Shown piece after piece: positions 1-64,000 of a DNA stretch of 64,000 nucleotides. Position numbers and translations under genes: made by a program. Positions within the stretch are counted from its first letter, which is position 1; the number at the start of each line of letters is the position of its first letter. Under the pieces are notes generated by a model that did not search any database, was not told the origin of the DNA, and saw only the letters and a list, made by a program, of their open reading frames with translations. The stretch is from a virus: positions 1 to 64,000 of the IMG/VR virus record IMGVR_UViG_3300031857_000106, one strand, 5' to 3'.

Positions 1-78
1 TGGGACTGCGAGAGATACGATGATTGGATCGAGGCCTTAGACATAGCTTCTAATGACGGTCTCATCATCTTTTGCTGA
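1..78 (+). CDS. C-terminal end of an unidentified protein (partial)
   Basis: An open frame enters from the left edge and stops at TGA 76-78, leaving 25 residues ending in DGLIIFC. It is too short to assign a family. It lies in the same direction as the next gene and is separated from it by about 28 bases that include the motif GATAAATAA. Confidence 0.5.
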   Translation, partial: WDCERYDDWIEALDIASNDGLIIFC

Positions 79-106
79 TTCCTTTTCTCTCGTGGATAAA
101 TAACCC

Positions 107-634
107 ATGGAGAAGATAGTCGGTAGTTTTCAGAGTTTTAAGAGCATCGGAGATAAGAGAAAAGAGGTCGAGTCTCTAGTCAACGGCGATAAGCCGGTAG
201 ATTTTAAGGGACACGATTTTGAAAGATACGTCTCTTCGATGATCCTCTTCTTTGAATCTTTGGGATTCGTCCTCAAGCCTTATCCGACAATTGAATTCTC
301 TGACGAGAAGAAATACGATAACGAACTTCTCGGATATACCGGACACTATTTCTTCGATCAAAAACACATCGTCCTCTACACTGAAGGCCGACATGTGAAA
401 GACATTATGAGAAGCTTGGCTCACGAGCTCGTCCACCACAACCAATTCATGAGAGGCATCACTCTCGATAACGTCGATCAGATGAAGCTCAGCGATCCTG
501 CATGGTCTGAGAAAGAAGAATTCTTAAAACACTTGGAAGACTATTCATATCTCGAAGGCGATGCCTATCTCAGAGGCAACATGCTCTTCAGAACCTGGAC
601 AGATGCCATCAAGCAAGGACTGATAAAACTATGA
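107..634 (+). CDS. Zinc-metallopeptidase-like phage protein (HELVHH motif)
   Basis: This 175-residue protein has a gluzincin-type zinc motif, HELVH at residues 106-110 followed by a further His, inside a predicted helix (SLAHELVHHNQF). A downstream acidic helix (YLEGDAYLRGN, about 148-158) could supply the third zinc ligand. That arrangement is typical of small zincin-like phage proteins, but the substrate is unknown. There is no signal peptide, so it probably acts inside the cell or in the virion. The N-terminus (MEKIVGSFQSF) faintly resembles the FxxF leader motif seen in other proteins here. Its stop overlaps the next start as ATGA, which implies translational coupling. Confidence 0.7.
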   Translation: MEKIVGSFQSFKSIGDKRKEVESLVNGDKPVDFKGHDFERYVSSMILFFESLGFVLKPYPTIEFSDEKKYDNELLGYTGHYFFDQKHIVLYTEGRHVKDIMRSLAHELVHHNQFMRGITLDNVDQMKLSDPAWSEKEEFLKHLEDYSYLEGDAYLRGNMLFRTWTDAIKQGLIKL

Positions 635-1230
635 GAAGAGAGCTCTTCAAAGCATATTACGGACGTTACACTTTCGACGTCGATAAAGCCTATGATTTGA
701 TCAAACAGGGCAAGATAAAAGCTGATGTGATAGATCTCAATTCAAGGATCGCTCAAAGCCTGATCTTTTTCACAGGTGTTCACGATGATCACGTCGGAAC
801 AAAGGATTCTGCATCAGGAGACATTGACGGACTTATGGTCAAGTTCTCTGACCCGGAACACCCTGACGACACAATGATCATTGACGGCAACCACAGAATC
901 AATGCAAAAATCAGAGCTTCTCGTCCTACTGTGAAGCTCCTCTACATCAAAAATCCTGGTGACACTAAAAAGTTTCTTACTATCGATAGAAAGAAGCCGA
1001 AAGATCTCTTTCCGGAAGAAGATGCCGTCATGGAGAAGCTCGTGAAGACCTTCGAAGAATTTGTGAACGAGAAGAAAGAGTCTCCCTATTCAGAAGAGAC
1101 TCTAAAGAAATACAAAGAAGAGCACGAGAAAGGAAAGAAAATCCCTTTTGCAATAGAGAGAAGTCTCAAAGCTCAAGGAATGATACCTCGAGTAGATGGG
1201 ACCACTCGAAAATCAGACATGTACAAATGA
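631..1230 (+). CDS. ParB-fold-like protein with internal FEEFVNE motif
   Basis: In this 199-residue protein, residues 82-93 (MIIDGNHRINAK) match the DGxHRxxA signature of the ParB/Srx-type nuclease fold, with a preceding strand-rich segment. A charged segment at 141-147 (FEEFVNE) resembles T4 capsid-targeting/prohead-cleavage motifs but is internal. The C-terminal 50 residues are Lys/Glu-rich and end in a conserved-looking basic segment (GMIPRVDGTTRKSDMYK). It overlaps both neighbours by ATGA junctions. A DNA-binding or nuclease role is possible. The fold assignment rests on one motif only. Confidence 0.5.
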   Translation: MRRELFKAYYGRYTFDVDKAYDLIKQGKIKADVIDLNSRIAQSLIFFTGVHDDHVGTKDSASGDIDGLMVKFSDPEHPDDTMIIDGNHRINAKIRASRPTVKLLYIKNPGDTKKFLTIDRKKPKDLFPEEDAVMEKLVKTFEEFVNEKKESPYSEETLKKYKEEHEKGKKIPFAIERSLKAQGMIPRVDGTTRKSDMYK

Positions 1231-2081
1231 AGAAAATCACGCTGATCTTTTTCCTGCTCTTGTCAGGAATTTCTTATTCTCAAGAGAGACAACAGAAAGA
1301 AGCTGTTAGAAGCCAGCAGAGCTCTCAGCCAACAAGACAATACATCCCTCAAGAGAGACAACAGAAAGAAATTGTTAGAGAACAAGCTAACAGATCTTCT
1401 CAAAGACCAATTGTCACCGACCCTCGAGGCAGAGGCAATGTCTTCCATCCTGGATGGGATGACTGGGGCTGGGGATGGAACAGATGGAACAGATGGGGTG
1501 CACCCATCGGATATAATTTCTGGACTCCAGGCTTCTACTATGACCCTTGGGGCTACCGCAATCCCACACGAATCTATCACTACAATGACAACCGAAGAGA
1601 TACGGTCAGAGGCAAAGCAACAAGGGTTTCATTCGGAGTCCAAGGTTCAACGGGTGGACAGGTTGGAGCTTTCCTGACTCTTGGTAACCGAGGATACTTC
1701 ATAGCTGAATATAACCAGATCTTTCAGAGAGACGAGTCTCTCTTTTATCCAGACCTCACGATGGACAAAGTTCTTCCTTGGAACGATCAGAAGCTCGAAG
1801 ACATACAAAAAGGCAACATAGTCTATCTCGGTTTCGGAAAGAAGATCTCAAGGACTGGGCTTCACGCATCAATGGGTTTCGGCAGAGCAGAAAAAAGATA
1901 CCAATTCTTCGATGAGCTCTTCATACTTTCCAACAATGGCAAGTATTCAGTCAGAGAATTCAATGAGAACTTTTTCACTGTAAAGATCGGAGCATTGCAC
2001 GATTTTGGCAGAGGAACTTTGAAAGTCGATTATGATCCCATCAGAAAACAAGCTTTCTTTGGAGCAGGTGTCAATTTTTGA
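1227..2081 (+). CDS. Secreted Trp/Asn/Gln-rich protein with Bacteroidota-style signal peptide
   Basis: The protein has 284 residues. Residues 1-18 form a clear Sec signal peptide (MKKITLIFFLLLSGISYS) with likely cleavage before Gln19, a pattern very common in Bacteroidota exported proteins. The mature N-terminus is Gln/Arg-rich and carries a duplicated block (QERQQKEAVR and QERQQKEIVR). It is followed by a Trp/Gly-rich segment (about 75-115) and a C-terminal half with alternating strands that could be a small beta-barrel. No enzyme motif was found. It could be an outer-membrane or periplasmic protein that alters the host surface, or a morphogenetic protein. It looks host-derived. The start overlaps the previous stop (ATGA). 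Confidence 0.65.
   Translation: MKKITLIFFLLLSGISYSQERQQKEAVRSQQSSQPTRQYIPQERQQKEIVREQANRSSQRPIVTDPRGRGNVFHPGWDDWGWGWNRWNRWGAPIGYNFWTPGFYYDPWGYRNPTRIYHYNDNRRDTVRGKATRVSFGVQGSTGGQVGAFLTLGNRGYFIAEYNQIFQRDESLFYPDLTMDKVLPWNDQKLEDIQKGNIVYLGFGKKISRTGLHASMGFGRAEKRYQFFDELFILSNNGKYSVREFNENFFTVKIGALHDFGRGTLKVDYDPIRKQAFFGAGVNF
1281..1370 (+). repeat. Direct repeat inside the secreted-protein gene
   Basis: The same 21 bases, beginning CAAGAGAGACAACAGAAAGA, occur at 1281-1301 and again at 1350-1370. The similarity continues through a few mismatches (GCTGTTAGA versus ATTGTTAGA). The unit encodes QERQQKE followed by A/I-VR. It is an in-frame duplication of a Gln-rich segment and could expand or contract by slippage. 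Confidence 0.85.
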
Positions 2082-2103
2082 TAAATAACAAAATATAGAA
2101 TAG

Positions 2104-2397
2104 ATGAAACACGTTAAATTATTTGAAGAATTTGACAGAGTGGAAGAGGCTCACGAAGATCTTCAAAACTACATGTTCTTCAGCAACTTAGAATCCATCA
2201 AGCGTAAATGCGAATCTATCCTCGCGATGGACTTCAAAGCTATCGATGAACTCCTCAATGCAGGAGGCCACGACTGGGCTGCAGATCACATTACGGTAGC
2301 CAAAGAAAACATCGATCAGGTAGAAAATTTCTTAGTCGGTCAATTCAAGGACGCTCACCAAGCAGAGCCTGAATTACCTGAGGTTCCTACGACATAA
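2104..2397 (+). CDS. Small phage protein with capsid-targeting-like N-terminus
   Basis: The protein has 97 residues. The N-terminus MKHVKLFEEFDRVEEAH resembles the T4 internal-protein capsid-targeting sequence (MKTYQEFIAEA): a basic start, two aromatic residues three apart and acidic residues. The body is helical and ends in a segment (GGHDWAADHITVAKENIDQV) that looks like a compact conserved domain, then an acidic Pro tail. A packaged internal head protein is a possible role; function is otherwise unknown. It is the last gene before a strong terminator. GATAAATAA lies 16 bases before its start. Confidence 0.6.
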   Translation: MKHVKLFEEFDRVEEAHEDLQNYMFFSNLESIKRKCESILAMDFKAIDELLNAGGHDWAADHITVAKENIDQVENFLVGQFKDAHQAEPELPEVPTT

Positions 2398-2418
2398 GAA
2401 AAACTTAAAACATTTAAA

Positions 2419-2441
2419 ACCCGCTTCGGCGGGTTTTTTTT
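2419..2441 (+). terminator. Rho-independent terminator
   Basis: A perfect stem ACCCGC/GCGGGT closes on the very stable TTCG tetraloop and is followed by a run of eight T residues. It sits 21 bases after the stop of the small capsid-targeting-like protein gene. Confidence 0.93.
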
Positions 2442-2467
2442 GTGAAACTTTTTGATTCTTTCCTTAT

Positions 2468-2683
2468 ATGATTAAAAACCTTCTCATGGAATACTCTATC
2501 AGCACTAGAAGAGGAGATGAGCTGGGATTCTTCATCGGACACAATCTAGAAGGATTGAAAAAGATGATAGAATTCTTGGGGCACGAGATCAAAGAAATAA
2601 AAACAGATGGGACACCAGATCAAACCGGAAGTAACCTGTGGATGCAAAGTACCGAAAGGTTGGGGCGAGGAGCTGATAATTGA
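2468..2683 (+). CDS. Hypothetical small protein overlapping the cupin gene
   Basis: This open frame of 71 residues starts shortly after the terminator. The first 50 residues (for example NLEGLKKMIEFLGHEIKEIK) look like real protein with an amphipathic helix. The last 20 residues overlap the cupin gene by 77 bases in another frame and look unnatural. It may be a genuine small protein, or the 5' part of a longer gene broken by a frameshift near 2600. No family recognised. Confidence 0.4.
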   Translation: MIKNLLMEYSISTRRGDELGFFIGHNLEGLKKMIEFLGHEIKEIKTDGTPDQTGSNLWMQSTERLGRGADN

Positions 2684-2987
2684 GAACAATGAGCTCTACT
2701 GCGGTAAGCTCTTGATCTTCAAGCAGGGCTGTAAATTCTCAATGCACTACCACATGGAGAAAGATGAGACTTGGTACGTCGACAAGGGAGAATTCATCTA
2801 CCGATGGATCGACACTGAGACAGCCGAAGTTAATGAGACCAATCTAAAAGTAGGAGATGTGGTAAGACAACGTCCAGGCCAACCTCACCAATTAGAAGCT
2901 CTAACTGATGGAGTCATATTTGAAGTATCAACTGAACACAAAGACGAAGATTCTTACAGAGTATGGAAAGGGAACTCGCAACAATGA
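2607..2987 (+). CDS. Cupin-fold protein (sugar-phosphate isomerase/epimerase-like)
   Basis: The 126-residue single cupin domain shows motif 1 (FSMHYHMEKDETWYVDKGEF), with the His-x-His...Glu metal-binding pattern, and motif 2 (PGQPHQLEAL) with the second His. PKGWGEE at the start is typical of the mannose-6-phosphate isomerase type-II/cupin group found in phages and nucleotide-sugar operons. It directly precedes, with an ATGA overlap, a cytidylyltransferase and a PfkB kinase, so a role in converting or sensing a sugar phosphate is likely. An in-frame stop just upstream limits the start to this ATG, which forces a long overlap with the previous frame. Confidence 0.75.
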   Translation: MGHQIKPEVTCGCKVPKGWGEELIIENNELYCGKLLIFKQGCKFSMHYHMEKDETWYVDKGEFIYRWIDTETAEVNETNLKVGDVVRQRPGQPHQLEALTDGVIFEVSTEHKDEDSYRVWKGNSQQ

Positions 2988-3391
2988 AAGTTTGGGTGAA
3001 TGGGACGTTTGACGTCTTTCACCCAGGACATCTGGCTCTGCTTAAATATGCAGCGAGAAAAGGAGAAGTCCACGTCGGAATAGACTCTGATCTTAGAGTG
3101 AAAGAACTCAAAGGACCTAATAGGCCCGTCTTTAGCCAAGAGCAGAGAAAAGAGATGCTTGAATCTCTCAAGTTCGTAGAGAAAGTCTACATCTTTTACA
3201 CTGACCACGATCTCGAGAGGATCATGACTGAAGTAGATCCTACGCTGATGGTCATCGGATCAGACTATGAGAACAAGAAGATCATCGGCAGACACATCCC
3301 TCGCGGAATCTTGTTTTTTAACAGGATCAAGGGCATCTCTTCCTCTGAGATTTTGAACTACACATGGAACAACAGCGACAAACCCGAATGA
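2984..3391 (+). CDS. Nucleotidyltransferase, HldE C-terminal-domain/TagD-like
   Basis: Starting at the ATG that overlaps the cupin stop (ATGA), the protein has 135 residues. It opens with the cytidylyltransferase signature NGTFDVFHPGHLALLKYA, in which HPGH is the HxGH nucleotide-binding motif. It continues through a conserved GSDYENKKIIGR segment and ends with the ISSSEIL motif of the superfamily. By family it transfers a nucleotide to a sugar phosphate or polyol phosphate, as HldE does when making ADP-heptose. The next gene encodes the matching PfkB-type kinase, so this two-gene pair is an HldE-like enzyme with its halves separate and in reverse order. Confidence 0.85.
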   Translation: MKVWVNGTFDVFHPGHLALLKYAARKGEVHVGIDSDLRVKELKGPNRPVFSQEQRKEMLESLKFVEKVYIFYTDHDLERIMTEVDPTLMVIGSDYENKKIIGRHIPRGILFFNRIKGISSSEILNYTWNNSDKPE

Positions 3392-4227
3392 AGATCACTA
3401 TAATCGGAGAAAAATGCATAGACGAATTTGTCTACGGTGATTGCACTCGGTTGAATCCCGAAGCGCCAACTCCTGTCTTTATTGAGAATTACCGAAAGAT
3501 AAATTTAGGGATGGCCAGTAACGTAGCTGAGAATCTCGTTAGTCTCGGTGGGATCGAAATCGTTAGAAGACACCAACGAGTAGAGATCAGAAAGACCCGT
3601 TTTGTCGATGAGACTTCTAATTATATCTTGCTCAGAGCTGATTCTGAGAAAAACGTGGATCGGATTGAGATTGACAAAGAACTCATAGAACACATCACGA
3701 CATCTGACCTTCTCGTGGTCTCTGACTACGATAAAGGTTACCTACATCCAGAAGATTTGAAGGTCGTAGCGAGCTTCGCAAAGGCCTCAGTGATAGACAC
3801 GAAGAAGCCTATCCAAGATATCTGGGCTCAAGAATTTGACTTCATTAAGATGAATTCTAAAGAGTGGAGCAACTCCGCTCACGAAAACAAAGAGAGATAC
3901 TTAGAGAAAGCAATAATCACGCAGGGGAAAAATGGTGCAGTCTGGAATGGAAAGTCTTACAAGGGTGTGGAAGCAGAAGTGATGGACGTGGCCGGAGCAG
4001 GAGATTCATTCTTAGCTGGATTTGCTCACAGATGGATCAATTCAGCAGGTGATGTCGAATCTGCGATAGCTTTTGGAAATGAAATTGCAGCTCTCGTGGT
4101 CAAACGACGAGGAGTGGTGAATAAAATTGGAGAGGTGGCAGAGCGGTCGAACGCGGCGGTCTTGAAAACCGTTGACTGTAACAGGTCCGGGGGTTCGAAT
4201 CCCTCCCTCTCCGCACTGGTTCCGTAG
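3388..4227 (+). CDS. PfkB-family sugar kinase (HldE N-terminal-domain-like) running into tRNA-Ser
   Basis: A ribokinase-fold sugar kinase with the N-terminal Gly-rich substrate segment (NLGMASNVAENLVSLGG) and the C-terminal ATP/catalytic signature DVAGAGDSFLAGFAH with the GAGD anion hole. It is most like the kinase half of HldE. The start is the ATGA overlap. The predicted body ends near residue 247 (RRGVVNKI); the last 32 codons are simply a translation of tRNA-Ser and the first bases of tRNA-Arg, where the TAG stop lies. The original stop was therefore probably lost when the tRNA block was placed at the gene's end, and the tail is likely tolerated. Confidence 0.85.
   Translation: MKITIIGEKCIDEFVYGDCTRLNPEAPTPVFIENYRKINLGMASNVAENLVSLGGIEIVRRHQRVEIRKTRFVDETSNYILLRADSEKNVDRIEIDKELIEHITTSDLLVVSDYDKGYLHPEDLKVVASFAKASVIDTKKPIQDIWAQEFDFIKMNSKEWSNSAHENKERYLEKAIITQGKNGAVWNGKSYKGVEAEVMDVAGAGDSFLAGFAHRWINSAGDVESAIAFGNEIAALVVKRRGVVNKIGEVAERSNAAVLKTVDCNRSGGSNPSLSALVP
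4129..4213 (+). tRNA. tRNA-Ser (anticodon TGA)
   Basis: An 85-base class II tRNA. Acceptor GGAGAGG pairs with CCTCTCC, the anticodon loop is CTTGAAA, there is a long variable arm, and the T-arm carries GGTTCGAATCC. The CCA end is not fully encoded. It lies wholly within the reading frame of the PfkB kinase. It reads UCA and, by wobble, other UCN codons. Confidence 0.95.
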
Positions 4228-4290
4228 CTCAGTGGATAGAGCAACTGCCTTCTAAGCAGTAGGTCATTGGTTCGAATCCAATCGGGATCA
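4218..4290 (+). tRNA. tRNA-Arg (anticodon TCT)
   Basis: A 73-base tRNA with acceptor GGTTCCG/CGGGATC (two G-U pairs), D-arm TAGCTCAGTGGATAGAGCA, anticodon stem ACTGC/GCAGT around CTTCTAA, and T-loop TTCGAAT. It reads AGA/AGG. AGA is visibly the dominant arginine codon in the genes of this window, so it may support phage translation. CCA is not encoded. Confidence 0.95.
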
Positions 4291-4390
4291 CAGGTCGTAA
4301 CTAGGGTCGAGCCACATTTTGCCACGGTTACGAGTAGGCTCAGGAGGATCAGAGGTGGCCGTGACTACCCTGAGCCACTATATTTAGAGA
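4291..4390 (+). ncRNA. Structured spacer, candidate small RNA
   Basis: The 100 bases between tRNA-Arg and the HAD gene contain no reading frame but two clear helices: TCGTAAC (4295-4301) with GTTACGA (4327-4333), and GGCTCAGG (4337-4344) with CCTGAGCC (4369-4376), extended past a bulged A by GT/AC. GCCAC at 4311 and 4321 can pair with GTGGC at 4355, which would make alternative or pseudoknotted folds. It could be a decayed tRNA, a processing signal for the tRNA transcript, or a separate small RNA. Confidence 0.4.
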
Positions 4391-4399
4391 GAACACTAT

Positions 4400-4978
4400 A
4401 TGAAAATAATCTTCTTAGATAACGACGGAGTCATTTGTCTCGGCAGCAACTGGGGATCACGCCACAAGAAACAGAGAGAATGGGGAAGAAAAATGTCCAT
4501 GTCGATCAGAGAGCTTCCCGTTGAATGCCGCTTTGATAATTTCGATAAGAAAGCAATCAAGGTCCTCAATTCAATCATCGAAGAGAGCGGAGCTGAAATT
4601 GTGGTGAGCTCAGATTGGAGGAATTGGGCAAACTTAGAGGAGCTGGGTGAGTACTATGCTTCTCAGGGAATCTCGAAGAAGCCTGTCGGAGTGACCAAGA
4701 AGATACAGGAGTTCGATACCCCGGAAGACTTTCCTTGGCACCGGGCCTGGGAACTTGAGCAGACGAGAATCTTAGAGATCCAACAATACCTCAAGGACCA
4801 CCCTGAGATCACACATTGGGTCGCAGTGGACGATTTGAGAATGGGAAAGACGGGACTTGATTATTCTGTAGAGTACAACCACCCTTGGGGATTGGAAAAC
4901 TTCGTGAACACTCCGCTGAGCACTGAAGGCATCAAACAGAGCGGAATCAAAGAGAAGATACTTAACTACTTACAATAA
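4400..4978 (+). CDS. HAD-superfamily phosphatase-like protein
   Basis: The 192-residue protein has HAD motif I FLDNDGVI (residues 5-12; nucleophile Asp7 and Asp9), motif II with the VVSSDWRNW pattern (about 68-76) and a motif IV acidic pair in WVAVDDLRMG (Asp144/145). The SSDWR form is characteristic of the HAD group named for 'Swiss Army Knife' RNA-repair proteins, though GmhB-like heptose phosphatases also start FLDxDGVI. Its position just after two tRNAs and an HldE-like pair fits either reading: RNA end repair or sugar-phosphate dephosphorylation. Its stop overlaps the next start (TAATG). Confidence 0.75.
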   Translation: MKIIFLDNDGVICLGSNWGSRHKKQREWGRKMSMSIRELPVECRFDNFDKKAIKVLNSIIEESGAEIVVSSDWRNWANLEELGEYYASQGISKKPVGVTKKIQEFDTPEDFPWHRAWELEQTRILEIQQYLKDHPEITHWVAVDDLRMGKTGLDYSVEYNHPWGLENFVNTPLSTEGIKQSGIKEKILNYLQ

Positions 4979-5526
4979 TGACTGACTATTCTGATAGAGA
5001 CATTGAAGTCTTATTTGATGCTCTAGAAAACCCACCTTCACCGAATTCAGCTCTGCAGGAAGCTGCTCAAGCTTACTTAGCAATGACCGCAAAAACGATC
5101 TCTATAGCTAGTGGATATTTTAATCCTGTTCACAAAGGCCACCTCGAACTCTTTGAAAGAGCAAAGATGATTTCAGACATTCTCGTCGTCATCGTCAACA
5201 ACGACCACCAAAGAGAGCTGAAGGGATCTAAAAAATTCCAGGACGAAGAAGAGAGGCTCCTGATCATCGGGTCTCTACGTACAGTCAATCACGCTGAGCT
5301 TTCGATTGACGAAGACAGAAGCGTAAGACAAAGTCTTGAGATGGTCTATCACAAATACAAAGAGATCTATCTTAATCCTAATCTCAAATTCCTCTTTGTC
5401 AACGGTGGAGATCAGTTCTCGAATAACGTAGCCGAGAAGGAAATCTGTGACAGATTAGGAATCGAAATGGTCGATAGCATGGGAGGAAAAATTCAATCTA
5501 GTTCCTCTCTTCTAAATAACCTCTAA
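4978..5526 (+). CDS. Nucleotidyltransferase (NadD/CoaD/TagD superfamily)
   Basis: A 182-residue protein. After a 38-residue acidic N-terminal extension comes a classic HxGH nucleotidyltransferase domain: IASGYFNPVHKGHLELFERA (about 43-62), an internal VNGGDQF segment and a C-terminal SSSSLL motif corresponding to the ISSTxIR-type ATP contact. Substrate cannot be fixed from sequence; sugar-1-phosphate, glycerol-3-phosphate or nicotinamide mononucleotide are family options. Given the sugar kinase and HldE-like neighbours, activation of a sugar or polyol for the downstream glycosyltransferases is favoured. Confidence 0.8.
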   Translation: MTDYSDRDIEVLFDALENPPSPNSALQEAAQAYLAMTAKTISIASGYFNPVHKGHLELFERAKMISDILVVIVNNDHQRELKGSKKFQDEEERLLIIGSLRTVNHAELSIDEDRSVRQSLEMVYHKYKEIYLNPNLKFLFVNGGDQFSNNVAEKEICDRLGIEMVDSMGGKIQSSSSLLNNL

Positions 5527-5592
5527 AAACTTTTTGGAAACTTCTGAGCATGCGCTTAGTGAAACTTATCGATCTTCTGGCATAAAATAAAC

Positions 5593-5901
5593 ATGCCAAC
5601 ACCTAAAATCAAAAAAATCATTAAGGAATACGGAGATGCTACCGCGTATGAGATCTGGGAAGGTATTAGAGACAATTTCATTTTTGGATTCTTAGGAGCA
5701 ACTCTCGTCGTCTTTATTTCAACTCGAGTCGACGCTGCAGTATTCATCGGTTACATCAGCTACTATTATTTCATGGGAAGAATAGTCAACCGGCCCAAGT
5801 ACGTGACTTCTCTCGGAAAAATGATCGTCTTTCCAATACCTTCTGCTCTCGGAGCTTTTACGGGTTATAAAGTCGCTTATCTCATTCCGCAATTATTATG
5901 A
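5593..5901 (+). CDS. Small inner-membrane protein
   Basis: A protein of 102 residues with two to three hydrophobic segments, about 27-45 (FIFGFLGATLVVFISTRV), 50-65 (VFIGYISYYYFMGRIV) and 78-100. The N-terminus is Lys-rich and presumably cytoplasmic. No catalytic motif. It could anchor or assist membrane-associated glycosyl transfer or act in host takeover. Its TGA overlaps the start of the next glycosyltransferase gene (ATGA). Confidence 0.65.
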   Translation: MPTPKIKKIIKEYGDATAYEIWEGIRDNFIFGFLGATLVVFISTRVDAAVFIGYISYYYFMGRIVNRPKYVTSLGKMIVFPIPSALGAFTGYKVAYLIPQLL

Positions 5902-7736
5902 GTCTACGGAGCAAAGAACTGAAAGCAGTATGGGTCCTCGAGAACGCGAAAAAAGATCGGAATTTCCACCTGCAGGAGATAGAGCTTCTTTATATTGTGG
6001 CTTCTGTCCTTCAGTGGAAAAAGCTCAACCCAAAAGTTCCTACTCATCTCATCTGCACGCCTGAGGTCTACCAGAGCTTTTGTGATCTGGATCTCGTTTA
6101 TCTCTGGGACCACATCGATCTAGATGTTTTGAAAGAGAAGGATGAAATAGACAGGAAACCGTTTTGGGCCTGTTCGAAGATCAAAGCAATGCGAAAGATT
6201 TCAGCACCTTTCGTAATGATGGACAATGATCTCTTTCTCACTCGAGCAAATGTAATGACAGAGGAAGACTATAAAAATTACGGTGTCGTGGTTCACTATA
6301 AAGAACACGGTCCCGGTTACTATCTCCTCTCTACAGATCCTACGCTATCAGATCTTCCCGGGCTTTACCCGCCTGATGCTAACGGAGACTCTTTCAACGT
6401 CTCATTCCTTTACATCAGAGATGACGATTTTCGTCAGAAATATGCTGACACTGCTTACTCTTGGATGACTCAGCTATCAGATGGAAGAGAAAAGATCCAC
6501 GGAGGTCACATGATCTTCTGTGAGCAGAAACTGCTTTATGACATGACGAAACGCGAAGGCGTGTCAGTTAAAGCAATAGTTCCTGATCTTTTCGATTGCA
6601 CAAAAAACTCTTTTAAGACTTCCAGCGAGATCCAATCTTATCTGAACCACTTGGGTCCTAAGAAAAGAGGAGTTCGAGGTAATCCAGACCTTTTGATCAA
6701 ATTGAAAAGTGATGTACTTTTTGTCTTAAAGGACTATTCTAATCTAAAACATATTTTCATCGCTCTGAAGAGAAACGATGAATTAATGGTAAAGAATGAC
6801 GGTAAATTTTACTTGAGCTCCAAGCTGAATCCTTACATAGAGCCTTCACCTCTGAAACATCAAAACCGAAAAGAGAATAAGATATGTGTCATCTATGCAC
6901 TTTGGGAAGAGGGAAAGTATCTGTCGTATCTCAAATACTCTCTCATGGCTCTGATCACTTCTACTGATGTCAGAGAAAGAGCAGATATCCTCATCATAGT
7001 GAGCGAAAATCTATATCATGCAGCGGTCCATTGTTTTAGCGGAATCTTATCCGAAGACTCTTTCGTAGTCGTGAAAGGCTTTAAAACTCCCAAATATGCT
7101 CTCCCCAACCACCCTAGAGTTCAGAAATACGACTATTTTATGATGCTTGATTCTGATGCTTTTTTTGTTGGATATCGCTCTATCTTCAAAGAGATAGAAG
7201 AGTTCTATTCTGATGAGTCTAACATAAATAGCATTTTCATGCACAAGGACCGCCCGAACGGTTTTCACGAATGGGGTTCCAAAGACGTCTTTTGGAGCCG
7301 TAAAAGAAATCTTTGCAATTCTATCGATGACGAAGAATATGAAAAAATCTTCGTAAAAAGAATGGGCTCTCAACGATTTGAAGAAATGATGCGAGCTGAA
7401 TTTTGGTGGGTTTCTTGCATCATGATTTATACTAAAAAACATTTCAGAGAAGACAGTTACCACTCATTTGTGATGGAACAACTTTGGAATAATCAATGGT
7501 GTGATGAGACTGTCTTTATCTCATATTCTCACATGATGGGTTATTCCATCAATCTCATAAATAATTTCTTCGAATGTTACGATGTTTGGTCTCGAAAAAA
7601 TGAGAGTCTGACTCTCTATCATCCGATAGTCGGCGGTAACACCACCGCGTATTCTAACGAAGAGATGATCGCAGACATTCAGACGAGATATGACGCAGCT
7701 GTAAAGAAAGAAACATTACTAGGAAAAAAGATATAA
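5898..7736 (+). CDS. Two-domain glycosyltransferase (domain A + domain B fusion)
   Basis: The 612-residue protein combines two GT-A-like modules. Domain A (about 8-250) begins KAVWVLENAKK and carries the DxD-type motif MMDNDLFL (Asp109/Asp111). Domain B (about 275-605) begins near KFYLSSKLNPYI and carries MLDSDAFF (Asp418/Asp420). Separate genes further along encode a lone B-type protein and a lone A-type protein clearly homologous to these halves, so this gene is a fusion, or they are its fission products. DxD motifs bind metal and nucleotide-sugar in family members. The acceptor is unknown. Translation is coupled to the upstream membrane protein. Confidence 0.8.
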   Translation: MSLRSKELKAVWVLENAKKDRNFHLQEIELLYIVASVLQWKKLNPKVPTHLICTPEVYQSFCDLDLVYLWDHIDLDVLKEKDEIDRKPFWACSKIKAMRKISAPFVMMDNDLFLTRANVMTEEDYKNYGVVVHYKEHGPGYYLLSTDPTLSDLPGLYPPDANGDSFNVSFLYIRDDDFRQKYADTAYSWMTQLSDGREKIHGGHMIFCEQKLLYDMTKREGVSVKAIVPDLFDCTKNSFKTSSEIQSYLNHLGPKKRGVRGNPDLLIKLKSDVLFVLKDYSNLKHIFIALKRNDELMVKNDGKFYLSSKLNPYIEPSPLKHQNRKENKICVIYALWEEGKYLSYLKYSLMALITSTDVRERADILIIVSENLYHAAVHCFSGILSEDSFVVVKGFKTPKYALPNHPRVQKYDYFMMLDSDAFFVGYRSIFKEIEEFYSDESNINSIFMHKDRPNGFHEWGSKDVFWSRKRNLCNSIDDEEYEKIFVKRMGSQRFEEMMRAEFWWVSCIMIYTKKHFREDSYHSFVMEQLWNNQWCDETVFISYSHMMGYSINLINNFFECYDVWSRKNESLTLYHPIVGGNTTAYSNEEMIADIQTRYDAAVKKETLLGKKI

Positions 7737-7750
7737 AAAGAAAAAGAAAC

Positions 7751-8953
7751 ATGGAAGACATACGTTGGGGATCTATCATTCCCCTCATCGGAGGAATGAC
7801 AGTAGGAAATAAGACGGCAGCAGGAAATGATCCTAGCGTCATCGTATCATATCCTGCTTTCGGCGACAATGATCAGCATTGTCGAAATTATTTTCAAGAC
7901 ACGCCTTATATTACGATAGATGCAGCAACCAACGTCGCAGAATCTGACATCAAGAGCTACGGTAAAATAGACTTTATGAGCACCGTCTGTCCCTGCGCCG
8001 GACTGTCTCAATTAAATTCAGCTAAGAACACGAGCAAAGGTCGAGGCAGCGATGCTGCTCAGAACGAATGGATGTATAAAAGCGCATCTTTTGTTCTTGA
8101 ACAGGTAAAGCCAAAAGTCTTCTGGGGAGAAAACGCTCCCGGACTTTATGGAAAGACCGGAGAAGGTGTGGTTGATCGTCTTCGCAGAATCGGTGAGGAG
8201 AACGGCTATTCTTTTTCAATGGTGAAGACAGACACTTTTCTCCACGGGATTCCTCAGCACCGCCACCGCACTTTCTACTTTTTCTGGGAAGGCCAAAGAG
8301 CACCAATCCTCTCATGGTACCGTAAAGAAGCTCCTCTCCTTGCGGACTATTTAGATCAAGTTCCTAAAGATGCCAAAGACATGGATCGATATTTTGGAAT
8401 GGGTCCCGCAGAAACAGATCCCTGGTTCAGGTTTGCTGCTTCTGAAGGTTTTACGCCAAAAGATCTCGTGAACTCGCCTAGAGGTTACAAATCAGTGTTT
8501 GATTTTGTCCAAGACGGAAGAATCGATACAGCTATAACTTGGGCTGATGCCAACGAGGAAAAGAAAATGTCCAACTTTTTGCAGAGAGCAAAGAAGAAGC
8601 TAGAAGCCGGAGAAGGTCTCTGGGTCGACACTCCGATACTCTTTAGAGAAGCCACGAACTCTTTGATCGGAAGATACACTTCGATAGTCCATCCTACGGA
8701 ACCTCGAGGCATCACAGTTCGAGAAGCTATGTGGTTGATGGGACTTCCTCATGATTTTGAGCTGAACACTACCAACGTCAATCACATCTGCCAGAACGTT
8801 CCGACGACCACAGCTGCTGATTGGACGAGAGAAGTGATCAAGTTCATCAGAGGTGAAGTAAAAGAATGGGGAGGCCATTTCGTGAAACAGAACAACATGA
8901 CTCAGAAGATTGACATCTCTGAGAAAAAAGTAAAAGTCAACAGCGTGATATGA
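7751..8953 (+). CDS. C5-cytosine DNA methyltransferase homologue
   Basis: A 400-residue protein with motifs of m5C methyltransferases in order: motif IV STVCPCAGLSQ (nucleophile Cys82), motif VI GENAPG (Glu127-Asn128), motif VIII GIPQHRHRTF (Gln169, Arg171, Arg173), and a C-terminal RGITVREAMWLMGLPHDF resembling motif IX. Motif I (IPLIGGMTVGN) is degenerate compared with FxGxGG, so activity is not assured. By family it would methylate cytosine at C5 in DNA. It is embedded among glycosyltransferases and 2OG oxygenases, which raises the possibility of base hypermodification. A leader of pure A/G (AAAGAAAAAGAAAC) precedes the start. Confidence 0.85.
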   Translation: MEDIRWGSIIPLIGGMTVGNKTAAGNDPSVIVSYPAFGDNDQHCRNYFQDTPYITIDAATNVAESDIKSYGKIDFMSTVCPCAGLSQLNSAKNTSKGRGSDAAQNEWMYKSASFVLEQVKPKVFWGENAPGLYGKTGEGVVDRLRRIGEENGYSFSMVKTDTFLHGIPQHRHRTFYFFWEGQRAPILSWYRKEAPLLADYLDQVPKDAKDMDRYFGMGPAETDPWFRFAASEGFTPKDLVNSPRGYKSVFDFVQDGRIDTAITWADANEEKKMSNFLQRAKKKLEAGEGLWVDTPILFREATNSLIGRYTSIVHPTEPRGITVREAMWLMGLPHDFELNTTNVNHICQNVPTTTAADWTREVIKFIRGEVKEWGGHFVKQNNMTQKIDISEKKVKVNSVI

Positions 8954-9894
8954 AGTGCATCTATGTAAACTGGAGCCAGCCTTTTCTAAGAAAAGAAAAG
9001 CTCAGAGGCCACGGTTTCAAGATCTTCAAAGACCTCGACAAATCAGAATACTTCAAACCAGTCTACGAGATCCTATTCACGATACTCTCTGTCGCTTATT
9101 GGAAGAAATACAACGGTACCGCAAAGCTCTACACTGACAAAGTCGGAGAAGAGTATTACAGAAAGATCGGAATCTTAGATCTCTGGGACGAAGTCGACAC
9201 TCAAAAGCTTGAAGAATTTAATCAGCTAGGAATAGAAGGCGGTGTCTTCTGGACTTCAGCAAAATCATACTGCATCGCCAAGGAAGAAGGACCTTTCGTC
9301 TTTTCAGACTTGGACTTCATCGTGAGGCAAAAGGTTCCTGATTATTTTTATTCAACTCAAGTCTCAATACCGCATTGGGAGATCCCACGAGGATACTATT
9401 ACCCCAGCGAAAAAGATCTCGAGTCTCTCACTCACTGGAAACCCTTCGAAGGATTTTCACAGAGGATGTTAGTCCCTAACACATCTTTCCTCTACTTGGA
9501 TTCAAAAGAGCTCCAAGATCTCTATTGGCAGAGACACTATGAAATAGTGAACACCGAGAACGAAGTTCCTGAATGGGTCTGGCTTCTTTCTGATCAGGGA
9601 GTCTTCGGACAATCTATCAGGTCTTTAGATCTAAAAACGACTTCTCTCACTGACAAGATATTTTTATCAGAGAATGAAGGTTGGGGTAGAGGCGGAGAAG
9701 GTTGGGCCGATATGTGGCTCTTTCCACCCGGTGCAGACATGGAGAAAGAAAAAGTCGAGTGGGAACACGTCTGGCTGGCCAAGGTGGCTTATACATTCAA
9801 CGAAGAGTTCAAGCAGAACGAGATCAAGCGCTACATTGCTGAGATCGATGGAGTCTTTCCAGAGCTCTCACATAAAATAGAATCCATCAGATGA
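8950..9894 (+). CDS. Glycosyltransferase-like protein, domain A family
   Basis: The 314-residue protein is homologous to domain A of the two-domain glycosyltransferase. It shares the order 'LYTDKV...YYRK..ILDLWDEVDTQKLEE', an FW-x-SAK segment and a DxD-type motif FVFSDLDFIV (Asp120/Asp122). The C-terminal half is richer in Trp and acidic residues than the paralogues. Likely cytoplasmic and metal dependent, with unknown donor and acceptor. It overlaps the methyltransferase stop and the next gene's start by ATGA junctions. Confidence 0.75.
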   Translation: MKCIYVNWSQPFLRKEKLRGHGFKIFKDLDKSEYFKPVYEILFTILSVAYWKKYNGTAKLYTDKVGEEYYRKIGILDLWDEVDTQKLEEFNQLGIEGGVFWTSAKSYCIAKEEGPFVFSDLDFIVRQKVPDYFYSTQVSIPHWEIPRGYYYPSEKDLESLTHWKPFEGFSQRMLVPNTSFLYLDSKELQDLYWQRHYEIVNTENEVPEWVWLLSDQGVFGQSIRSLDLKTTSLTDKIFLSENEGWGRGGEGWADMWLFPPGADMEKEKVEWEHVWLAKVAYTFNEEFKQNEIKRYIAEIDGVFPELSHKIESIR

Positions 9895-10544
9895 CGGAAG
9901 AGCAAAAGACTGCAGCTTTAGAACACTATAAAGAGAAAGGTTGGGCTCGGATAGAGCAGTGCATTCCTTCTGATTGGGTCTCGTGGCTTAGAGAACTATT
10001 CGTTAGAACGAGAGAAGAGCAGAAGCCTCTGCTGAGACAAGAGAAGCCTTACGGTTCTGGAACTTATTGGGAAGGCGTAGATTCTCTCTCAATGGTGAAC
10101 GAAGATCTCTTTAAAATTTACACTAGCGATCTCACCAAAGAAATCTTGAACATCTTCTGTAAAGAAGCATATTGTTTCATCGAAGAAGCAATCATCAAGA
10201 TGCCAGGTGAAGATTTTAGATACACTGAACATATTGATAGAGTAGGCGGGACTGATCCTAGGCTCTTCAACGATCCTCTTTACGATCAAATCACTCTCGC
10301 TTGGATCCTCACAGATCTCACAACTGAGAACGGGACTTTAGAAATAAAGGAGGGAGAAGAGTATCTGCCAGTCTACCCTAAAGCGGGAGACATCATGGTC
10401 TGGAATGATACTCTGTGGCACCGATCAGGGCCTAACCACAGCGAAGAGCCCAGAATTATTTGGATCAATTTCTTCACAATGCATCCTATCGGAAGAACCG
10501 AGGAGATTAACAAAGACTATTACGACTTAAAAATCATTCCATGA
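9891..10544 (+). CDS. Phytanoyl-CoA dioxygenase (PhyH)-like 2OG/Fe(II) oxygenase
   Basis: A 217-residue double-stranded beta-helix protein with the facial triad of PhyH enzymes: HID at 114-116, distal His177 in WNDTLWHRSG and the 2-oxoglutarate-binding Arg188 in EEPRIIW. PhyH-family members hydroxylate small molecules or peptidyl residues with Fe(II), O2 and 2-oxoglutarate. In this operon the substrate could be a sugar, a fibre residue or a modified base. It is coupled by ATGA to the gene before and to a SAM methyltransferase after it. Confidence 0.82.
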   Translation: MTEEQKTAALEHYKEKGWARIEQCIPSDWVSWLRELFVRTREEQKPLLRQEKPYGSGTYWEGVDSLSMVNEDLFKIYTSDLTKEILNIFCKEAYCFIEEAIIKMPGEDFRYTEHIDRVGGTDPRLFNDPLYDQITLAWILTDLTTENGTLEIKEGEEYLPVYPKAGDIMVWNDTLWHRSGPNHSEEPRIIWINFFTMHPIGRTEEINKDYYDLKIIP

Positions 10545-11143
10545 CAGGAAGAGAAAAGCTGCCATACTTATTGAATAGAGAAGATCTAATCGGAGCCGAG
10601 ATCGGCGTCGAAGAAGGATTCTTTAGTGAATACTTGCTTAAGACAGGTCTCTTCAGGACTCTGTACTCAATTGATCCCTGGCCTAATCGGTTTCCCGGAG
10701 TCTTTATCAATGGAGAAGATCTCGTTACGAGCAATAATGAAGAGACTTACACAACAGCTCGAGAAAAACTTGAAAAATACGAGGCCTCTGAAATCATCCG
10801 AAAGAGTTCAGAAGAAGCTTCAAAGGCTTTTGAGGACGAGAGCCTCGACTTTGTCTTTTTAGACGGAGACCACACCTACGAAGGCGTAAAGCTCGATCTC
10901 CAATGTTGGTATGACAAAGTAAAGAAAGGCGGAATTTTTTCAGGCCACGATTACATGGATTATGTGATGAATTGTGGAGGCGGCATCACCTCACATTTCG
11001 GAGTAAGGAGAGCCGTAGACGAGTTCTTCTCAGAAAAAGGCATACAAGTCTTTACTGTCGAGGAAATGGAAAGAGAGAGGCTGCAGTGGATTGAGAACTA
11101 CGAGAGCTTCCCAACTTGGTACAGCTGGTACATAATAAAATAA
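10541..11143 (+). CDS. Class I SAM-dependent methyltransferase (Methyltransf_24-like)
   Basis: A 200-residue protein with motif I GAEIGVEEGFFSEYLL (about 18-33), acidic SIDPW at the end of strand 2, and LDFVFLDGDHTYEGVKLDL (102-120), the hallmark of the Methyltransf_24 group, followed by GGIFSGHDY. This group often O-methylates sugars or natural products, and in phages and capsule loci it sits beside glycosyltransferases. A sugar-capping O-methyltransferase is the most likely role. A 4-base gap separates it from the next gene. Confidence 0.82.
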   Translation: MTGREKLPYLLNREDLIGAEIGVEEGFFSEYLLKTGLFRTLYSIDPWPNRFPGVFINGEDLVTSNNEETYTTAREKLEKYEASEIIRKSSEEASKAFEDESLDFVFLDGDHTYEGVKLDLQCWYDKVKKGGIFSGHDYMDYVMNCGGGITSHFGVRRAVDEFFSEKGIQVFTVEEMERERLQWIENYESFPTWYSWYIIK

Positions 11144-11147
11144 AGAT

Positions 11148-11870
11148 ATGAATTTCAAAGACCCACTGCTGAAATCAGATAAAGACGACGTCTATTACTT
11201 AGCACCGATTCCTGTCTACATGAAGCAGTTCGATGATCACGACTTTCACGACAGAGTCTATAATTTCGGCTTTGAGACCCTCAATCCAGCTCAGAAGCTG
11301 ATGGGACAGGAACTACCTGAACGCTACGACGAAGAGAGGCAGAGCACTTATCAACCTTGGAGCGATTCTGAGGTGGCAGAAAGATGGGTCGAGAACACCG
11401 AGTACAATCCAATCGGAAGCCGATACTCAGTTCCGCCCAACGATTTTTTAAAGACTAATAATCCAGACGTAGCAGTGATTAGACAGAGAATTTTTGATGG
11501 ATTCAGCCATCTGTTGAATTCTATCGAAGTTCCTCACGACATTACTCAAGCAAAGATCACTGAGAGCTGGATGCAATACTATGACCCTTATGCCGGTCGC
11601 GGCCATCAGGCTCACAATCACTGCAGGTGGCATCCTTCAGAAGAACCCATGGTCGGATTTTCTGGCGGTTACTACCTCTCTGACGGCGATCCGATCAAAG
11701 ACCATCCTTACAGTGGAGTCTTTTGTTTTCACATTAGAGGAATGTCTCATTTCATCAGACCAAAGAAAGGGCTCTTGGTGATTTGGCCTTATGACATCGT
11801 CCACTCAGTCAAACCATTTTACGGAAAAACACACAGATGCGTGATCAATTTCAACATACAACTCCCATAA
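11148..11870 (+). CDS. 2OG/Fe(II) oxygenase (phage prolyl-hydroxylase-like family)
   Basis: A 240-residue protein. The second half carries a His-rich iron-binding segment (GHQAHNHCRWH, 152-162), a strand FSGGYYLSDGD, and the distal DIVHSVKP with His219 plus Arg230 in HRCVINFNI, which would bind 2-oxoglutarate. This 'SG-x-YYL ... HSV-P ... R-x-x-x-x-FN' pattern is typical of 2OG-Fe(II) oxygenases common in large phages. The N-terminal 100 residues are family specific. Together with two other oxygenases it suggests several hydroxylation steps in this pathway. Confidence 0.82.
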   Translation: MNFKDPLLKSDKDDVYYLAPIPVYMKQFDDHDFHDRVYNFGFETLNPAQKLMGQELPERYDEERQSTYQPWSDSEVAERWVENTEYNPIGSRYSVPPNDFLKTNNPDVAVIRQRIFDGFSHLLNSIEVPHDITQAKITESWMQYYDPYAGRGHQAHNHCRWHPSEEPMVGFSGGYYLSDGDPIKDHPYSGVFCFHIRGMSHFIRPKKGLLVIWPYDIVHSVKPFYGKTHRCVINFNIQLP

Positions 11871-12649
11871 AAGTAGTCCGAGCTTTTTGGGGAGAGAACA
11901 AAGACATCTGGGCAGAGATACCGAGCTCGCCTGAATGGGACGAGATCGTCTATGTCTGGGGAGAAGAGAACGAGAAGAGGTTGAAATCGATGGGATATGA
12001 GACAAAGCTCATGTGCACCACGATGACTGAACCGAAGTACAGCACGATCTATGATCACTTTGCTCATAAATTAGATACTTACGTCGCGGCTGAGGAAGAT
12101 TGGGGAGAATTTCTCTTTCTCGATTGGGACGTAAAGATCATCAAAGAGATAGATGAGCGGTTCTGGGATCTCGTGAGGACCAAACCTCTTCAGTGTCCGG
12201 TTTACGGTTATCCGAAAGAATATGAGAGAAAGATATGGGAGCACATAGAAGCAAACCCTCAGAAAAAATGGGTACAAGAGCTCGATCCGAACACAGGTGA
12301 CTGGGTTAAAGTCCAAAATGAGCAGCTCGAAAAATACAATTGGAATTGGGAAGACCTCCAGCTCGTTCCTAATGTCTGCTTCTTCTACTCTTCTTACACA
12401 GGAGTTCCGAAAAAGCTGAGAAAGATCTACGAAAATCAAGGTGTAAAAACGTGCATTGAAGAGTTTGCAGTGTGGATCTGGGCTGATTGTTCTCTCGATG
12501 AATTCATCGAAGAACACGAACCTTTTGTGATCAGAGGGAGAGAAGATGATCTCTGCCACTTTGACCTCGCAGAGGAAGAGACTATGAAGAGGATTAACGC
12601 TTACGTGAATACAAAAATCAAAAAAGAAATTTATCTGAAGCATCTATGA
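11837..12649 (+). CDS. Glycosyltransferase-like protein with DWD motif
   Basis: A 270-residue protein with a GT-A type layout: an N-terminal strand/helix region (KVVRAFWGEN), then EFLFLDWDVKII with a DxD-like Asp96-x-Asp98, and a conserved LVPNVCFFYSS further on that resembles the acceptor-side segment in capsule glycosyltransferases. The start overlaps the previous gene by 34 bases, which is unusual here; the next in-frame Met lies well inside the fold, so the longer start is kept. It is coupled to the GT25 gene by ATGA. Confidence 0.72.
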   Translation: MRDQFQHTTPIKVVRAFWGENKDIWAEIPSSPEWDEIVYVWGEENEKRLKSMGYETKLMCTTMTEPKYSTIYDHFAHKLDTYVAAEEDWGEFLFLDWDVKIIKEIDERFWDLVRTKPLQCPVYGYPKEYERKIWEHIEANPQKKWVQELDPNTGDWVKVQNEQLEKYNWNWEDLQLVPNVCFFYSSYTGVPKKLRKIYENQGVKTCIEEFAVWIWADCSLDEFIEEHEPFVIRGREDDLCHFDLAEEETMKRINAYVNTKIKKEIYLKHL

Positions 12650-13236
12650 TCACTCGAGTAATTACGCTGGGCGGAGAAAGGATGAAATCTTTTCAAGAAA
12701 GAATGGGACCTAAAATCCCTTTTGAATTTTTCAAAGGCTTTACGCCGGACTACATTTCCGACATTGAACCCATGTTTGAAAAGAGCAACATATATGAATA
12801 TGCTCACGAAAGGAATCCAAGAGCAGTTATCGCCTGTGCTAAGAGCCACCTTTGGCTCTGGGAAATGTGTATCCGCTTAGATGAGGAAATTTTGATACTC
12901 GAAGATGATGTGACTTTTAGCGATGATTTTGCAGAAGAAGCGTTTAACGTTTTCATCTATAACTTAAACGATTATGAGTACGATGTCTTCTTTTTTGACG
13001 GAGATTGGGGAGAGAAGTACATAGTATCTCAGCCTCATCGCTTTCATTCAGGCTGTGCCTACGTAATGACTCCTAAGGGAGCTCAAAAGATTTTGGACAA
13101 GCTTGAAGCTGAGGGCTTCGATGAAGCGATCGATTGGGAGATCTTAAATTCACAAAACTACGGAGTGAGAGCTCTCGCTTTTGAAAGAGCGATCCTCGTT
13201 CCATCAGCTGACGAAAAATCGACTTTGAAGATATGA
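12646..13236 (+). CDS. GT25-family glycosyltransferase
   Basis: The 196-residue protein matches family GT25 along its length: an N-terminal VITLGGERMKSFQERM (the 'V-x-x-L-x-R-x-x-RxxxF' block), GF at 31-32, ACAKSHLWLWEMC (63-75; the conserved A-C-x-x-SH) and ILILEDDVTF (82-91; the acidic donor/metal site). GT25 contains LPS galactosyltransferases and the animal collagen beta-galactosyltransferases. It is flanked by 2OG oxygenases and precedes collagen-like fibre genes in the same window, so a fibre acceptor is an attractive but unproven idea. Confidence 0.85.
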   Translation: MITRVITLGGERMKSFQERMGPKIPFEFFKGFTPDYISDIEPMFEKSNIYEYAHERNPRAVIACAKSHLWLWEMCIRLDEEILILEDDVTFSDDFAEEAFNVFIYNLNDYEYDVFFFDGDWGEKYIVSQPHRFHSGCAYVMTPKGAQKILDKLEAEGFDEAIDWEILNSQNYGVRALAFERAILVPSADEKSTLKI

Positions 13237-13793
13237 TAAAATTGCACGACGACATTTTCCTTTTTGAAAAGATCTTGACCGAAGAAATAATTGAAGAGGG
13301 CCTGAAGATCGTATCAGGAGAATCTAAACAGAGCTACGGGATAGAAGAGGGTTCTCATTTCTTCAATCTGATAAATGATCTCTGGTTCAAAAAGATCGAA
13401 GATCCTCTGCACGAAGAATACTTTCGTCTCGTTCCTCTGCCTGCTGAGACTATCAAAGCTTTGAGAGAATTCACGAAGACTGATTGGAGAGATCTCTTCT
13501 TTCTCAGATACTATCCCGAAAACACTCAAGAGCTGAGCACCTACGTCCACGCTGATTTTTCGACTTGGACTTTCAGCGCCTGCTTCGTCAATTCTGAAGA
13601 GTATGAGGGAGGCTCGCTCTGTTTTCCTAGACAAGGAGTAAAGAAGAAATTAGACAGAGGAGATGTAGTAGTCTTTCCAGGTGGTCTGACTCACCTCCAC
13701 TACACTGAGAACATTCAAGAGGGAGAGAGAATAGTCTTAGTCGGACAATCAATGCCTTATAAACAAGACCACAGATTGGGAAAACCTCTCTGA
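13233..13793 (+). CDS. Prolyl-4-hydroxylase-type 2OG/Fe(II) oxygenase
   Basis: A 186-residue protein with the P4Hc arrangement: LRYYPENTQELSTYVHAD with iron ligands His106 and Asp108, EGGSLCFPRQG, GDVVVFPGG, then distal His154 and Arg166 (GERIVLVGQ) for 2-oxoglutarate. This is close to the canonical prolyl-hydroxylase/AlkB-like 'HxD...GGxLxFP...H...R' layout. Substrates in the family include peptidyl proline, lysine or asparagine. It is ATGA-coupled to GT25, an arrangement reminiscent of hydroxylate-then-glycosylate pathways. Confidence 0.85.
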   Translation: MIKLHDDIFLFEKILTEEIIEEGLKIVSGESKQSYGIEEGSHFFNLINDLWFKKIEDPLHEEYFRLVPLPAETIKALREFTKTDWRDLFFLRYYPENTQELSTYVHADFSTWTFSACFVNSEEYEGGSLCFPRQGVKKKLDRGDVVVFPGGLTHLHYTENIQEGERIVLVGQSMPYKQDHRLGKPL

Positions 13794-13823
13794 AACATTT
13801 GATCTTTTCACGATAAGAGAAAT

Positions 13824-14696
13824 ATGAAAAAATTAGTAGTAGCTCGAAGCTGGAGAGAATTTAAGACTCAACAGGCTGCAGCAGTATATAGCCTCTATGA
13901 GGTCTTTAAAGATTATGACGTGCACCTCCACTTGGTCATCAACGATCACAAGAACGAGGCTCTCATAGAAGCATTACGCAAGAAAATGCCGAACTGGAAG
14001 ATCAACATTTACGATAACCTCTTCTTCGACGAATATGCACTTCTTCGAGGAGCAACTCCTGACCAAATAGCAGAATTTCCGAAATGGATGTGGATCTACC
14101 ATCTGCTCCTCTATCATTTTCTGTGGCATTCTCATCGGGAAGACTATGTGCTCACCTACGATGACGACATCTTCTTCAGAGAAAGGCCGGAAGAAGTCTG
14201 TCACAAAGTGAATAATAAGATACCTTTTTGCATGGCAGATCAACATTCTGATTCTGACAAGCCGCTGATGGGAAAACTCGTACTACACTTCGGTAACTGG
14301 ATCCACGATGAGTATTATGCCTGCTGGGGATCAACTTGGTCATCTAACAGCGGTTTCATGGGATTGGCCAACAGGGCCATCTTTGAAAATTTCAGCTCAC
14401 CTGAAGATTTCAGAAAAATGTTGGACATGTTTGAGTACCGGGTTTACCGCCACGAAGACGACAACACTGATTGGAAAGACTACCGAATTCTCCTCCAAGA
14501 GCAGTCTTTTCTGGGGATTTTAAACAGAGCTTTCAGCAATAGAAAACACGCGGTTCTCATTCCAGAATACGGTTACTCGATCAATGATCACAGCATTTCT
14601 AAAGTCCACCACTATGTGGCGAAAGCAAAGCTCGCTCCTGAATTTCAACAAAGGATCAAATCTAAATACGAAGAACTCTTAAAATTTTTACAATGA
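13824..14696 (+). CDS. Glycosyltransferase-like protein with YDDD motif
   Basis: A 290-residue protein with a strand/helix N-terminus (KKLVVARSWREF) and a donor-site-like YVLTYDDDIFF (Asp113-115). It later contains a Trp/Ser-rich STWSSNSGFMG acceptor-side segment and a basic C-terminal helix. The layout fits GT-A enzymes that handle nucleotide-sugars with a divalent metal. It starts after a 30-base gap with an AT-rich leader and is ATGA-coupled to a cytidylyltransferase, which could supply its donor. Confidence 0.72.
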   Translation: MKKLVVARSWREFKTQQAAAVYSLYEVFKDYDVHLHLVINDHKNEALIEALRKKMPNWKINIYDNLFFDEYALLRGATPDQIAEFPKWMWIYHLLLYHFLWHSHREDYVLTYDDDIFFRERPEEVCHKVNNKIPFCMADQHSDSDKPLMGKLVLHFGNWIHDEYYACWGSTWSSNSGFMGLANRAIFENFSSPEDFRKMLDMFEYRVYRHEDDNTDWKDYRILLQEQSFLGILNRAFSNRKHAVLIPEYGYSINDHSISKVHHYVAKAKLAPEFQQRIKSKYEELLKFLQ

Positions 14697-15130
14697 AAAT
14701 AGGAATCACATGCAGCACTTTTGATCTGCTCCACGCCGGGCACGTCATCATGTTAGAAGAATCTAAGAAACACTGTGACTATCTGATCTGCGCTCTCCAA
14801 GTCGACCCCTCGATGGCCAAGCGGACAGATGGCGTAAAGAAGAACCCACCCGTCCAATCTCTAGTCGAACGGTATCTGCAATTGGACGCAGTGAAATGGG
14901 TCGACAAGATCATTCCCTACACTACTGAACAGGAGCTCGAGGAGATTTTCATGTCTCTACCAATCAATGTGAGGATCATCGGAGAAGAGTACAGAGAAAA
15001 GAACTACACTGCTCGTGAGATCTGTGAGAGAAGAGGGATAGAGATCATCTATAATAAGAGAGAGCACAACTACTCTTCTTCAGACCTCCGCAGAAGAACG
15101 GCCGCAGCTGAACAGAGTAAAAATATATAG
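14693..15130 (+). CDS. Cytidylyltransferase (TagD/glycerol-3-phosphate type)
   Basis: A 145-residue protein with GITCSTFDLLHAGHVIMLEE (4-23; HAGH nucleotide-binding motif), VDKIIPYTTEQELEE, IIGEEYREKNYTA and a C-terminal NYSSSDLRRR that matches the family's closing SSTxLR motif. By family it makes a CDP- or other NDP-activated polyol or sugar. It is the third enzyme of this superfamily in the window, implying that the phage supplies several activated donors itself. Confidence 0.85.
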   Translation: MKIGITCSTFDLLHAGHVIMLEESKKHCDYLICALQVDPSMAKRTDGVKKNPPVQSLVERYLQLDAVKWVDKIIPYTTEQELEEIFMSLPINVRIIGEEYREKNYTAREICERRGIEIIYNKREHNYSSSDLRRRTAAAEQSKNI

Positions 15131-15149
15131 ACTAGAAAATCAAGAATCT

Positions 15150-15689
15150 ATGGCAATTCAAATAAATGCAAGTCTAACCTCTAGAAATAAAGGAGAGCTC
15201 ACTGCAGCAGTAGTGAAGATTGAGAGCTATCGAATCAACAAGTTTGCCGGTTTGTACGAGTGTACAATAGCAATGTTTAAGGACCTTGAAGACGCAGCTA
15301 ATTCCAAGCCTCTTTACAAAGAGGACATTTTCTGCGATATGTCGCAGAGAAGAGTCATGCCGAATCCAGTATCTCCACAACTGATCTACAACGGAGAAGA
15401 AGTCGAGTACCCGACTTACATCACTTTTGAGATGTATACTCCTGTCGAAATAGTGGAAGAATATGTAGAAGACGAGGTCCAGACAGAAACTTACAATACT
15501 TTCGATGAAGAGGGTAATGTAGTCCAATCTACGAGAGAAATCACAGTACCTGTGACAAAGACTCGAACAGTGACTAAGAACAAGATTGATATCGAGCTCA
15601 TTGATGGCGATCCTTACGGCTGGGCATACAATAAATTAAAAGAGGCTCTAGGAGAAATCTTCGGAGCAGAAAATCTAACAGACTGCTAA
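15150..15689 (+). CDS. Hypothetical beta-rich protein, possible virion component
   Basis: The protein has 179 residues. The first 90 residues alternate strands (SLTSRNKGELTAAVVKIESY). A Glu/Thr-rich linker (about 90-140) of short polar repeats follows, then a C-terminal helix (GWAYNKLKEALGEIFG). No family recognised. Its placement before a Ser/Tyr-rich protein, inside the glycosyltransferase island, would suit a structural acceptor or tail-tip protein. The TAATG junction couples it to the next gene. Confidence 0.55.
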   Translation: MAIQINASLTSRNKGELTAAVVKIESYRINKFAGLYECTIAMFKDLEDAANSKPLYKEDIFCDMSQRRVMPNPVSPQLIYNGEEVEYPTYITFEMYTPVEIVEEYVEDEVQTETYNTFDEEGNVVQSTREITVPVTKTRTVTKNKIDIELIDGDPYGWAYNKLKEALGEIFGAENLTDC

Positions 15690-16180
15690 TGACTGTAGTA
15701 TCACCTCCTTCTAGTAACACTAACGTCGGAAACGCCGGAGCTGGTGGTAGCACCACGGAGATCTCAGCGATCGCCTGGGCCACCTCGAGCATCAGCATCA
15801 ACAACACTCAAGTGAACAGGCTCTACCCAGCGATCTCGTCTGGGACTCAGAGACCTTTTAGCTGGTTCCACGGCAAGAGCTTCAGGGTGATCAGGCTCGT
15901 CTATAATGGCTATCCTTCTGGATACGGTTATACTAACATGACATATCCTTTCAGCTCCTCAGCTACGCCCTATCCTACTCTAGATTACTCTTACCGATAT
16001 GATACTTACAGCTACATCACCTTCCAAGCATTCGCTACATATCCGTACACTTTCAGTGCTTGGGCTCTAGGGTCTTCATCAGCTCCTACTTCAGAGATAA
16101 CTTCTGCGAATCCGGTGAGCATTTACGTGGCTGATTGGCCTTCGACGGGATATTTTTACATCTGGGCTAAATTCGTCTAA
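15689..16180 (+). CDS. Ser/Tyr/Gly-rich hypothetical virion-like protein
   Basis: A 163-residue protein of unusual composition: rich in Ser, Thr, Tyr, Pro and Gly, with very few charged residues. It has a Gly/Asn-rich start (NTNVGNAGAGGSTTEISAIAW) and many short predicted strands (YSYRYDTYSYITFQAFATYPY). It has neither a signal peptide nor membrane segments. Composition resembles extracellular phage structural domains and it offers many O-glycosylation sites. Coupled by TAATG on both sides, including to a glycosyltransferase that follows. Confidence 0.55.
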   Translation: MTVVSPPSSNTNVGNAGAGGSTTEISAIAWATSSISINNTQVNRLYPAISSGTQRPFSWFHGKSFRVIRLVYNGYPSGYGYTNMTYPFSSSATPYPTLDYSYRYDTYSYITFQAFATYPYTFSAWALGSSSAPTSEITSANPVSIYVADWPSTGYFYIWAKFV

Positions 16181-17094
16181 TGAAATTTCATCTAAGTTCG
16201 AATTTAGATCCTTGGATAGGATATTCTCTTCTCAAACACTACAACTGCTCAGACCACCGCTCTTGCGTCGTCTATTCTCTCTGGGGAGATCGTGGGTACA
16301 TAACTTACCTCAAGTACTCTCTCATGTCTTTGATCTCATCTACTGACGTCAGCGACAGAGCAGATATTTTAATTTTCGTGAGCAGCGATCTCTACGAAGA
16401 AACGGTAGATTGTCTAAACGGAATAATCGGCAAAGACTGTTTTGTGAGAGTAGAGAGCTCTCAAAAATATCTCATTCATACTCATCCTTCCACTCAGAAG
16501 TACGATAATTTTCTCATGCTTGACACTGATTCTTTTTTCTTGGGACGAGACACGATATTCGAGAAGATGGAAAAGTTTTATGCAAACCCTGAGAACTCAA
16601 AGACGATGTTCATGGTCAAAGACTTTATCGATTCTAAGACTGCTTTCTGGACGAGAAAGTCGAGCCACTGTGAAGCACCTTCTCTAGAGAGATATGAATC
16701 TTTTTACAAAAAGTCAATCGGTGAAGAGGAGTTCGAGAAGATGATGAAAAAGAACTGGTGGGTTTCTTACGCAGTGGCCTACAGCAAAGAGCACTTCAAA
16801 GAAGAGGGTTACTCTTCGTACGCAGCCGAAAATTTTCAAATGGGCCAAGGATGTGATGAGACAGTCTTCCTGACTTGGGCTCACAAAAATTCATATGATC
16901 TGCGTGGCATTGAAAAGTTCTTTCCCTGCTACGATCAGTACATATCATCTGGAGAGTCAGTATCAGATTTTTTTACAGAGCAGAACATTGCGGCTCTCTA
17001 TCATCCACTAGTCGGAGAAAATGCTTTGAACATTTGTAACGTCTTTCTTTTAGCCGAGATAGAGAAGAAGCACGAAGCACTTTTAGAACATTAG
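16180..17094 (+). CDS. Glycosyltransferase-like protein, stand-alone domain B
   Basis: A 304-residue homologue of the second half of the 612-residue two-domain glycosyltransferase. It shares KFHLSSNLDPWI, an SLWGDRGYITYLKYSLMS block, ADILIFVSSDLY, the DxD-type FLMLDTDSFFLG (Asp115/Asp117), NWWVSYAVAYSKEHF and a terminal ALYHPLVG. It is followed three bases later by a stand-alone domain A gene. Here the order is B then A, whereas the fused gene is A then B. Confidence 0.8.
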   Translation: MKFHLSSNLDPWIGYSLLKHYNCSDHRSCVVYSLWGDRGYITYLKYSLMSLISSTDVSDRADILIFVSSDLYEETVDCLNGIIGKDCFVRVESSQKYLIHTHPSTQKYDNFLMLDTDSFFLGRDTIFEKMEKFYANPENSKTMFMVKDFIDSKTAFWTRKSSHCEAPSLERYESFYKKSIGEEEFEKMMKKNWWVSYAVAYSKEHFKEEGYSSYAAENFQMGQGCDETVFLTWAHKNSYDLRGIEKFFPCYDQYISSGESVSDFFTEQNIAALYHPLVGENALNICNVFLLAEIEKKHEALLEH

Positions 17095-17097
17095 AAC

Positions 17098-17910
17098 ATG
17101 AAAGCAGTATGGGTCCTAGAAAATTTCAAGGGCGAGTTCTCGATGCCATCGATAGAGCTCAGAGTCTTCATCACCTCGGTGGTCCAGTGGAAGAGGTTCT
17201 ATCCTAATTTTGAGACTGTTCTTTTTTGTACTCAAGACGTCTACCAATACCTCAAATCTTTAGACGCGGATTCCCTTTGGGATCAAATAGACACTGACAT
17301 TCTAGAAACTGAAGATTCAGTCGACAGAAAAAGGTTCTGGACCGCAGGAAAATACAAAGTCATGAGGGGCCTCGATGCTCCTTTCGTCCTCATGGACTGC
17401 GATCTCTTTCTCACTCAGAAGATAGATGAATCCACATTCGAGAACGATCTCGTGGTCTGCCATCCAGAGAATGCTGAATTCTACCACTACTTCTGGCAGA
17501 AAGAGCACGTCTTCGAAAGCGTAGGAATCGAGAGGCTCCCAGAAGATCCAGAAGGAAAAGCCTGGAACGTGAGCTTCTTCTATGTAAAAGATCAGAGCTT
17601 CAAGGATCTCTATTTAGAGACAGCTTGGGACTGGATGGAGAGGCTTTCAAAATACGAAGGAGATGAAGAGTGGCAGAACGGCTACATGCTCTACTGCGAA
17701 CAGAAGCTCCTCTACGATCTATCTCTGAGATCTGGGATCAAGACTCATTATCTGAAAAGCGGAATCTCTGATGAAAACCCGATTCACCTCGGAGAAGAAA
17801 AGAGGAGAGAAGACCTCAAAACGACTCACCTTCCCTTCCGAGAACACCAAGCTCGAGAGGCTGTGATCGGATCAGGATTCGAGGCGAAGATAAATGAAAT
17901 AGTAGGTTGA
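17098..17910 (+). CDS. Glycosyltransferase-like protein, stand-alone domain A
   Basis: The 270-residue protein matches the first half of the two-domain enzyme: MKAVWVLENFKG start, LFCTQDVYQYLKSLDADSLWD, IDTDILE, DRKRFWTAGKYKVMR and the DxD-type LMDCDLFLTQ (Asp100/Asp102), with NGYMLYCEQKLLYDL near the C-terminus. A Cys replaces Asn inside the acidic motif. It probably works with, or forms a complex with, the domain B protein encoded just upstream, as the fused paralogue suggests. Confidence 0.8.
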   Translation: MKAVWVLENFKGEFSMPSIELRVFITSVVQWKRFYPNFETVLFCTQDVYQYLKSLDADSLWDQIDTDILETEDSVDRKRFWTAGKYKVMRGLDAPFVLMDCDLFLTQKIDESTFENDLVVCHPENAEFYHYFWQKEHVFESVGIERLPEDPEGKAWNVSFFYVKDQSFKDLYLETAWDWMERLSKYEGDEEWQNGYMLYCEQKLLYDLSLRSGIKTHYLKSGISDENPIHLGEEKRREDLKTTHLPFREHQAREAVIGSGFEAKINEIVG

Positions 17911-18048
17911 TTGGAAAGCCTTACACCTTCATAAAAGGGGCACTTAAGTTGGAATGTAAGCGAGGAGACTGAATGAAGTCAAAGAAATGCCAATCGTAAA
18001 AGCAGATGTCCACGCACCCATCTTCTGCTTTCCTCCTTTTGATAAATA
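17911..18048 (+). other. Non-coding spacer with inverted repeat
   Basis: About 140 bases without a convincing gene end the glycosyltransferase run. An 8-base inverted repeat, AAAGCAGA near 17998 and TCTGCTTT near 18023, could fold into a hairpin. GATAAATAA at 18041 directly precedes the terminator. Nothing else is recognised. Confidence 0.4.
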
Positions 18049-18080
18049 ATGCCCGATTCACAGTCGGGCATCTATTTTTT
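18049..18080 (+). terminator. Rho-independent terminator
   Basis: ATGCCCGA (18049-18056) pairs with TCGGGCAT (18064-18071) across a 7-base loop and is followed by CTATTTTTT. It probably ends the long transcript of the upstream glycosyltransferase genes. Confidence 0.88.
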
Positions 18081-18134
18081 CCACTCAGTTTTCCGTTTCG
18101 AAAAAAATTACTAGATATGCATACAATAGCATTT

Positions 18135-18293
18135 ATGAAAGCTCTGTTTGAGAAATGGAAAGCAAAAAAGAAGAATCGTCCGCTGAAAGTCGACGTCATG
18201 GATCCCGAGGAGTACTATCTCGGAGGAGAAGCCATGATCGGTCCCGAGATCCTCAAGGAAAGAAAATTGAAACAAAAAAGAAAAAAGCTATAA
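18135..18293 (+). CDS. Small basic protein
   Basis: A 52-residue protein with a strongly basic N-terminal helix (MKALFEKWKAKKKNR) and basic C-terminus (KERKLKQKRKKL) around an acidic core (VDVMDPEEYYLGGE). An in-frame ATG 18 bases upstream would add MHTIAF; the nearer start was chosen because the protein then begins with a normal phage-like MKALF. It lies between a terminator and a tRNA cluster. Nucleic-acid binding is conceivable; no family is recognised. Confidence 0.55.
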   Translation: MKALFEKWKAKKKNRPLKVDVMDPEEYYLGGEAMIGPEILKERKLKQKRKKL

Positions 18294-18305
18294 AAATAAG
18301 ACTTT

Positions 18306-18389
18306 GGCCTGGTGGAGAAATTGGTAGACTCGCCATCTTGAGGGGGTGGTTCCAGCAATGGAGTGAGGGTTCGAATCCCTCCCAGGTCA
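18306..18389 (+). tRNA. tRNA-Leu (anticodon GAG)
   Basis: An 84-base class II tRNA with acceptor GGCCTGG/CCAGGTC, anticodon stem CCATC/GGTGG around TTGAGGG, a variable arm and T-arm GAGGGTTCGAATCCCTC. It reads CUC/CUU. CTC is conspicuously frequent for leucine in the enzyme genes of this window. Confidence 0.92.
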
Positions 18390-18394
18390 CAGAT

Positions 18395-18470
18395 CGTAGG
18401 GTAGAGCAGATGGTAGCTTGCGAGGCTCATAACCTCGAGGTCGTGGGTTCGAGTCCCACCCCTGCAACCA
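18395..18470 (+). tRNA. Initiator tRNA-fMet (anticodon CAT) with encoded CCA
   Basis: A 76-base tRNA with anticodon stem CGAGG/CCTCG around CTCATAA and an encoded CCA end. The first acceptor pair is a C-A mismatch (CGTAGGG against CCCTGCA), the bacterial mark that allows formylation and blocks elongation. D-arm GAGCAGATGGTAGCTTG and the overall sequence closely resemble bacterial initiator tRNA. One of the usual three consecutive G-C pairs in the anticodon stem is A-U here. It is the only tRNA of the five with a full CCA. Confidence 0.9.
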
Positions 18471-18471
18471 A

Positions 18472-18545
18472 GGTCTTGTAGCTCAGTTGGTTAGAGCGCT
18501 TCCTTGACATGGAAGAGGTCACCGGTTCGAATCCAGTCGAGATCA
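18472..18545 (+). tRNA. tRNA-Val (anticodon GAC)
   Basis: A 74-base tRNA with acceptor GGTCTTG/CGAGATC, D-arm TAGCTCAGTTGGTTAGAGC, anticodon stem CTTCC/GGAAG around TTGACAT and T-loop TTCGAAT. It reads GUC/GUU; GTC is a favoured valine codon in neighbouring genes. CCA is not encoded. Confidence 0.95.
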
Positions 18546-18568
18546 CATTTTATTCCTTGAAAAACCGA

Positions 18569-18594
18569 GTCCCGATTTCTATCGGGGCTTTTTT
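18569..18594 (+). terminator. Rho-independent terminator after the tRNA cluster
   Basis: GTCCCGAT pairs with ATCGGGGC around TTCT (one G-T pair) and is followed by six T. It is well placed to end the tRNA-Leu/fMet/Val transcript. Confidence 0.9.
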
Positions 18595-18681
18595 CGTAGA
18601 AGTAAACTTTTCGTACCCTTTGCATATAACTTGCATGAAACATTTTTCTTTTCATCTTCTTTTTTCTAAAATTGTTCAAGA

Positions 18682-19092
18682 ATGAGGAAGATCAGCCTAA
18701 AATATAGATTGAGGAAGTTCAGAGTCAGATTTAGAAGAGTCTGGGACTTCGCTACTCTGAACAGCAAGCGGTACCGCTTGGACGGTGACATTGATCTAGC
18801 AGTGAAAATTGTGATCAAGATGATGGTCAAAGAGGGATGTGAGATCAGGTACTCACAGATGCAGGGATTCTTCCACCTCAATAGGGGTCACCTCTACGCT
18901 AAAATTTCTGAATCCACTGTCACCATCATCAATGGAAAATATGCTTATGAGCTCATGCTTCCGCCTCAAATAGGATACGACCTCTATTCTCGGATCAAAG
19001 CGACAAATGAGAGGCAGCTGCTTAGAGCTGAAAGAGAACACCGAGAGAGGATAGAAAAGTCACTGCAGGGGATTTATGAAAGCTTAGACTAA
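18682..19092 (+). CDS. Hypothetical phage protein
   Basis: The protein has 136 residues. A very basic N-terminus (SLKYRLRKFRVRFRRVWDF) precedes a mixed domain (GDIDLAVKIVIKMM, then short strands SESTVTIINGKYAYEL) and a charged C-terminal helix (RQLLRAEREHRERIEKSL). No known family or catalytic motif. It opens a run of four small genes that leads into more glycosyltransferases and lies 88 bases after the tRNA terminator, so it probably starts a new transcription unit. Confidence 0.6.
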   Translation: MRKISLKYRLRKFRVRFRRVWDFATLNSKRYRLDGDIDLAVKIVIKMMVKEGCEIRYSQMQGFFHLNRGHLYAKISESTVTIINGKYAYELMLPPQIGYDLYSRIKATNERQLLRAEREHRERIEKSLQGIYESLD

Positions 19093-19103
19093 CAAATTGA
19101 AAT

Positions 19104-19307
19104 ATGAAAAATTCAGAAGAAACTAAAGTCTATCACAAACAGATGATTGAGATGGCTGAGGAATCAAAAAAATTCATCAAAATTCCAGCAGATCAGATAC
19201 TCAAAGAAGAGGATAATGAGAAGCTGGGAGCGTGGATCAGAGCCCAGATGATGAAGAAGATTTCAGACTGTAACGCACACATCGATCACGTCAAAAGTTT
19301 ACAATAA
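19104..19307 (+). CDS. Hypothetical helical small protein
   Basis: A 67-residue, charged, helix-rich protein (YHKQMIEMAEESKKFIK ... KLGAWIRAQMMKKISD). No motif. It lies 11 bases after the previous gene with an A-rich leader and in the same orientation. Coding status is supported by its compact fit between neighbours. Confidence 0.55.
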   Translation: MKNSEETKVYHKQMIEMAEESKKFIKIPADQILKEEDNEKLGAWIRAQMMKKISDCNAHIDHVKSLQ

Positions 19308-19318
19308 AAACCAACCAC

Positions 19319-19573
19319 ATGTCAGATTATCAAGAAAGGCCGAACCGTAGTAGAGACGAATTCAGCAGAGAATTCGATCGAAGAGACGACACAGTTTCTC
19401 TCAGAGAACAGTTGAAAAAATGGGGGACGCCGGAAGAAAAGAAAATGATCGCTGAGATCGAGAGAAAAGAAGAAATTGCAAGAGAAAAGAAGAGACAGTA
19501 CCGAGGAGACGAGCCTGAAAAACTCAACATCGTACCTGACTTTTCAAAGCACGACGTTAAGAGAGATTGGTAA
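19319..19573 (+). CDS. Hypothetical highly charged small protein
   Basis: The protein has 84 residues dominated by Arg, Glu, Asp and Lys (RPNRSRDEFSREFDRRDD ... KKMIAEIERKEEIAREKKR). It is probably largely disordered or a coiled coil. No family recognised. It fits neatly between neighbours with 11- and 22-base gaps. Confidence 0.55.
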   Translation: MSDYQERPNRSRDEFSREFDRRDDTVSLREQLKKWGTPEEKKMIAEIERKEEIAREKKRQYRGDEPEKLNIVPDFSKHDVKRDW

Positions 19574-19595
19574 CTAAATTTTAAGAACAAACAAT

Positions 19596-19838
19596 ATGGC
19601 GTACATTGACGTAGAAGTAGAAGACACCATCGACATCTCGGTGCGGAAATTTTTCAGAGAGATGAGCGATTCAGAAAAAGATGAAATGAGAAACCTCCTC
19701 GGAGTGAAAAAGCCGATGGAACCCTCTTTCATCGATGACGATTTCGATCGAGAAGTAACAAAATTGGCTGGTAATCGTTGGAGACTCACCATCGAAGACG
19801 AGGAAACAGTATTAAAAATAGCGAAGAAAATCGTATGA
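19596..19838 (+). CDS. Hypothetical acidic small protein
   Basis: An 80-residue acidic protein beginning AYIDVEVEDTIDI, with a helix-rich middle (FFREMSDSEKDEMRNLL) and a C-terminal ETVLKIAKKIV helix. No motif. Its TGA overlaps the ATG of a glycosyltransferase gene (ATGA), so the two are translated together. Confidence 0.6.
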   Translation: MAYIDVEVEDTIDISVRKFFREMSDSEKDEMRNLLGVKKPMEPSFIDDDFDREVTKLAGNRWRLTIEDEETVLKIAKKIV

Positions 19839-20860
19839 TAGGACTCACCGGGATCCACTCCTTCGTCACAGATCCGAAGAAAGATGTGAACCATCCCAAA
19901 AAGTATTTGGAGCACGTGCTCCTCACTCAGCTTCTCAGCGCATGGTGTTGGAAACAGACCAACGGTCCGATCCACCTCTACACGACTCCGGCAGATGCTG
20001 AATTTCTCGAAAGCATGAAGATGCTCGACATCTACGACCACGTAGATACAGAGGTCCTCTCTTCAGTGGACGACATTCCTTGGGACGAGTTTGGTCCGGC
20101 TTGTAAGATGAAGGTTGCATCATCGCAGAAGAAATTTCCTTTTGCGACTATCGACAATGATCTCATCTTCAGGACTCCTCTCGAACCACACCTCCTCAAT
20201 TCAGATCTCACTTTTCTCCACCGAGAAGTCTTCCTCCACCGGAACTATCCTCCGCTGGAATACCTGGGGAAGAGAGAAGGTTATGAATTTCCCTCTTTTC
20301 TCTCGAAGCAGGTCGATCCGATCAATGTCGGTTTCGTCATCTGGACCAATCCCCAACTCCTCAGAGACTATTGGTCCTACGCTCACGATTACATGAGGGA
20401 GAACCGCGGCGAGAGCATCCAACCTGAATGGGCAGTTCCAGGACTTCCTAAGTTTTGGAAGAGCCTCTTCGTCGAACAACGGATGCTGCCGGCTCTCATC
20501 GAGAGGGACAATTACCAGGTGGTCTCACTCTTCCCACTCAGATACTCTGGAGACATTGATGTCTGGGTCGATAGGAAGGGAGAAAAGAAAGACTTTGAAA
20601 AAGAGCAGCAGGAAACCGGAATCGACTTCTACCACATGTGGGGCGAAAAGAACGTCTACTATAATTTGAATCCGCCTTTCTGCGGAGGTAACCAGATCAG
20701 GACTCTGTACAGGTTGCTTCAGACTGCTGATGAGACGAAAGACGATCAAGTCCTAGCTGCAGTCGATGAGATCGTGCTCTTCACGATCCAAAAGACTCAC
20801 GCAATGGGGCTCGAAGATTTTTATGAGCTGAGAACATCAATAAGATACTTGTTAAAATGA
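19835..20860 (+). CDS. Glycosyltransferase-like protein, domain A family
   Basis: The protein has 341 residues from the ATGA-coupled start. It is a diverged paralogue of domain A: HLYTTPADAEFLESMKMLD, a YDHVDTEVLSSVDDIPWDEF segment aligned with 'WDxIDTxxLExxDxIDRKxFW', and the DxD-type FATIDNDLIF (Asp107/Asp109). A following HREV/HRNYPPLEYLG stretch and a QTADETKDDQVLAAVDEI helix are specific to it. Donor and acceptor are unknown. Confidence 0.75.
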   Translation: MIGLTGIHSFVTDPKKDVNHPKKYLEHVLLTQLLSAWCWKQTNGPIHLYTTPADAEFLESMKMLDIYDHVDTEVLSSVDDIPWDEFGPACKMKVASSQKKFPFATIDNDLIFRTPLEPHLLNSDLTFLHREVFLHRNYPPLEYLGKREGYEFPSFLSKQVDPINVGFVIWTNPQLLRDYWSYAHDYMRENRGESIQPEWAVPGLPKFWKSLFVEQRMLPALIERDNYQVVSLFPLRYSGDIDVWVDRKGEKKDFEKEQQETGIDFYHMWGEKNVYYNLNPPFCGGNQIRTLYRLLQTADETKDDQVLAAVDEIVLFTIQKTHAMGLEDFYELRTSIRYLLK

Positions 20861-21624
20861 AAATAATTACTCACACGAGCAGGACAGACAAAGAGTGGAG
20901 CTCCCTCTGCATCGAGTCCCAAAAAGAATTTGCTGAAAAGAGAGGAATCGAACACCGAGTCTATGAGAACCTCGACATCGACGGTAGATCAAGCGGATGG
21001 GCTCGCTTTAGAGCAATGCAGGGAATGCTCATCGGCACTCCTGTCGGCGAAGGCATCGTCTGGATGGATTCGGATCTCATGGTGATGAACCACGATTTTG
21101 ATCTAGCAGCGATGGTAAGTGAATTTGAAGCTGACAAGCACACTGTGGCCTGTGCCTTTGCAGTCGGAGGCTCATTGGACCTCAGCCTCATCTTTTTTAA
21201 GAACGTGATCGATGCGAGAGTGCTCTTCGATTTTGGTTGGGATGTGGGCAAATCTGAAGCACAGGGAGAAAGAAGAGACAAGCTTTCATTTGAGCTCATG
21301 AACATCCTCTCTCCCAGAAGAATCCAATTTGTCAATCCGACAGGGCTCCTCTCTCACTGGTACCCAAAATCACCCATCGGTTTCTACAACCACCGAATCG
21401 ACAGCGAAGAAGGAAAGCTCGGGCTCTTCACGATGAAAAAGCCGAAAGAGATGCTCGAGGGTTTCAACGACCTCTACGTTCCAGGGACCTTTGCAGTCCA
21501 CCTCAGAGAGAAGGGACCAAGCCTCCTCCAAGTCTCAAAAGAGTTCAAACGTTACCGAGAAGGTTTCATGGAAAGCGTCATTGAATCGAGATCTCTGGCG
21601 AGAGATTTGGGACCTAAACAATAA
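20857..21624 (+). CDS. Glycosyltransferase, GT34/GMA12-like
   Basis: A 255-residue protein with an early strand/helix (IITHTSRTDKEWSSLCIESQ), RFRAMQGMLIG before a DxD site (GIVWMDSDLMVMN, Asp71/Asp73), a hydrophobic CAFAVGGSLDLSLIFF segment and C-terminal GTFAVHLREKGPS. The WMDSDLMV form is typical of galactosyltransferases of the GMA12/MNN10 (GT34) type, though similarity is judged by eye. ATGA-coupled to the preceding gene. Confidence 0.7.
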   Translation: MKIITHTSRTDKEWSSLCIESQKEFAEKRGIEHRVYENLDIDGRSSGWARFRAMQGMLIGTPVGEGIVWMDSDLMVMNHDFDLAAMVSEFEADKHTVACAFAVGGSLDLSLIFFKNVIDARVLFDFGWDVGKSEAQGERRDKLSFELMNILSPRRIQFVNPTGLLSHWYPKSPIGFYNHRIDSEEGKLGLFTMKKPKEMLEGFNDLYVPGTFAVHLREKGPSLLQVSKEFKRYREGFMESVIESRSLARDLGPKQ

Positions 21625-21632
21625 CATTCTAC

Positions 21633-23369
21633 ATGGTAGTAATATATGTGACCAGAAATCTGGACCAATACCAGAAGACATTAGATTACACGAGAAGCAC
21701 TTTCGTTGAAGGTATTAAGTACCTAATTATCCCGCCGACAGAGGCTAGAGGCGAGGTTTTATTTCAAGATGCAAGGATCGAATCTCCCAGCACAGCTGAC
21801 AAGGGTCTACAGGAGATTCTGTACGAAACTGTCTTATCTTTGGCTGAAGATGAGATTCTCTTCGTTCCAGAAGGCAGGTTCGTCTCACCTGAATTTTTTA
21901 ATAGAAGCATTTCGAGGACTCTCTTCTACGAAGAAGAAGGAGATTCTTGGGGAGCTCTGGTGGAAAAAGGAGAGCTCTTCCCTACTGGGAAAAGACACTT
22001 CGATTGGATCAATCTCCAGAGCCTTGATCTTCCCAGAGAAGACTTTTCTCTCTTTCCTAGGATTGAGTCTCTTCAGAAAAAAGCTGCTCTGCCCAGGATC
22101 CTGGTCTTTGGTGACGAGAACGTGCAGTTGAAAAGCATACCTACGCCAGGAAGTTACGAGTCAGATGAGCTCGAAGTCTTTTCTGCTTATACTTCAAAAA
22201 ACGCAAAGAAGCTCATTTCTGAGCTCGATCCTGACGTGATCCTCACGCTGGGAGAATCCTACAAGCTCTACCCTGAGCTCGAAAAGATGCCCTCTTGGCT
22301 GAAGCACCGCTGGATCCACGAGAACAAATTGAACGAGACGACCGGGCAGAGATGTTACGAGCACGCTCTTCACATAATGACTCAAAAGGCAGATGAGTAT
22401 CCTCTGATCAGCATCATCACGCCTGTCAGAAACATCGGTGAGAAATTGAGACAGACTTATGAGTCTGTAGCGGCTCAGACTTGGTGGAACTGGGAATGGA
22501 TCCTCGTCAACGACGGAGACGACGAGATCACTGATCAAATAGCAAGAGAAATCTCAGCACAAGAGCCTAGAGTGAAATACTACGACATCAAGCCTCGATC
22601 TCAAAACAGAGTCGGTGAAGCGAAGTTCAGAGCCTTTTCTCTTTCTGAAGGAGATTTCTTGGTCGAGCTCGATCACGATGATATGTTGACTCCCGAGGCA
22701 ATAGAACTCGTGGCTCTCGCTTTTGAAAAATACCCCAACGCTGGCTTCTGCTACTCTAACTATGCCGAGGTTGACGTCAATTTTAACGACCTCTCTTACG
22801 GTGGAGATTCCTTTGCTTACGGATACGGTCTCTACACGAGCTTTCACAGAGAAGGGAAATACCACACCGAGCAGCACACACCTCACATCAACCCAGTCTC
22901 GATCAGGAGCAATGTGGCAATGCCTAACCACCTCAGAGCTTGGAGGAGATCGACTTATTTTGAGATCGGAGGCCACAGCCGCAGAATGTCAGTGATGGAC
23001 GACTTGGACATCATCATCAGAACATTCCTCAAGACTGAGATCGTGAAGATCGATTGGATGTGTTATTGGCAGTTCTATTTTGGTCTCTTCTACAACGAGA
23101 GCTCGACTACTAACACGCAGAACCTAGTCCGAATGGACATTCAGAGAAGAGCGAGAACTCTCTGTAACATTTACAACGAGAGGATCAGGGATAGATTTGA
23201 GAAGGATTTCGACCTCATCGATTGGGCCTACGAACAGAATCCTAGTGATCCGAGAAACATTTCACCGGTCCACGGATCGGGAGAGAACAGAGTGAACTAC
23301 GTTCTCGATAGAGAGACCATCGAGAAACACCTTTACTATAGAGGGCTGAAGAGCGTTTATAAAAGCTAG
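21633..23369 (+). CDS. Family 2 glycosyltransferase with N-terminal extension
   Basis: A 578-residue protein. Residues about 252-480 form a GT2 domain: PLISIITPVRNIGEKLRQTY, SVAAQTWWNWEWILVNDGDD (the VNDGS-like donor site), FLVELDHDDMLTPEAI (DxD) and a later MDDLDIIIR corresponding to the catalytic ED region. The first 250 residues are of unknown fold and may read or bind the acceptor; they contain a Rossmann-like alternation (ILVFGDENVQL ... DVILTLGESYKLY). This ends the plus-strand glycosyltransferase run; its stop interlocks with the minus-strand gene's stop. Confidence 0.82.
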   Translation: MVVIYVTRNLDQYQKTLDYTRSTFVEGIKYLIIPPTEARGEVLFQDARIESPSTADKGLQEILYETVLSLAEDEILFVPEGRFVSPEFFNRSISRTLFYEEEGDSWGALVEKGELFPTGKRHFDWINLQSLDLPREDFSLFPRIESLQKKAALPRILVFGDENVQLKSIPTPGSYESDELEVFSAYTSKNAKKLISELDPDVILTLGESYKLYPELEKMPSWLKHRWIHENKLNETTGQRCYEHALHIMTQKADEYPLISIITPVRNIGEKLRQTYESVAAQTWWNWEWILVNDGDDEITDQIAREISAQEPRVKYYDIKPRSQNRVGEAKFRAFSLSEGDFLVELDHDDMLTPEAIELVALAFEKYPNAGFCYSNYAEVDVNFNDLSYGGDSFAYGYGLYTSFHREGKYHTEQHTPHINPVSIRSNVAMPNHLRAWRRSTYFEIGGHSRRMSVMDDLDIIIRTFLKTEIVKIDWMCYWQFYFGLFYNESSTTNTQNLVRMDIQRRARTLCNIYNERIRDRFEKDFDLIDWAYEQNPSDPRNISPVHGSGENRVNYVLDRETIEKHLYYRGLKSVYKS

Positions 23370-23806
23370 AGTCTTCCCTGAGAATTTACTGAGAGACAAT
23401 CATTACGATCGATCATCATCCAATGACCGCCGATAAGACCGAAAATATCGAGGTGGTCTTTTACTGTCTCAAGATCAAAGCACTTACAAGAATAAATGTC
23501 GAATTGAAAGAGATATGGGTGAACGCTGTCCCAGATGTGGATGCTAGCGTGAGAAGTGGCCAAAGTCACTGTCCCAGTAAGACCTTCGTTGCCAGGAGCG
23601 TCGACGTAGACGGACGTAGGACCGCCGACGACTTCCATGTTTACTTTATGGACGAGGTCTATGAACCATTGGTTAAGTACTGAAGTCTCACGTGGAGGGT
23701 TTTGAAAGTAACCCTTGATGAGGAGATGCTGATGGAAGGGCACAAATGTGTCCATTAGATGTCTTATTTGTTTATATTTAATGAGAAATTGCAAAGAAAA
23801 TGACAT
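23366..23806 (-). CDS. speD: S-adenosylmethionine decarboxylase-like protein (SpeD family)
   Basis: A 146-residue protein and the only minus-strand gene recognised. TSHASIHIWD (84-93) matches the self-processing site of prokaryotic AdoMet decarboxylase, normally ESH-x-S-x-HTWPE: Ser85 would become the pyruvoyl group, His90 the processing base, and Cys107 in DIYSCKCF the catalytic acid, spaced two residues further than usual. The residue before the cleavage Ser is Thr instead of Glu. By family it makes decarboxylated AdoMet for polyamine synthesis, known in marine T4-like phages. Its stop interlocks with the convergent gene; upstream is a 59-base divergent promoter region. Confidence 0.75.
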   Translation of the reverse strand: MSFSLQFLIKYKQIRHLMDTFVPFHQHLLIKGYFQNPPRETSVLNQWFIDLVHKVNMEVVGGPTSVYVDAPGNEGLTGTVTLATSHASIHIWDSVHPYLFQFDIYSCKCFDLETVKDHLDIFGLIGGHWMMIDRNDCLSVNSQGRL

Positions 23807-23865
23807 CTTGAGATTTTATTTTCTCTTTTCAGCAAAGATTTCTATCTTTAGAAAACTTTAGAAAC

Positions 23866-24123
23866 ATGACACTAGAAGAATTAAAAGAACTACCTGCACA
23901 CACGGTGTTCGCAACCGGAATCTCTAACAGCCCAAGGCTCCACAAAGATCAGGTCCGTTGGGTTGCGAAGAGAGGCTATATTCACGACTGGGCAGTCTAT
24001 TACTCAACTGCTGATAAAACGGTCGAAGAAATTACGAAGTGGGGCAGCAAAATCCACTCCTTGGATCTAGTTAAAGAACTCGTGGTTTGCGATGAGCCAA
24101 TGATTAAAATGTACAGACAATGA
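23866..24123 (+). CDS. Hypothetical small phage protein
   Basis: An 85-residue soluble protein with a helix (TLEELKELPAHTVFATG) and an RWVAKRGYIHDWAVYYS core. Start chosen at the ATG after an AT-rich leader containing CTATCTTTA. No family is assigned. Its stop overlaps the next ATG as ATGA. It begins a plus-strand operon divergent from the SpeD-like gene. Confidence 0.6.
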   Translation: MTLEELKELPAHTVFATGISNSPRLHKDQVRWVAKRGYIHDWAVYYSTADKTVEEITKWGSKIHSLDLVKELVVCDEPMIKMYRQ

Positions 24124-24386
24124 AAAAAGCACTAGAGAGAGTCGGGATCTTTTTTCTTTTCGTAATCTTCCTTGTTTTTCTAGGCGGATTCTATCTAGGA
24201 ACGAGATACACAGACAACAAAATCGGCGTTGATTCTCTGCAACACAAAGTCGACAGCCTCCACGACGAGAACTTTATAATTGGAGTCGAACTAATGAGAT
24301 GGGAATCCACGATCGATTGGTACCGAGAAGCAAATCCCAAAGAGGCCAAAAGGCTCGAAGATTGGAGATCACAAAACACTGAATAA
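24120..24386 (+). CDS. Single-pass membrane protein
   Basis: An 88-residue protein. Residues 8-28 (VGIFFLFVIFLVFLGGFYLG) form one membrane segment behind a short basic N-terminus, so the remaining charged, coiled-coil-like part (VDSLQHKVDSLHDENF) should lie in the periplasm. Size and topology would suit an i-spanin or another lysis or exclusion protein, but no lipoprotein partner is adjacent. Coupled to both neighbours. Confidence 0.6.
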   Translation: MKKALERVGIFFLFVIFLVFLGGFYLGTRYTDNKIGVDSLQHKVDSLHDENFIIGVELMRWESTIDWYREANPKEAKRLEDWRSQNTE

Positions 24387-24880
24387 TGACTACAAAAGAG
24401 ATCATAGCTAAATATCCTAAGATCTTCCAGCCGTATGAAGGCAATCCAGAAAATGTGAACTGGTACGGAGTACCAAAAGGCTGGCTCTGGGTGATCGACT
24501 CTCTCTGCGCATCGATCCAGAACTATTGCGATTCATCCATCTCAAAGATGAATCCCGATTACGTAGAAGGGTCTGTCTACGATAAAGAAGACACAAAGAC
24601 TCACAGATACTTACAGATTCCTCGAGAACAGGTGGTCTGCGTTCAGATGAAAGAAAAGTTCGGAGGGTTGAGGTTCTACACTGACGGACACAACGAGACA
24701 GTCGAGGGAATGATCAGAATGGCTGAGCAGATCTGTTCAGAAACTTGTGAGACTTGTGAGACTCGTGAAGGCGTAGGCTACACTCGAGGTTGGATCACGG
24801 TCCGTTGCAGAGCTTGTGCCGAGGAGGCCGGAAAAGAATGGGTAAGCACTGAAGATTGGAAAGCAAAAATAAAGATATGA
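24386..24880 (+). CDS. Zinc-ribbon-like phage protein
   Basis: A 164-residue protein. The C-terminal third has a CxxxCxxC cluster (ICSETCETCETREG) and a CxxC (VRCRACAEEAG) around GWITV, a likely zinc ribbon. The preceding block VQMKEKFGGLRFYTDGHNETVEGMIRMAEQ is a recurring small-protein domain in phages and bacteria. The N-terminus is Trp/Tyr-rich. A regulatory or nucleic-acid-binding role is possible. Confidence 0.65.
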   Translation: MTTKEIIAKYPKIFQPYEGNPENVNWYGVPKGWLWVIDSLCASIQNYCDSSISKMNPDYVEGSVYDKEDTKTHRYLQIPREQVVCVQMKEKFGGLRFYTDGHNETVEGMIRMAEQICSETCETCETREGVGYTRGWITVRCRACAEEAGKEWVSTEDWKAKIKI

Positions 24881-25356
24881 CAAAGACGAAGAAAAAGAAA
24901 GAAGAGAAGAAAGAGCTCAGCCCGAAAGAGATCGCTTGGAGCGTCTTTCTAGAAGACTACGATGATCCTGAGATCGAGAAGCGGTACGAGGGTTTCATCA
25001 AGAATTTAGAATGGAAGAAGAAGAGACACGACGATCTCGTCGGACCCCTCGATGAGACGATCGAAGAATATGAGGCATTAGGAGAGATCCTCTCAGGTCT
25101 GGTGAAACAGGGTCACTTTAGCTATGAGAATGACACTCTCATACCTAAGTTGAAAGAGCTCGAGAAAAAGGCTGATGAGATGAGGGTTGAGATCATGGGA
25201 TTGAAAGCAGACTTTAACAAAGAACACACGCTGATCAAGAAATACGAGGACGCTGCAGAGAACAAGCTCTTCTACCACTGGAGGTATTTGAAAGCGTTCG
25301 ATCCCGAAGTTCCAGTCTGGACAGAGTTCAGAGCAAAATGGTCTAAAATCTTTTAA
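24877..25356 (+). CDS. Hypothetical coiled-coil protein
   Basis: The protein has 159 residues from the ATGA-coupled start. The N-terminus is almost pure Lys/Glu (TKTKKKKEEKKELSPKE), the middle has long charged helices (LKELEKKADEMRVEIMGLK) and the end is Trp-rich (FYHWRYLKAFDPEVPVW). No family recognised. Likely an oligomeric accessory protein. Confidence 0.6.
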   Translation: MTKTKKKKEEKKELSPKEIAWSVFLEDYDDPEIEKRYEGFIKNLEWKKKRHDDLVGPLDETIEEYEALGEILSGLVKQGHFSYENDTLIPKLKELEKKADEMRVEIMGLKADFNKEHTLIKKYEDAAENKLFYHWRYLKAFDPEVPVWTEFRAKWSKIF

Positions 25357-25404
25357 AAAGTTTCAAAAAAGTTTCATTTTATTTTTTATGTCGTGTTTTT
25401 TTAT

Positions 25405-25412
25405 TAAATTTG
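25405..25412 (+). promoter_or_regulatory. Bacteroidota-type -7 promoter box
   Basis: TAAATTTG matches the Bacteroidota -7 consensus TAnnTTTG exactly, 24 bases before the ATG at 25437, inside a very AT-rich stretch with a repeated AAAAGTTTCA upstream. The -33 TTTG box is not clear. It would start the operon of three small genes that follows. Confidence 0.5.
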
Positions 25413-25436
25413 TATATCACAAAACAATAACACCAC

Positions 25437-25622
25437 ATGGCAACATTCAAGCTAAGACAGGACTACTATGGCAACAAGGACTATGGTAAACGCGCATTCT
25501 ACCTTCTCGATGAGAACGGTAACCAAACACACGATTTCGTCTTTATCGACGAAGTTGATGAATGGGCGGATTCGATGAGATCGGAAGGACACACAGTTGA
25601 AATCGAATACTCAGAAGAATAA
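25437..25622 (+). CDS. Hypothetical small acidic protein
   Basis: A 61-residue protein: TFKLRQDYYGNKDYGKRAFYLLDENGNQ looks like two strands with a polar turn, followed by an acidic helix (FIDEVDEWADSMRSEGH). No family assigned. It has its own promoter-like box and is followed at once by a strong terminator, so it may be expressed as a short abundant mRNA. Confidence 0.65.
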   Translation: MATFKLRQDYYGNKDYGKRAFYLLDENGNQTHDFVFIDEVDEWADSMRSEGHTVEIEYSEE

Positions 25623-25629
25623 CTAACAC

Positions 25630-25656
25630 GGGGTGGTGGACAACCACCCCATTTTT
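25630..25656 (+). terminator. Rho-independent terminator
   Basis: GGGGTGGT (25630-25637) pairs perfectly with ACCACCCC (25643-25650) around GGACA and is followed by ATTTTTC. It separates two small genes. Confidence 0.88.
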
Positions 25657-25677
25657 CAATCTAAAACTCACACCACC

Positions 25678-25968
25678 ATGTCAAGAGGAACAGACTTTAA
25701 AATCATCACACTCTCCAACAGAGAAACAGACGAAGAAGTAGACGTTTACGTACGTTACAGCTGGTACTATGCACCAGGCGTCCACACGATGCCTAACGGA
25801 GATCCCGGTTATCCCGACGAAAGCGAAATCGAGATCAAGGACTTCCACCTCAGCGAAGCACCTAACGATCCCATTCCCGATTGGGTCGACGAAGGAATGA
25901 TAGAAGAAGCAATCTGGGAAGCCGGAGATGTCTTCACACAAGACTCAGATTACGATTTTGACTACTAA
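25678..25968 (+). CDS. Hypothetical acidic phage protein
   Basis: A 96-residue acidic protein starting SRGTDFKIITLSNRE, with strand-rich DEEVDVYVRYSWYYAPG and an Asp/Glu-rich end (DWVDEGMIEEAIWEAGD). The start was chosen after the terminator, at the ATG preceded by a CACCACC-type leader like that of the previous gene; a longer frame would run back through the hairpin. Function unknown. Confidence 0.6.
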   Translation: MSRGTDFKIITLSNRETDEEVDVYVRYSWYYAPGVHTMPNGDPGYPDESEIEIKDFHLSEAPNDPIPDWVDEGMIEEAIWEAGDVFTQDSDYDFDY

Positions 25969-25980
25969 ACGCTCATTCAG

Positions 25981-26316
25981 ATGAATATCGAAATACTTTC
26001 AAACTCTTCAGCAGCTAACGGAACATCTTTTCACGGTCAGATGTTCTATGCTACACCGCAGCAGCTCACCGACATCTTCGGTCCAGCTGAATACATCTAC
26101 AATGACGGGGAGGGCAAAGTCAACTTTGAATGGACTTTGAACTTGGTCGATCCAGAAACCGAAACTGAAAAGCCCTTCACCATCTACGACTGGAAAGAGT
26201 ACAGAAGGCTTTCAATGGACGAAAAGATAGAATGGCACGTCGGAGCACACGACAGCTACACAGGTCTTCTCGCTCGAATTGCTATCATTGATGCACTAAC
26301 TCCAAACGCTTCCTGA
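25981..26316 (+). CDS. Hypothetical phage protein
   Basis: A 111-residue protein, beta-rich at first (NIEILSNSSAANGTSFHGQMFYAT), then a region reminiscent of small phage regulators (TDIFGPAEYIYNDGEGKVNFEW) and FTIYDWKEYRRLSMDEKIEWHVGA. No recognised family. It is the last gene before the fibre array. Confidence 0.6.
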   Translation: MNIEILSNSSAANGTSFHGQMFYATPQQLTDIFGPAEYIYNDGEGKVNFEWTLNLVDPETETEKPFTIYDWKEYRRLSMDEKIEWHVGAHDSYTGLLARIAIIDALTPNAS

Positions 26317-26344
26317 TCTAACTCTTTTCTCCAAAGATAGATAT

Positions 26345-26368
26345 GCCAAAGCAATAATTAGTTTTGGC
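26345..26368 (+). promoter_or_regulatory. Leader hairpin enclosing the TTG start of fibre 1
   Basis: GCCAAA (26345-26350) pairs with TTTGGC (26363-26368); the TTG start codon (26364-26366) lies inside the 3' arm. The preceding AGATAGATA motif is also shared with other fibre leaders. It could hold back initiation until the helix is opened. Confidence 0.5.
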
Positions 26369-29300
26369 CGGATATCGCATTACCAACACCTCAGGCATCG
26401 CTCTCAATACAGATAACGAGGGCATCAGCATTCCCACCACGAACAATGTGGCCGGGCTGAGGACGACCGGAGTACCAACCGGTTCAATCATCTTCAACAC
26501 TGCTGATAGCCAGTTCTACGGTTTCAACGGAACGAGCTGGGTGAGGACGAGCACCTCTGGGACCTCGGGTTCTGCAGGGACTGCAGGTTCGAGCGGAACA
26601 AGCGGAACCTCAGGTTCTAGCGGAACTGCTGGGACTTCGGGTTCTAGCGGAACTGCCGGAACTTCGGGCATTGAGGGCCCACAAGGCATCCAGGGTCCAC
26701 AGGGACCTCAAGGGCCTATCGGACCACAAGGAATCCAAGGACCTATTGGTCCACAGGGATTCCAAGGACCAGGAGGCACGAGTGGATCAAGCGGAACTGC
26801 TGGGACTTCGGGTTCGAGCGGAACTGCTGGGACGAGCGGTACTAGTGGAATACAAGGACCTCAGGGTCAGACTGGACCGCAGGGTCAGACTGGACCTCAG
26901 GGAAATACTGGACCTCAAGGCAACCAAGGTCCCATCGGACCGCAAGGCGTACAAGGACCGGGCGGAACAAGCGGTACTAGCGGAAATAGCGGAACTTCAG
27001 GAACCAGCGGTGGACAGGGTCCACAAGGTCCACAGGGACCAATCGGGCCTCAAGGCTTACAGGGACCACAAGGTGCCCAAGGACCTATTGGACCACAGGG
27101 AAATCAAGGACCAGGAGGAAGCAGTGGAACCAGCGGCGGACAGGGGCCTGGTGGATCTTCAGGAACAAGCGGAACAAGCGGAGCTCAAGGTCCACAAGGA
27201 GCCCAAGGGCCGATAGGACCGGGCACTGTCAGTGGAACTACTAATTACGTTTCTAAATTTACTAATAGCACTTCTTTAGGAAATTCCATCATATACGATG
27301 ACGGCAGCAGTGTAGGCATCAATGTGATTCCTACAGCACCTTTACATCTCTACAAGGCTTCGAACGCCTTTATGCAGATACAGTCAGCAGGTGGTAGTTA
27401 TTCCTATTTAGAACTCGCTACACCATCAAGCGGAAGCGGCTACATCATCAAAAATCTAACCACAGGAAACAGTGCTCTGAATAAGAGTTTATATCTGTGG
27501 AATGCCGATGGAGCAGTTCAATTCGTCCCTAGCGGTGTAATAGGAAATGCAACCACGGTCGATACAAGCGGCAACTTGGGAGTAAAAGTGATTCCAAGCG
27601 CATGGAGCCAGTTCTCCGTTTTGCAGCTAGGAGGAAGCACTTATGCTGGTGTTGCATCAAGTAACACTTACATCAACCTATCAACCAACGTATACTATGA
27701 TGGCAGTAATTTCAAGTACATAACAAACGGCGTATCTACACGGTATCAACAATCGAGCGGAGAACACTATTGGTATACCGCGCCATCGGGAACTGCAGGC
27801 GCAACGGCGTCTCATGTTCAGTTTATGGTGTTAGATGATAGCGGTAATCTAGGCCTAGGCTCTGGCACAAACCCTGCAAACTGGGCAAGCGGAACAGAGA
27901 GCGTTTTACAGATAAAGAACGGTGCAGTTTACGGATATCAAAATTATGAAGTTGGCCTAACAGCAAACACATACTATAATGCTGGGTGGAAATACATCGA
28001 AACACAAACTGCTGCAATGATTTATATTGCAGGCAGCATGGATTTCAGAGTAGCAGCAGCGGGCACTGCGGGGACGGCGATCACCTGGACATCACCATTG
28101 GGCATAGCTATTACAGGGGAAGTTTCATTTACAGCTATTTCAAGATCTTGGTCTTATTCAGCACCTTCTACAACCTACAAAAATATAGATTGGGGAGGTG
28201 GTGGAGCACTATTCAGAGATTCTTATGATTCTTACCTAACGTCAAACACATATTATAGCACAGCAGGATGGAAAGCTAAATATACACATAGTGGTGGTAT
28301 TGGTACGTGGAGAATGTTAGGAGGTGATGTTGCTTGGCATACGTATGATGGTTCTGTAACAGCAGGAACTGTGTATAGTATGACTGATAAGTTTTTTATA
28401 TCTAAATCAGGTAACGTAGGAATAGGAGAGGCTGTTGATACGTTTCCTAACGGAGATTCACTGCTCATTAAAAATAGCGGTGTTTGGAATGTCACCATCG
28501 GTTTGCAAAATACAGGAACGGGCGGCAGAAAGTGGAACATATTCAGTACAAACGACACATTTAGCCAAGGCGGCGGAAAGCTGCTGTTCTATCACGCTAC
28601 ATCTAGTAGCAATCCAATGTTGATTGATGGTTCAGATAGAGTTTGCATAAATACCATTACTGCGAGCAGCACCTATGGAACATTGACGGTAGCCGGTGTA
28701 GGTATAACGATAGCTAATGACGGTAATGCCAAACTGCAAATAGGCAGATATTCATCAGGCGTGCCTAACTCTTATATTAAATTAGGAACAAGTTCCAATA
28801 GTCTTCGCATCACAAACAATAATGACACTGCTGATGTATTTACGATAGAAAATGGAGGTAACGTTGGAATTGGTACTACTTCGCCTGCATGTAGACTGCA
28901 TATAGAAAGTGCATCGGCGTCTTATGGACAATTTAGAATTACAAGCACGAGCAACAATACAGGAGAAGCTAGCATAAATTTCGGTAGAACAGACCAGGCC
29001 ATAGATAGTAGATGGACTGTTGGCCAAGGCGTAGCTAGCATAGGAGACAGTTTTGGATTTTATACAGGCGGTAGCCCCAAAGTAGTTATCAACACTAGCG
29101 GTGATGTTGGAATTGGTGCCACTCTACCTGGATCTAAACTAGACGTTAGAGCAGGATCAAACTATCCACTAATTTTAGATTCTACTCAACAATATCTGTT
29201 AGGTTTATATAGAGACGGAACGGCAGAATGGTGGTTAGCTGTTAGTGGAGGCGATTTGAAAATTCATGAAAATGGAGTAGGAGATCAAATCATTTTTAAA

Positions 29301-30710
29301 GCTGGAGGCAATGTAGGGATTGGGGTATCTCCAAACACTAAATTAGACGTAAATGGAACGGGATTATTCAGAGGTAGAGTAACACTGGGAGCAGGCATTA
29401 CTACTGGTCAAACTTACGGTCAACTGAATGTTTGGGATACAGCATCAGGGAGCGGGTCAAGCCGTATGGCTGATTTTACCAATGGCACAGATGCTAACAT
29501 GAACTTTTATGTTAGTCAAATTGGTGCCACTACTAAATACGCTGAGATTGCAAGCTATTCTACGCTTCCTTTAGTATTGAACAAAACATCAGGCGGTAAT
29601 GTTGGAATTAACATTTATGACCCTGCACATAAATTAACCGTTCAGAATGGAGATATTGCAATAGGTAATGGTAACCAAACATCAGGTGACTTCTCTCAAG
29701 CTCAGGCTTTACATTTTCTGAACGAAACGACAACTCCTTTAGCTACCATCAAAGCCGTACGTGTCAATTGGGCTCAAGGACAAACAGATTTAACGTTCTC
29801 AACTTACAACTCAGGAATGAGTGAAAAGGTGAGAATTGCATATAACGGAGCTGTCGGTATTGGAACAACAAATTTAACAGGCTTAACGGGTAGTTGTCTA
29901 TACATTAGAGCAACCTCATCCAACGTAGGTCAATCAGCAATTTCCATTCAAGATTACTTAGCTAGAAATCGCTGGGTGATTAACGGCCAAGACGGCGCAG
30001 ACAATTTTTCTTTAAACATTTACTCTGCACCGAGTGCAAGCAATGACTTTACTCGAAGATTAAGAATCGGCCAAGACGGCGTATTCTCATTCGGCGGCAC
30101 AGACACAACTTACAGATACAATTTTGAAGCAGGCTCGGTCTACATTCCAGGTGGTCAGGGTGGCAACGTAAGCACAGCTTACACTTCTTGGAACCAGCTC
30201 GTATTCGGTGATCAATACTCTGACGTAGCACGTGGCCCTAACAAAATAGTCACTTATGGTAGAGGCGGCGGTTGGGTCGCAGGTATCGGAATACATAACG
30301 ACACTCAAGCTTATTACGCCGGAGGCACTCACAAATTCTACAAGTTCGATGGTACTACAGCTACTCTCAATCTGAGCCTCGACGGCAGCGGAAACTTAGT
30401 AGCCACGGGAGACGTTACAGCCTACTCAGACATCAGGCTCAAGGAGAACATCGACACTATAAGCTCGGCCTTGGAGAAGACTCTCCGTCTCAGAGGAGTC
30501 TACTACAATAAAATAGGAGAGGAAAAAAGAAGTCTCGGAGTCATTGCTCAAGAAGTCGAGGAAGTCATTCCTGAAGTCGTCTCTGAGCTCGAAGGATATA
30601 AGGGTGTCTCTTATGGAAACATGGTCGGTCTCCTCATCGAGGCCGTAAAAGAGCTGAACAAGAAAATTGAAGCACAAGACGAATTGATCAAATCTCTCTT
30701 AGATAGATAA
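26364..30710 (+). CDS. Collagen-like tail fibre 1 with S74 chaperone domain
   Basis: The protein has 1448 residues and a TTG start. Residues 1-64 are the conserved head ([18 protein letters not shown] ... [10 protein letters not shown]). About 65-290 are Gly-X-Y repeats mixing GTSG/GSSG/GTAG with [13 protein letters not shown] triplets, and should form a trimeric shaft. About 290-1345 is an adhesive region with scattered '[10 protein letters not shown]-x-x-KL' units. Residues 1350-1448 are an S74 intramolecular chaperone ([11 protein letters not shown]; Ser1355/Lys1360 dyad) ending in a coiled coil ([16 protein letters not shown]), which is normally autocleaved after trimer folding. The middle is visibly more AT-rich than the ends. 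Likely a receptor-binding fibre. Confidence 0.9.
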
Positions 30711-30733
30711 GCCAAAGCAAATCTAGTTTTGGC
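30711..30733 (+). promoter_or_regulatory. Leader hairpin enclosing the TTG start of fibre 2
   Basis: GCCAAA directly after the fibre 1 stop pairs with TTTGGC (30728-30733), with TTG at 30729 in the stem and an 11-base loop GCAAATCTAGT. The leader and the following 70 bases are nearly identical to those of fibre 5. Confidence 0.5.
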
Positions 30734-33700
30734 CGGATACCGCATATCGAACACATCGGGCATTGCCCTTTCCACTGACAACGAGGGGATCTCAATTCCT
30801 ACCACGAACAACGTGGCTGGACTCAGAGCCTCGGGTGTCCCTACAGGATCGCTGATCTTCAGCACCACAGATAACCAACTCTACTCTTTCAACGGAACGA
30901 GCTGGGTCAGAGCCTCTACCTCTGGATCCAGCGGAACTGCAGGAACTTCAGGTTCTTCAGGAACCGCAGGAACATCGGGTTCTAGCGGAACTGCTGGAAC
31001 ATCAGGTTCTAGTGGAACCTCTGGTCTACAGGGTCCAGCCGGGCCGCAGGGAGCTCAGGGACCGCAAGGCGCGACTGGGCCTCAAGGTGCTCAAGGTCCG
31101 CAAGGGATCCAAGGTCCACAAGGAGTCCAAGGTCCGAGCGGTAGCAGTGGAACCAGTGGTACATCAGGTTCTAGCGGAACTGCAGGAACTTCAGGTTCTA
31201 GCGGAACTGCAGGAACGAGTGGAACTAGCGGCTCTTCGGGCACAGCCGGAACTAGCGGTTCTGCTGGAACTGCGGGTACTAGTGGAACTCCGGGAACGAG
31301 CGGAACGAGCGGAGGACAGGGAGGTCTAGGACCTCAAGGTCCACAGGGACCTATCGGACCGGGCGGACCTCAGGGAAATACTGGACCTCAGGGACCACAA
31401 GGGCCACAGGGAAATGCCGGATCGAGCGGTACGAGCGGTACCACCGGAACTTCAGGAACTAGCGGTGGTCAGGGCCCTCAAGGCAACCAGGGTCCTCAAG
31501 GAGCTCAAGGTCCACAGGGTAACACCGGTCCACAGGGTCCACAGGGACCACAAGGGCCGGGTGGCGGGCAAGGACCTGGCGGTTCTTCAGGAACAAGTGG
31601 AACTTCAGCAGCTTCGGCTATCACTAACAACACAAACAACTATGTTGTTACTGCAACAGGAGATGGAACTACTCCTTTTAACGGTGAGGCTAATCTACAA
31701 TTCAATGGATCAATTTTAACAGTAGAAGGTAATCTCCAGCAAAAGGGCAAGATCTACTACACTTACGATTGGTTACAAGAAAAGGATTTTGGATATGGGG
31801 GTGGCTATAAAACTTTAGCTATTGGGAGTTTATCTTCTTCTAATGTGTTTAGTTTAGCCTTCGGGGTAGACGTGAGCGGTAACCCTAGCGGATCTTTTTC
31901 AGGTTACGGCAGCGAATACTTTTGGAGAAGCGCAGGTTCTTTCAAAACTCCGAATTCATCTAATAACGGTTACAATCAGCTATTTGAATGGAATAGCAGC
32001 GGAGGAATGACTTTTAATCAAGCCGCTGAATTTATAGGAACGGTAACAGTCGGTTCTCCTTTGTCTGTAAAAAGTACAACTCCTTACATTCAATGGATAA
32101 ATGCTTCTTCGACGAGATTAGCGTACATCCAACATAACGCCACAAACTTAGTTTACAATGCAGATACCGGAGTTCACGTATTTAATCAAAATGTAGATAT
32201 TAATGGTTCAACACTAACACTTACGCCTGCTGCATATAGTGGTAATTATAAATCATTATTTGCCACTATGAGCAGTGCTCAAGGTGTGTTACAATTAGGT
32301 AACAACGGAGCAAACTACATCGTTGCGGGCAACAGCTTTGCAGGTGGGCAAATGCTTTTTTATGTTAATGCCACTTCAAGTTTTCTAAGTTCTGTAAATG
32401 GAACATTGGCTCTAACACTCTCCTCTAACGCAGCGGCTACCTTTAGTTCAGCTCTTACTGTTATTAGCACGGGTAATTTTGGTGGAGGTACTTTAAACGG
32501 AGCAGCTTTTATAATTAAAGGAGCAAATAGCACACCTGCTACAAGCGGCACTACGACAGGTGCTGTATTAAGACTTTCAAGCGGAACAGGACTTTATAAT
32601 GTTCTTGATTTTGGAACAAATGAAGCATTAGATTATTCTTGGATTCAATCAACAAGAGCAAATAGTTTAGGTACTTACGACTACCTAGCAATACAGCCTA
32701 ACGGTGGTAATTTACTTGTAGGTACAACTGCTAATTCAACATTTAAACTTGATGTAAATGGCACGGCTAGGGTGAGTGGTGTGGCTACGTTTAGTAGCAG
32801 AGTAAATGTAAATGGGGCATCAGATGATGCGGATATTGCACTGCAAACAGTTGCGCCAAGTGGGGCAGGCAAATATATTTATGTTGGTAGAGATTCTTCA
32901 GCTCAATGGAGATTCTCTGTTGCTTCAAGTGGAGATACTCAAATAGGAGCACCTCAATCAGGAGCAACATATAAACTACTTACATTAAGTAGTAGTGGGA
33001 ATAACTTAGATACAGGAACAGTACTCAGACTTATTGGTAACTCTGCCCTTGATTTGGTTGACATTTCTGTAAATGATACAACTACAAGAATTTACCATCA
33101 GGAAAATGCAGCAGACGCAGCAAACGGGTATGGCAAAATTCAGTTCAGAACCAACGCAACTGCAAATGGAAGTTCCCCGACAAGAGGAGGCTTTCAATTT
33201 ACTATCGGTTCAACAGATGCTTTATTCATTAATTCAATAGGTCAGGCCACATTTACTACAACGTCAGGGAGTGGCATAACAATTACCACGAACGATGTCA
33301 CTACTTTAAAAATGACTAGTTCAGCCGGTACTACTAAGAATTGGGGATTTGCTACAACGAATTTAGCTGCTAGTGATTTTGGAATTTATCAATCTAATGC
33401 AGCAGGAGGAGATCCTATAAGCGCAGGAGCTGCTAAGTTGTATTTTAACGGAAACGGTGCAGCTACATTTAGCTCATCAATTACCGTCGGTGTAATACCT
33501 GCATTGAACCCCTCAGGGTTTGGATATGACCCCAATGGATATAAAACACTAATTCTTGGGCCAACAAATCCAACAGGTTATCAGACTCTCTGTATAGGCG
33601 TTGATGTAAGTGGCATCGCAAGCGGAGCTTTCAGCGGAGCCGGCGGAGAGATCGTCTGGAAGAATGTCTGTACCTGGATCACTCCAAACGCCGCAAATAC

Positions 33701-35555
33701 TTCGTATAATACTCTTCTCAGTTGGAATAGCAGCGGTCAGTTTACTTTTAATCAAATATCATATTTTAGCGGAGGGTTAACTTCTCTCGGTTCGTTTGCA
33801 ATAGGAGATTATACTCAAGGTACAAATACATTAACGTTCGCAGCATCTGCTAACGGTATCGCTAAGATAAACTTCTATGATTCTAATAACACTGAAGGGC
33901 TATATCTAAGAACAGATGGTGAGCAGTACGGAGGTACAATGACTCTTGGTGCAAGATGGGATGATGATGAGGCAAAGATTGTTTTCAAGATGTACCAAGT
34001 GTCAGCAGGTGCATCTTATAATGCAAGAGTTGGTATTGGTACAGGAGCAATTAATCCTCTTTCAATGCTTCACGTTTGTGAAACAGATGGAGGTAATTAT
34101 TTAGGTTCGTTAAGAGTTGGTGGGGCGTCAGGCTTTGGTATAGTTATGGACTATACACAATCAGCTGCTACTACAGGAACGATGTATGTTTCTCCGGGTT
34201 ATACATCAAATGACACTTTATTTAAGTTGGGTGCTGCAAGTGGTAATACTAATCAGTTAGTATTAAGAGGAAATGGTAGAATTGGTATAGGAACAGATGC
34301 ACCAAGTAGCAAACTACAAGTAGGATTAGATGAAACCGCTTTTATTTCTATAGCTAACGGGGGTTCTGCTAACGTAACAAGTGGGATTAATTGGCTCTAT
34401 GGAAGCGGACAAACTAATGGGGGTGGTATAGAAATGGGGGCTCCTTCAGCTGATAACTTTTATATGATTTTCAAAACAAGAAATTCAGGAAGTACTGCTG
34501 AGCGAATGAGATTAACGAATGATGGAAATTTAGCAATTGGAGTAACCTCAGCCCCGGGCAGATTGACTGTTGATTATACATCTTACTCGTCAGCACAAAC
34601 GCCATTGTATGTTGGTAATACAGGATTTACTGCTTGGAATAGACAATCTTACGATACGTTTGTTTTACAACAAGATGATGTTACATCATTTAGAATGGTT
34701 GAGAAGAATGGTGAAGCAACAACCAATGACCAAGTATTGACATTAAGCATTGGTGATGGTTTAGGCGTCATTGCAACATCGGCACAACCATTAGGATTCT
34801 ATGTAAACGGAAGTCCATCAGGCTTAGCTTATCAAGGTTTATCAGGAACGCAGGTCTTGAGATTAAATACAACCGGCAATGCTCAGTTTTATGGAGCATT
34901 AGACGTTGCAAGTACTATTAGTACAAGCGGTTCTATCGTTTCAACAGTAGGCGGAACTTCTGAACTTAGATTAAGAGGAGGCGGATATGGTGGAAGTTAT
35001 AACACTTCACTTAGGTCTTTGGCAGGTGCGATAGGAGTTTTGCAATTTGGTAATAACGGAGGTAACTACATTTTAGCAGGTAACACAAATACGGGCGGTC
35101 TTTTAGAATTTAGAGTAAACTGTAATTCTGAAAGTATTACATCAGGTTCAAAGGTGTTAACTCTAAACGCCAATGCAACTGCTAATTTTGAAAGTACGCT
35201 AACAGCCGGTGGTGACATCGTAGCATACTCAGATAGAAGATTAAAGACCAACGTTCAACCAATCAAAAACGCTTTAGATAAGACCCTATCTCTTCAAGGT
35301 ATCACTTACAATAGAACCGATGCAGATGCTGACAAATCGACAAAAATAGGTTTTATTGCTCAAGACGTTCTCGATGTTTTACCTGAAGTAGTCACTCATG
35401 ATCTCAATTCTGATATTTACGGAGTCTCTTACGGCAATGTCACAGCTCTTCTCGTAGAAGCGATCAAGGAGCTCTCAGCACAGAACAAAAAACTTGAAGA
35501 AAAGAACAGAGAATTTGAAACTATTCTCAATTCTTTGATAAATAGACAAAAATAA
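30729..35555 (+). CDS. Collagen-like tail fibre 2 with S74 chaperone domain
   Basis: The protein has 1608 residues and a TTG start. Conserved head ([18 protein letters not shown]), collagen-like shaft about 65-295 with both Ser/Thr-rich ([10 protein letters not shown]) and GPQG blocks, then a linker [20 protein letters not shown] shared with fibre 4. The long adhesive region (about 300-1490) has repeated '[10 protein letters not shown]', '[11 protein letters not shown]' and '[14 protein letters not shown]' units. S74 domain from Ser1501/Lys1506 ([11 protein letters not shown]) to a Lys/Glu coiled coil. Much of the adhesive part uses AT-rich codons unlike the surrounding genes, suggesting imported modules. 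Confidence 0.9.
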
Positions 35556-35564
35556 AGCAGTAAC

Positions 35565-35909
35565 ATGCCAGCAATGACACAAGGAAACAACATGAAAGTA
35601 ATCCAGCCAATTTTGGCTTGGTACAACGGAACTGAAACAGAAGGCACAGTCCTTTCTTTACAGTGCAACAGCGACAACCTCTTCAACCAGGCGAGCTTCA
35701 ACTACAGCATCTTCTCTACTTCTGAGCCTACGACCGGCCAAGAGTACGGTTATCTCCAAGCGACTCTAGTCCAAGGTTACCTCACAATGACCGGCGCAGA
35801 GTACGAAGCTTGGCAGACTAACGACTACGCTTTTGAATGGGCAGCTGGAAAATTGAACCTCACTATTGTAGGTCCTTACGTTCCACCTTCTCCTAATCCA
35901 ATGATCTAA
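35565..35909 (+). CDS. Small protein within the fibre array
   Basis: A 114-residue protein resembling small tail-associated proteins: KVIQPILAWYNGTETEGTVLSL, a YGYLQATLVQGYLTMTGAEYEAW helix/strand section and a Pro-rich end (VGPYVPPSPNPMI). No enzyme motif. Set between fibre 2 and fibre 3, so it may be a fibre-assembly, baseplate-linker or adhesion-tip protein. An internal in-frame ATG at position 10 (MKVIQPIL) is an alternative start. Confidence 0.65.
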   Translation: MPAMTQGNNMKVIQPILAWYNGTETEGTVLSLQCNSDNLFNQASFNYSIFSTSEPTTGQEYGYLQATLVQGYLTMTGAEYEAWQTNDYAFEWAAGKLNLTIVGPYVPPSPNPMI

Positions 35910-35922
35910 GCTTAGATAGATA

Positions 35923-35947
35923 GCCAAAGAAAAAGATAAACTTTGGC
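35923..35947 (+). promoter_or_regulatory. Leader hairpin enclosing the TTG start of fibre 3
   Basis: GCCAAAG (35923-35929) pairs perfectly over 7 bases with CTTTGGC (35941-35947); TTG at 35943 is inside the stem. The loop sequence differs from the other fibre leaders while the stem is kept, which supports selection on the structure. TTAGATAGATA lies just upstream as in the other leaders. Confidence 0.55.
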
Positions 35948-38900
35948 CGGCTATAAGATTACGAACACCTCGGGAATCGGCCTCAACACCGACAACGAGG
36001 GAGTTTCAATTCCAACAACATCCAATCCTGCTAACTTGAGGACGACTGGAGTTCCTACGGGCTCCATCGTCTTCAACACAGCAAATAACCAGTTCTACGG
36101 CTTCAACGGTACGAGTTGGGTCATAGCTTCTACTTCGGGGACCTCCGGTTCGACCGGCACTTCAGGAACCTCGGGAACTTCCAGCACTTCAGGCACAAGC
36201 GGTTCTACAGGAACGAGCGGAACTTCGGGTTCGAGTGGTACTTCAGGGACCAGCGGAACGAGCGGCTCTTCTGGGACGAGTGGGACTTCTGGGTCTAGTG
36301 GGACTAGTGGAACCTCGGGTTCTAGCGGAACTTCAGGAACGAGCGGAACCGCGGGAACGAGCGGAACCACTGGGACGAGTGGATCTAGCGGAACTGCAGG
36401 GACGAGCGGAACTACAGGAACGAGCGGAACGAGTGGACCACAGGGCCCTCAAGGACCAATCGGACCACAAGGTGCAATCGGACCACAAGGCGCGACTGGG
36501 CCTCAAGGACCTCTGGGACCACAGGGACCGCAGGGACCGCAGGGAGTACAAGGACCTAGCGGAACGAGCGGAACTTCAGGCGCTCAAGGGCCTGGAGGAT
36601 CATCGGGAACTAGTGGAACTGCGGGAACCAGCGGAACCAGCCCCGCCAGCCAGGTCACAGGTTCTGGAACAGAAGGTCAAATTGCATATTGGTCTTCATC
36701 ATCAGCTATCACAGGAGAGAGCGGTTTGACATGGAACGCAGCTAGCGATACATTGTCAGTTTTTGGTTGGGTCGATTCTTACAGAAGATTCAGACTGTAT
36801 TTTAACGACATTCAAACTCTCGCCGCTGAGCTCTATGAAGATGGAGCATCAACTAACGGTGGTACTTTAACTCTTTACGGCAAAGCGAGCGGAACCGTCG
36901 ACACCGTTATTTCTGCTGCTCCAACTAAGCTGAACTACATCAACAATGCTGCCAACCTTATGGTCGGTTGGAACACTGATCAAGGCGTTAAATTTGCAGC
37001 TAATGGAAGCGGACTTTTTAGCGGAGATCTACAAGTAGGTAGCTCCAATGTTACGAGCGTTAGCCTTAGAATCACGAGGAATAATGCTACTATCCCTGCA
37101 GATGCTAACTATTTTGTGGCTTCAGCCAACACTCCTAACCATTCTTGGATCGAAGGCGGTTATTTTACAGGAGAATTGGCGGGAGTTATTACCGCACCCA
37201 ATTCAGGCTACCCATATTTTGAAAATTGGGCAGGCCAGGGCAGCGCAACATCTAAATCTTTCGGTTTTGTAAATAAGACGAGCGGTACGTTCATAAGTAC
37301 AGATTTTTTATACACTCTCAGTTTATTGAGGACTGGCCAGGTCAGATTTAATCAATATGGTTCAGGAACCTTCACCGGAACTGTAGCTTATAACCTCGCG
37401 GTCGATTCAAGCGGTAATGTCATTGAAACTGCAGGCGGTGTAGTTGATGGAAGCGGCACAGCTAACAGATTAGCAAAATGGAGTGATTCTAACACTCTAA
37501 CAAACGCAAACGTCACAGACGACGGAAGCACAGTCAGAATAAACACTCTTCCTCTACTCTCTGATTCCAGGTTAGCAGTAGGAACTGCCGGTGGTGATCA
37601 GACTTACGCATCAATCTTCATCGGTGGAGCTATCACTAGCGGAACAAATCAATATGCACTATTATGTGATCCTCAGCTGGCTGGTACTGGAGACAATTAT
37701 GCTCTTTTTGCAAATGCGAGAATTAAAGCAAATACGGCCGTAACTAACGCCTTTGGTGTTTATATCCCTTCAGCTGAAAAGCTATCGGGTGCCACTATAG
37801 CTAACAACTACGCTCTTTACATAGCCAATCAGACTAGTGGTAGCAGCACTAACTATTCGATCTATTCATCAGGTGGCTTGAATTATTTCGGTGGAATTGT
37901 AGGAATAGGAGCAACACCAGTCAGCGGTATTTCTCTCTACATAAAAGGAAATGGTGTAGACAGCCCTCTATTAAAAATGCAGGGCCTTGCGAACACCACT
38001 GCAATGCTCGGAGACACTACTACAGGAACCACTGATGTGGGTAATCTGTGGTTGTATAACGAAGGAACACTACGCATCAGATTAGACTCAGATACAGCAG
38101 GCACATCTTATATTAACGCCGGAAATTTTGTAGTAGGTTCATCATCAGGTAGCGGTTACAAAGTAGAATTTTTCGGAGGTCACGAAGACATTCTAAGAAT
38201 ACACAATACGACAACTACTGGAGATTCTCTCATTGCTTTCACTAATGCAGATGGAACTTTAGGAAGAATACAGGCTGTAGATGGTGGGGGCTTCGTCGTA
38301 GACACACCGGGAATTGATAGAACTAATTTTCTGATCGGCTTAAATTCGACAACGATACCAAATAATGCAGCAGGCCGTGGCAATCTTGTGGTAAACGGCT
38401 CTTCGAGCTCGATAATGCAGATGACTGTAGACGGTATCGAAAAAGGTTATGTGTATCATAACGGAGTCAACATGGAACTCTGGAACACTGCAGATGGAGA
38501 TATTGCTGTAGGTGCTAACAATACGCAAATAGCTGCTTTCAAGGCAGCCACAAGCGGCCAAAGAAATTTTGTGGTAGGCGGTTCCACTGCTCTCTCAGCA
38601 GCTTCAAACAGAGGTAACATAACCATCAACGGAGCTTCTAACTCTATACTCGCATTCGGCGTAAACAATGTGTTAAAAGGCTATCTGTACAATAACGGTA
38701 CCAGCTTCTACATGAACATGGGAGCTGGTGACATGATATTTGAAGGAGATACAGCGACTCCTTTAACTTTGAACCAGAACGGTTTTGTTGGAGTCAGAAC
38801 AACTCCTCTCTATCAATTTTCAGTCAACGGTTCTACTGGTGGAATAGACTTTGAGACGAACAATAACTCGACTTCAGCAACGAGCATACTTTATACTGTA

Positions 38901-41105
38901 AGAGAAACTGGAGTATCGAGAACTATTACGACAGGCGGTTACACGTACGGATCTTCCAATCCGCTGACGATGGTTCTCACTCAAAACTCTAACACTCCGA
39001 TTGGAATGTATTATTCAGCAGACAACGCTGAAGGTGCAGGCTTAAAAGGTTACAAGTCTAGAGGTACTGTCGCAGCTCCGGTTTCGGTGAACAGCGGTGA
39101 TACCATCTTCTCAATGGAAGGTTGGGCTTTTCATGGTGCAGGTCCTAACCAAGCAAAATTCGGTGCAGGCATAAGATTTGTGAAAGATGATACTTTCGGT
39201 ACTGCAAATACTTTTGCTCCACAAAGAACTGAGTTTTACAATGCAGTCAATACAACTACGGTGCAGACCAACGTAGTCATTTTTCCTAACGGAAATACTT
39301 CCATTGGGTCTACCTCATATTTCAGTACGTATAAATTGTATGTGGGTGGCATGATCGCTTCGAGCACCGGATTTTTACTCGACAGCGGACAGTACACCGG
39401 CGTAGCCGGAGTGCCTTATGCAGGTATGTTCATGACAGAATCTGCTTCTTCAGATGGATTCGGAGCTCTTCTTTTAGCAGCGAGAACTGATGCAGCTAGG
39501 CCGATCATCTTTGGAACGTACAACGGATCTGCCATGGGGGAAAGAGCGAGAATCACCGCGACAGGAACCCTCCTGGTTAATGCCACTAACGCAGACATTG
39601 GTGGATCGGTGACTGGGATTGCATTATCTTCAGGTAACAAGGTGCTCGTCTCAGACAACACTACCGGAATTGGATCCTTCCTTTTCTACGGGGACAGAAG
39701 AGGGACTGGTAATACTGGAGCAATTTACATGTTGGCTAGAGGCGGATTCTATAAAGCATCCATCGGAGTTCTAGGCGTAGACTCGACGACTGATGATGGA
39801 GGAATTACTTTTAACACTATAAGCGGTAACTCCACTGCTACAGAAAGGATGAGAGTCACTCCTAGCGGAGTAGGAATTAACACCGGCTACGCTCCAGATA
39901 ATCCTCTCGAAGTTTTCGGTGCAGATAGCGGAATCAAGATAAGCTCGGCCGTAGCAAATAGACCTCAGTTGAGATTTGAATGTGGAACTACCGAGAACAT
40001 GGTCCTCTCAGCCAACTCTTCTTATGGAGCGATCGGAGATTCTTCTTCCGCCGACAGATACATGATCTTCAGAAGTGGTAATGTGGGGATAGGCGCTAGC
40101 GCTTCAAACCCTGCAGTAAAGCTGGATATAGTTGACAGTACTTCAGCAGTGAGAGCTCGAGTAAAAAACATAGATGGTGCAGGCTCAGCGGGGTTAATTC
40201 TTAATCCTGAGGGAGGTGGCGCAGGCTCAACCGGGGATGCTACTGTCTTCTTCGACATGAATAACACTGCATGGGTCGCAGGAGTAGATAAAACTGATAG
40301 CTCCAAATTTAAGATAGCTAATGATGTTTACGGGGATTTTAGAGATTTTAATTACTTAACTATTCAGACTAACGGCTTAATAGGGATAAGCACTACTGCA
40401 CCTGGGGAATATCTCACTATCGGAAGAAATGACGCTAGTGACGGAAACGCATACTCTTTAGCGATACTCAGATCAGGTACATCAGCCGCTCCAGGAACTT
40501 GGAAGTCTACACCGGCTATCAGAATCGAAGACATTTCAGGTGACGGTCCGAGCTCTTTTTCTACAACATCAGGACTACTTCAGATCAATACGGGTAGAAT
40601 CGCAGACGCTGACACTTATGCTAATAACGCTCTGATGATCAACTGCGTCAACGACAACGGCCCGGCTTTTGTAGTCACTGCTAAGAGACGAGTTGGTGTG
40701 GTCCAGAACCAACCTTCTTATGCGTTGGATGTCACCGGTGAAATCAGAGCAACTGGAGACATCATCGCTTACTCTGATATGAGAATGAAGAAAGACGTCC
40801 AGACTCTAGAATCTGCTCTGGACAAAGTCTCTAAGCTCCGAGGTGTCAGCTACCGAATGAAAAATTCCGATAAAGACGATCTCAAAATCGGAGTCATCGC
40901 ACAGGAAGTCCAGCAGGTCATTCCAGAAGTCGTCAGCGAAGACGATAACGGAAATCTTTCAGTGGCTTACGGTAACATGGTCGGACTTCTCATCGAAGCA
41001 GTAAAAGAGCTCTCCACGCAGAATAAGGAACAACAAGGAGAGATAGATAGTCTAAAGAGACAGTTAGCATCTGTCCTCCAAAGAACTATCGATGGCCGGA
41101 TATAG
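35943..41105 (+). CDS. Collagen-like tail fibre 3 with S74 chaperone domain
   Basis: The largest fibre, 1720 residues with a TTG start. Head [18 protein letters not shown], shaft about 65-235 beginning with a long run of GTSG/GSSG/GTTG triplets and ending in GPQG blocks. Linker [13 protein letters not shown] is shared with fibre 6. The adhesive region (about 240-1600) has many 'NLVVNGSS', 'GIGATP' and '[14 protein letters not shown]'-type repeats. S74 from Ser1611/Lys1616 ([11 protein letters not shown]), C-terminal coiled coil [16 protein letters not shown]. The stop overlaps the fibre 4 start by 14 bases. Confidence 0.9.
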
Positions 41106-44100
41106 AATATCAAATACTTCAGGAATTGCTCTCTCCACAGATAATGAGGGCATATCCTTTCCCACAGTCAGCAACGTGAACCAGCTGAGGACTTCAGGAG
41201 TCCCGACCGGTTCTGTCGTCTATAACACTGGGGACAATCAGCTCTACGCATTTAACGGAACAAGTTGGATCCGGGCCTCAACTTCAGGAACTTCGGGCTC
41301 GGCTGGCACTGCTGGGAGCTCAGGCACCAATGGGACTTCAGGAACCTCGGGTTCTAGCGGAACTAGCGGTACCTCGGGTTCTAGCGGAACCAGCGGGACT
41401 TCTGGAACGAGCGGTTCCAGCGGAACGAGCGGAACTTCAGGCAGCAGCGGAACCGGTGGAACTAGCGGTACTTCGGGATCTTCTGGAACCAGTGGGACTA
41501 GTGGATCCTCAGGGACGAGCGGGACCAGTGGAACGAGCGGGACCAGTGGAACGAGCGGCTCATCCGGGACTGCAGGGACATCAGGTTCTAGTGGAACAGC
41601 AGGAACTAGCGGTACAAGCGGCATAGCAGGGCCACAAGGTCCACAGGGGCCGATCGGACCTCAAGGAGTCCAAGGTCCACAAGGTCCACAGGGGCCGCAA
41701 GGTCCACAGGGTGGTGGAGGATCTGCAGGAACGAGCGGAACTAGCGGAGGGCAAGGGCCTCAAGGGCCTCAAGGTCCTATTGGACCGCAAGGTAATACTG
41801 GGCCGCAGGGTCCACAGGGACCTAATGGAACTTCGGGAACTAGTGGAGGGCAAGGGCCCGGTGGAACGAGTGGAACGAGTGGAAACAGCGGGACTTCAGG
41901 TACGAGTGGATCAGGTACGAGCGGTACGAGCGGTACTTCCGCAGCCTCAGCAATTACTAATAACGTCAATAATTACGTCGTCACTGCGACTGGAAACGGT
42001 AGTACGCCTTTTAATGGTGAAGCCAATCTCCAGTTCGACGGGAGTGTTTTAGGAGTCAACGGAGGGATCGGTGACACGGGAAACGGCAGAATAGTTAAGC
42101 CCGGAGGAGCCTATTATCAGACTAGCTCTTCTTCGGTAACAGGAGCTATCAAGATCAAGCTCCCAATTGCGAAGAACAATTCTTCGACGATGCTAATGTT
42201 TACTGTCAGAGTCTATCAATATACTACTGGCTATTCTCATGAGTTCATCATCGGAGGCTACAATTACGTCTTGGGAGATTGGTATAACATCTTTGCGATC
42301 AACACTACCGACATTGGAAGCAATTATACTGTCAGATTCGGCCGAGACGGTACGAGTGATTGCGTCTGGATCGGAGAAACTAACAGCAGTTGGACTTATC
42401 CTCAGGTCTTCGTTACTGATATGCAAGGCGGTTATAGCAACTACGATGATGTCTGGGCTACCGGATGGAGCGTCTCTTTCGCGACTTCCTTCGACACAGT
42501 AGAACAGAGTCGGACTGCAGCCTACGTCCTCAACAGTTCGAACTCTCCTTACGCTTACAATATGAACCAGAACGTGAGGACTACAGACAGTCCTACGTTC
42601 AACACAGTTAATTTAAGCTCTTCTCTGACGATCAACTATCCTATCTACTCTTACTGGGCTATCGGTCCTTCCGATAACGTGAGAACCGGCATCGGACAAT
42701 ATGACACGACCGCGATGGAGGCTGGAGTCGGAGGTCAATTTGTTCTAGGTTACAAATACACTTCAGCCGGAGATTATACAGAGGGCGCGATCATCAAGAT
42801 GTACAAGCTGAATGGGACCTCTGGAGATTACAGCTCAGGCTTAAAATTCCAAGTCAGGGTCTCAGGAGACAGCTTGAGCACTAAAATGACCCTCGATCCC
42901 TATGGAAGGCTAGGAATCGGGACTACGACACCCGATAAGCAGCTCACAGTCTACAATTCAACTGCCGGTAATGATAACAGCGGCATCAGAATCGATAGAA
43001 GTGCAACCGATAGAGAAGCCAATCTTCAGTTCAGCACAGCTGGCAGCAATAAATGGTGGTTCCAGCTGGACAATAATAGCACCAATAATTTTTATCTCTA
43101 TCAAGATACAGCTGGATTTGTTCAAACTTGGTTACCTGACGGCAAGGTAGGAATCGGAATCACGCCTAGCTATAAATTTCACGTCAAAGGTGGAAATGAA
43201 GTAGGCTCTAGATTCATAGTCACAGGGACTTATGCACCGATACAGTTCAGCGGAGACGATTCGACGACTATTGGAGCTCTAAACGCATATTCAAGCATAA
43301 TTGCTTTCGGCCGGGGTACTTCTACAGGAATAGAAGCTGACATCGCAGTCCAATCTACGACTGGGCGCGTTGCGGTAGGAACTACTACATTCGACGCAGG
43401 TAAGAGAATAAACATTAGCGGAGCGTGGGCTGCCACTGTCACAGCTGACGGAGCCAATTCAGCAGACAGGTGTTGGATCAGAGATACCGCCAGCGGAGCT
43501 TATTTGGATTTTGTAGTATACTCAGCTGGAGGTTCGCCCTATAGCGATTCGATGGGAATGTTTGTCAGAGGTGGTAAGGATGCTTTGATCATGGCAAACG
43601 ATGCTAACATTAGATTCGTCACCGCTGGCTACTCTGAGAGGATGAGAGTTCTCAATAACGGTAACGTATTGATAGGCACCACGGGTGACGGAGGTTACAA
43701 GTTAGATGTAATGGGATCGATAAGATCTTTAGCTGAAAACTCCCTTCTTGTTTCAATGTCATCTAATGCAGCTAACGACGCAGTTGTTGCTTCTAGGTGG
43801 ACTTCCGGCGTAGGAATGGAGATGAGATACCATCCCAATTCGGCTGTGGCATTCTTACAAAACACATATCAAGTCACATCAGGACAAGAATTCGGAGACA
43901 TTCGTTTCAGGCAGAACGTCGGAGGCACTATGGTCACCAGAATGATGATCAAAGCAGATGGCGGTAATGTCGGCATAGGAACGACACCTAGCTATAGATT
44001 GCACGTCGACGGCGGAGCTTCAGGAAATCCTCTCTTCGTAAAAGGCGGAACTTCTGGTTGGGTTATTTTTGAAAGAAATGGAAAACAGCTTTATCTGAAT

Positions 44101-45345
44101 GCAAACTATTCGGATCTCAATTTATATGCTCAAGTTTCTCCCCTATCATCTCATAATATGGGATTGTCACTTTCTGCCAGAGAAGTCGTTGAAGATCTCT
44201 ATCTAAACACTTCAGGCAATGTAGGAGTAGGTACAGGTTCACCTGATAGAAAGCTACATGTTTATACTGGAGCTCCAACCGGTGCTACAGGCTCATCAGC
44301 CAATAGTGCAATACTAATAGACAGTAACGGTAACCAATACTTAGAATTCAGGACGAGATCAGACAGTACCGGTATTATGCAAGGTCTGCTCTTCACCGAC
44401 AACGGTAGAAACGGGTTCATGGGCTTCAAAGAATATACGGCCGCTGCTGCCAACACTTACGGAGAATCTATTCAGTTCGCAATCCAAGATTTTTCAGGTT
44501 CTGATGCAGGTAGTGGATTTTGGTGGGGTACTACGACAGATGCAGCCAACGGTATCACGACCCCGAGAATGTTCCTCAGAAGCAACGGTAACCTCAATCT
44601 GGGATATAGCACCGATCAGGGTTATAGACTCGCCGTGAGCGGTACAACTTATATCTCTAGCAGTTTCTCGGTCAACACCGCTTCTTATTCCACTACCTTT
44701 GGCGACGCTGGAAGTTCTTTAATTAAAGGTTACTCTTCGGACGGTTACACTGCAGCTTTCTACGGGCCGATTGGTACTAATCTCACGAATCCTTTTAGAG
44801 GAGGGCTTGTCATGGCAGACACGACTGCCCTCGCTGCTAACGTCGGAGGCCAGATCGCTTTAGGTTACAAGTACGATGGCAACGAGATCACTACAGGTGC
44901 CATCATTAAGCAGTACAAAGAGAACGGTAGCAGTGGGCACTACGGATCAGGTCTTTATATTATGGTCAGAAACACTGGGGAAGAAATAAATGTCAAATTC
45001 AACCTCAATCCTTCAGGTTCTCTCACAGTCAAAGGTGATCTCATCGCTTATGGATCCCCTTCAGATGCTCGTCTTAAGAACATCAAAGAGAAGATCCAAG
45101 ATCCGATCGGCATCTTGAAGAAGATCAACGGCTACCGATTTGATTGGAAGAAAGAAGATCTCGTACTCAAGCTCAAAGAAGACATAGGAGTCATCGCTCA
45201 AGAAGTCCAAGAAGTTCTCCCGGAGCTCGTGAGGCTGAATAATGACGGCTACTATTCAGTGAGAGAAAAGGGACTCATCCCGATTCTCATCGAAGCGATC
45301 AAAGAACTCAATCAGAGAATTGAAGATCTCGAAAGAGATAGATAA
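41092..45345 (+). CDS. Collagen-like tail fibre 4 with S74 chaperone domain
   Basis: The protein has 1417 residues and is the only fibre with an ATG start; it lacks the leader hairpin because it overlaps fibre 3. Head ([18 protein letters not shown]), shaft about 65-285, [14 protein letters not shown] linker as in fibre 2, then a distinctive strand-rich domain ([20 protein letters not shown]) followed by '[14 protein letters not shown]' units. The S74 domain is of a different subtype: [11 protein letters not shown] (Ser1324/Lys1329), [15 protein letters not shown], coiled coil [12 protein letters not shown]. Probably binds a different receptor from its paralogues. Confidence 0.9.
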
Positions 45346-45362
45346 GCAAAGCAAATCTAGTT

Positions 45363-48176
45363 TTGGCCGGATACCGCATATCGAACACATCGGGCATTGC
45401 CCTTTCCACTGACAACGAAGGAATCAGCATTCCTACCGCGAACGGGACTTCTGGTCTCAAGACCGCGGGCGTTCCTACGGGATCTCTCATATTTAGCACG
45501 AGTGACAACCAGCTCTACTCTTTCAACGGAACGAGCTGGGTCCGAGCTTCCACCTCAGGCAGCGCAGGAACTAGCGGTTCCTCAGGCAGCGCAGGAACTA
45601 GCGGTTCTTCGGGAACTGCTGGAACTTCAGGCTCTAGCGGAACAGCTGGGACCAGTGGATCTAGCGGAACCTCGGGAACTGCAGGAACTAGTGGAACCAC
45701 CGGTCCGATCGGTCCTCAAGGGCCACAGGGACCTAACGGCCCACAGGGTTTTACGGGTCCACAAGGTGCAATCGGGCCGCAGGGAAACTCTGGACCGCAA
45801 GGAACTGGAGGCTCTAGCGGAACAGCTGGGACCAGTGGATCAAGCGGAACAGCCGGAACTAGTGGATCTAGCGGAACAGCTGGAACTAGCGGTACGAGTG
45901 GTACGAGCGGAGCTCAAGGGCCGCAGGGCAACCAGGGGCCGATCGGGCCACAGGGTTCGACTGGGCCTCAAGGAGCTCAAGGGCCACAGGGATTCCAAGG
46001 ACCGAGCGGATCTAGTGGAACTAGTGGGGTTTCAGGTGCGTCAGGTACTAGTGGAACGTCTGGAACTTCTGGTTCTTCAGGAAATAGCGGGACTTCTGGG
46101 TCATCAGGGACAAGCGGAACATCAGGCTCTAGTGGAACAGCAGGAACTAGCGGTATTCAGGGACCTCAAGGTCCTATCGGACCACAGGGCAACACAGGTC
46201 CTCAGGGTCCTCAAGGCCCTCAGGGTCCTCAAGGCCCTCAGGGGCCAGGTGGTGGACAAGGACCTAGCGGCTCATCAGGGACAAGTGGTGTTTCAGGCGC
46301 ATCAGGAACCAGCGGTACTAGTGGAACGAGTGGTGGACAGGGCCCAGGTGGTTCAAGCGGAACCTCGGGAACTAGCGGAAACAGCGGAACTTCCGGGTCA
46401 TCAGGAACATCTCCAGATGCTGCTTTATACGTAGCAAAGGCCGGTGATACGATGACTGGCCAATTGATTATAGGTGCAGGCGGTATTGGGATGCAGAGAA
46501 CGCAGAACAATAACGGAATTTGGTTCAATTCAGGCTCTGATACAAATCATATTTTATGGAATGACTACTATGGAGGGCCAACAACAAGAACGGGTTCACC
46601 TGGCGGTTTTGATGGAATAAAATGGAATACGTATAGAGGCATTCACATTAGAGGTGGAGCAGCAGGAGCTTATAATTGTATCGTAGTAACGAATAGTTCA
46701 GGAGCTGAAAACGATCACACTGTTTCTTTGTATGCTGCAAATGTGCTTAGGCTTCAGACAACAACGAGTGGAGTTAACATTTCGGGTAATCTTGTAAATA
46801 CAGGGACAGTTACAGCAACATCTACGGGAGTAGATGGCACTTTTGCAAACGCTTTTATTGCACAGTATTCGGGTAATAATGCCGAAACGAATGCTATCCA
46901 AACGGCTGTTTCTTCTGCAGCTACACAGAGTGGATTTAGGTTTCAAGTAAGCGATGGCGGAGGCTCTTCGGCAAGAACGAGTGTAGTTGATTTTTTACGA
47001 GATAGGGCTAATTTCTATACTCGGCTTCAGGCAATCGGTGCTGCCGTACAAACTGAAGGTTTATTAAATATAAGCAACACCTACGCTAGCGGAGGTGTTT
47101 ATTATCCCGCAGCAAAATTCAGAAACACTCGAGGAGACCACAGTTACGGAATCGTATCTGAATTTTCAACTGGTTCCACAGGTGGTGACAGGGCTACAGT
47201 TTTATTTTACAGCGATTCAGCTGCTCACAGCTGGCAAGTAGGCCAAGTAACAGCAGCCTGGGGAAATGGAGACTCGTTTGGAATCGGTTATAGAGCTAAT
47301 AATGCACCGAGCACATTTTCTAATTGGCCAACTAATTACTTTACTATTGCTACTGGAGGCAACGTAGGTATCGGAGTTACTAATCCCCTGGCTAAACTAG
47401 ATGTATCGGGCAGCATATATGTAAGAACAGGAAACGCATTATATACAGATTCAATAGCAGGATATAGCGTGGGTGTTGTCTCTCTAGCTTCAGCTACTAA
47501 TTTCTTGGTGCCTTCAGGACGTATTACAATAGGCACAGAAAACACTACAGACGGTAGACTTCAAGTTAGGGGTGCAGGAGTTGCTGATGCGACAACTACT
47601 TATGGTATTATTCTTGATAGAGGGACAAAAATCGCATGGACAAATACTGGAAATGCTAGTACAGGAGAGTACATATATTCTCAAGCCGACAGCCCCTATG
47701 CTGTAACTATACACTCAGGCGGCTATAATGCTCTCGCATGTCCAAACACGAGTCATGTGTATATTAACTATGAAGCAGGAACTTGCTCGATAGGCAGCAC
47801 ATCATTCAGCACTTCATATAAACTTTATGTGACAGGCCAAATTTATGCTACTTCTGACATAACGGCATATTCTGATAGGAGAAAGAAAGAAAACATCACC
47901 ACCATAGACAATGCTCTCGATAAAGTTTCAGGCTTAAGAGGTGTGTTCTATAACAGAATAGATGATGAATCTAAGAAAAGAAATCTCGGTGTCATTGCAC
48001 AGGAAGTATTAGAAATAGTGCCAGAAGCAGTTTCTTACGCTGAGGATACAGACGAATACGGAGTGAAATACGGTAACCTGGTCGGACTTCTCATTGAAGC
48101 TATCAAGGAACAACAGGCGACGATCGCTTCTCAAGGTGAACGAATAAACAGCTTGGAAAAACTTTTGAAATCTTAA
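45363..48176 (+). CDS. Collagen-like tail fibre 5 with S74 chaperone domain
   Basis: The shortest fibre, 937 residues, with a TTG start. Its first bases and leader are almost the same as fibre 2. The shaft is the longest, about 65-350, with repeated switches between GTSG/GSSG and GPQG blocks. Linker PDAALYVAKAGDTMTGQLIIG carries the AGDTMTG fibre repeat found in many phage tail fibres. A short adhesive region (about 370-825) precedes S74 (AYSDRRKKENI; Ser837/Lys842) and coiled coil IASQGERINSLEKLLKS. Confidence 0.9.
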   Translation: MAGYRISNTSGIALSTDNEGISIPTANGTSGLKTAGVPTGSLIFSTSDNQLYSFNGTSWVRASTSGSAGTSGSSGSAGTSGSSGTAGTSGSSGTAGTSGSSGTSGTAGTSGTTGPIGPQGPQGPNGPQGFTGPQGAIGPQGNSGPQGTGGSSGTAGTSGSSGTAGTSGSSGTAGTSGTSGTSGAQGPQGNQGPIGPQGSTGPQGAQGPQGFQGPSGSSGTSGVSGASGTSGTSGTSGSSGNSGTSGSSGTSGTSGSSGTAGTSGIQGPQGPIGPQGNTGPQGPQGPQGPQGPQGPGGGQGPSGSSGTSGVSGASGTSGTSGTSGGQGPGGSSGTSGTSGNSGTSGSSGTSPDAALYVAKAGDTMTGQLIIGAGGIGMQRTQNNNGIWFNSGSDTNHILWNDYYGGPTTRTGSPGGFDGIKWNTYRGIHIRGGAAGAYNCIVVTNSSGAENDHTVSLYAANVLRLQTTTSGVNISGNLVNTGTVTATSTGVDGTFANAFIAQYSGNNAETNAIQTAVSSAATQSGFRFQVSDGGGSSARTSVVDFLRDRANFYTRLQAIGAAVQTEGLLNISNTYASGGVYYPAAKFRNTRGDHSYGIVSEFSTGSTGGDRATVLFYSDSAAHSWQVGQVTAAWGNGDSFGIGYRANNAPSTFSNWPTNYFTIATGGNVGIGVTNPLAKLDVSGSIYVRTGNALYTDSIAGYSVGVVSLASATNFLVPSGRITIGTENTTDGRLQVRGAGVADATTTYGIILDRGTKIAWTNTGNASTGEYIYSQADSPYAVTIHSGGYNALACPNTSHVYINYEAGTCSIGSTSFSTSYKLYVTGQIYATSDITAYSDRRKKENITTIDNALDKVSGLRGVFYNRIDDESKKRNLGVIAQEVLEIVPEAVSYAEDTDEYGVKYGNLVGLLIEAIKEQQATIASQGERINSLEKLLKS

Positions 48177-48177
48177 G

Positions 48178-49140
48178 ATGCCTAACAAGATCAAATATAG
48201 CACTACAGCTGACAGCAGCCGAGCCTTAAAGAAGGGAAACGTTCTCATCGGTACGAGAGACCTTGAATACGGACCGACCTCAAGCACTGGTTATTGGAAT
48301 GGGATCACTCCACCTTCAGCGTACACAGTCTACACCGTGCCTTCCAATGCAAATACGCCCAGCATGGTCACGCCTGCAAATGACACTCAGATGATCGCTT
48401 ATGCAAGAACTCTAGGCGGAAATCCATCCACGATAGGAGACGCTCTAAGCTATGTTGCGGGACTAACGAATTCTATAGCAGTCAATCGAGACTATGAGGA
48501 CATTGTTCTCGACAGTCTCGTTTTTGGTTGGGACGCAGGTTTCACAGCTTCTTACCCAAGAGCTGGAAGCACTGTCTATGATCTAGTAGGATCTTCTAAC
48601 GGAACAGCAGTCTCTACTTCTTACAACAGTTCTAACGGAGGATCTCTGGCTTCTAGCTCAGGCTACATTAACATGGGCTCGCAGAATCTCCAGAGAAACT
48701 GGTCTTTAGAAGGCTGGTTCTATATGGTTGATAGTACATCTTTTGGCGTCTTTGGTCAAGGGACACAAGCTCAGAGCGCAGGACTTCACATAATTTACTC
48801 TAGCGGATCTCGCGGAATGATCTTTGGTTTATACAGCAACGATAACGATTACATGAATAATTATCGTCCGTCAGATAATGTTTGGTACCACTGGGTCTTT
48901 ACTTACAACAATTCAACATACGACAAACAGTTCTATGCCAACGGAGTCTTACAGACGCCGGGATCGAGCGTAGAAACAGTTTATAGCGGTTCAGGCCAAT
49001 TGAACGTCGGAGCAGCTTACGGCTCACCTTTATCTCTTTATAACGGTAGGATAGCAATCTCTCGAATGTACAGCAAGGTTCTTTCAGGATCTGAAATTTC
49101 TCAAAATTTTAACACTCAGAAATCTCGCTTTGGATATTGA
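48178..49140 (+). CDS. LamG/concanavalin-like lectin-domain tail protein
   Basis: A 320-residue protein. The C-terminal 200 residues follow the LamG/ConA-like pattern: DSLVFGWDAGFTASYP, WSLEGWFYMVDSTSFGVFGQG, WYHWVFTYNNSTYDKQFYAN, LQTPGSS and SLYNGRIAISRMYSKVLSGSEI. Such domains bind carbohydrates or proteins at phage tail tips. The N-terminal 110 residues (ADSSRALKKGNVLIGTRDLEYGPT) look like an attachment domain. It starts one base after the fibre 5 stop. A candidate host-recognition or fibre-cap protein. Confidence 0.82.
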   Translation: MPNKIKYSTTADSSRALKKGNVLIGTRDLEYGPTSSTGYWNGITPPSAYTVYTVPSNANTPSMVTPANDTQMIAYARTLGGNPSTIGDALSYVAGLTNSIAVNRDYEDIVLDSLVFGWDAGFTASYPRAGSTVYDLVGSSNGTAVSTSYNSSNGGSLASSSGYINMGSQNLQRNWSLEGWFYMVDSTSFGVFGQGTQAQSAGLHIIYSSGSRGMIFGLYSNDNDYMNNYRPSDNVWYHWVFTYNNSTYDKQFYANGVLQTPGSSVETVYSGSGQLNVGAAYGSPLSLYNGRIAISRMYSKVLSGSEISQNFNTQKSRFGY

Positions 49141-49193
49141 TCTTTTTCTCGATGAAGATTTCGCTTAGATAGATAAGCAAAGCAAATCTAGTT

Positions 49194-52100
49194 TTGGCCG
49201 GATACCGCATATCAAATACATCTGGGATCGCCCTCTCCACTGATAACGAGGGCATCAGCATTCCAACCACCGCGAACGTCGCAGGTCTCAGGACCGCAGG
49301 AGTCCCAACTGGGTCTCTAGTCTACGCTGTCGCAGATTCTCAGCTCTACGCCTTCAATGGAACGAGCTGGATCAAAGCCGACACGAGCGGCACGAGTGGA
49401 ACTTCAGGCTCCAGCGGAACCGCTGGAACTTCGGGAACGAGCGGCTCGTCTGGAACGAGCGGAGCTACCGGAACGAGCGGTACTTCAGGAATCACCGGAC
49501 CGCAGGGTCCACAGGGACCGATCGGGCCACAAGGAGTCCAAGGTCCACAAGGTCCACAGGGGCCGATCGGACCACAGGGATCTCAGGGGCCTAACGGCAC
49601 TTCAGGGACGACAGGTACGAGCGGATCTAGTGGAACTGCCGGAACTTCAGGCAGCAGCGGAACTGGTGGAACTAGCGGAACTTCGGGCAGCAGCGGTACT
49701 TCAGGGACTAGTGGTTCAAGCGGAACTGCTGGAACATCAGGCGGCATCGGTCCTCAGGGGCCGACCGGACCACAGGGAAACCAGGGACCTATCGGAACTG
49801 GTGGAACGAGCGGAACTTCAGGCGGAATTGGACCACAGGGACCACAAGGTCCTCTCGGACCTCAGGGCTCGACTGGGCCGCAAGGTTTACAGGGACCGCA
49901 AGGTCTTCAAGGTCCGAACGGCACGAGTGGAACTAGCGGTTCTTCGGGAACAAGCGGGACATCGGGTTCTAGTGGAACTTCGGGAACTAGTGGATCGAGC
50001 GGAACTGCAGGGACGAGCGGAGGGCAGGGACCGAGTGGAACTAGTGGAACGAGCGGAAACAGCGGTTCTTCAGGCACTAGTGGAACTTCAGGAGGGCAGG
50101 GCCCAGGTGGAACTAGCGGAACCTCAGGTACGAGCCCAGCTAGCCAGGTAACAGGTAGCGGAACTAGCGGTCAAGTTTCTTTTTGGACTGGAACTAATTC
50201 TCAAGCCGGCGATAATAATCTGTTCTGGAATAATACTGATAAGAGATTAGGTATCGGAAAAGCTGGAGCTGACGCTAGGTTAGAAGTTTACGCTGGTACT
50301 AAGCCTCAGATAAGGGCAAATGGTGGTACTGCGATGGGAGGCGGCATCGAATGGTATACTGAGTTGTCAGGCACAGACAGAAGAAACTGGTCTTTTTTGA
50401 CTGAAGACGTCATATCTGGTGATTTCAATCTTTTACGGTCATCTTCAGCAGGTGCTGCTCCTTCTATAGTGACTCTAGCTTTTCAAAGGACAGGATCTGC
50501 TGAATTCAAAAGTGATCTACAAACTCTCGGTAAATTAGGAGCCTCAGACAACAACGGACTTTTTCTGAGAGGCAATTCAGACGTCACACATAAACTATAT
50601 TACACTTCTACTGGAACAGTTGGCATCATTCTAGAAATCAATAATAATTTTAGGATCAACTATTACAACGGAGGATCTCCAAGCACACCTTTTACTTTCA
50701 GTACCGGCGGTAATTTAACTGCAACCGGCATTACTACTTCCAATCGTTTTATTTCTAGTGCAACAGATAACGGTTCTGGCGAATACTACTTTTTTACTGG
50801 GAATGCCGCAGTGAGCAATAACTTGACAATATACGCGTATGCGAATAGTGTGTACACAAACGCATACAGCAGCTATCATATCAGAGCTAACAACACAGGA
50901 GGATCCGGAGGTTACATATTTCTCCACGGTGGCAGCGTGATGCTGGGGACTGCAGATGCGCCAGTCCTTCACAGCGGAACTCGGGGTGTCGTTATCAAAG
51001 GTTCTGCTCGTGGCATTCTGGAGCTCTGGGATGCTACTTCGGGTAAGTCTGTATTTCAAAATGTCGGCGGCGATACCTATATTGGACAGCTCGATAAAGG
51101 CACCGGAGCAGGCAGCACTTTCTTGCTGGTTAACGGAAACGGTTCAACCGCAGATGTAGCTTTAACTCTCACATCAACAGCAGCGGCCACCTTTGCGAGC
51201 ACTCTTAGAACCAACGGTAACGTTGGAGTAAGAGTGACACCATCATCAGCGAGCGATCAGTATCTGACGACGGGAGATGCAGGCATAGCTTACTCTAATA
51301 CGTATTTTGGAACAGGTATGGTTCGTATCGGAGGAGGCTCGGATCACGTAGATAATACAGTTCTTTCTGTGGCGCCAGGTGTCGTAGTTTTTGATAGACC
51401 TGGCATCTCGGGCGGTGCATTGAAGATCACCGGCACCGGACAGATACTGATGGGCACTACCGCAGCTCTACAGTCTAATGAAAAATTAGCCGTAACTTCA
51501 AGCACAAACACTCCAATCATTGCTCAATTCACAGGCGGCAGCACCAGCGGGTGGGCAGCCAAGTTTTGGAACAACGGCACAACAGGTGACAATCTCATAG
51601 CTGAATTTTTAACTGAATCCTCTCTTACGGCCAGAGGATCTATTAGATATGACAGAAGCGGTGATAGACTCAATATAGCTGGCGCTGGAAGCGGCTTATA
51701 TTTCACAGGGACAGCTGCAGCCTTCTACACGACTACGGCCAATGACAACGAAGGCACTCTAAAATACGAAAACGGTAATACTGGCACAGGCGGAGCAACG
51801 AATGCTCAGTTGCTCGGCAAGTCTAAATTCGGCACTGCTCAGTTCATGGTTTGGGAGAACTACGGTATTCGTTTTGGTATGAGATCTACTGCTAACAGCG
51901 GTGCAGGCAGCATTTATTTCACTACAGGTACTGATGCAGTGAAAATGCTGATAGACAACGCTGGAAGCGTAAAATTCGGCAGTAACAATAGCACAATAAT
52001 CGGAGCAGACGGTGGTTCTGGCTACATTTACTCGTATTCTTCGGGCGATCCTAAAATCTACATTGAGGCTAATGGTACTGTAGCTTTTTTGAATCCAACT

Positions 52101-53075
52101 GGTGTATTCATTGGTACTACTACTAGATGGAATAATGAGAGATTCGGTATACAAATAACGAACACAAACAACTGGACAAACATACCGTCCATGATAAGGC
52201 TTACGAATTTTACTAGTGGAGGTATAACTAAGATCACATTCACTGACAGCTCTATCATTGACGGTTGGCTGGGTATGGTTCCTAGCGCTGCAGCTAAAAG
52301 CTATTTTGCAATGGGCTTTGCCGGATATACTGAGCAAGGCTTTAAAGTTTATCAAAACGGTTACGCTTATGTTCAAAACAGACTAGGCGTGAACGTAGAT
52401 TATGATTCATTAGGATGGAAATTACAGGTTGCAGACGTAGGCGCTAATATATCAGGAGGTGAAGCCATTTCAACCAGCACGATGAAAGGAGTCATGATAG
52501 AAAACACTAACAACGGTAATGAATCTATTGGAGTTTGGTTTAGAACAGGAAGCAATCACCTCTCTGGAATATCAGCTCAAAGAAATGACTCTGCTTCTAC
52601 GTGGGGAACTGATCTTAGATTCTATACTCACCAAAACGCTACTTCTAGCCTGACTTCTGCCTTCCAAAGAATGATCATCACTTCTGAAGGGGCGATGGGA
52701 CTTGGCGTCACTCCAACCAACACTGGTGGGAGATTCGAAGCTTCTAATGACATCGTTGCATATTCGTCTTCTGATATTAGATTCAAAAAGAACGTGACTG
52801 AAATAAAAGAGCCTCTTCAGAAAATCTCCAAAATTAGAGGTATCTCTTTTGATTGGATAGAGATGGAAGAATTCCATGGTAACAGCGGTCACGATGTCGG
52901 TGTCATTGCACAAGAAATCGAAGAAGTCCTTCCAGAAATTGTGACTACTCGAGAAAGTGGATACAAAGCAGTCAAATACGAGAAGATCGTACCTCTCCTC
53001 ATCGAAGCGATCAAGGAGCAACAAGCTACGATAGCCTCTCTCGAGGCCCGGATAAATATGTTGGAATCAAAATAA
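49194..53075 (+). CDS. Collagen-like tail fibre 6 with S74 chaperone domain
   Basis: The protein has 1293 residues and a TTG start, with leader TTAGATAGATAAGCAAAGC as in fibre 5. Head about 1-64, shaft about 65-320 rich in GTSG/GSSG and GPQGPIG blocks, linker [14 protein letters not shown] as in fibre 3. The adhesive region includes '[16 protein letters not shown]' and '[11 protein letters not shown]' units. S74 subtype like fibre 4: [11 protein letters not shown] (Ser1193/Lys1198) and a Glu-rich coiled coil [16 protein letters not shown]. Ends the fibre array. Confidence 0.9.
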
Positions 53076-53127
53076 TTTTTGAAACCTTTTCAACAAACTC
53101 AAATATAAAGACTGAACAAAAAATTCT

Positions 53128-53610
53128 ATGGAAAAGTTAACTCTGAAACTGTTTGAAATTAGAGATCTCAATGCAGAGATCAACGGACTGGTGAACGTGC
53201 AGACCGGAGAAAAAGTAAGAAAAGGTCTTCTCGATGAGAAGCTCTCTATGACTCAAAAATACTGGCTCTCTGATCTCGGTAAAAAAGCAAAAGCTCTTAC
53301 TGACGAGGTTGAGCCTCTTCGCAACGAGCTGATCACCAAGTATGGAGAGAAGACGTCTGACGAGACGGTGGAGGTCCTCCCATGGATCGAGGAGAAGAAC
53401 GAAGAAGGAGAGGTTACTGCAAGAAAGCCGAATCCTAAGTTCCTCGATTTCGAGAGAGAATACTCTGAGCTCTTCAACCAGGAGAGAGAATTCGAACACC
53501 GCGTCTTCTTCATCGAAGACTTTGAGGATGTGAAGTCTGAAAATGATTATACCATCTTCCGGAAGTTCTGTACTTCTCGCGAGGAATCACCCTTACAGGT
53601 GGTAAAGTAA
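53128..53610 (+). CDS. Hypothetical helical phage protein
   Basis: A 160-residue, mostly helical and charged protein: KLTLKLFEIRDLNAEINGLVN at the start, KYWLSDLGKKAKALTDEVE in the middle, then FEREYSELFNQEREFEHRV. It resembles small helical phage proteins involved in tail or head assembly, but no family is assigned. A strong terminator follows, inside the large non-coding region. Confidence 0.6.
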   Translation: MEKLTLKLFEIRDLNAEINGLVNVQTGEKVRKGLLDEKLSMTQKYWLSDLGKKAKALTDEVEPLRNELITKYGEKTSDETVEVLPWIEEKNEEGEVTARKPNPKFLDFEREYSELFNQEREFEHRVFFIEDFEDVKSENDYTIFRKFCTSREESPLQVVK

Positions 53611-54110
53611 TTCAAGATCAAGGTAGAAAGAGGGAAGCACTTAAGGTTCTTCCCTCTTTTAGCCTCCCTTGAAAAAAGGTCGAAAAAAAATGAAACCTTT
53701 TTCGGCCACCCAATAAAATACTTAGTTCTTTGGAATAATTAACAAAAACCTTGATCTTGAAGCGGCTGAGAGAGCTACATCAACTACTATGAGCAAGGAA
53801 GGAGCTTAGGCTTCCTCCAAAAAATCTTCATAGCGGCGACAGCGAAGAAGAACCACTGGTCTAAAGTCGTGGCCATCGGGAGCCCTAACCGAAACCCTCT
53901 CTTAGGAAATTCTCAGGATTAACTCATATTCAAACCGAAGCGGCGAAAAGAGATACTTCTAATTGGACTGAAAAACACTCTTCTCGAAAATCCTCGGCTT
54001 GACTTCTTTGAAAAGGGCTGCTGAACAGTGTAGAGACACTTCTGCTTTCCGTTCTCTTGGGTCTTGACGATACTTTCGGCGAGGCCCTTTTCTTTTTCCG
54101 CCGCTTTTTA
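53611..54110 (+). ncRNA. Highly structured 0.5 kb non-coding region
   Basis: This is the largest gene-free stretch in the window; no frame looks coding. It begins with a perfect 14-base inverted repeat, TTCAAGATCAAGGT (53611-53624) and ACCTTGATCTTGAA (53748-53761). Further on are nested helices CTATGA/TCATAG (53787 and 53828) around AGGAAG/CTTCCT (53796 and 53811), and AGTGT-AGAG-ACACT (54027-54040). These would fold into one or two RNAs. It lies just upstream of the RNA ligase and Ro60-like genes, so a Y-like RNA bound by the TROVE protein is one candidate; an ornate phage RNA of unknown class is another. It is not obviously tmRNA or RNase P. Confidence 0.5.
53627..53660 (+). terminator. Rho-independent terminator
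   Basis: AAAGAGGGAAG (53627-53637) pairs with CTTCCCTCTTT (53649-53659) over 11 bases and runs into the T stretch. It should end transcripts of the preceding gene while lying inside the 14-base inverted repeat. Confidence 0.85.
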
Positions 54111-54125
54111 CTATCTTTTACTATG
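54111..54125 (+). promoter_or_regulatory. CTATCTTTTACTATG start motif
   Basis: This 15-base element abuts and includes the ATG of the next gene. Near-identical copies sit at 57863 and 60612. TATCTTTT resembles the Bacteroidota -7 box TAnnTTTG with G changed; if it is a promoter, transcription would begin at or next to the start codon, giving a leaderless or nearly leaderless mRNA. Confidence 0.4.
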
Positions 54126-54317
54126 ATACACGTAAAATTCAGAGACACCGATCCGGACACCGGAATCATCACCCAGGACGAGGTGATAGTAATGAGCGAA
54201 AACCCCGACCGAGCCACCTGGGCCAAGATGACAATTGAAAAAGACTGGTTCGATCACAACCCTGACCACAACCGAGAATTCTACTTATTTGACACAGAAA
54301 CAGAACAGGAATTCTAA
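54123..54317 (+). CDS. Hypothetical acidic small protein
   Basis: A 64-residue acidic protein: IHVKFRDTDPDTGIITQDEVIV, then DRATWAKMTIEKDWFDHNPD and a TETEQEF tail. The ATG was chosen because it ends the conserved CTATCTTTTACT motif; a longer frame would read into the structured region. Function unknown. It is the first gene of the RNA ligase/Ro60-like operon, 1 base before the ligase start. Confidence 0.6.
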   Translation: MIHVKFRDTDPDTGIITQDEVIVMSENPDRATWAKMTIEKDWFDHNPDHNREFYLFDTETEQEF

Positions 54318-54318
54318 T

Positions 54319-55374
54319 ATGGAAAGAAAATTAGCAAGCATCCAAGTGATCAAGGAGATCCTTCCCATCGAAGGAGCTGACGCGATCGAACTCGCAGTGG
54401 TCAACGGCTGGAAAGTCGTGGTAGCCAAAAATGTCGGACATCAAGCAGGCGACTACGTAGTCTATTGTGAGATTGATTCATTCTTGCCCATCAGGGAAGA
54501 ATTTGAATTTCTCAGAAAGTCTTCTTATAGGAAGATGGGGGAGCAGGAGGGTTTCAGGTTGAGGACGATCAAGCTCAGAGGGCAAGTCTCCCAGGGACTC
54601 ATTCTTCCAATGTCAGTCTTCGGAGATTTTAGTTGGACTGCTTACGAGGGTCTGGACGTCACAGAGAAATTAGGCATAGTAAAATATGAACCTCCGGTGC
54701 CGGCAGCTCTCGCAGGTGTGGCCAAAGGTCTCTTTCCGAGCTTCCTCCGAAAGACAGATGAGGAACGCATTCAAAACCTCGCTTCAGACTATGAAGAAAT
54801 GCAAAAGCACTCTTACTACATCACTGAAAAGCTCGATGGTAGCTCAGCGACCTTTTACTATAAGGACGGTGAATTTGGAGTCTGTAGCAGAAACTTAGAG
54901 CTCCTCGAGACAGAGGAAAACACTTTTTGGAAAGTGGCTCGAGAGCTGAACCTCGAGGAGAAAATGAAGTCCCTCGAAAAGAATGTTTGTCTCCAAGGAG
55001 AGCTGATAGGAGAGGGGATCCAAGGAAATCCTTACAAGCTGAAGGGTCAGATAGTAAAGTTCTTCAATGCTTACAAGATCGACGATGGTGAGTACTACGA
55101 TTTTCTCTCAATGGCAACTCTGCTCGACTACCTCGGTTTGGAAACAGTCCCGGTGTTGAACACGAACTACGAACTTCCACCCACCATCGAAATACTTCTC
55201 AACGATGCTGATGGAAAATCAAGACTGAACGATAATGCAGACCGAGAAGGACTCGTGATCAGAAGCCATGATAGAAAAATATCATTCAAAGCAATCAGCA
55301 ACAAGTTCTTGCTCAAGGAAGACGACAGGCCTTCCAAGGGGGAACGCTTAAACTGGGAAAACACTAAAAACTAA
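54319..55374 (+). CDS. RNA ligase, DraRnl (Rnl5)-like
   Basis: The protein has 351 residues, matching Deinococcus-type RNA ligase length. The N-terminal domain (about 1-150, ERKLASIQVIKEILPIEGAD ... LRTIKLRGQVSQGLILP) corresponds to the family's OB-like module. The nucleotidyltransferase domain follows, with motif I EKLDGSSATFYY (nucleophile Lys171), GELIGEGIQGNPYKLKG, motif IV EGLVIRS and motif V SFKAISNKFLLK. It should seal 3'-OH/5'-phosphate RNA ends with ATP. It is followed 9 bases later by a Ro60-like gene, suggesting joint RNA repair or RNA quality control. Start chosen at the ATG one base after the upstream stop. Confidence 0.9.
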   Translation: MERKLASIQVIKEILPIEGADAIELAVVNGWKVVVAKNVGHQAGDYVVYCEIDSFLPIREEFEFLRKSSYRKMGEQEGFRLRTIKLRGQVSQGLILPMSVFGDFSWTAYEGLDVTEKLGIVKYEPPVPAALAGVAKGLFPSFLRKTDEERIQNLASDYEEMQKHSYYITEKLDGSSATFYYKDGEFGVCSRNLELLETEENTFWKVARELNLEEKMKSLEKNVCLQGELIGEGIQGNPYKLKGQIVKFFNAYKIDDGEYYDFLSMATLLDYLGLETVPVLNTNYELPPTIEILLNDADGKSRLNDNADREGLVIRSHDRKISFKAISNKFLLKEDDRPSKGERLNWENTKN

Positions 55375-55383
55375 ACCAACTAT

Positions 55384-57006
55384 ATGTCAAGACTAACTCC
55401 TTTTTCAGACAAGAAACTCGCGGATCACGAACAATACCGTGAAGAGAGAGTAGAGAATTACATGGGCGGAATGAGCTACCGATTAGGTCCTCTGGAGACT
55501 CTAAGAATCGTGGCCGCAAGTTCCATCTTCGGCGAGCCACAGTACTACCGAGACGGCATCGGAGCTGAGAAGGCTCTAAAAAAGGATGCCAACGTTTTAG
55601 AAGTCTCGATCTTCGAAGATCTCGTAAAAGACAAGAGAACAGTCGCCGAAGTCTTTACCGAAGCGATCGACAGAGCATTAGATGCTGATTTTAAAGCAAC
55701 GTTGGATCTTGCTCTCACTCTAAGGACTGAGTACATGATGAGGTTGAACCCATCAGTGATCTGGATCAGAGCCTCTCTCCATCCAAAGAGAGCAGAGTTC
55801 AACGAGAAGAATCCGGGTTACATGAAGGAGATTGGAAAAAAGATCGTATTGAGGCCGGACGACGTCACTAACCAATTCGATTATTATGCATACGTGAAAG
55901 GATCGAAGAAAGGCCTTTCCTCCCTCGTGAAGAGAACTTGGGCAGAGACTCTGGAGAGCTTCTCTCGCTACCAATTGAACAAATACAAGGGCAAGAAGCT
56001 GATAGATCTCGTGAGGATCTCACACGCTCATTCTGATGACATTACTGAGCTCGTAAAAACAGGCACTATCAAGGTCGAGGAGTCCGAGAAGACTTGGGAG
56101 ATCTTGAGATCTGAGGGAAAATCTTGGAAGGAGATCTTGGAAACGATCAAGATCCCTCACATGGCCCTCCTCCGCAACCTCCGCGGAATCTTCAAAGAAA
56201 TAGATAACAGGGAGATCTTGGAAAAAGTTCTAACTGATCTAAAAGCTGGAGTTCCTTACGGAAAACAGTTCTCCTTCAGATATTGGTCGGCACACAAAGC
56301 AGTCTCTTCTGAAGACGGAGTGAATTTCAAAATACCGATCCTCGATGCTCTCGAAGAATGCATTGATCTAGCGGTAGAGAACTCACCCAGATTAAGAGGC
56401 CGAGTAATGTCTCTCTGCGATAATAGCGGATCTGCATGGGGAAGCTGCAATTCAGAATATGGATCGGTCACCGTAGCAGAGATCGCGAACCTCTCGGCTT
56501 TGATCACCGGAGCCAATGCCGAAGAAGGCCACGTCGGAGTCTTTGGAGATAAATTAGAAACTCGTGGAGTTTCCAAAAGGAACGGCATCATGGCCCAACT
56601 GGAAGAATCGAATGCAATTGGCAACACGGTCGGACAGAGCACTGAAAACGGGATCTGGCTCTTCTGGGACAAAGCAATCAAGAACAAGGAGCACTGGGAC
56701 ACCGTCTTCATCTACTCTGATATGCAGGCCGGCACCGGAGGCCTCTACGGAGTCAATGCTGAAGACTATAAAGAGTTCAGACATAAAGACGGCAGACACA
56801 TCGACGTCCTTGCTCTGGTCCAAAAATACCGAAGAGAAGTAAACTCAAGAGTGAACGTCTTTTCGGTCCAAGTTGCAGGTTACGACAATTCAGTCCTTCC
56901 GGGTAACATTTACCGAGGAGCAATTCTCACAGGTTGGACAGGCAAAGAATCACTCTACGCCCAGGAGATCATCAAAATCTGGGACGAAATAGAAAATATA
57001 AAATGA
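55384..57006 (+). CDS. Ro60/Rsr-like TROVE-domain RNA-binding protein
   Basis: A 540-residue protein of typical Ro60 length. The HEAT-like TROVE ring (about 25-330) shows LDLALTLRTEYMMR, DLVRISHAHSDDITELV, HMALLRNLRGIF and FSFRYWSAHKAV, all in the order seen in Ro60. The C-terminal vWA domain has MIDAS MSLCDNSGSAWG (Asp346-x-Ser348-x-Ser350). Family members bind misfolded RNAs in the ring and Y RNAs on its surface, and in bacteria guide exoribonuclease or RNA repair. A DraRnl-like ligase lies upstream. The stop overlaps the next small gene (ATGA). Confidence 0.9.
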   Translation: MSRLTPFSDKKLADHEQYREERVENYMGGMSYRLGPLETLRIVAASSIFGEPQYYRDGIGAEKALKKDANVLEVSIFEDLVKDKRTVAEVFTEAIDRALDADFKATLDLALTLRTEYMMRLNPSVIWIRASLHPKRAEFNEKNPGYMKEIGKKIVLRPDDVTNQFDYYAYVKGSKKGLSSLVKRTWAETLESFSRYQLNKYKGKKLIDLVRISHAHSDDITELVKTGTIKVEESEKTWEILRSEGKSWKEILETIKIPHMALLRNLRGIFKEIDNREILEKVLTDLKAGVPYGKQFSFRYWSAHKAVSSEDGVNFKIPILDALEECIDLAVENSPRLRGRVMSLCDNSGSAWGSCNSEYGSVTVAEIANLSALITGANAEEGHVGVFGDKLETRGVSKRNGIMAQLEESNAIGNTVGQSTENGIWLFWDKAIKNKEHWDTVFIYSDMQAGTGGLYGVNAEDYKEFRHKDGRHIDVLALVQKYRREVNSRVNVFSVQVAGYDNSVLPGNIYRGAILTGWTGKESLYAQEIIKIWDEIENIK

Positions 57007-57104
57007 AAAAGTTTTTCGCTTTGATGAAGAAGTTCTATAATTTCCTCAAGCTGGTCGAGGAATTGAGAATGAAGTGTATGATAAAATCAGGCAGAGGCTA
57101 TTAA
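57003..57104 (+). CDS. 33-residue basic peptide
   Basis: A small frame, ATGA-coupled to the Ro60-like gene: KKFFALMKKFYNFLKLVEEL is an amphipathic basic helix, then RMKCMIKSGRGY. Position, coupling and a plausible helix argue that it is expressed. Possible membrane- or RNA-binding peptide; no family known. Confidence 0.45.
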   Translation: MKKFFALMKKFYNFLKLVEELRMKCMIKSGRGY

Positions 57105-57122
57105 CTTACAAAATGCTAAAGC

Positions 57123-57839
57123 ATGAGAGAAATAAAAAGGAAGAGCTCGAAGCTCGTTGATTGGGAACTCTATGAAGCAATCCCACAAGTCTACGTAGTC
57201 CGAGTCGAAGACTCTTACCAGAGAGCAATGCTCTTCCTCAGATACCAAGAACACTACGAATCTCCCTACAACAAGTTCCAAGGAAAGAGCTTCAACATTT
57301 TTGAGTTCATGGACCACTACCGAAAAGACCGAGGAGCCTGTGCTTTTCTTTATCCGAGCGAGTGGTCAGGGTACAACATACCGAGCAGCTCTCTTCTCAA
57401 ATGTTACGTCGAGGTAAAAGACAACAACCCATACGATGAAGCAATGGGCGAAATCATCATCAAGATCTCAGAGGAGCTCCTCGCTGGAAAAGCTCCTGGG
57501 CAGAAAGCTCCTAAATTCTATCTCATCGGTGTCGACAAGATTGAAGGAGGAGTCATGGACCACGAAATTGCACACGCTCTCTTCTTCATCGATCCTCAAT
57601 ATAGAAAGAAGGCCACAGATCTCGTCTCAAAGCTCGCTCCTCGAAAAAGAGAGAAGATGGAGAAGATACTCCTCGGCCTCGGCTACCGCCCTCAAGTTCT
57701 AGTAGATGAGATTCAAGCTTTCATGAGCACTGGTCTTTGGCCTGGCATGGCAAAGGTCGTCACTGAAAAGGATTGTAAGCCCTTCATTGAAAATTGGCTT
57801 GACACCTCGTTAGCGTGTTCTCCCGATTTCAAGAGATAA
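57123..57839 (+). CDS. Zincin-like protein with DHEIAH motif
   Basis: A 238-residue protein. MDHEIAHALFF (146-156) is a textbook zinc-protease helix with His147, Glu148 and His151; LVDEIQAFMSTG further on may give the third ligand. The first 100 residues are Tyr/Arg-rich and of unknown fold. It is a second zincin, unrelated in sequence to the one at the left end of the window. Substrate unknown; it could process phage or host proteins. No signal peptide. Confidence 0.7.
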   Translation: MREIKRKSSKLVDWELYEAIPQVYVVRVEDSYQRAMLFLRYQEHYESPYNKFQGKSFNIFEFMDHYRKDRGACAFLYPSEWSGYNIPSSSLLKCYVEVKDNNPYDEAMGEIIIKISEELLAGKAPGQKAPKFYLIGVDKIEGGVMDHEIAHALFFIDPQYRKKATDLVSKLAPRKREKMEKILLGLGYRPQVLVDEIQAFMSTGLWPGMAKVVTEKDCKPFIENWLDTSLACSPDFKR

Positions 57840-57862
57840 TTTTCTCTTCTCGTTTCATTTTT

Positions 57863-57877
57863 CTATATTTTACTATG
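57863..57877 (+). promoter_or_regulatory. CTATATTTTACTATG start motif
   Basis: This is the second copy of the start-abutting element, differing from the copy at 54111 by one base. It follows the previous gene by only 23 bases and includes the ATG of the lipoprotein gene. Confidence 0.4.
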
Positions 57878-58177
57878 AAAAGAATAATCATATTTTGTCT
57901 ATTCCTCGTAGGATGCGTCGACAGGAAGGACTTCGTCGAAGAACGCATATCATATAAGATCGACTCAGTGGCTTATCACCCTGTCGGTTTTCCTAGCGTG
58001 GCCAACCTCGATCCCCGTTGGATCGCCTACACTGAATTCGGACAATTTACCTATCACCATCCGGTCGAAGTCGGAGACAGCGTTGAGGTGATCATCATGA
58101 CTCCAAAAAGAGACACTATGGTCTTTGATCCGATATTAGAACACAGCAAAATAAAAGAAGATGACACCCTTAGATAG
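57875..58177 (+). CDS. Small lipoprotein
   Basis: A 100-residue protein with a lipoprotein signal: basic MKR, hydrophobic IIIFCLFL and lipobox LVGC with Cys14 as the lipid-modified residue. The mature part begins VDRKDFVEE and is beta-rich (SVEVIIMTPKRDTMVF). Phage lipoproteins often block superinfection or serve as o-spanins, but the Pro content and length are not spanin-like. A longer frame upstream is unlikely because the motif and signal both fix this ATG. Confidence 0.72.
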   Translation: MKRIIIFCLFLVGCVDRKDFVEERISYKIDSVAYHPVGFPSVANLDPRWIAYTEFGQFTYHHPVEVGDSVEVIIMTPKRDTMVFDPILEHSKIKEDDTLR

Positions 58178-58391
58178 AATGATCGAGTACGTGAGAACCC
58201 GTTTCGAAATGGGAGAGGCTTTTGAGAACATGGCTTCTAACTTGAAAACCGAGGAAAAGAAGATCATTAGCAGAGCTTGGCACGACGGTAACATCATCGG
58301 CAGAAATGGCTGGATCAGAGAAGAGTACGAAACAGGAGAACAATACTACGAAAAAACTTATGGGCATGAACGAAATGTTGGAGGAAAATAG
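58161..58391 (+). CDS. Hypothetical small protein
   Basis: A 76-residue protein: TPLDRMIEYVRTRFEMGEAF begins with a helix, KKIISRAWHDGNIIGRNGW forms the core, and the end is Tyr/Glu-rich. It overlaps the lipoprotein gene by 17 bases and the following gene by about 30. No family is recognised. Confidence 0.5.
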   Translation: MTPLDRMIEYVRTRFEMGEAFENMASNLKTEEKKIISRAWHDGNIIGRNGWIREEYETGEQYYEKTYGHERNVGGK

Positions 58392-58539
58392 CTACTGGGA
58401 CATCGACATCCTGATAGAATACCGAAAGAGAAAAAAGAAAGAGATCGATCGGTTGGAAAAAACCCTCTGGTCTCGGATCTGGAACTGGAAGAAGATCAAG
58501 AAATTGAAAGAAGATCTCGCAAAAATAAGATACGTATGA
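58360..58539 (+). CDS. Hypothetical basic coiled-coil protein
   Basis: A 59-residue protein. NEMLEENSYWDIDILIEYRK is followed by an Arg/Lys/Glu-rich helix (KKKEIDRLEKTLWSRIWNWKK). ATG at 58366 is an equally good start. The stop overlaps the phosphoesterase start as ATGA. Confidence 0.5.
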   Translation: MGMNEMLEENSYWDIDILIEYRKRKKKEIDRLEKTLWSRIWNWKKIKKLKEDLAKIRYV

Positions 58540-59198
58540 GAATCAAGATTAAAAATAAAGAGAAGGTCTGGATCTTCAGCGATCCACACTACAACCACAA
58601 GAACATCTGCAGAGGAGTCACCAACTGGAGGATGACTGATGGTTCAGTTCCTGAAGCACAGACCCGAAATTTCAAAGATCTAGATCAGATGAACGCGGCC
58701 ATCGTCAATAACATCAACGATACGGTAGGCCAGCAAGACATCCTCATCTGTTTAGGAGATTGGTCCTTCGGAGGCTTTGAGAGCATCACAGAGTTCTGGG
58801 ATCGTCTGATATGTAAGAACATATATCTCATACTTGGGAACCACGATCACCATATCGAGAATAACCGAGATGACATCGAAAAGCTCTTCTTGGAGGTCGG
58901 ACACTACGCCACGCTGGAAATTGAAGACGGTTACAAGTTCAGGTTGATGCACTACCCGATCTCATCCTGGGACGGGTTGAGAAAAGGCGTGATCCACCTC
59001 CACGGCCACTGTCACCTTCCGACTGATAAGAGGTTTGGAGAAGGAAAGAGGATGGACGTTGGCATGGACGGGCACCCAGAGTTCAGGCCCTATGATCTCA
59101 GAAGGGAAATCATTCCTCTGATGAACAAGAGGCCTATCGGATCAGAGCTCGGTTCAGAGGACCACCACATGGACGACATTAAAGGAATTGTAGGATAA
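58536..59198 (+). CDS. Calcineurin-like metallophosphoesterase
   Basis: A 220-residue protein with all metal motifs of the superfamily in order: IFSDPHYNHKN (Asp16, His18), ICLGDWSFGG, LGNHDHH, MHYPISSW and LHGHCHLP. Members hydrolyse phosphomonoesters or diesters, including 2',3'-cyclic phosphate ends of RNA and cyclic nucleotides. Being in the same block as an RNA ligase and Ro60-like protein, RNA end healing is a fair guess. Start set by the ATGA overlap. Confidence 0.85.
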   Translation: MRIKIKNKEKVWIFSDPHYNHKNICRGVTNWRMTDGSVPEAQTRNFKDLDQMNAAIVNNINDTVGQQDILICLGDWSFGGFESITEFWDRLICKNIYLILGNHDHHIENNRDDIEKLFLEVGHYATLEIEDGYKFRLMHYPISSWDGLRKGVIHLHGHCHLPTDKRFGEGKRMDVGMDGHPEFRPYDLRREIIPLMNKRPIGSELGSEDHHMDDIKGIVG

Positions 59199-59208
59199 AA
59201 CTAATAAC

Positions 59209-59523
59209 ATGGCAGAAAAGAAAGAAACGATTGCAGAAGGAATGGGACTCAACGAAGAGTGGGCTCTCATCAACAGGCACCGAGCAGAGAAAATTCTCGA
59301 AGAGAATAACACGGTGTCAGATGCTCTACTGAGCATGGCTGCAGACCTCAGAGAAGAAGAGTTCGGAGGAGGAATAGAAATCTCAATCTATGAAAAGAAG
59401 CTCATAATGATGGGCTTCCACCTCGCTCAACTCATCATGCAAAAACAACAAGAGTCGGTGATTGGAGCTTCTCTACAAGCTCTGCAGACTCTGCAAGAAT
59501 TGAGAAAAAACTTAGATGAATAG
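59209..59523 (+). CDS. Hypothetical helical protein
   Basis: A 104-residue, almost wholly helical protein: EEWALINRHRAEKILEENN, SDALLSMAADLREEEF, then LAQLIMQKQQESVIGASLQ and a Leu-rich last helix. No motif. It lies 10 bases after the phosphoesterase and overlaps the next gene's possible first start. Confidence 0.55.
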   Translation: MAEKKETIAEGMGLNEEWALINRHRAEKILEENNTVSDALLSMAADLREEEFGGGIEISIYEKKLIMMGFHLAQLIMQKQQESVIGASLQALQTLQELRKNLDE

Positions 59524-59524
59524 C

Positions 59525-59995
59525 ATGGAGCACTTAAGAATCAACATACCGATCACGAAGCCTCTGGTCCTCATCGACATGGACGGAGTTCTCTGTGATT
59601 TTGAAAAGAGAAAGAAAGAGATAGAAGCAAAAGGCTTCAAAGGCGGAAGCGTCTTCAAGCACCCAGATGCTTACAAAAACTTGGAGCCGATAGAAGGTGC
59701 GATCGAGGCGTGGCACAAGCTCCAAGAAAAATACGAGACTTACATTCTGAGCACTCCAGCGTGGAGCAATCCAGACAGCTGGTCAGAAAAGCGGATCTGG
59801 GTCGAGGAGAACTTGGGCCGATCAGCTCACAAAAAACTGATCCTCTCGCATCACAAAGGATTGATCAAGGGAGACTATCTCATCGATGACAGAGAAGCAA
59901 ACGGTGTCGGAGATTTCGAGGGCACTCACATTCATTTTGGTACTGAACTCTATCCTGATTGGGAACACGTTCTTCAAAGACTAGGCATTGTATGA
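59525..59995 (+). CDS. 5'(3')-deoxyribonucleotidase-like HAD protein
   Basis: The protein has 156 residues, starting after the previous stop (an in-frame ATG 9 bases earlier is possible). Motif I is VLIDMDGVLCDFE (Asp18 and Asp20), motif II has TYILSTPAWSN, Lys occurs in HKKLILSHHKG, and motif IV is YLIDDRE. The DMDGVLxDF form and size match NT5C-type deoxyribonucleotidases, which remove phosphate from dNMPs and occur in phages for nucleotide-pool control. The stop overlaps the next start (ATGA). Confidence 0.8.
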   Translation: MEHLRINIPITKPLVLIDMDGVLCDFEKRKKEIEAKGFKGGSVFKHPDAYKNLEPIEGAIEAWHKLQEKYETYILSTPAWSNPDSWSEKRIWVEENLGRSAHKKLILSHHKGLIKGDYLIDDREANGVGDFEGTHIHFGTELYPDWEHVLQRLGIV

Positions 59996-60588
59996 TCGAT
60001 AACATTGAACTCATCAAACCTCTCCTGAACTTTGACAGAGAAGGAGACTTCTACATGCTCTACGTTTTTAAGAGAAAGAAAGACCAACCTGAAGGAGAGA
60101 GGGACAACCACCAATCAGTGAGGACGATCAAAACATATTGCATTGAATCAATAGAACATCTTGATCGGCGATACGAGGAGATCAAACAGCTCTGCGAAAT
60201 GTTCAGAGCTCGAGCATACATTCACGTCCAAAAGCAAAACCACATGGACGTCTCTTTGGAGATGATGGTCTCTCTAGCTACAAGGATCAAGAACGGACAG
60301 ACTAATCAGAAGGGCCTTTTTGATTCTGTTGTCGGCCAGATCAAGACTCAAGAAAAGCGTTGGATCGTAGACATAGACACTAAAGACATCGATTTGACAA
60401 CTATTGTGTTGTGGATCGATACTCAGTGTAGGCCCGAAGGTTCTAAAGTCGAAGCTTTAATTCCAACCAAAAGCGGTTTTCACTTAATCACGAGAAGATT
60501 TGATGTGATGGAGTTTAAGAAGAGATACCCTGAGATAGATCTCCAGAAAAAGAATCCTACGTGTTTGTACGTACCTGATTCTCTCTAA
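59992..60588 (+). CDS. Hypothetical protein, possibly primase-like fold
   Basis: The protein has 198 residues from the ATGA-coupled start. It has IKPLLNFDREGDFYMLYVFKRKK at the start, a His/Gln-rich AYIHVQKQNHMDVSL, the acidic segment RWIVDIDTKDIDLTTI and ALIPTKSGFHLITRRFD. The DID...SGFH order is somewhat like the catalytic region of archaeo-eukaryotic primases, but this is weak. It may act on nucleic acids. No neighbour settles the role. Confidence 0.5.
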   Translation: MIDNIELIKPLLNFDREGDFYMLYVFKRKKDQPEGERDNHQSVRTIKTYCIESIEHLDRRYEEIKQLCEMFRARAYIHVQKQNHMDVSLEMMVSLATRIKNGQTNQKGLFDSVVGQIKTQEKRWIVDIDTKDIDLTTIVLWIDTQCRPEGSKVEALIPTKSGFHLITRRFDVMEFKKRYPEIDLQKKNPTCLYVPDSL

Positions 60589-60611
60589 TTTTCTGGTGTC
60601 ATCGCCTTTAA

Positions 60612-60626
60612 CTATCTTTTAATATG
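60612..60626 (+). promoter_or_regulatory. CTATCTTTTAATATG start motif
   Basis: This is the third copy of the start-abutting element, ending with the ATG of the next small gene, 24 bases after the previous stop. Confidence 0.4.
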
Positions 60627-60788
60627 AAAAAGAAGAAGACGATAAGGTGGAGACAGAAGCTGAACCGAGAAGCCGCGAAAGAACAGGGCTTCTACGACGG
60701 CAGGTTCAAACCGAGGATCGTCAAAGACAAGAAGAAGTGGAATTCTAAACGAGGCTCCCGTGGGTGGAGGCCTGAAAACGAAAACTAA
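60624..60788 (+). CDS. Small highly basic protein
   Basis: A 54-residue, Lys/Arg-rich protein: KKKKTIRWRQKLNREAAKEQ, GFYDGRFKPRIV, KDKKKWNSKRGSRGWRP. The composition resembles ribosomal or nucleic-acid-binding peptides. It has the CTATCTTTTAAT start motif and a TAATG overlap with the next gene, so it is very likely translated. No family identified. Confidence 0.6.
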   Translation: MKKKKTIRWRQKLNREAAKEQGFYDGRFKPRIVKDKKKWNSKRGSRGWRPENEN

Positions 60789-60985
60789 TGTTTAACGAAC
60801 AAGAGCTTTATGAAAGATACATGCAGGTCTATGAAATCGAGATCAGAGAAACTTCTTCGCCTCTAGGAAGAAAGTTATTGGCCGAGATCAATATGCTCGA
60901 AGATCTTACTCTCGAAGAATTCGAGGAGAGGCTCAAAGAAGACGAAAAATTTAGAAAAAAATGGGGAAACGAACAGATTTTTTAA
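60788..60985 (+). CDS. Hypothetical acidic small protein
   Basis: A 65-residue helical acidic protein (EQELYERYMQVYEIEIRE; LEDLTLEEFEERLKEDEKF). Coupled by TAATG to the basic protein before it; opposite charge suggests the two may pair. The end overlaps the next small gene by 25 bases. Confidence 0.55.
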   Translation: MFNEQELYERYMQVYEIEIRETSSPLGRKLLAEINMLEDLTLEEFEERLKEDEKFRKKWGNEQIF

Positions 60986-61137
60986 GAAGAGTAGAATGGA
61001 TTTGGGAATTTTATTTTGTCTACTTTATCTTCAACCCAATGAAAATTCACAGATATCACGACTACATGTGGCAGAAATGGGGCTCTAGATATTGTAGCCG
61101 AGAAGAATACGAAAATTACAAAAAAACCATATCATGA
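60961..61137 (+). CDS. Small aromatic-rich protein
   Basis: A 58-residue protein. Residues 13-26 (WIWEFYFVYFIFNP) are strongly hydrophobic and aromatic, enough for a membrane-associated helix. A Tyr/Trp/Lys-rich tail (HDYMWQKWGSRYCSREE) follows. It overlaps the previous gene by 25 bases and the next by ATGA. Membrane association is possible; function unknown. Confidence 0.45.
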   Translation: MGKRTDFLRRVEWIWEFYFVYFIFNPMKIHRYHDYMWQKWGSRYCSREEYENYKKTIS

Positions 61138-61316
61138 CACAAGTAGGTAAAGGCAGAAAACCCCTGTACAAGAAAAACCACAATGCTTTCGAAGAAAAGA
61201 AAGACGAGCTCATTAAAGTCCAATTGAACCACAAGACCTGGGTCTATGTGAAAAAGGACATTACAGAGAGCATGATTGAACAGCTCAGAAAAAAGTACAC
61301 TCCACAATTAGCATAG
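61134..61316 (+). CDS. Hypothetical basic small protein
   Basis: A 60-residue, Lys-rich protein: TQVGKGRKPLYKKNHNAFEE, KVQLNHKTWVYVKKDITES, then an ITESMIEQLRKKY helix. No family. ATGA-coupled to the previous gene and ends the small-gene run. Confidence 0.5.
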   Translation: MTQVGKGRKPLYKKNHNAFEEKKDELIKVQLNHKTWVYVKKDITESMIEQLRKKYTPQLA

Positions 61317-61347
61317 AGCAAAATATATAGTAAAAATAGAAAAGAGA

Positions 61348-62229
61348 GTGAGATTTATTCAGACTTACGACGGCTTTCTAAACGAATCAGCCTTCATAAA
61401 CGAATCAGCATTCAGGTTCCTCGGCGAGGCCAAAGAAATGGAGGTTCTAGTTGATCTAGAAGAAGTCGGCAAAAACCCATCAGATTTCTTCGGAGCATTC
61501 GACGGCATCTATGTAATCAACTTAAAGCAAAGAGACGATAGATTAAAATCGTTCAAAGACCAGATGAAAGCAGCAGGCGTCAACGCCGGTGACATAAAGA
61601 GAGTAGAGGGCTACAATGGAAAAGAGATGGCTGATAAGGTCTTCAAAGATCCCATGTATCTCCTCGATAAGTATTCTGATCTCGTTGACGTAAAAAAGCT
61701 CACTGAAGGAAACCTTGACAGAGTAAAGCAAGAACCTGGCTGTTATGCATGTTCTGAAAGCCACCGATTGGCGGTAATGCAGGCACAAAAAGACGGTTGT
61801 AAAAGACCCCTCATTTTCGAAGACGACGCAGTACTTACCAAAGCTCTCTTCACTCAGGGATCTAAGATGAGAGAAAGAATCGATTCTCTCAAGTACGACT
61901 TCCTTAACATGGGTCTCGGAGAGACCAAATTCAACGGAAGAAACTTTAACGGCAGAGGCCTCGTTCAGAAGCTCGTCAAAGGATCCCCTACAAAATTCCA
62001 CGCATATTCAGTAGAAGAAAAATCGATGGACGATTTCATCAAAGCTTCTCTCAAGAACTGGACCTACCACGTGGACATTGTAGTAACTAACGAATTCAGA
62101 GACGGCGGAAAGAAATTCTACGCAATGAACCCAAGACCTTTTACTCAGCTCGGAGATCATTCAGACATCCAGGGCAAAGAAATCGGTAAAGGCGGTAAGG
62201 GTGAAATGGCTTTCAAATTCGAAGGCTAA
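61348..62229 (+). CDS. GT25-like glycosyltransferase with capsid-targeting-like N-terminus
   Basis: The protein has 293 residues and a GTG start. Residues 1-27 (RFIQTYDGFLNESAFINESA...FLGE) resemble the T4 capsid-targeting sequence, with three consecutive LxE/IxE sites (LNE, INE, LGE) like prohead-protease cleavage sites. From about 53 the GT25 pattern follows: IYVINLKQRDDRLKSFKDQM, CYACSESHRLAVMQAQ and RPLIFEDDAVLT. It may be a packaged, injected or head-associated glycosyltransferase. If it is cleaved, the mature enzyme would start near residue 28. A strong terminator follows. Confidence 0.75.
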   Translation: MRFIQTYDGFLNESAFINESAFRFLGEAKEMEVLVDLEEVGKNPSDFFGAFDGIYVINLKQRDDRLKSFKDQMKAAGVNAGDIKRVEGYNGKEMADKVFKDPMYLLDKYSDLVDVKKLTEGNLDRVKQEPGCYACSESHRLAVMQAQKDGCKRPLIFEDDAVLTKALFTQGSKMRERIDSLKYDFLNMGLGETKFNGRNFNGRGLVQKLVKGSPTKFHAYSVEEKSMDDFIKASLKNWTYHVDIVVTNEFRDGGKKFYAMNPRPFTQLGDHSDIQGKEIGKGGKGEMAFKFEG

Positions 62230-62249
62230 CATAAAATAGATCAATCTTG

Positions 62250-62277
62250 AAAGGACTTCCTCGGAAGTCCTTTTTTT
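62250..62277 (+). terminator. Rho-independent terminator
   Basis: AAAGGACTTC (62250-62259) and GAAGTCCTTT (62264-62273) pair over 10 bases around CTCG, and T continues to 62277. Confidence 0.93.
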
Positions 62278-62303
62278 GTGAGAGTTTCAAAATACATATA
62301 CCA

Positions 62304-62317
62304 AGAGGGCAACCTCT
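62304..62317 (+). promoter_or_regulatory. Leader hairpin with GNRA tetraloop before the endolysin
   Basis: AGAGG and CCTCT pair around GCAA, a stable GNRA loop, 19 bases before the endolysin ATG. It may shape translation or stability of the lysis mRNA, as a leader hairpin does for T4 lysozyme. Confidence 0.4.
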
Positions 62318-62336
62318 GCAAAATAAAAACATAACA

Positions 62337-63161
62337 ATGTTACTTAAGAACGGATCGAAGGGCACCGATGTGGCTGCTCTTCAGAAATTTCTAGGTCTGG
62401 CCGCTGATGGCAATTTCGGCCCAGGCACGGAAAAAGCAGTAAAAGATTGGCAGGCGAAAAACGGCCTCACTGCCGATGGAATAGTAGGACCTGGTACTTG
62501 GGCTAAGATGGGTCTCGGTGCTGCAGCTCCCGTAGCTGAGTCTGCGCCAGTTCCACCATCAAACTTCAAATTGGAGAAGTTAAAAGGTCACATTCCTGAT
62601 GCAGTGATCGCACAGATCCCTGATACTGCAGCCAAGTTTGGCATCACCAACACTTTGAGACTTGCTCACTTCCTCGCTCAGTGTGGTCACGAATCTGGAG
62701 GCTTCAAAGCAGTTTCCGAGAATTTGAACTACTCTGCAGACGGTTTGAAGAAGATCTTCCCTAAGTATTTTCCAGGAAACTTGAACGAGTCTTACGCTAG
62801 AAACCCTGAGAAGATCGCTAACAAAGTCTATTCTTCTAGAATGGGTAACGGCGATGAGAAATCTGGTGACGGCTTCAAATTCAGAGGTCGTGGTTACATC
62901 CAATTGACGGGCAAGGACAACTACACAAGGTTTGACAAGACTGTGGATGACGACATCCTCGCAAATCCTGATCTCGTGGCTACTAAGTATCCTCTTTCTT
63001 CAGCTGCATTCTTCTTCAACTCAAACGGGCTCTGGTCCATTTGTGATAAAGGAGCAGACGAAGCGACAGTGACGGCAGTGACCAAGAGAGTCAACGGCGG
63101 CACGATCGGTCTCGCTGACCGCATCAAGCACTTCAAAGAGTACTATCACCTACTCGCATGA
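62337..63161 (+). CDS. Endolysin: peptidoglycan-binding domain + GH19 lysozyme
   Basis: The protein has 274 residues. Residues about 3-60 are a PG_binding_1 repeat (GSKGTDVAALQKFLGLAADG ... LTADGIVGPGTWAKMG), then an Ala/Pro linker, then a GH19 domain (80-274): HFLAQCGHESGGFKAVSE with catalytic Glu119 and likely second acid Glu128, GYIQLTGKDNYTRF and the closing TKRVNGGTIGLADRI. It should cut the glycan strands of peptidoglycan for lysis. No signal peptide, so a holin is needed. The ATG was preferred over a longer TTG frame that would run through the terminator. Confidence 0.92.
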   Translation: MLLKNGSKGTDVAALQKFLGLAADGNFGPGTEKAVKDWQAKNGLTADGIVGPGTWAKMGLGAAAPVAESAPVPPSNFKLEKLKGHIPDAVIAQIPDTAAKFGITNTLRLAHFLAQCGHESGGFKAVSENLNYSADGLKKIFPKYFPGNLNESYARNPEKIANKVYSSRMGNGDEKSGDGFKFRGRGYIQLTGKDNYTRFDKTVDDDILANPDLVATKYPLSSAAFFFNSNGLWSICDKGADEATVTAVTKRVNGGTIGLADRIKHFKEYYHLLA

Positions 63162-63169
63162 TAAATAAG

Positions 63170-63199
63170 AAAGAGCGGTAATAAACTTACCGCTCTTTT
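63170..63199 (+). terminator. Rho-independent terminator
   Basis: AAAGAGCGGTAA (63170-63181) and TTACCGCTCTTT (63187-63198) form a 12-base perfect stem around TAAAC. GATAAATAA lies just before it, overlapping the endolysin stop. Confidence 0.9.
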
Positions 63200-63213
63200 A
63201 CAATAAAAGAACT

Positions 63214-63438
63214 ATGAAAAATCTTTTAATCTTCGAGGACTTCTCGAAAACATACGGAGAAAAGATCACTCTCGATCAATTCAGATCTATCAAACCTGGA
63301 AGCACTGTCACTTATTTAGGTTCAAAATACGAAGTTGTCAAAAATGACGGCTTTGTTCTCTCTTTAAAGAACGAGAGAAGCAGCTTTACCGTCAACTACA
63401 GCATGTTCAACCACGGTGGCTTCATCAAAAACAGCTAA
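63214..63438 (+). CDS. Small phage protein with FEDF leader motif
   Basis: The protein has 74 residues. The N-terminus KNLLIFEDFSKTYGEK resembles the capsid-targeting-like leader found in two other proteins here. It is followed by a beta-rich domain (GSTVTYLGSKYEVVKNDGFVLSLKNERSSFTVNY). No catalytic motif. Possible internal head protein. The next gene starts 3 bases after its stop. Confidence 0.6.
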   Translation: MKNLLIFEDFSKTYGEKITLDQFRSIKPGSTVTYLGSKYEVVKNDGFVLSLKNERSSFTVNYSMFNHGGFIKNS

Positions 63439-63441
63439 GCA

Positions 63442-64000
63442 ATGAAAAGCAAAGACTTCAAAGAGCTCGAAAAAATAGTTCTCAAGCATTTCCCAAACGC
63501 AAGATGGGACGAAAAAACTCTTAAGTGGAGCGCAGAGACGAAACCTAATCCAAAAGATTCTTGGGACGAACCTGAGGCTCTACGGAAATTTGACGCAGAA
63601 GCATCGAAGAAATTTTATTCTAAGATGTCAGGAAGCTCATGGGACAACGAGGGTAACATCACCATCGGCGTCAGATCTCTCTTTGAGGATCACGTCCTCA
63701 CCTTTGCTGGCTTCTTGAACGAGAAGAAACCGGCCGGAGCTCCCGATTGGCACGATTCAGACGCCCCTGACGCAGAAGGTCGTTTCAGAGATCTAGGCAT
63801 CAAGGACCTAGCAGCTTGGTTGATCAAGACTCGAAAGAAAGACGTGAAGAAGATCAGCGGCAGCATCACTCAACAGATAGTCTTCAACCGCAAGAGAGAT
63901 CCTGAATATGCAGATAAGATGGAGAAGGTGAGAAAAGAAGTCTATAAACAATTGGGAAGAGAAGATCTTCTCGACGAGGAATTCATAACGGAGGCTGCTT
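63442..64000 (+). CDS. Hypothetical protein with FxxFxNE motifs (partial, runs off the window)
   Basis: An open frame of 186 complete codons without a stop at the right edge. It begins KSKDFKELEKIVLKHFPNAR. Two stretches resemble capsid-targeting/prohead cleavage motifs, LTFAGFLNEKK in the middle and LLDEEFITEAA close to the edge; a basic helical region (TRKKDVKKISGSITQQIVF) lies between. It looks like several fused short modules separated by LxE/IxE sites. The C-terminal domain is not visible. Confidence 0.6.
   Translation, partial: MKSKDFKELEKIVLKHFPNARWDEKTLKWSAETKPNPKDSWDEPEALRKFDAEASKKFYSKMSGSSWDNEGNITIGVRSLFEDHVLTFAGFLNEKKPAGAPDWHDSDAPDAEGRFRDLGIKDLAAWLIKTRKKDVKKISGSITQQIVFNRKRDPEYADKMEKVRKEVYKQLGREDLLDEEFITEAA

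What the first reader, a model, noticed from the sequence alone, without database searches (positions are those of the whole stretch)
5898..53075. Possible phage pathway that hydroxylates and glycosylates its own collagen-like fibres
The window has six fibres with long Gly-X-Y shafts, three 2OG/Fe(II) oxygenases (one P4H-like, 13233-13793) and GT25 enzymes (12646-13236 and 61348-62229), all seen directly as motifs. GT25 is the family of animal collagen galactosyltransferases, and some 2OG oxygenases hydroxylate collagen proline or lysine; that is known family biology. The inference is that the shaft, full of Thr/Ser and Pro, is the substrate. Caveats: Pro is at the X position in GPQ/GPI triplets and Lys is almost absent from the shafts, so any sugar would more likely sit on Thr or Ser.
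Basis: partly seen in the sequence, partly recalled or inferred. Interest (0 to 1): 0.82.

Follow-up and report, generated by a model that had tools for sequence, protein, structure and literature searches.

The report
Likely collagen-modifying enzymes in a phage
This phage fragment carries two adjacent genes related to the enzymes that hydroxylate and sugar-coat collagen in animals; in related bacterial viruses the intact enzyme usually sits beside a collagen-like tail fibre rich in the lysine sites such enzymes use, although the fibre shafts seen in this phage contain no lysine.

Summary
Observation confirmed: six Gly-X-Y shafts, three 2OG oxygenases and two GT25 genes. GT25 (12646-13236) and the 2OG gene (13233-13793), overlapping by 4 bp, match the two outer domains of phrog_61. 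In cyanophages and a roseophage, phrog_61 is one protein of about 600 aa: GT25 (COLGALT-like), PLOD glucosyltransferase, lysyl hydroxylase (LH). Of 61 three-domain loci with at least 2.5 kb upstream DNA, 58 have a collagen shaft upstream on the same strand; in 9,223 triplets Lys is at Y 2,152 times and at X never. Three phage genomes hold one collagen gene each over the Pfam cut-off, beside the enzyme. So these phages probably make animal-type glycosylated hydroxylysine (about 0.8, untested). For this phage the claim is weaker: no PLOD domain was found, the pair lies about 13 kb from the fibres inside a large glycan cluster, and the shafts have 0 Lys in 448 triplets. Most likely the pair still modifies a fibre: a Lys-bearing shaft not sequenced, or other residues. 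Host-surface or DNA modification is not excluded. New variant of a known kind.

The parts
12646..13236 (+). GT25 glycosyltransferase, equivalent to the N-terminal domain of phage phrog_61 (COLGALT-like in the fusions); EDD motif present
   Evidence: Pfam PF01755 E 6e-19; GT25 profile of nine fusions 51 bits; phrog_61 positions 13-153 E 7e-5; motif read
13233..13793 (+). 2OG-Fe(II) oxygenase of the lysyl-hydroxylase type, equivalent to the C-terminal domain of phrog_61; overlaps the GT25 gene by 4 bp; H106, D108, H154, H156, R166
   Evidence: LH profile 50 bits; phrog_61 445-625 E 1e-11; profile A3 (this protein and 13 relatives) vs PDB: L230 5e-28, LH3 4e-27; model vs LH3 5e-9; L230 Z 17.9; residues
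11837..12649 (+). probable GT-A glycosyltransferase (inference from a DWD motif), overlaps GT25 by 4 bp
   Evidence: no Pfam or NCBIfam hit; motif read from the translation
11148..11870 (+). 2OG oxygenase, phrog_81 / TIGR02466-like
10541..11143 (+). methyltransferase (Methyltransf_24)
9891..10544 (+). PhyH-type 2OG oxygenase
8950..9894 (+). DUF6734 protein (under Pfam cut-off), probable glycosyltransferase (inference)
7751..8953 (+). C5-cytosine DNA methyltransferase inside the cluster
   Evidence: PF00145 E 2e-18; dcm model 41 bits, under its cut-off
5898..7736 (+). DUF6734 protein, probable glycosyltransferase (inference)
13824..14696 (+). probable glycosyltransferase (inference from a DDD motif)
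   Evidence: no family hit; sequence
14693..15130 (+). cytidylyltransferase-like, nearest HldE adenylyltransferase / glycerol-3-P cytidylyltransferase models, under their cut-offs
2963..4227 (+). two overlapping genes (2963-3391 nucleotidyltransferase, 3364-4227 PfkB kinase) resembling a split HldE (resemblance inferred)
16180..17910 (+). probable GT (16180-17094, no family hit; inference) and DUF6734 protein (17098-17910)
19778..23369 (+). DUF6734 protein (19778), GT34 (20857), GT2 (21633)
26364..30710 (+). fibre 1, shaft 26559-27224, 74 triplets, 0 Lys
30729..35555 (+). fibre 2, shaft 30924-31607, 76 triplets, 0 Lys
35943..41105 (+). fibre 3, shaft 36192-36641, 50 triplets plus a short run of 5, 0 Lys
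41092..45345 (+). fibre 4, shaft 41287-41916, 70 triplets, 0 Lys; C-terminal Peptidase_S74
45363..48176 (+). fibre 5, shaft 45558-46412, 95 triplets, 0 Lys
49194..53075 (+). fibre 6, shaft 49389-50135, 83 triplets, 0 Lys
61348..62229 (+). second GT25, a different subfamily; probably not part of the collagen pair
   Evidence: PF01755 E 4e-10; no hit by the fusion GT25 profile

Best explanation
Shown: genes 12646-13236 and 13233-13793 are homologous to the first and last domains of a phage enzyme (phrog_61) that is elsewhere one protein made of GT25, PLOD-type glucosyltransferase and lysyl hydroxylase. Shown: in most loci with enough DNA that enzyme is encoded close behind a collagen-shaft fibre whose lysines lie only at Y. 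Inferred: in those phages it hydroxylates shaft lysine before trimerisation and then adds galactose and glucose, as LH3 and ColGalT1 do together in animals. Inferred for this window: the pair is a split two-step version (hydroxylate, then add one sugar), the same domain pair as mimivirus L230, made in one run of overlapping genes with other glycosyltransferases, and it still modifies a virion fibre. Because the six shafts lack lysine, its target is either a Lys-bearing collagen protein outside this fragment or other shaft residues, while the Thr/Ser-rich shafts may be sugar-coated by the cluster's other transferases.
For: Domain homology: window GT25 and 2OG score 51 and 50 bits against profiles of the fusion's domains, and no other window ORF does; both map to the two ends of phrog_61. 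Profile A3 (window 2OG plus 13 relatives) finds L230 (5e-28) and LH3 (4e-27) far ahead of PiuC (2e-6) and P4H (3e-3). Fusion: GT_PLOD 8e-47, GT25 1e-28; PDB LH3 6e-33, COLGALT1 4e-20, L230 1e-8; model pLDDT 89 matches LH3, R699, COLGALT1 and L230 domain by domain; 19 of 20 checked active-site columns are kept in 89 to 91 of 91 loci, W316 in 86. Linkage: 58 of 61 loci with >=2.5 kb upstream have an upstream same-strand shaft; K at X 0, K at Y 2,152 of 9,223 triplets in 66 loci; 15 of 18 clusters at 70% identity. All 66 loci with a shaft have Lys, and 0 of 15 clusters have Lys at X. S-8S55, S-PRM1 and CRP-6 records each have one collagen gene over cut-off, beside the enzyme. Controls: neutral collagen loci have no Lys in 40 of 102 and Lys at X in 28 of 62 that have Lys. 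KGQKG motif: 64 of 66 enzyme-selected loci; in four pooled pattern scans 5 of 6 loci with GT25+LH, against 19 of 315 without, or 5 of 115 with >=3 kb downstream. Six GT25-only viral loci have no collagen. Intermediates: L457, L481 and L550 have Thr/Ser or GPI shafts and, directly or one 2OG gene behind, a GT25-LH protein without PLOD-GT.
Against: The window's shafts have no Lys, nor does the part of a seventh fibre shaft seen in the sister contig. The three PLOD-GT-less relatives found do have Lys in their shafts, so the window is the odd one out. No GT_PLOD in the record or sister contig (nothing rang in that search's controls, so it is weak) nor in the window by profile. The pair is about 13 kb from the first fibre of the window, amid other glycan genes. 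In 118 of 120 loci with TSG-type shafts no GT25 or LH match was seen (median locus 8.3 kb). 21 of 24 bacterial loci (L105-L125) encode an LH-type domain with no collagen in the held DNA, some of it short, so the domain is not tied to collagen. Three fusion loci with enough DNA have no collagen upstream (L041, L044, L050). Weak 2OG matches also lie beside some Lys-X control shafts (L132, L213, L219). Alone, the window 2OG finds LH3 only at E 0.016. No activity was measured.
Confidence: 0.5

Rival explanations
1. The cluster, pair included, builds or edits a host surface glycan (LPS or capsule) during infection, for superinfection exclusion or receptor change, and does not touch the fibres.
For: HldE-like kinase and nucleotidyltransferase, CMP-sugar-type cytidylyltransferase, GT4 (sister contig), GT2, GT34 and DUF6734 genes. 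The GT2 gene matches GtrB-like O-antigen conversion families at E 2e-5. Glycosyltransferases in the fibre region of pelagimyophages are read as O-chain modification (PMC7029224, passages).
Against: It does not explain why the nearest relatives of the GT25-2OG pair sit close behind collagen fibres with Lys only at Y, nor why the 2OG gene groups with lysyl hydroxylases.
Confidence: 0.2
2. The pair acts on a peptide or small molecule unrelated to the fibres, and the Thr/Ser shafts, if modified at all, carry sugars added directly by the other transferases without hydroxylation.
For: No Lys in the shafts; shafts full of Thr and Ser; 21 of 24 bacterial loci with an LH-type domain and no collagen in the held DNA; many other transferases in the cluster.
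Against: The GT25 and LH genes are adjacent and are fused in collagen-linked relatives.
Confidence: 0.2
3. DNA hypermodification: the C5-cytosine methyltransferase (7751-8953) makes 5mC, a TET-like 2OG enzyme oxidises it and a transferase adds sugar (pathway recalled, not searched).
For: C5-methyltransferase within the cluster; the 13233 gene has a weak Tet_JBP match, and its model matches NgTET1 (1e-7) among many 2OG enzymes.
Against: Tet_JBP 13.7 bits against a cut-off of 34.9. LH3 is first by Foldseek and LH enzymes lead the profile search. The phrog_61 link is to collagen loci.
Confidence: 0.08

Closest known systems
Human LH3 (PLOD3) with ColGalT1, the collagen lysine O-glycosylation machinery (PDB 8zgc, 6fxk, 9evj)
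   Same: Same three domain families (GT25, PLOD GT, LH) with conserved active-site columns in the phage fusion; Lys at Y followed by Gly in the neighbouring shaft. The window pair keeps GT25 and LH.
   Different: In phages the three parts are one chain of about 600 aa, and the whole-chain overlay on LH3 is poor (TM 0.32), so the match is domain by domain. In the window there are two genes, no PLOD GT was found, and no Lys is in the shafts seen. Activity untested.
Mimivirus L230, R699 and R655 (PMC9546862, PMC9614988, passages read)
   Same: Virus-encoded lysyl hydroxylase and glycosyltransferases for the virus's own collagen. L230 joins a GLT25D1-like part and an LH part and puts glucose on hydroxylysine (PMC9614988, passages), so the window pair and L457/L481/L550 have L230's domain pair. 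L230's LH domain is the best sequence match of profile A3.
   Different: Mimivirus infects amoebae and keeps its PLOD-type glucosyltransferase in a separate gene (R699). These are phages of bacteria, the collagen is a tail-fibre shaft, and the cyanophage enzyme holds all three domains in one chain; in the window GT25 and LH are separate genes.
PHROG family phrog_61, '2OG-Fe(II) oxygenase'
   Same: The S-CAM9 fusion matches its full length (E 3e-294); the window genes match its two ends.
   Different: Named only as an oxygenase, category moron/AMG; the two transferase domains and the collagen link are not in the name. One uncultured phage protein, a weaker structural match, is named procollagen-lysine 5-dioxygenase in UniProt.
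BclA-type O-glycosylated bacterial collagen (recalled; cited in the reference list of PMC3368898)
   Same: Thr-rich Gly-X-Y shafts that can carry sugar directly on Thr.
   Different: No hydroxylase step is known there (recalled); not tested for the window shafts.

Membership tests
phrog_61 three-domain phage collagen enzyme | GT25 domain | tested here: met
   window 12646-13236, 51 bits; phrog_61 13-153
phrog_61 three-domain phage collagen enzyme | lysyl-hydroxylase-type 2OG domain with HxD...H | tested here: met
   window 13233-13793, 50 bits; H106, D108, H154
phrog_61 three-domain phage collagen enzyme | PLOD-type glucosyltransferase domain | tested here: not met
   none in the record or sister contig (whose controls did not ring; the same Pfam model scores 160 bits on S-CAM9); none in the window by profile; both records are probably fragments
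phrog_61 three-domain phage collagen enzyme | single polypeptide | tested here: not met
   two ORFs overlapping by 4 bp
phrog_61 three-domain phage collagen enzyme | collagen shaft with Lys at Y close by on the same strand | tested here: not met
   same-strand shafts exist, the first in the window about 13 kb away, 0 Lys in 448 triplets
Collagen lysyl hydroxylase (PLOD/L230) | sequence profile closest to LH among solved 2OG enzymes | tested here: met
   (a profile of 14 sequences, 13 of them relatives); alone, the window protein has LH3 as best PDB hit at only E 0.016
Collagen lysyl hydroxylase (PLOD/L230) | fold | tested here: met
   Foldseek LH3 5e-9 first; L230 Z 17.9, tied with algal P4H 17.6
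Collagen lysyl hydroxylase (PLOD/L230) | hydroxylates X-Lys-Gly | not testable with these tools
   needs an assay
Glycosyltransferase family 25 | Pfam PF01755 over cut-off | tested here: met
   69.2 and 40.2 bits, cut-off 24
Prolyl 4-hydroxylase | closer to P4H than to LH by sequence | tested here: not met
   A3 profile: P4H 3e-3 against L230 5e-28; by fold the two are tied
TET/JBP DNA dioxygenase | Pfam Tet_JBP over cut-off | tested here: not met
   13.7 bits, cut-off 34.9
Collagen-like protein | long Gly-X-Y runs, Pfam Collagen over cut-off | tested here: met

The most novel reading that the evidence does not exclude
Tailed phages of bacteria carry the whole animal-type collagen lysine O-glycosylation pathway (hydroxylase, galactosyltransferase, glucosyltransferase) in one protein and use it on their tail-fibre shafts. 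In this window's lineage the enzyme is split, lacks the glucosyltransferase, and has moved from lysine to another residue of Thr/Ser/Pro shafts: a collagen modification not known to me from any organism.
Probability: 0.22. Interest if true: 0.88.

Novelty: new variant of a known kind. Interest (0 to 1): 0.74.

Why it matters
Papers on prokaryotic and prophage collagens treat them as mostly unmodified (PMC8968730, PMC3368898, passages read). If cultured cyanophages and a roseophage glycosylate hydroxylysine on their fibres, an animal hallmark also exists in viruses of bacteria, with a direct test on isolates already in culture. It would turn an oxygenase family filed as 'auxiliary metabolic' into a fibre-modifying enzyme, offer a compact one-chain enzyme for making modified recombinant collagen, and raise the question where PLOD and COLGALT came from.

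Tried and rejected
Megablast of 8000-17900 in phage records: no match. tblastn of the window genes 11148, 9891 and 5898 in phage records: no match, so the rest of the cluster could not be traced there. Single-protein scans for the window GT25 and 2OG found only the sister contig IMGVR_UViG_3300042691_039251, 100% identical in both proteins and therefore no independent evidence.

P4H filing: rejected as first choice by sequence, though the fold alone does not separate P4H from LH. TET filing: rejected; TET chains are not among the VIA rows shown, which excludes nothing. The second GT25 (61348) was dropped from the pathway. 'Lys at Y only' taken alone was rejected as a marker: many control shafts of the GDKGDKGD type also have Lys only at Y and no enzyme in the held DNA; KGQKG separates better. 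Terminase (PF03237) was not found in either record, consistent with fragments but inconclusive. VIA was not run on the fusion model.

Weak spots of the counts. Loci are redundant (S-CAM9 and S-PRM1 appear as GenBank and IMG/VR copies; L256 and L094 are one contig), hence the clusters; the Fisher p-values treat loci as independent. By 70% clusters, 0 of 15 against 28 of 62 loci with Lys at X gives p 6e-4. Control shafts were kept only with at least 15 uninterrupted triplets and not Gly-rich: 102 of 118 (neutral), 36 of 120 (Lys-X), 69 of 115 (Lys-Y; 70 of 118) and 119 of 120 (TSG). Enzyme-selected loci used runs of at least 10. One of the pooled scans selected for Lys at Y. Weak LH matches of 35-48 bits beside control shafts L132, L213, L219 and L372 were not counted as GT25+LH. 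Only 80 of 250 relatives were returned, and each pattern scan stopped at 120 stretches. The 91 three-domain loci are L005-L008, L009-L022, L030, L031, 68 of L033-L101, and L256, L338, L427.

Literature: ten searches; in the listings and passages seen I found no paper on PLOD/COLGALT-type enzymes or hydroxylysine glycosylation in phages. The library lacks most subscription papers, and the term 'phage' at word start misses 'bacteriophage'. No paper was read whole.

Full report
What is in the window. The six Gly-X-Y shafts, three 2OG oxygenases and two GT25 genes are real. The shafts are built mainly of GTS/GSS/GTA and GPQ/GPI triplets; Pro is at X in 125 of 448 triplets and at Y in 1, and Lys occurs in none. 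The window is part of a 76,413-base virus record. A sister contig of 89,678 bases, 100% identical in the two proteins searched, extends it by about 12 kb upstream. The enzymes sit in a long run of close-set, often overlapping genes at 5.9-17.9 kb, with further transferases at 19.8-23.4 kb: DUF6734 proteins, GT25, GT34, GT2, a methyltransferase, nucleotidyltransferases and a C5-cytosine methyltransferase. Upstream in the sister contig lie GT4 genes, a CMP-sugar-type cytidylyltransferase and the end of a seventh TSG-shaft fibre. So a large glycan cluster is framed by fibre genes.

The lead that changed the picture. tblastn against phage records put the window 2OG on the C-terminal part of a protein in S-PRM1 and S-CAM9, and the window GT25 on the N-terminal part of its homologue in S-8S53, S-8S55 and S-8S56 (loci). 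In S-CAM9 this protein of about 614 aa is GT25 (1e-28) + GT_PLOD (8e-47) + a C-terminal 2OG domain. Its best solved relatives are human LH3 (6e-33, GT and LH domains), COLGALT1 (4e-20) and the mimivirus L230 lysyl hydroxylase (1e-8). A model with mean pLDDT 89 matches LH3, R699, COLGALT1 and L230 domain by domain. Of 20 active-site columns checked, 19 are kept in 89 to 91 of 91 loci and W316 in 86. It is PHROG phrog_61, named only '2OG-Fe(II) oxygenase', and the two window genes match its two ends. With profiles made from nine fusions, window 12646 scores 51 bits and 13233 scores 50 bits; nothing else in the window matches, nor do the two stand-alone 2OG genes that precede the fusion in S-8S55, S-PRM1 and S-CAM9. 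This is a gene-fusion link between the two neighbouring window genes.

Substrate evidence in relatives. Eleven of 50,697 phage records carry the fusion: nine Synechococcus phage records, one marine virus and Roseobacter phage CRP-6. A profile scan of viral contigs gave 250 relatives, 80 kept. Of 91 loci with all three domains, 61 have at least 2.5 kb upstream, and 58 of these hold a collagen shaft upstream on the same strand; the exceptions are L041, L044 and L050. In the 66 loci with a shaft its end lies 0.7 to 9 kb before the enzyme gene. At 70% identity clustering 15 of 18 clusters have it. In 9,223 triplets Lys is at Y 2,152 times and at X never; every one of the 66 loci has Lys. In neutral control collagens from viral contigs, 40 of 102 loci have no Lys, and 28 of the 62 with Lys have some at X. 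Whole-record searches show one collagen gene over cut-off in each of S-8S55, S-PRM1 (IMG/VR copy) and CRP-6, and it is the one beside the enzyme. CRP-6, a 45-kb phage of another host phylum, has the same order: shaft fibre, small tail gene, enzyme. The motif KGQKG is in 64 of 66 enzyme-selected loci with collagen. In four pooled pattern scans it is in 5 of 6 loci with GT25+LH and in 19 of 315 without, or 5 of 115 when at least 3 kb downstream is held. That animal lysyl hydroxylases act on X-Lys-Gly, with Lys at Y, is recalled knowledge. From this I put about 0.8 on the claim that these phages make glycosylated hydroxylysine on their fibres; no experiment shows it.

Back to the window. Three loci bridge the gap. 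L457, L481 and L550 have Thr/Ser (TSG/SSG) or GPI shafts, and directly behind the fibres (L457) or one 2OG-like gene later (L481, L550) a protein that holds GT25 and LH without GT_PLOD, in L481 with a GT4-type transferase in front. This is also the domain pair of L230 (PMC9614988, passages). L481 and L550 carry islands such as AKGQKGEVG inside the TSG shafts; L457 has one GPK in each of four shaft segments. So a GT25-LH sub-type linked to fibres of the window's kind is real. But those three have Lys in the shafts and the window has none. KGxKG strings occur in three window reading frames, none of them a fibre frame, and not in the fetched flanks. The record is probably a fragment: no terminase was found (inconclusive). 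Either the Lys-bearing target is elsewhere in the genome, or the pair has been retargeted, or it does not act on fibres. The model of window 13233 (pLDDT 77.5) fits LH and P4H alike by fold (LH3 first by Foldseek, L230 Z 17.9, algal P4H Z 17.6). Sequence profiles favour LH. The iron ligands and a basic residue at the 2OG-binding place (Arg, as recalled for LH3; Lys in the fusions) are present.

Evidence against and limits. LH-type domains occur without collagen in the held DNA in 21 of 24 bacterial loci; in the four read, the neighbours look like ordinary chromosomal genes by eye. So the domain by itself does not prove a collagen substrate. In 118 of 120 loci with TSG shafts no GT25 or LH match was seen, though many loci are short. 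Alone, the window 2OG finds LH3 only at E 0.016. The window cluster also has a plausible role in host-surface glycan change, as argued for glycosyltransferases of pelagimyophages (PMC7029224, passages), and it includes a DNA methyltransferase.

What is known. Mimivirus L230 and R699 are shown to act on collagen lysine (PMC9546862 and PMC9614988, passages). Baltic virus work lists the P4HA gene and calls its use by viruses cryptic (PMC9301287, passages). The E. coli prophage collagen paper states that bacteria and viruses lack the prolyl hydroxylases needed, and found no glycosylation on its recombinant protein (PMC3368898, passages). A review of prokaryotic collagens names giant viruses, mimivirus, as hydroxylating and glycosylating collagen and says bacterial ones in most cases carry no such modification (PMC8968730, passages). 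I found no paper describing this enzyme in phages in the ten searches listed under Tried and rejected. One uncultured phage protein is named procollagen-lysine 5-dioxygenase in the viral structure library.

Verdict. Observation confirmed; interpretation partly supported; new variant of a known kind. The general phenomenon is well supported by genome evidence and directly testable on cultured phages. The window itself is an unusual, split, lysine-free case whose target is unresolved.

Noticed in passing
54235-57006: RNA ligase (PF09414, with the PHA02142 OB-fold) next to a TROVE-domain (Ro60-like) protein: a possible phage RNA-repair or RNA-binding pair.
   Followed up: no
7751-8953: C5-cytosine methyltransferase embedded in the glycan cluster; motif IV reads CPCAGLS rather than the usual PPCQ (usual form recalled).
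   Followed up: partly
5898-9894, 17098-17910, 19778-20860: Four DUF6734 proteins in one phage (8950 under the cut-off), probably glycosyltransferases of unknown kind.
   Followed up: no
2963-4227 and L594:10346-11071: HldE-like kinase and nucleotidyltransferase and a CMP-sugar-type cytidylyltransferase: the phage may make its own activated sugars.
   Followed up: partly
4129-4291 and 18306-18546: Five tRNA genes in two groups.
   Followed up: no
48178-49140: Laminin_G_3 / ConA-like lectin protein between fibres 5 and 6.
   Followed up: no
L102 and L103: Streptomyces kronopolitis (PLOD-GT, LH, GT25) and Kaistia terrae (PLOD-GT, LH) contigs with a collagen run within 10 kb: possible bacterial collagen-modifying systems.
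   Followed up: no
L105, L110, L116, L117: Actinobacterial stand-alone LH-type oxygenases in what look like ordinary chromosomal contexts without collagen; substrate unknown.
   Followed up: partly
L020, L023: Fusion variants with a second GT25 (and a weak PLOD-GT match) in tandem in front.
   Followed up: no
62247-63161: GH19-type endolysin with a peptidoglycan-binding domain directly after the second GT25 gene.
   Followed up: no
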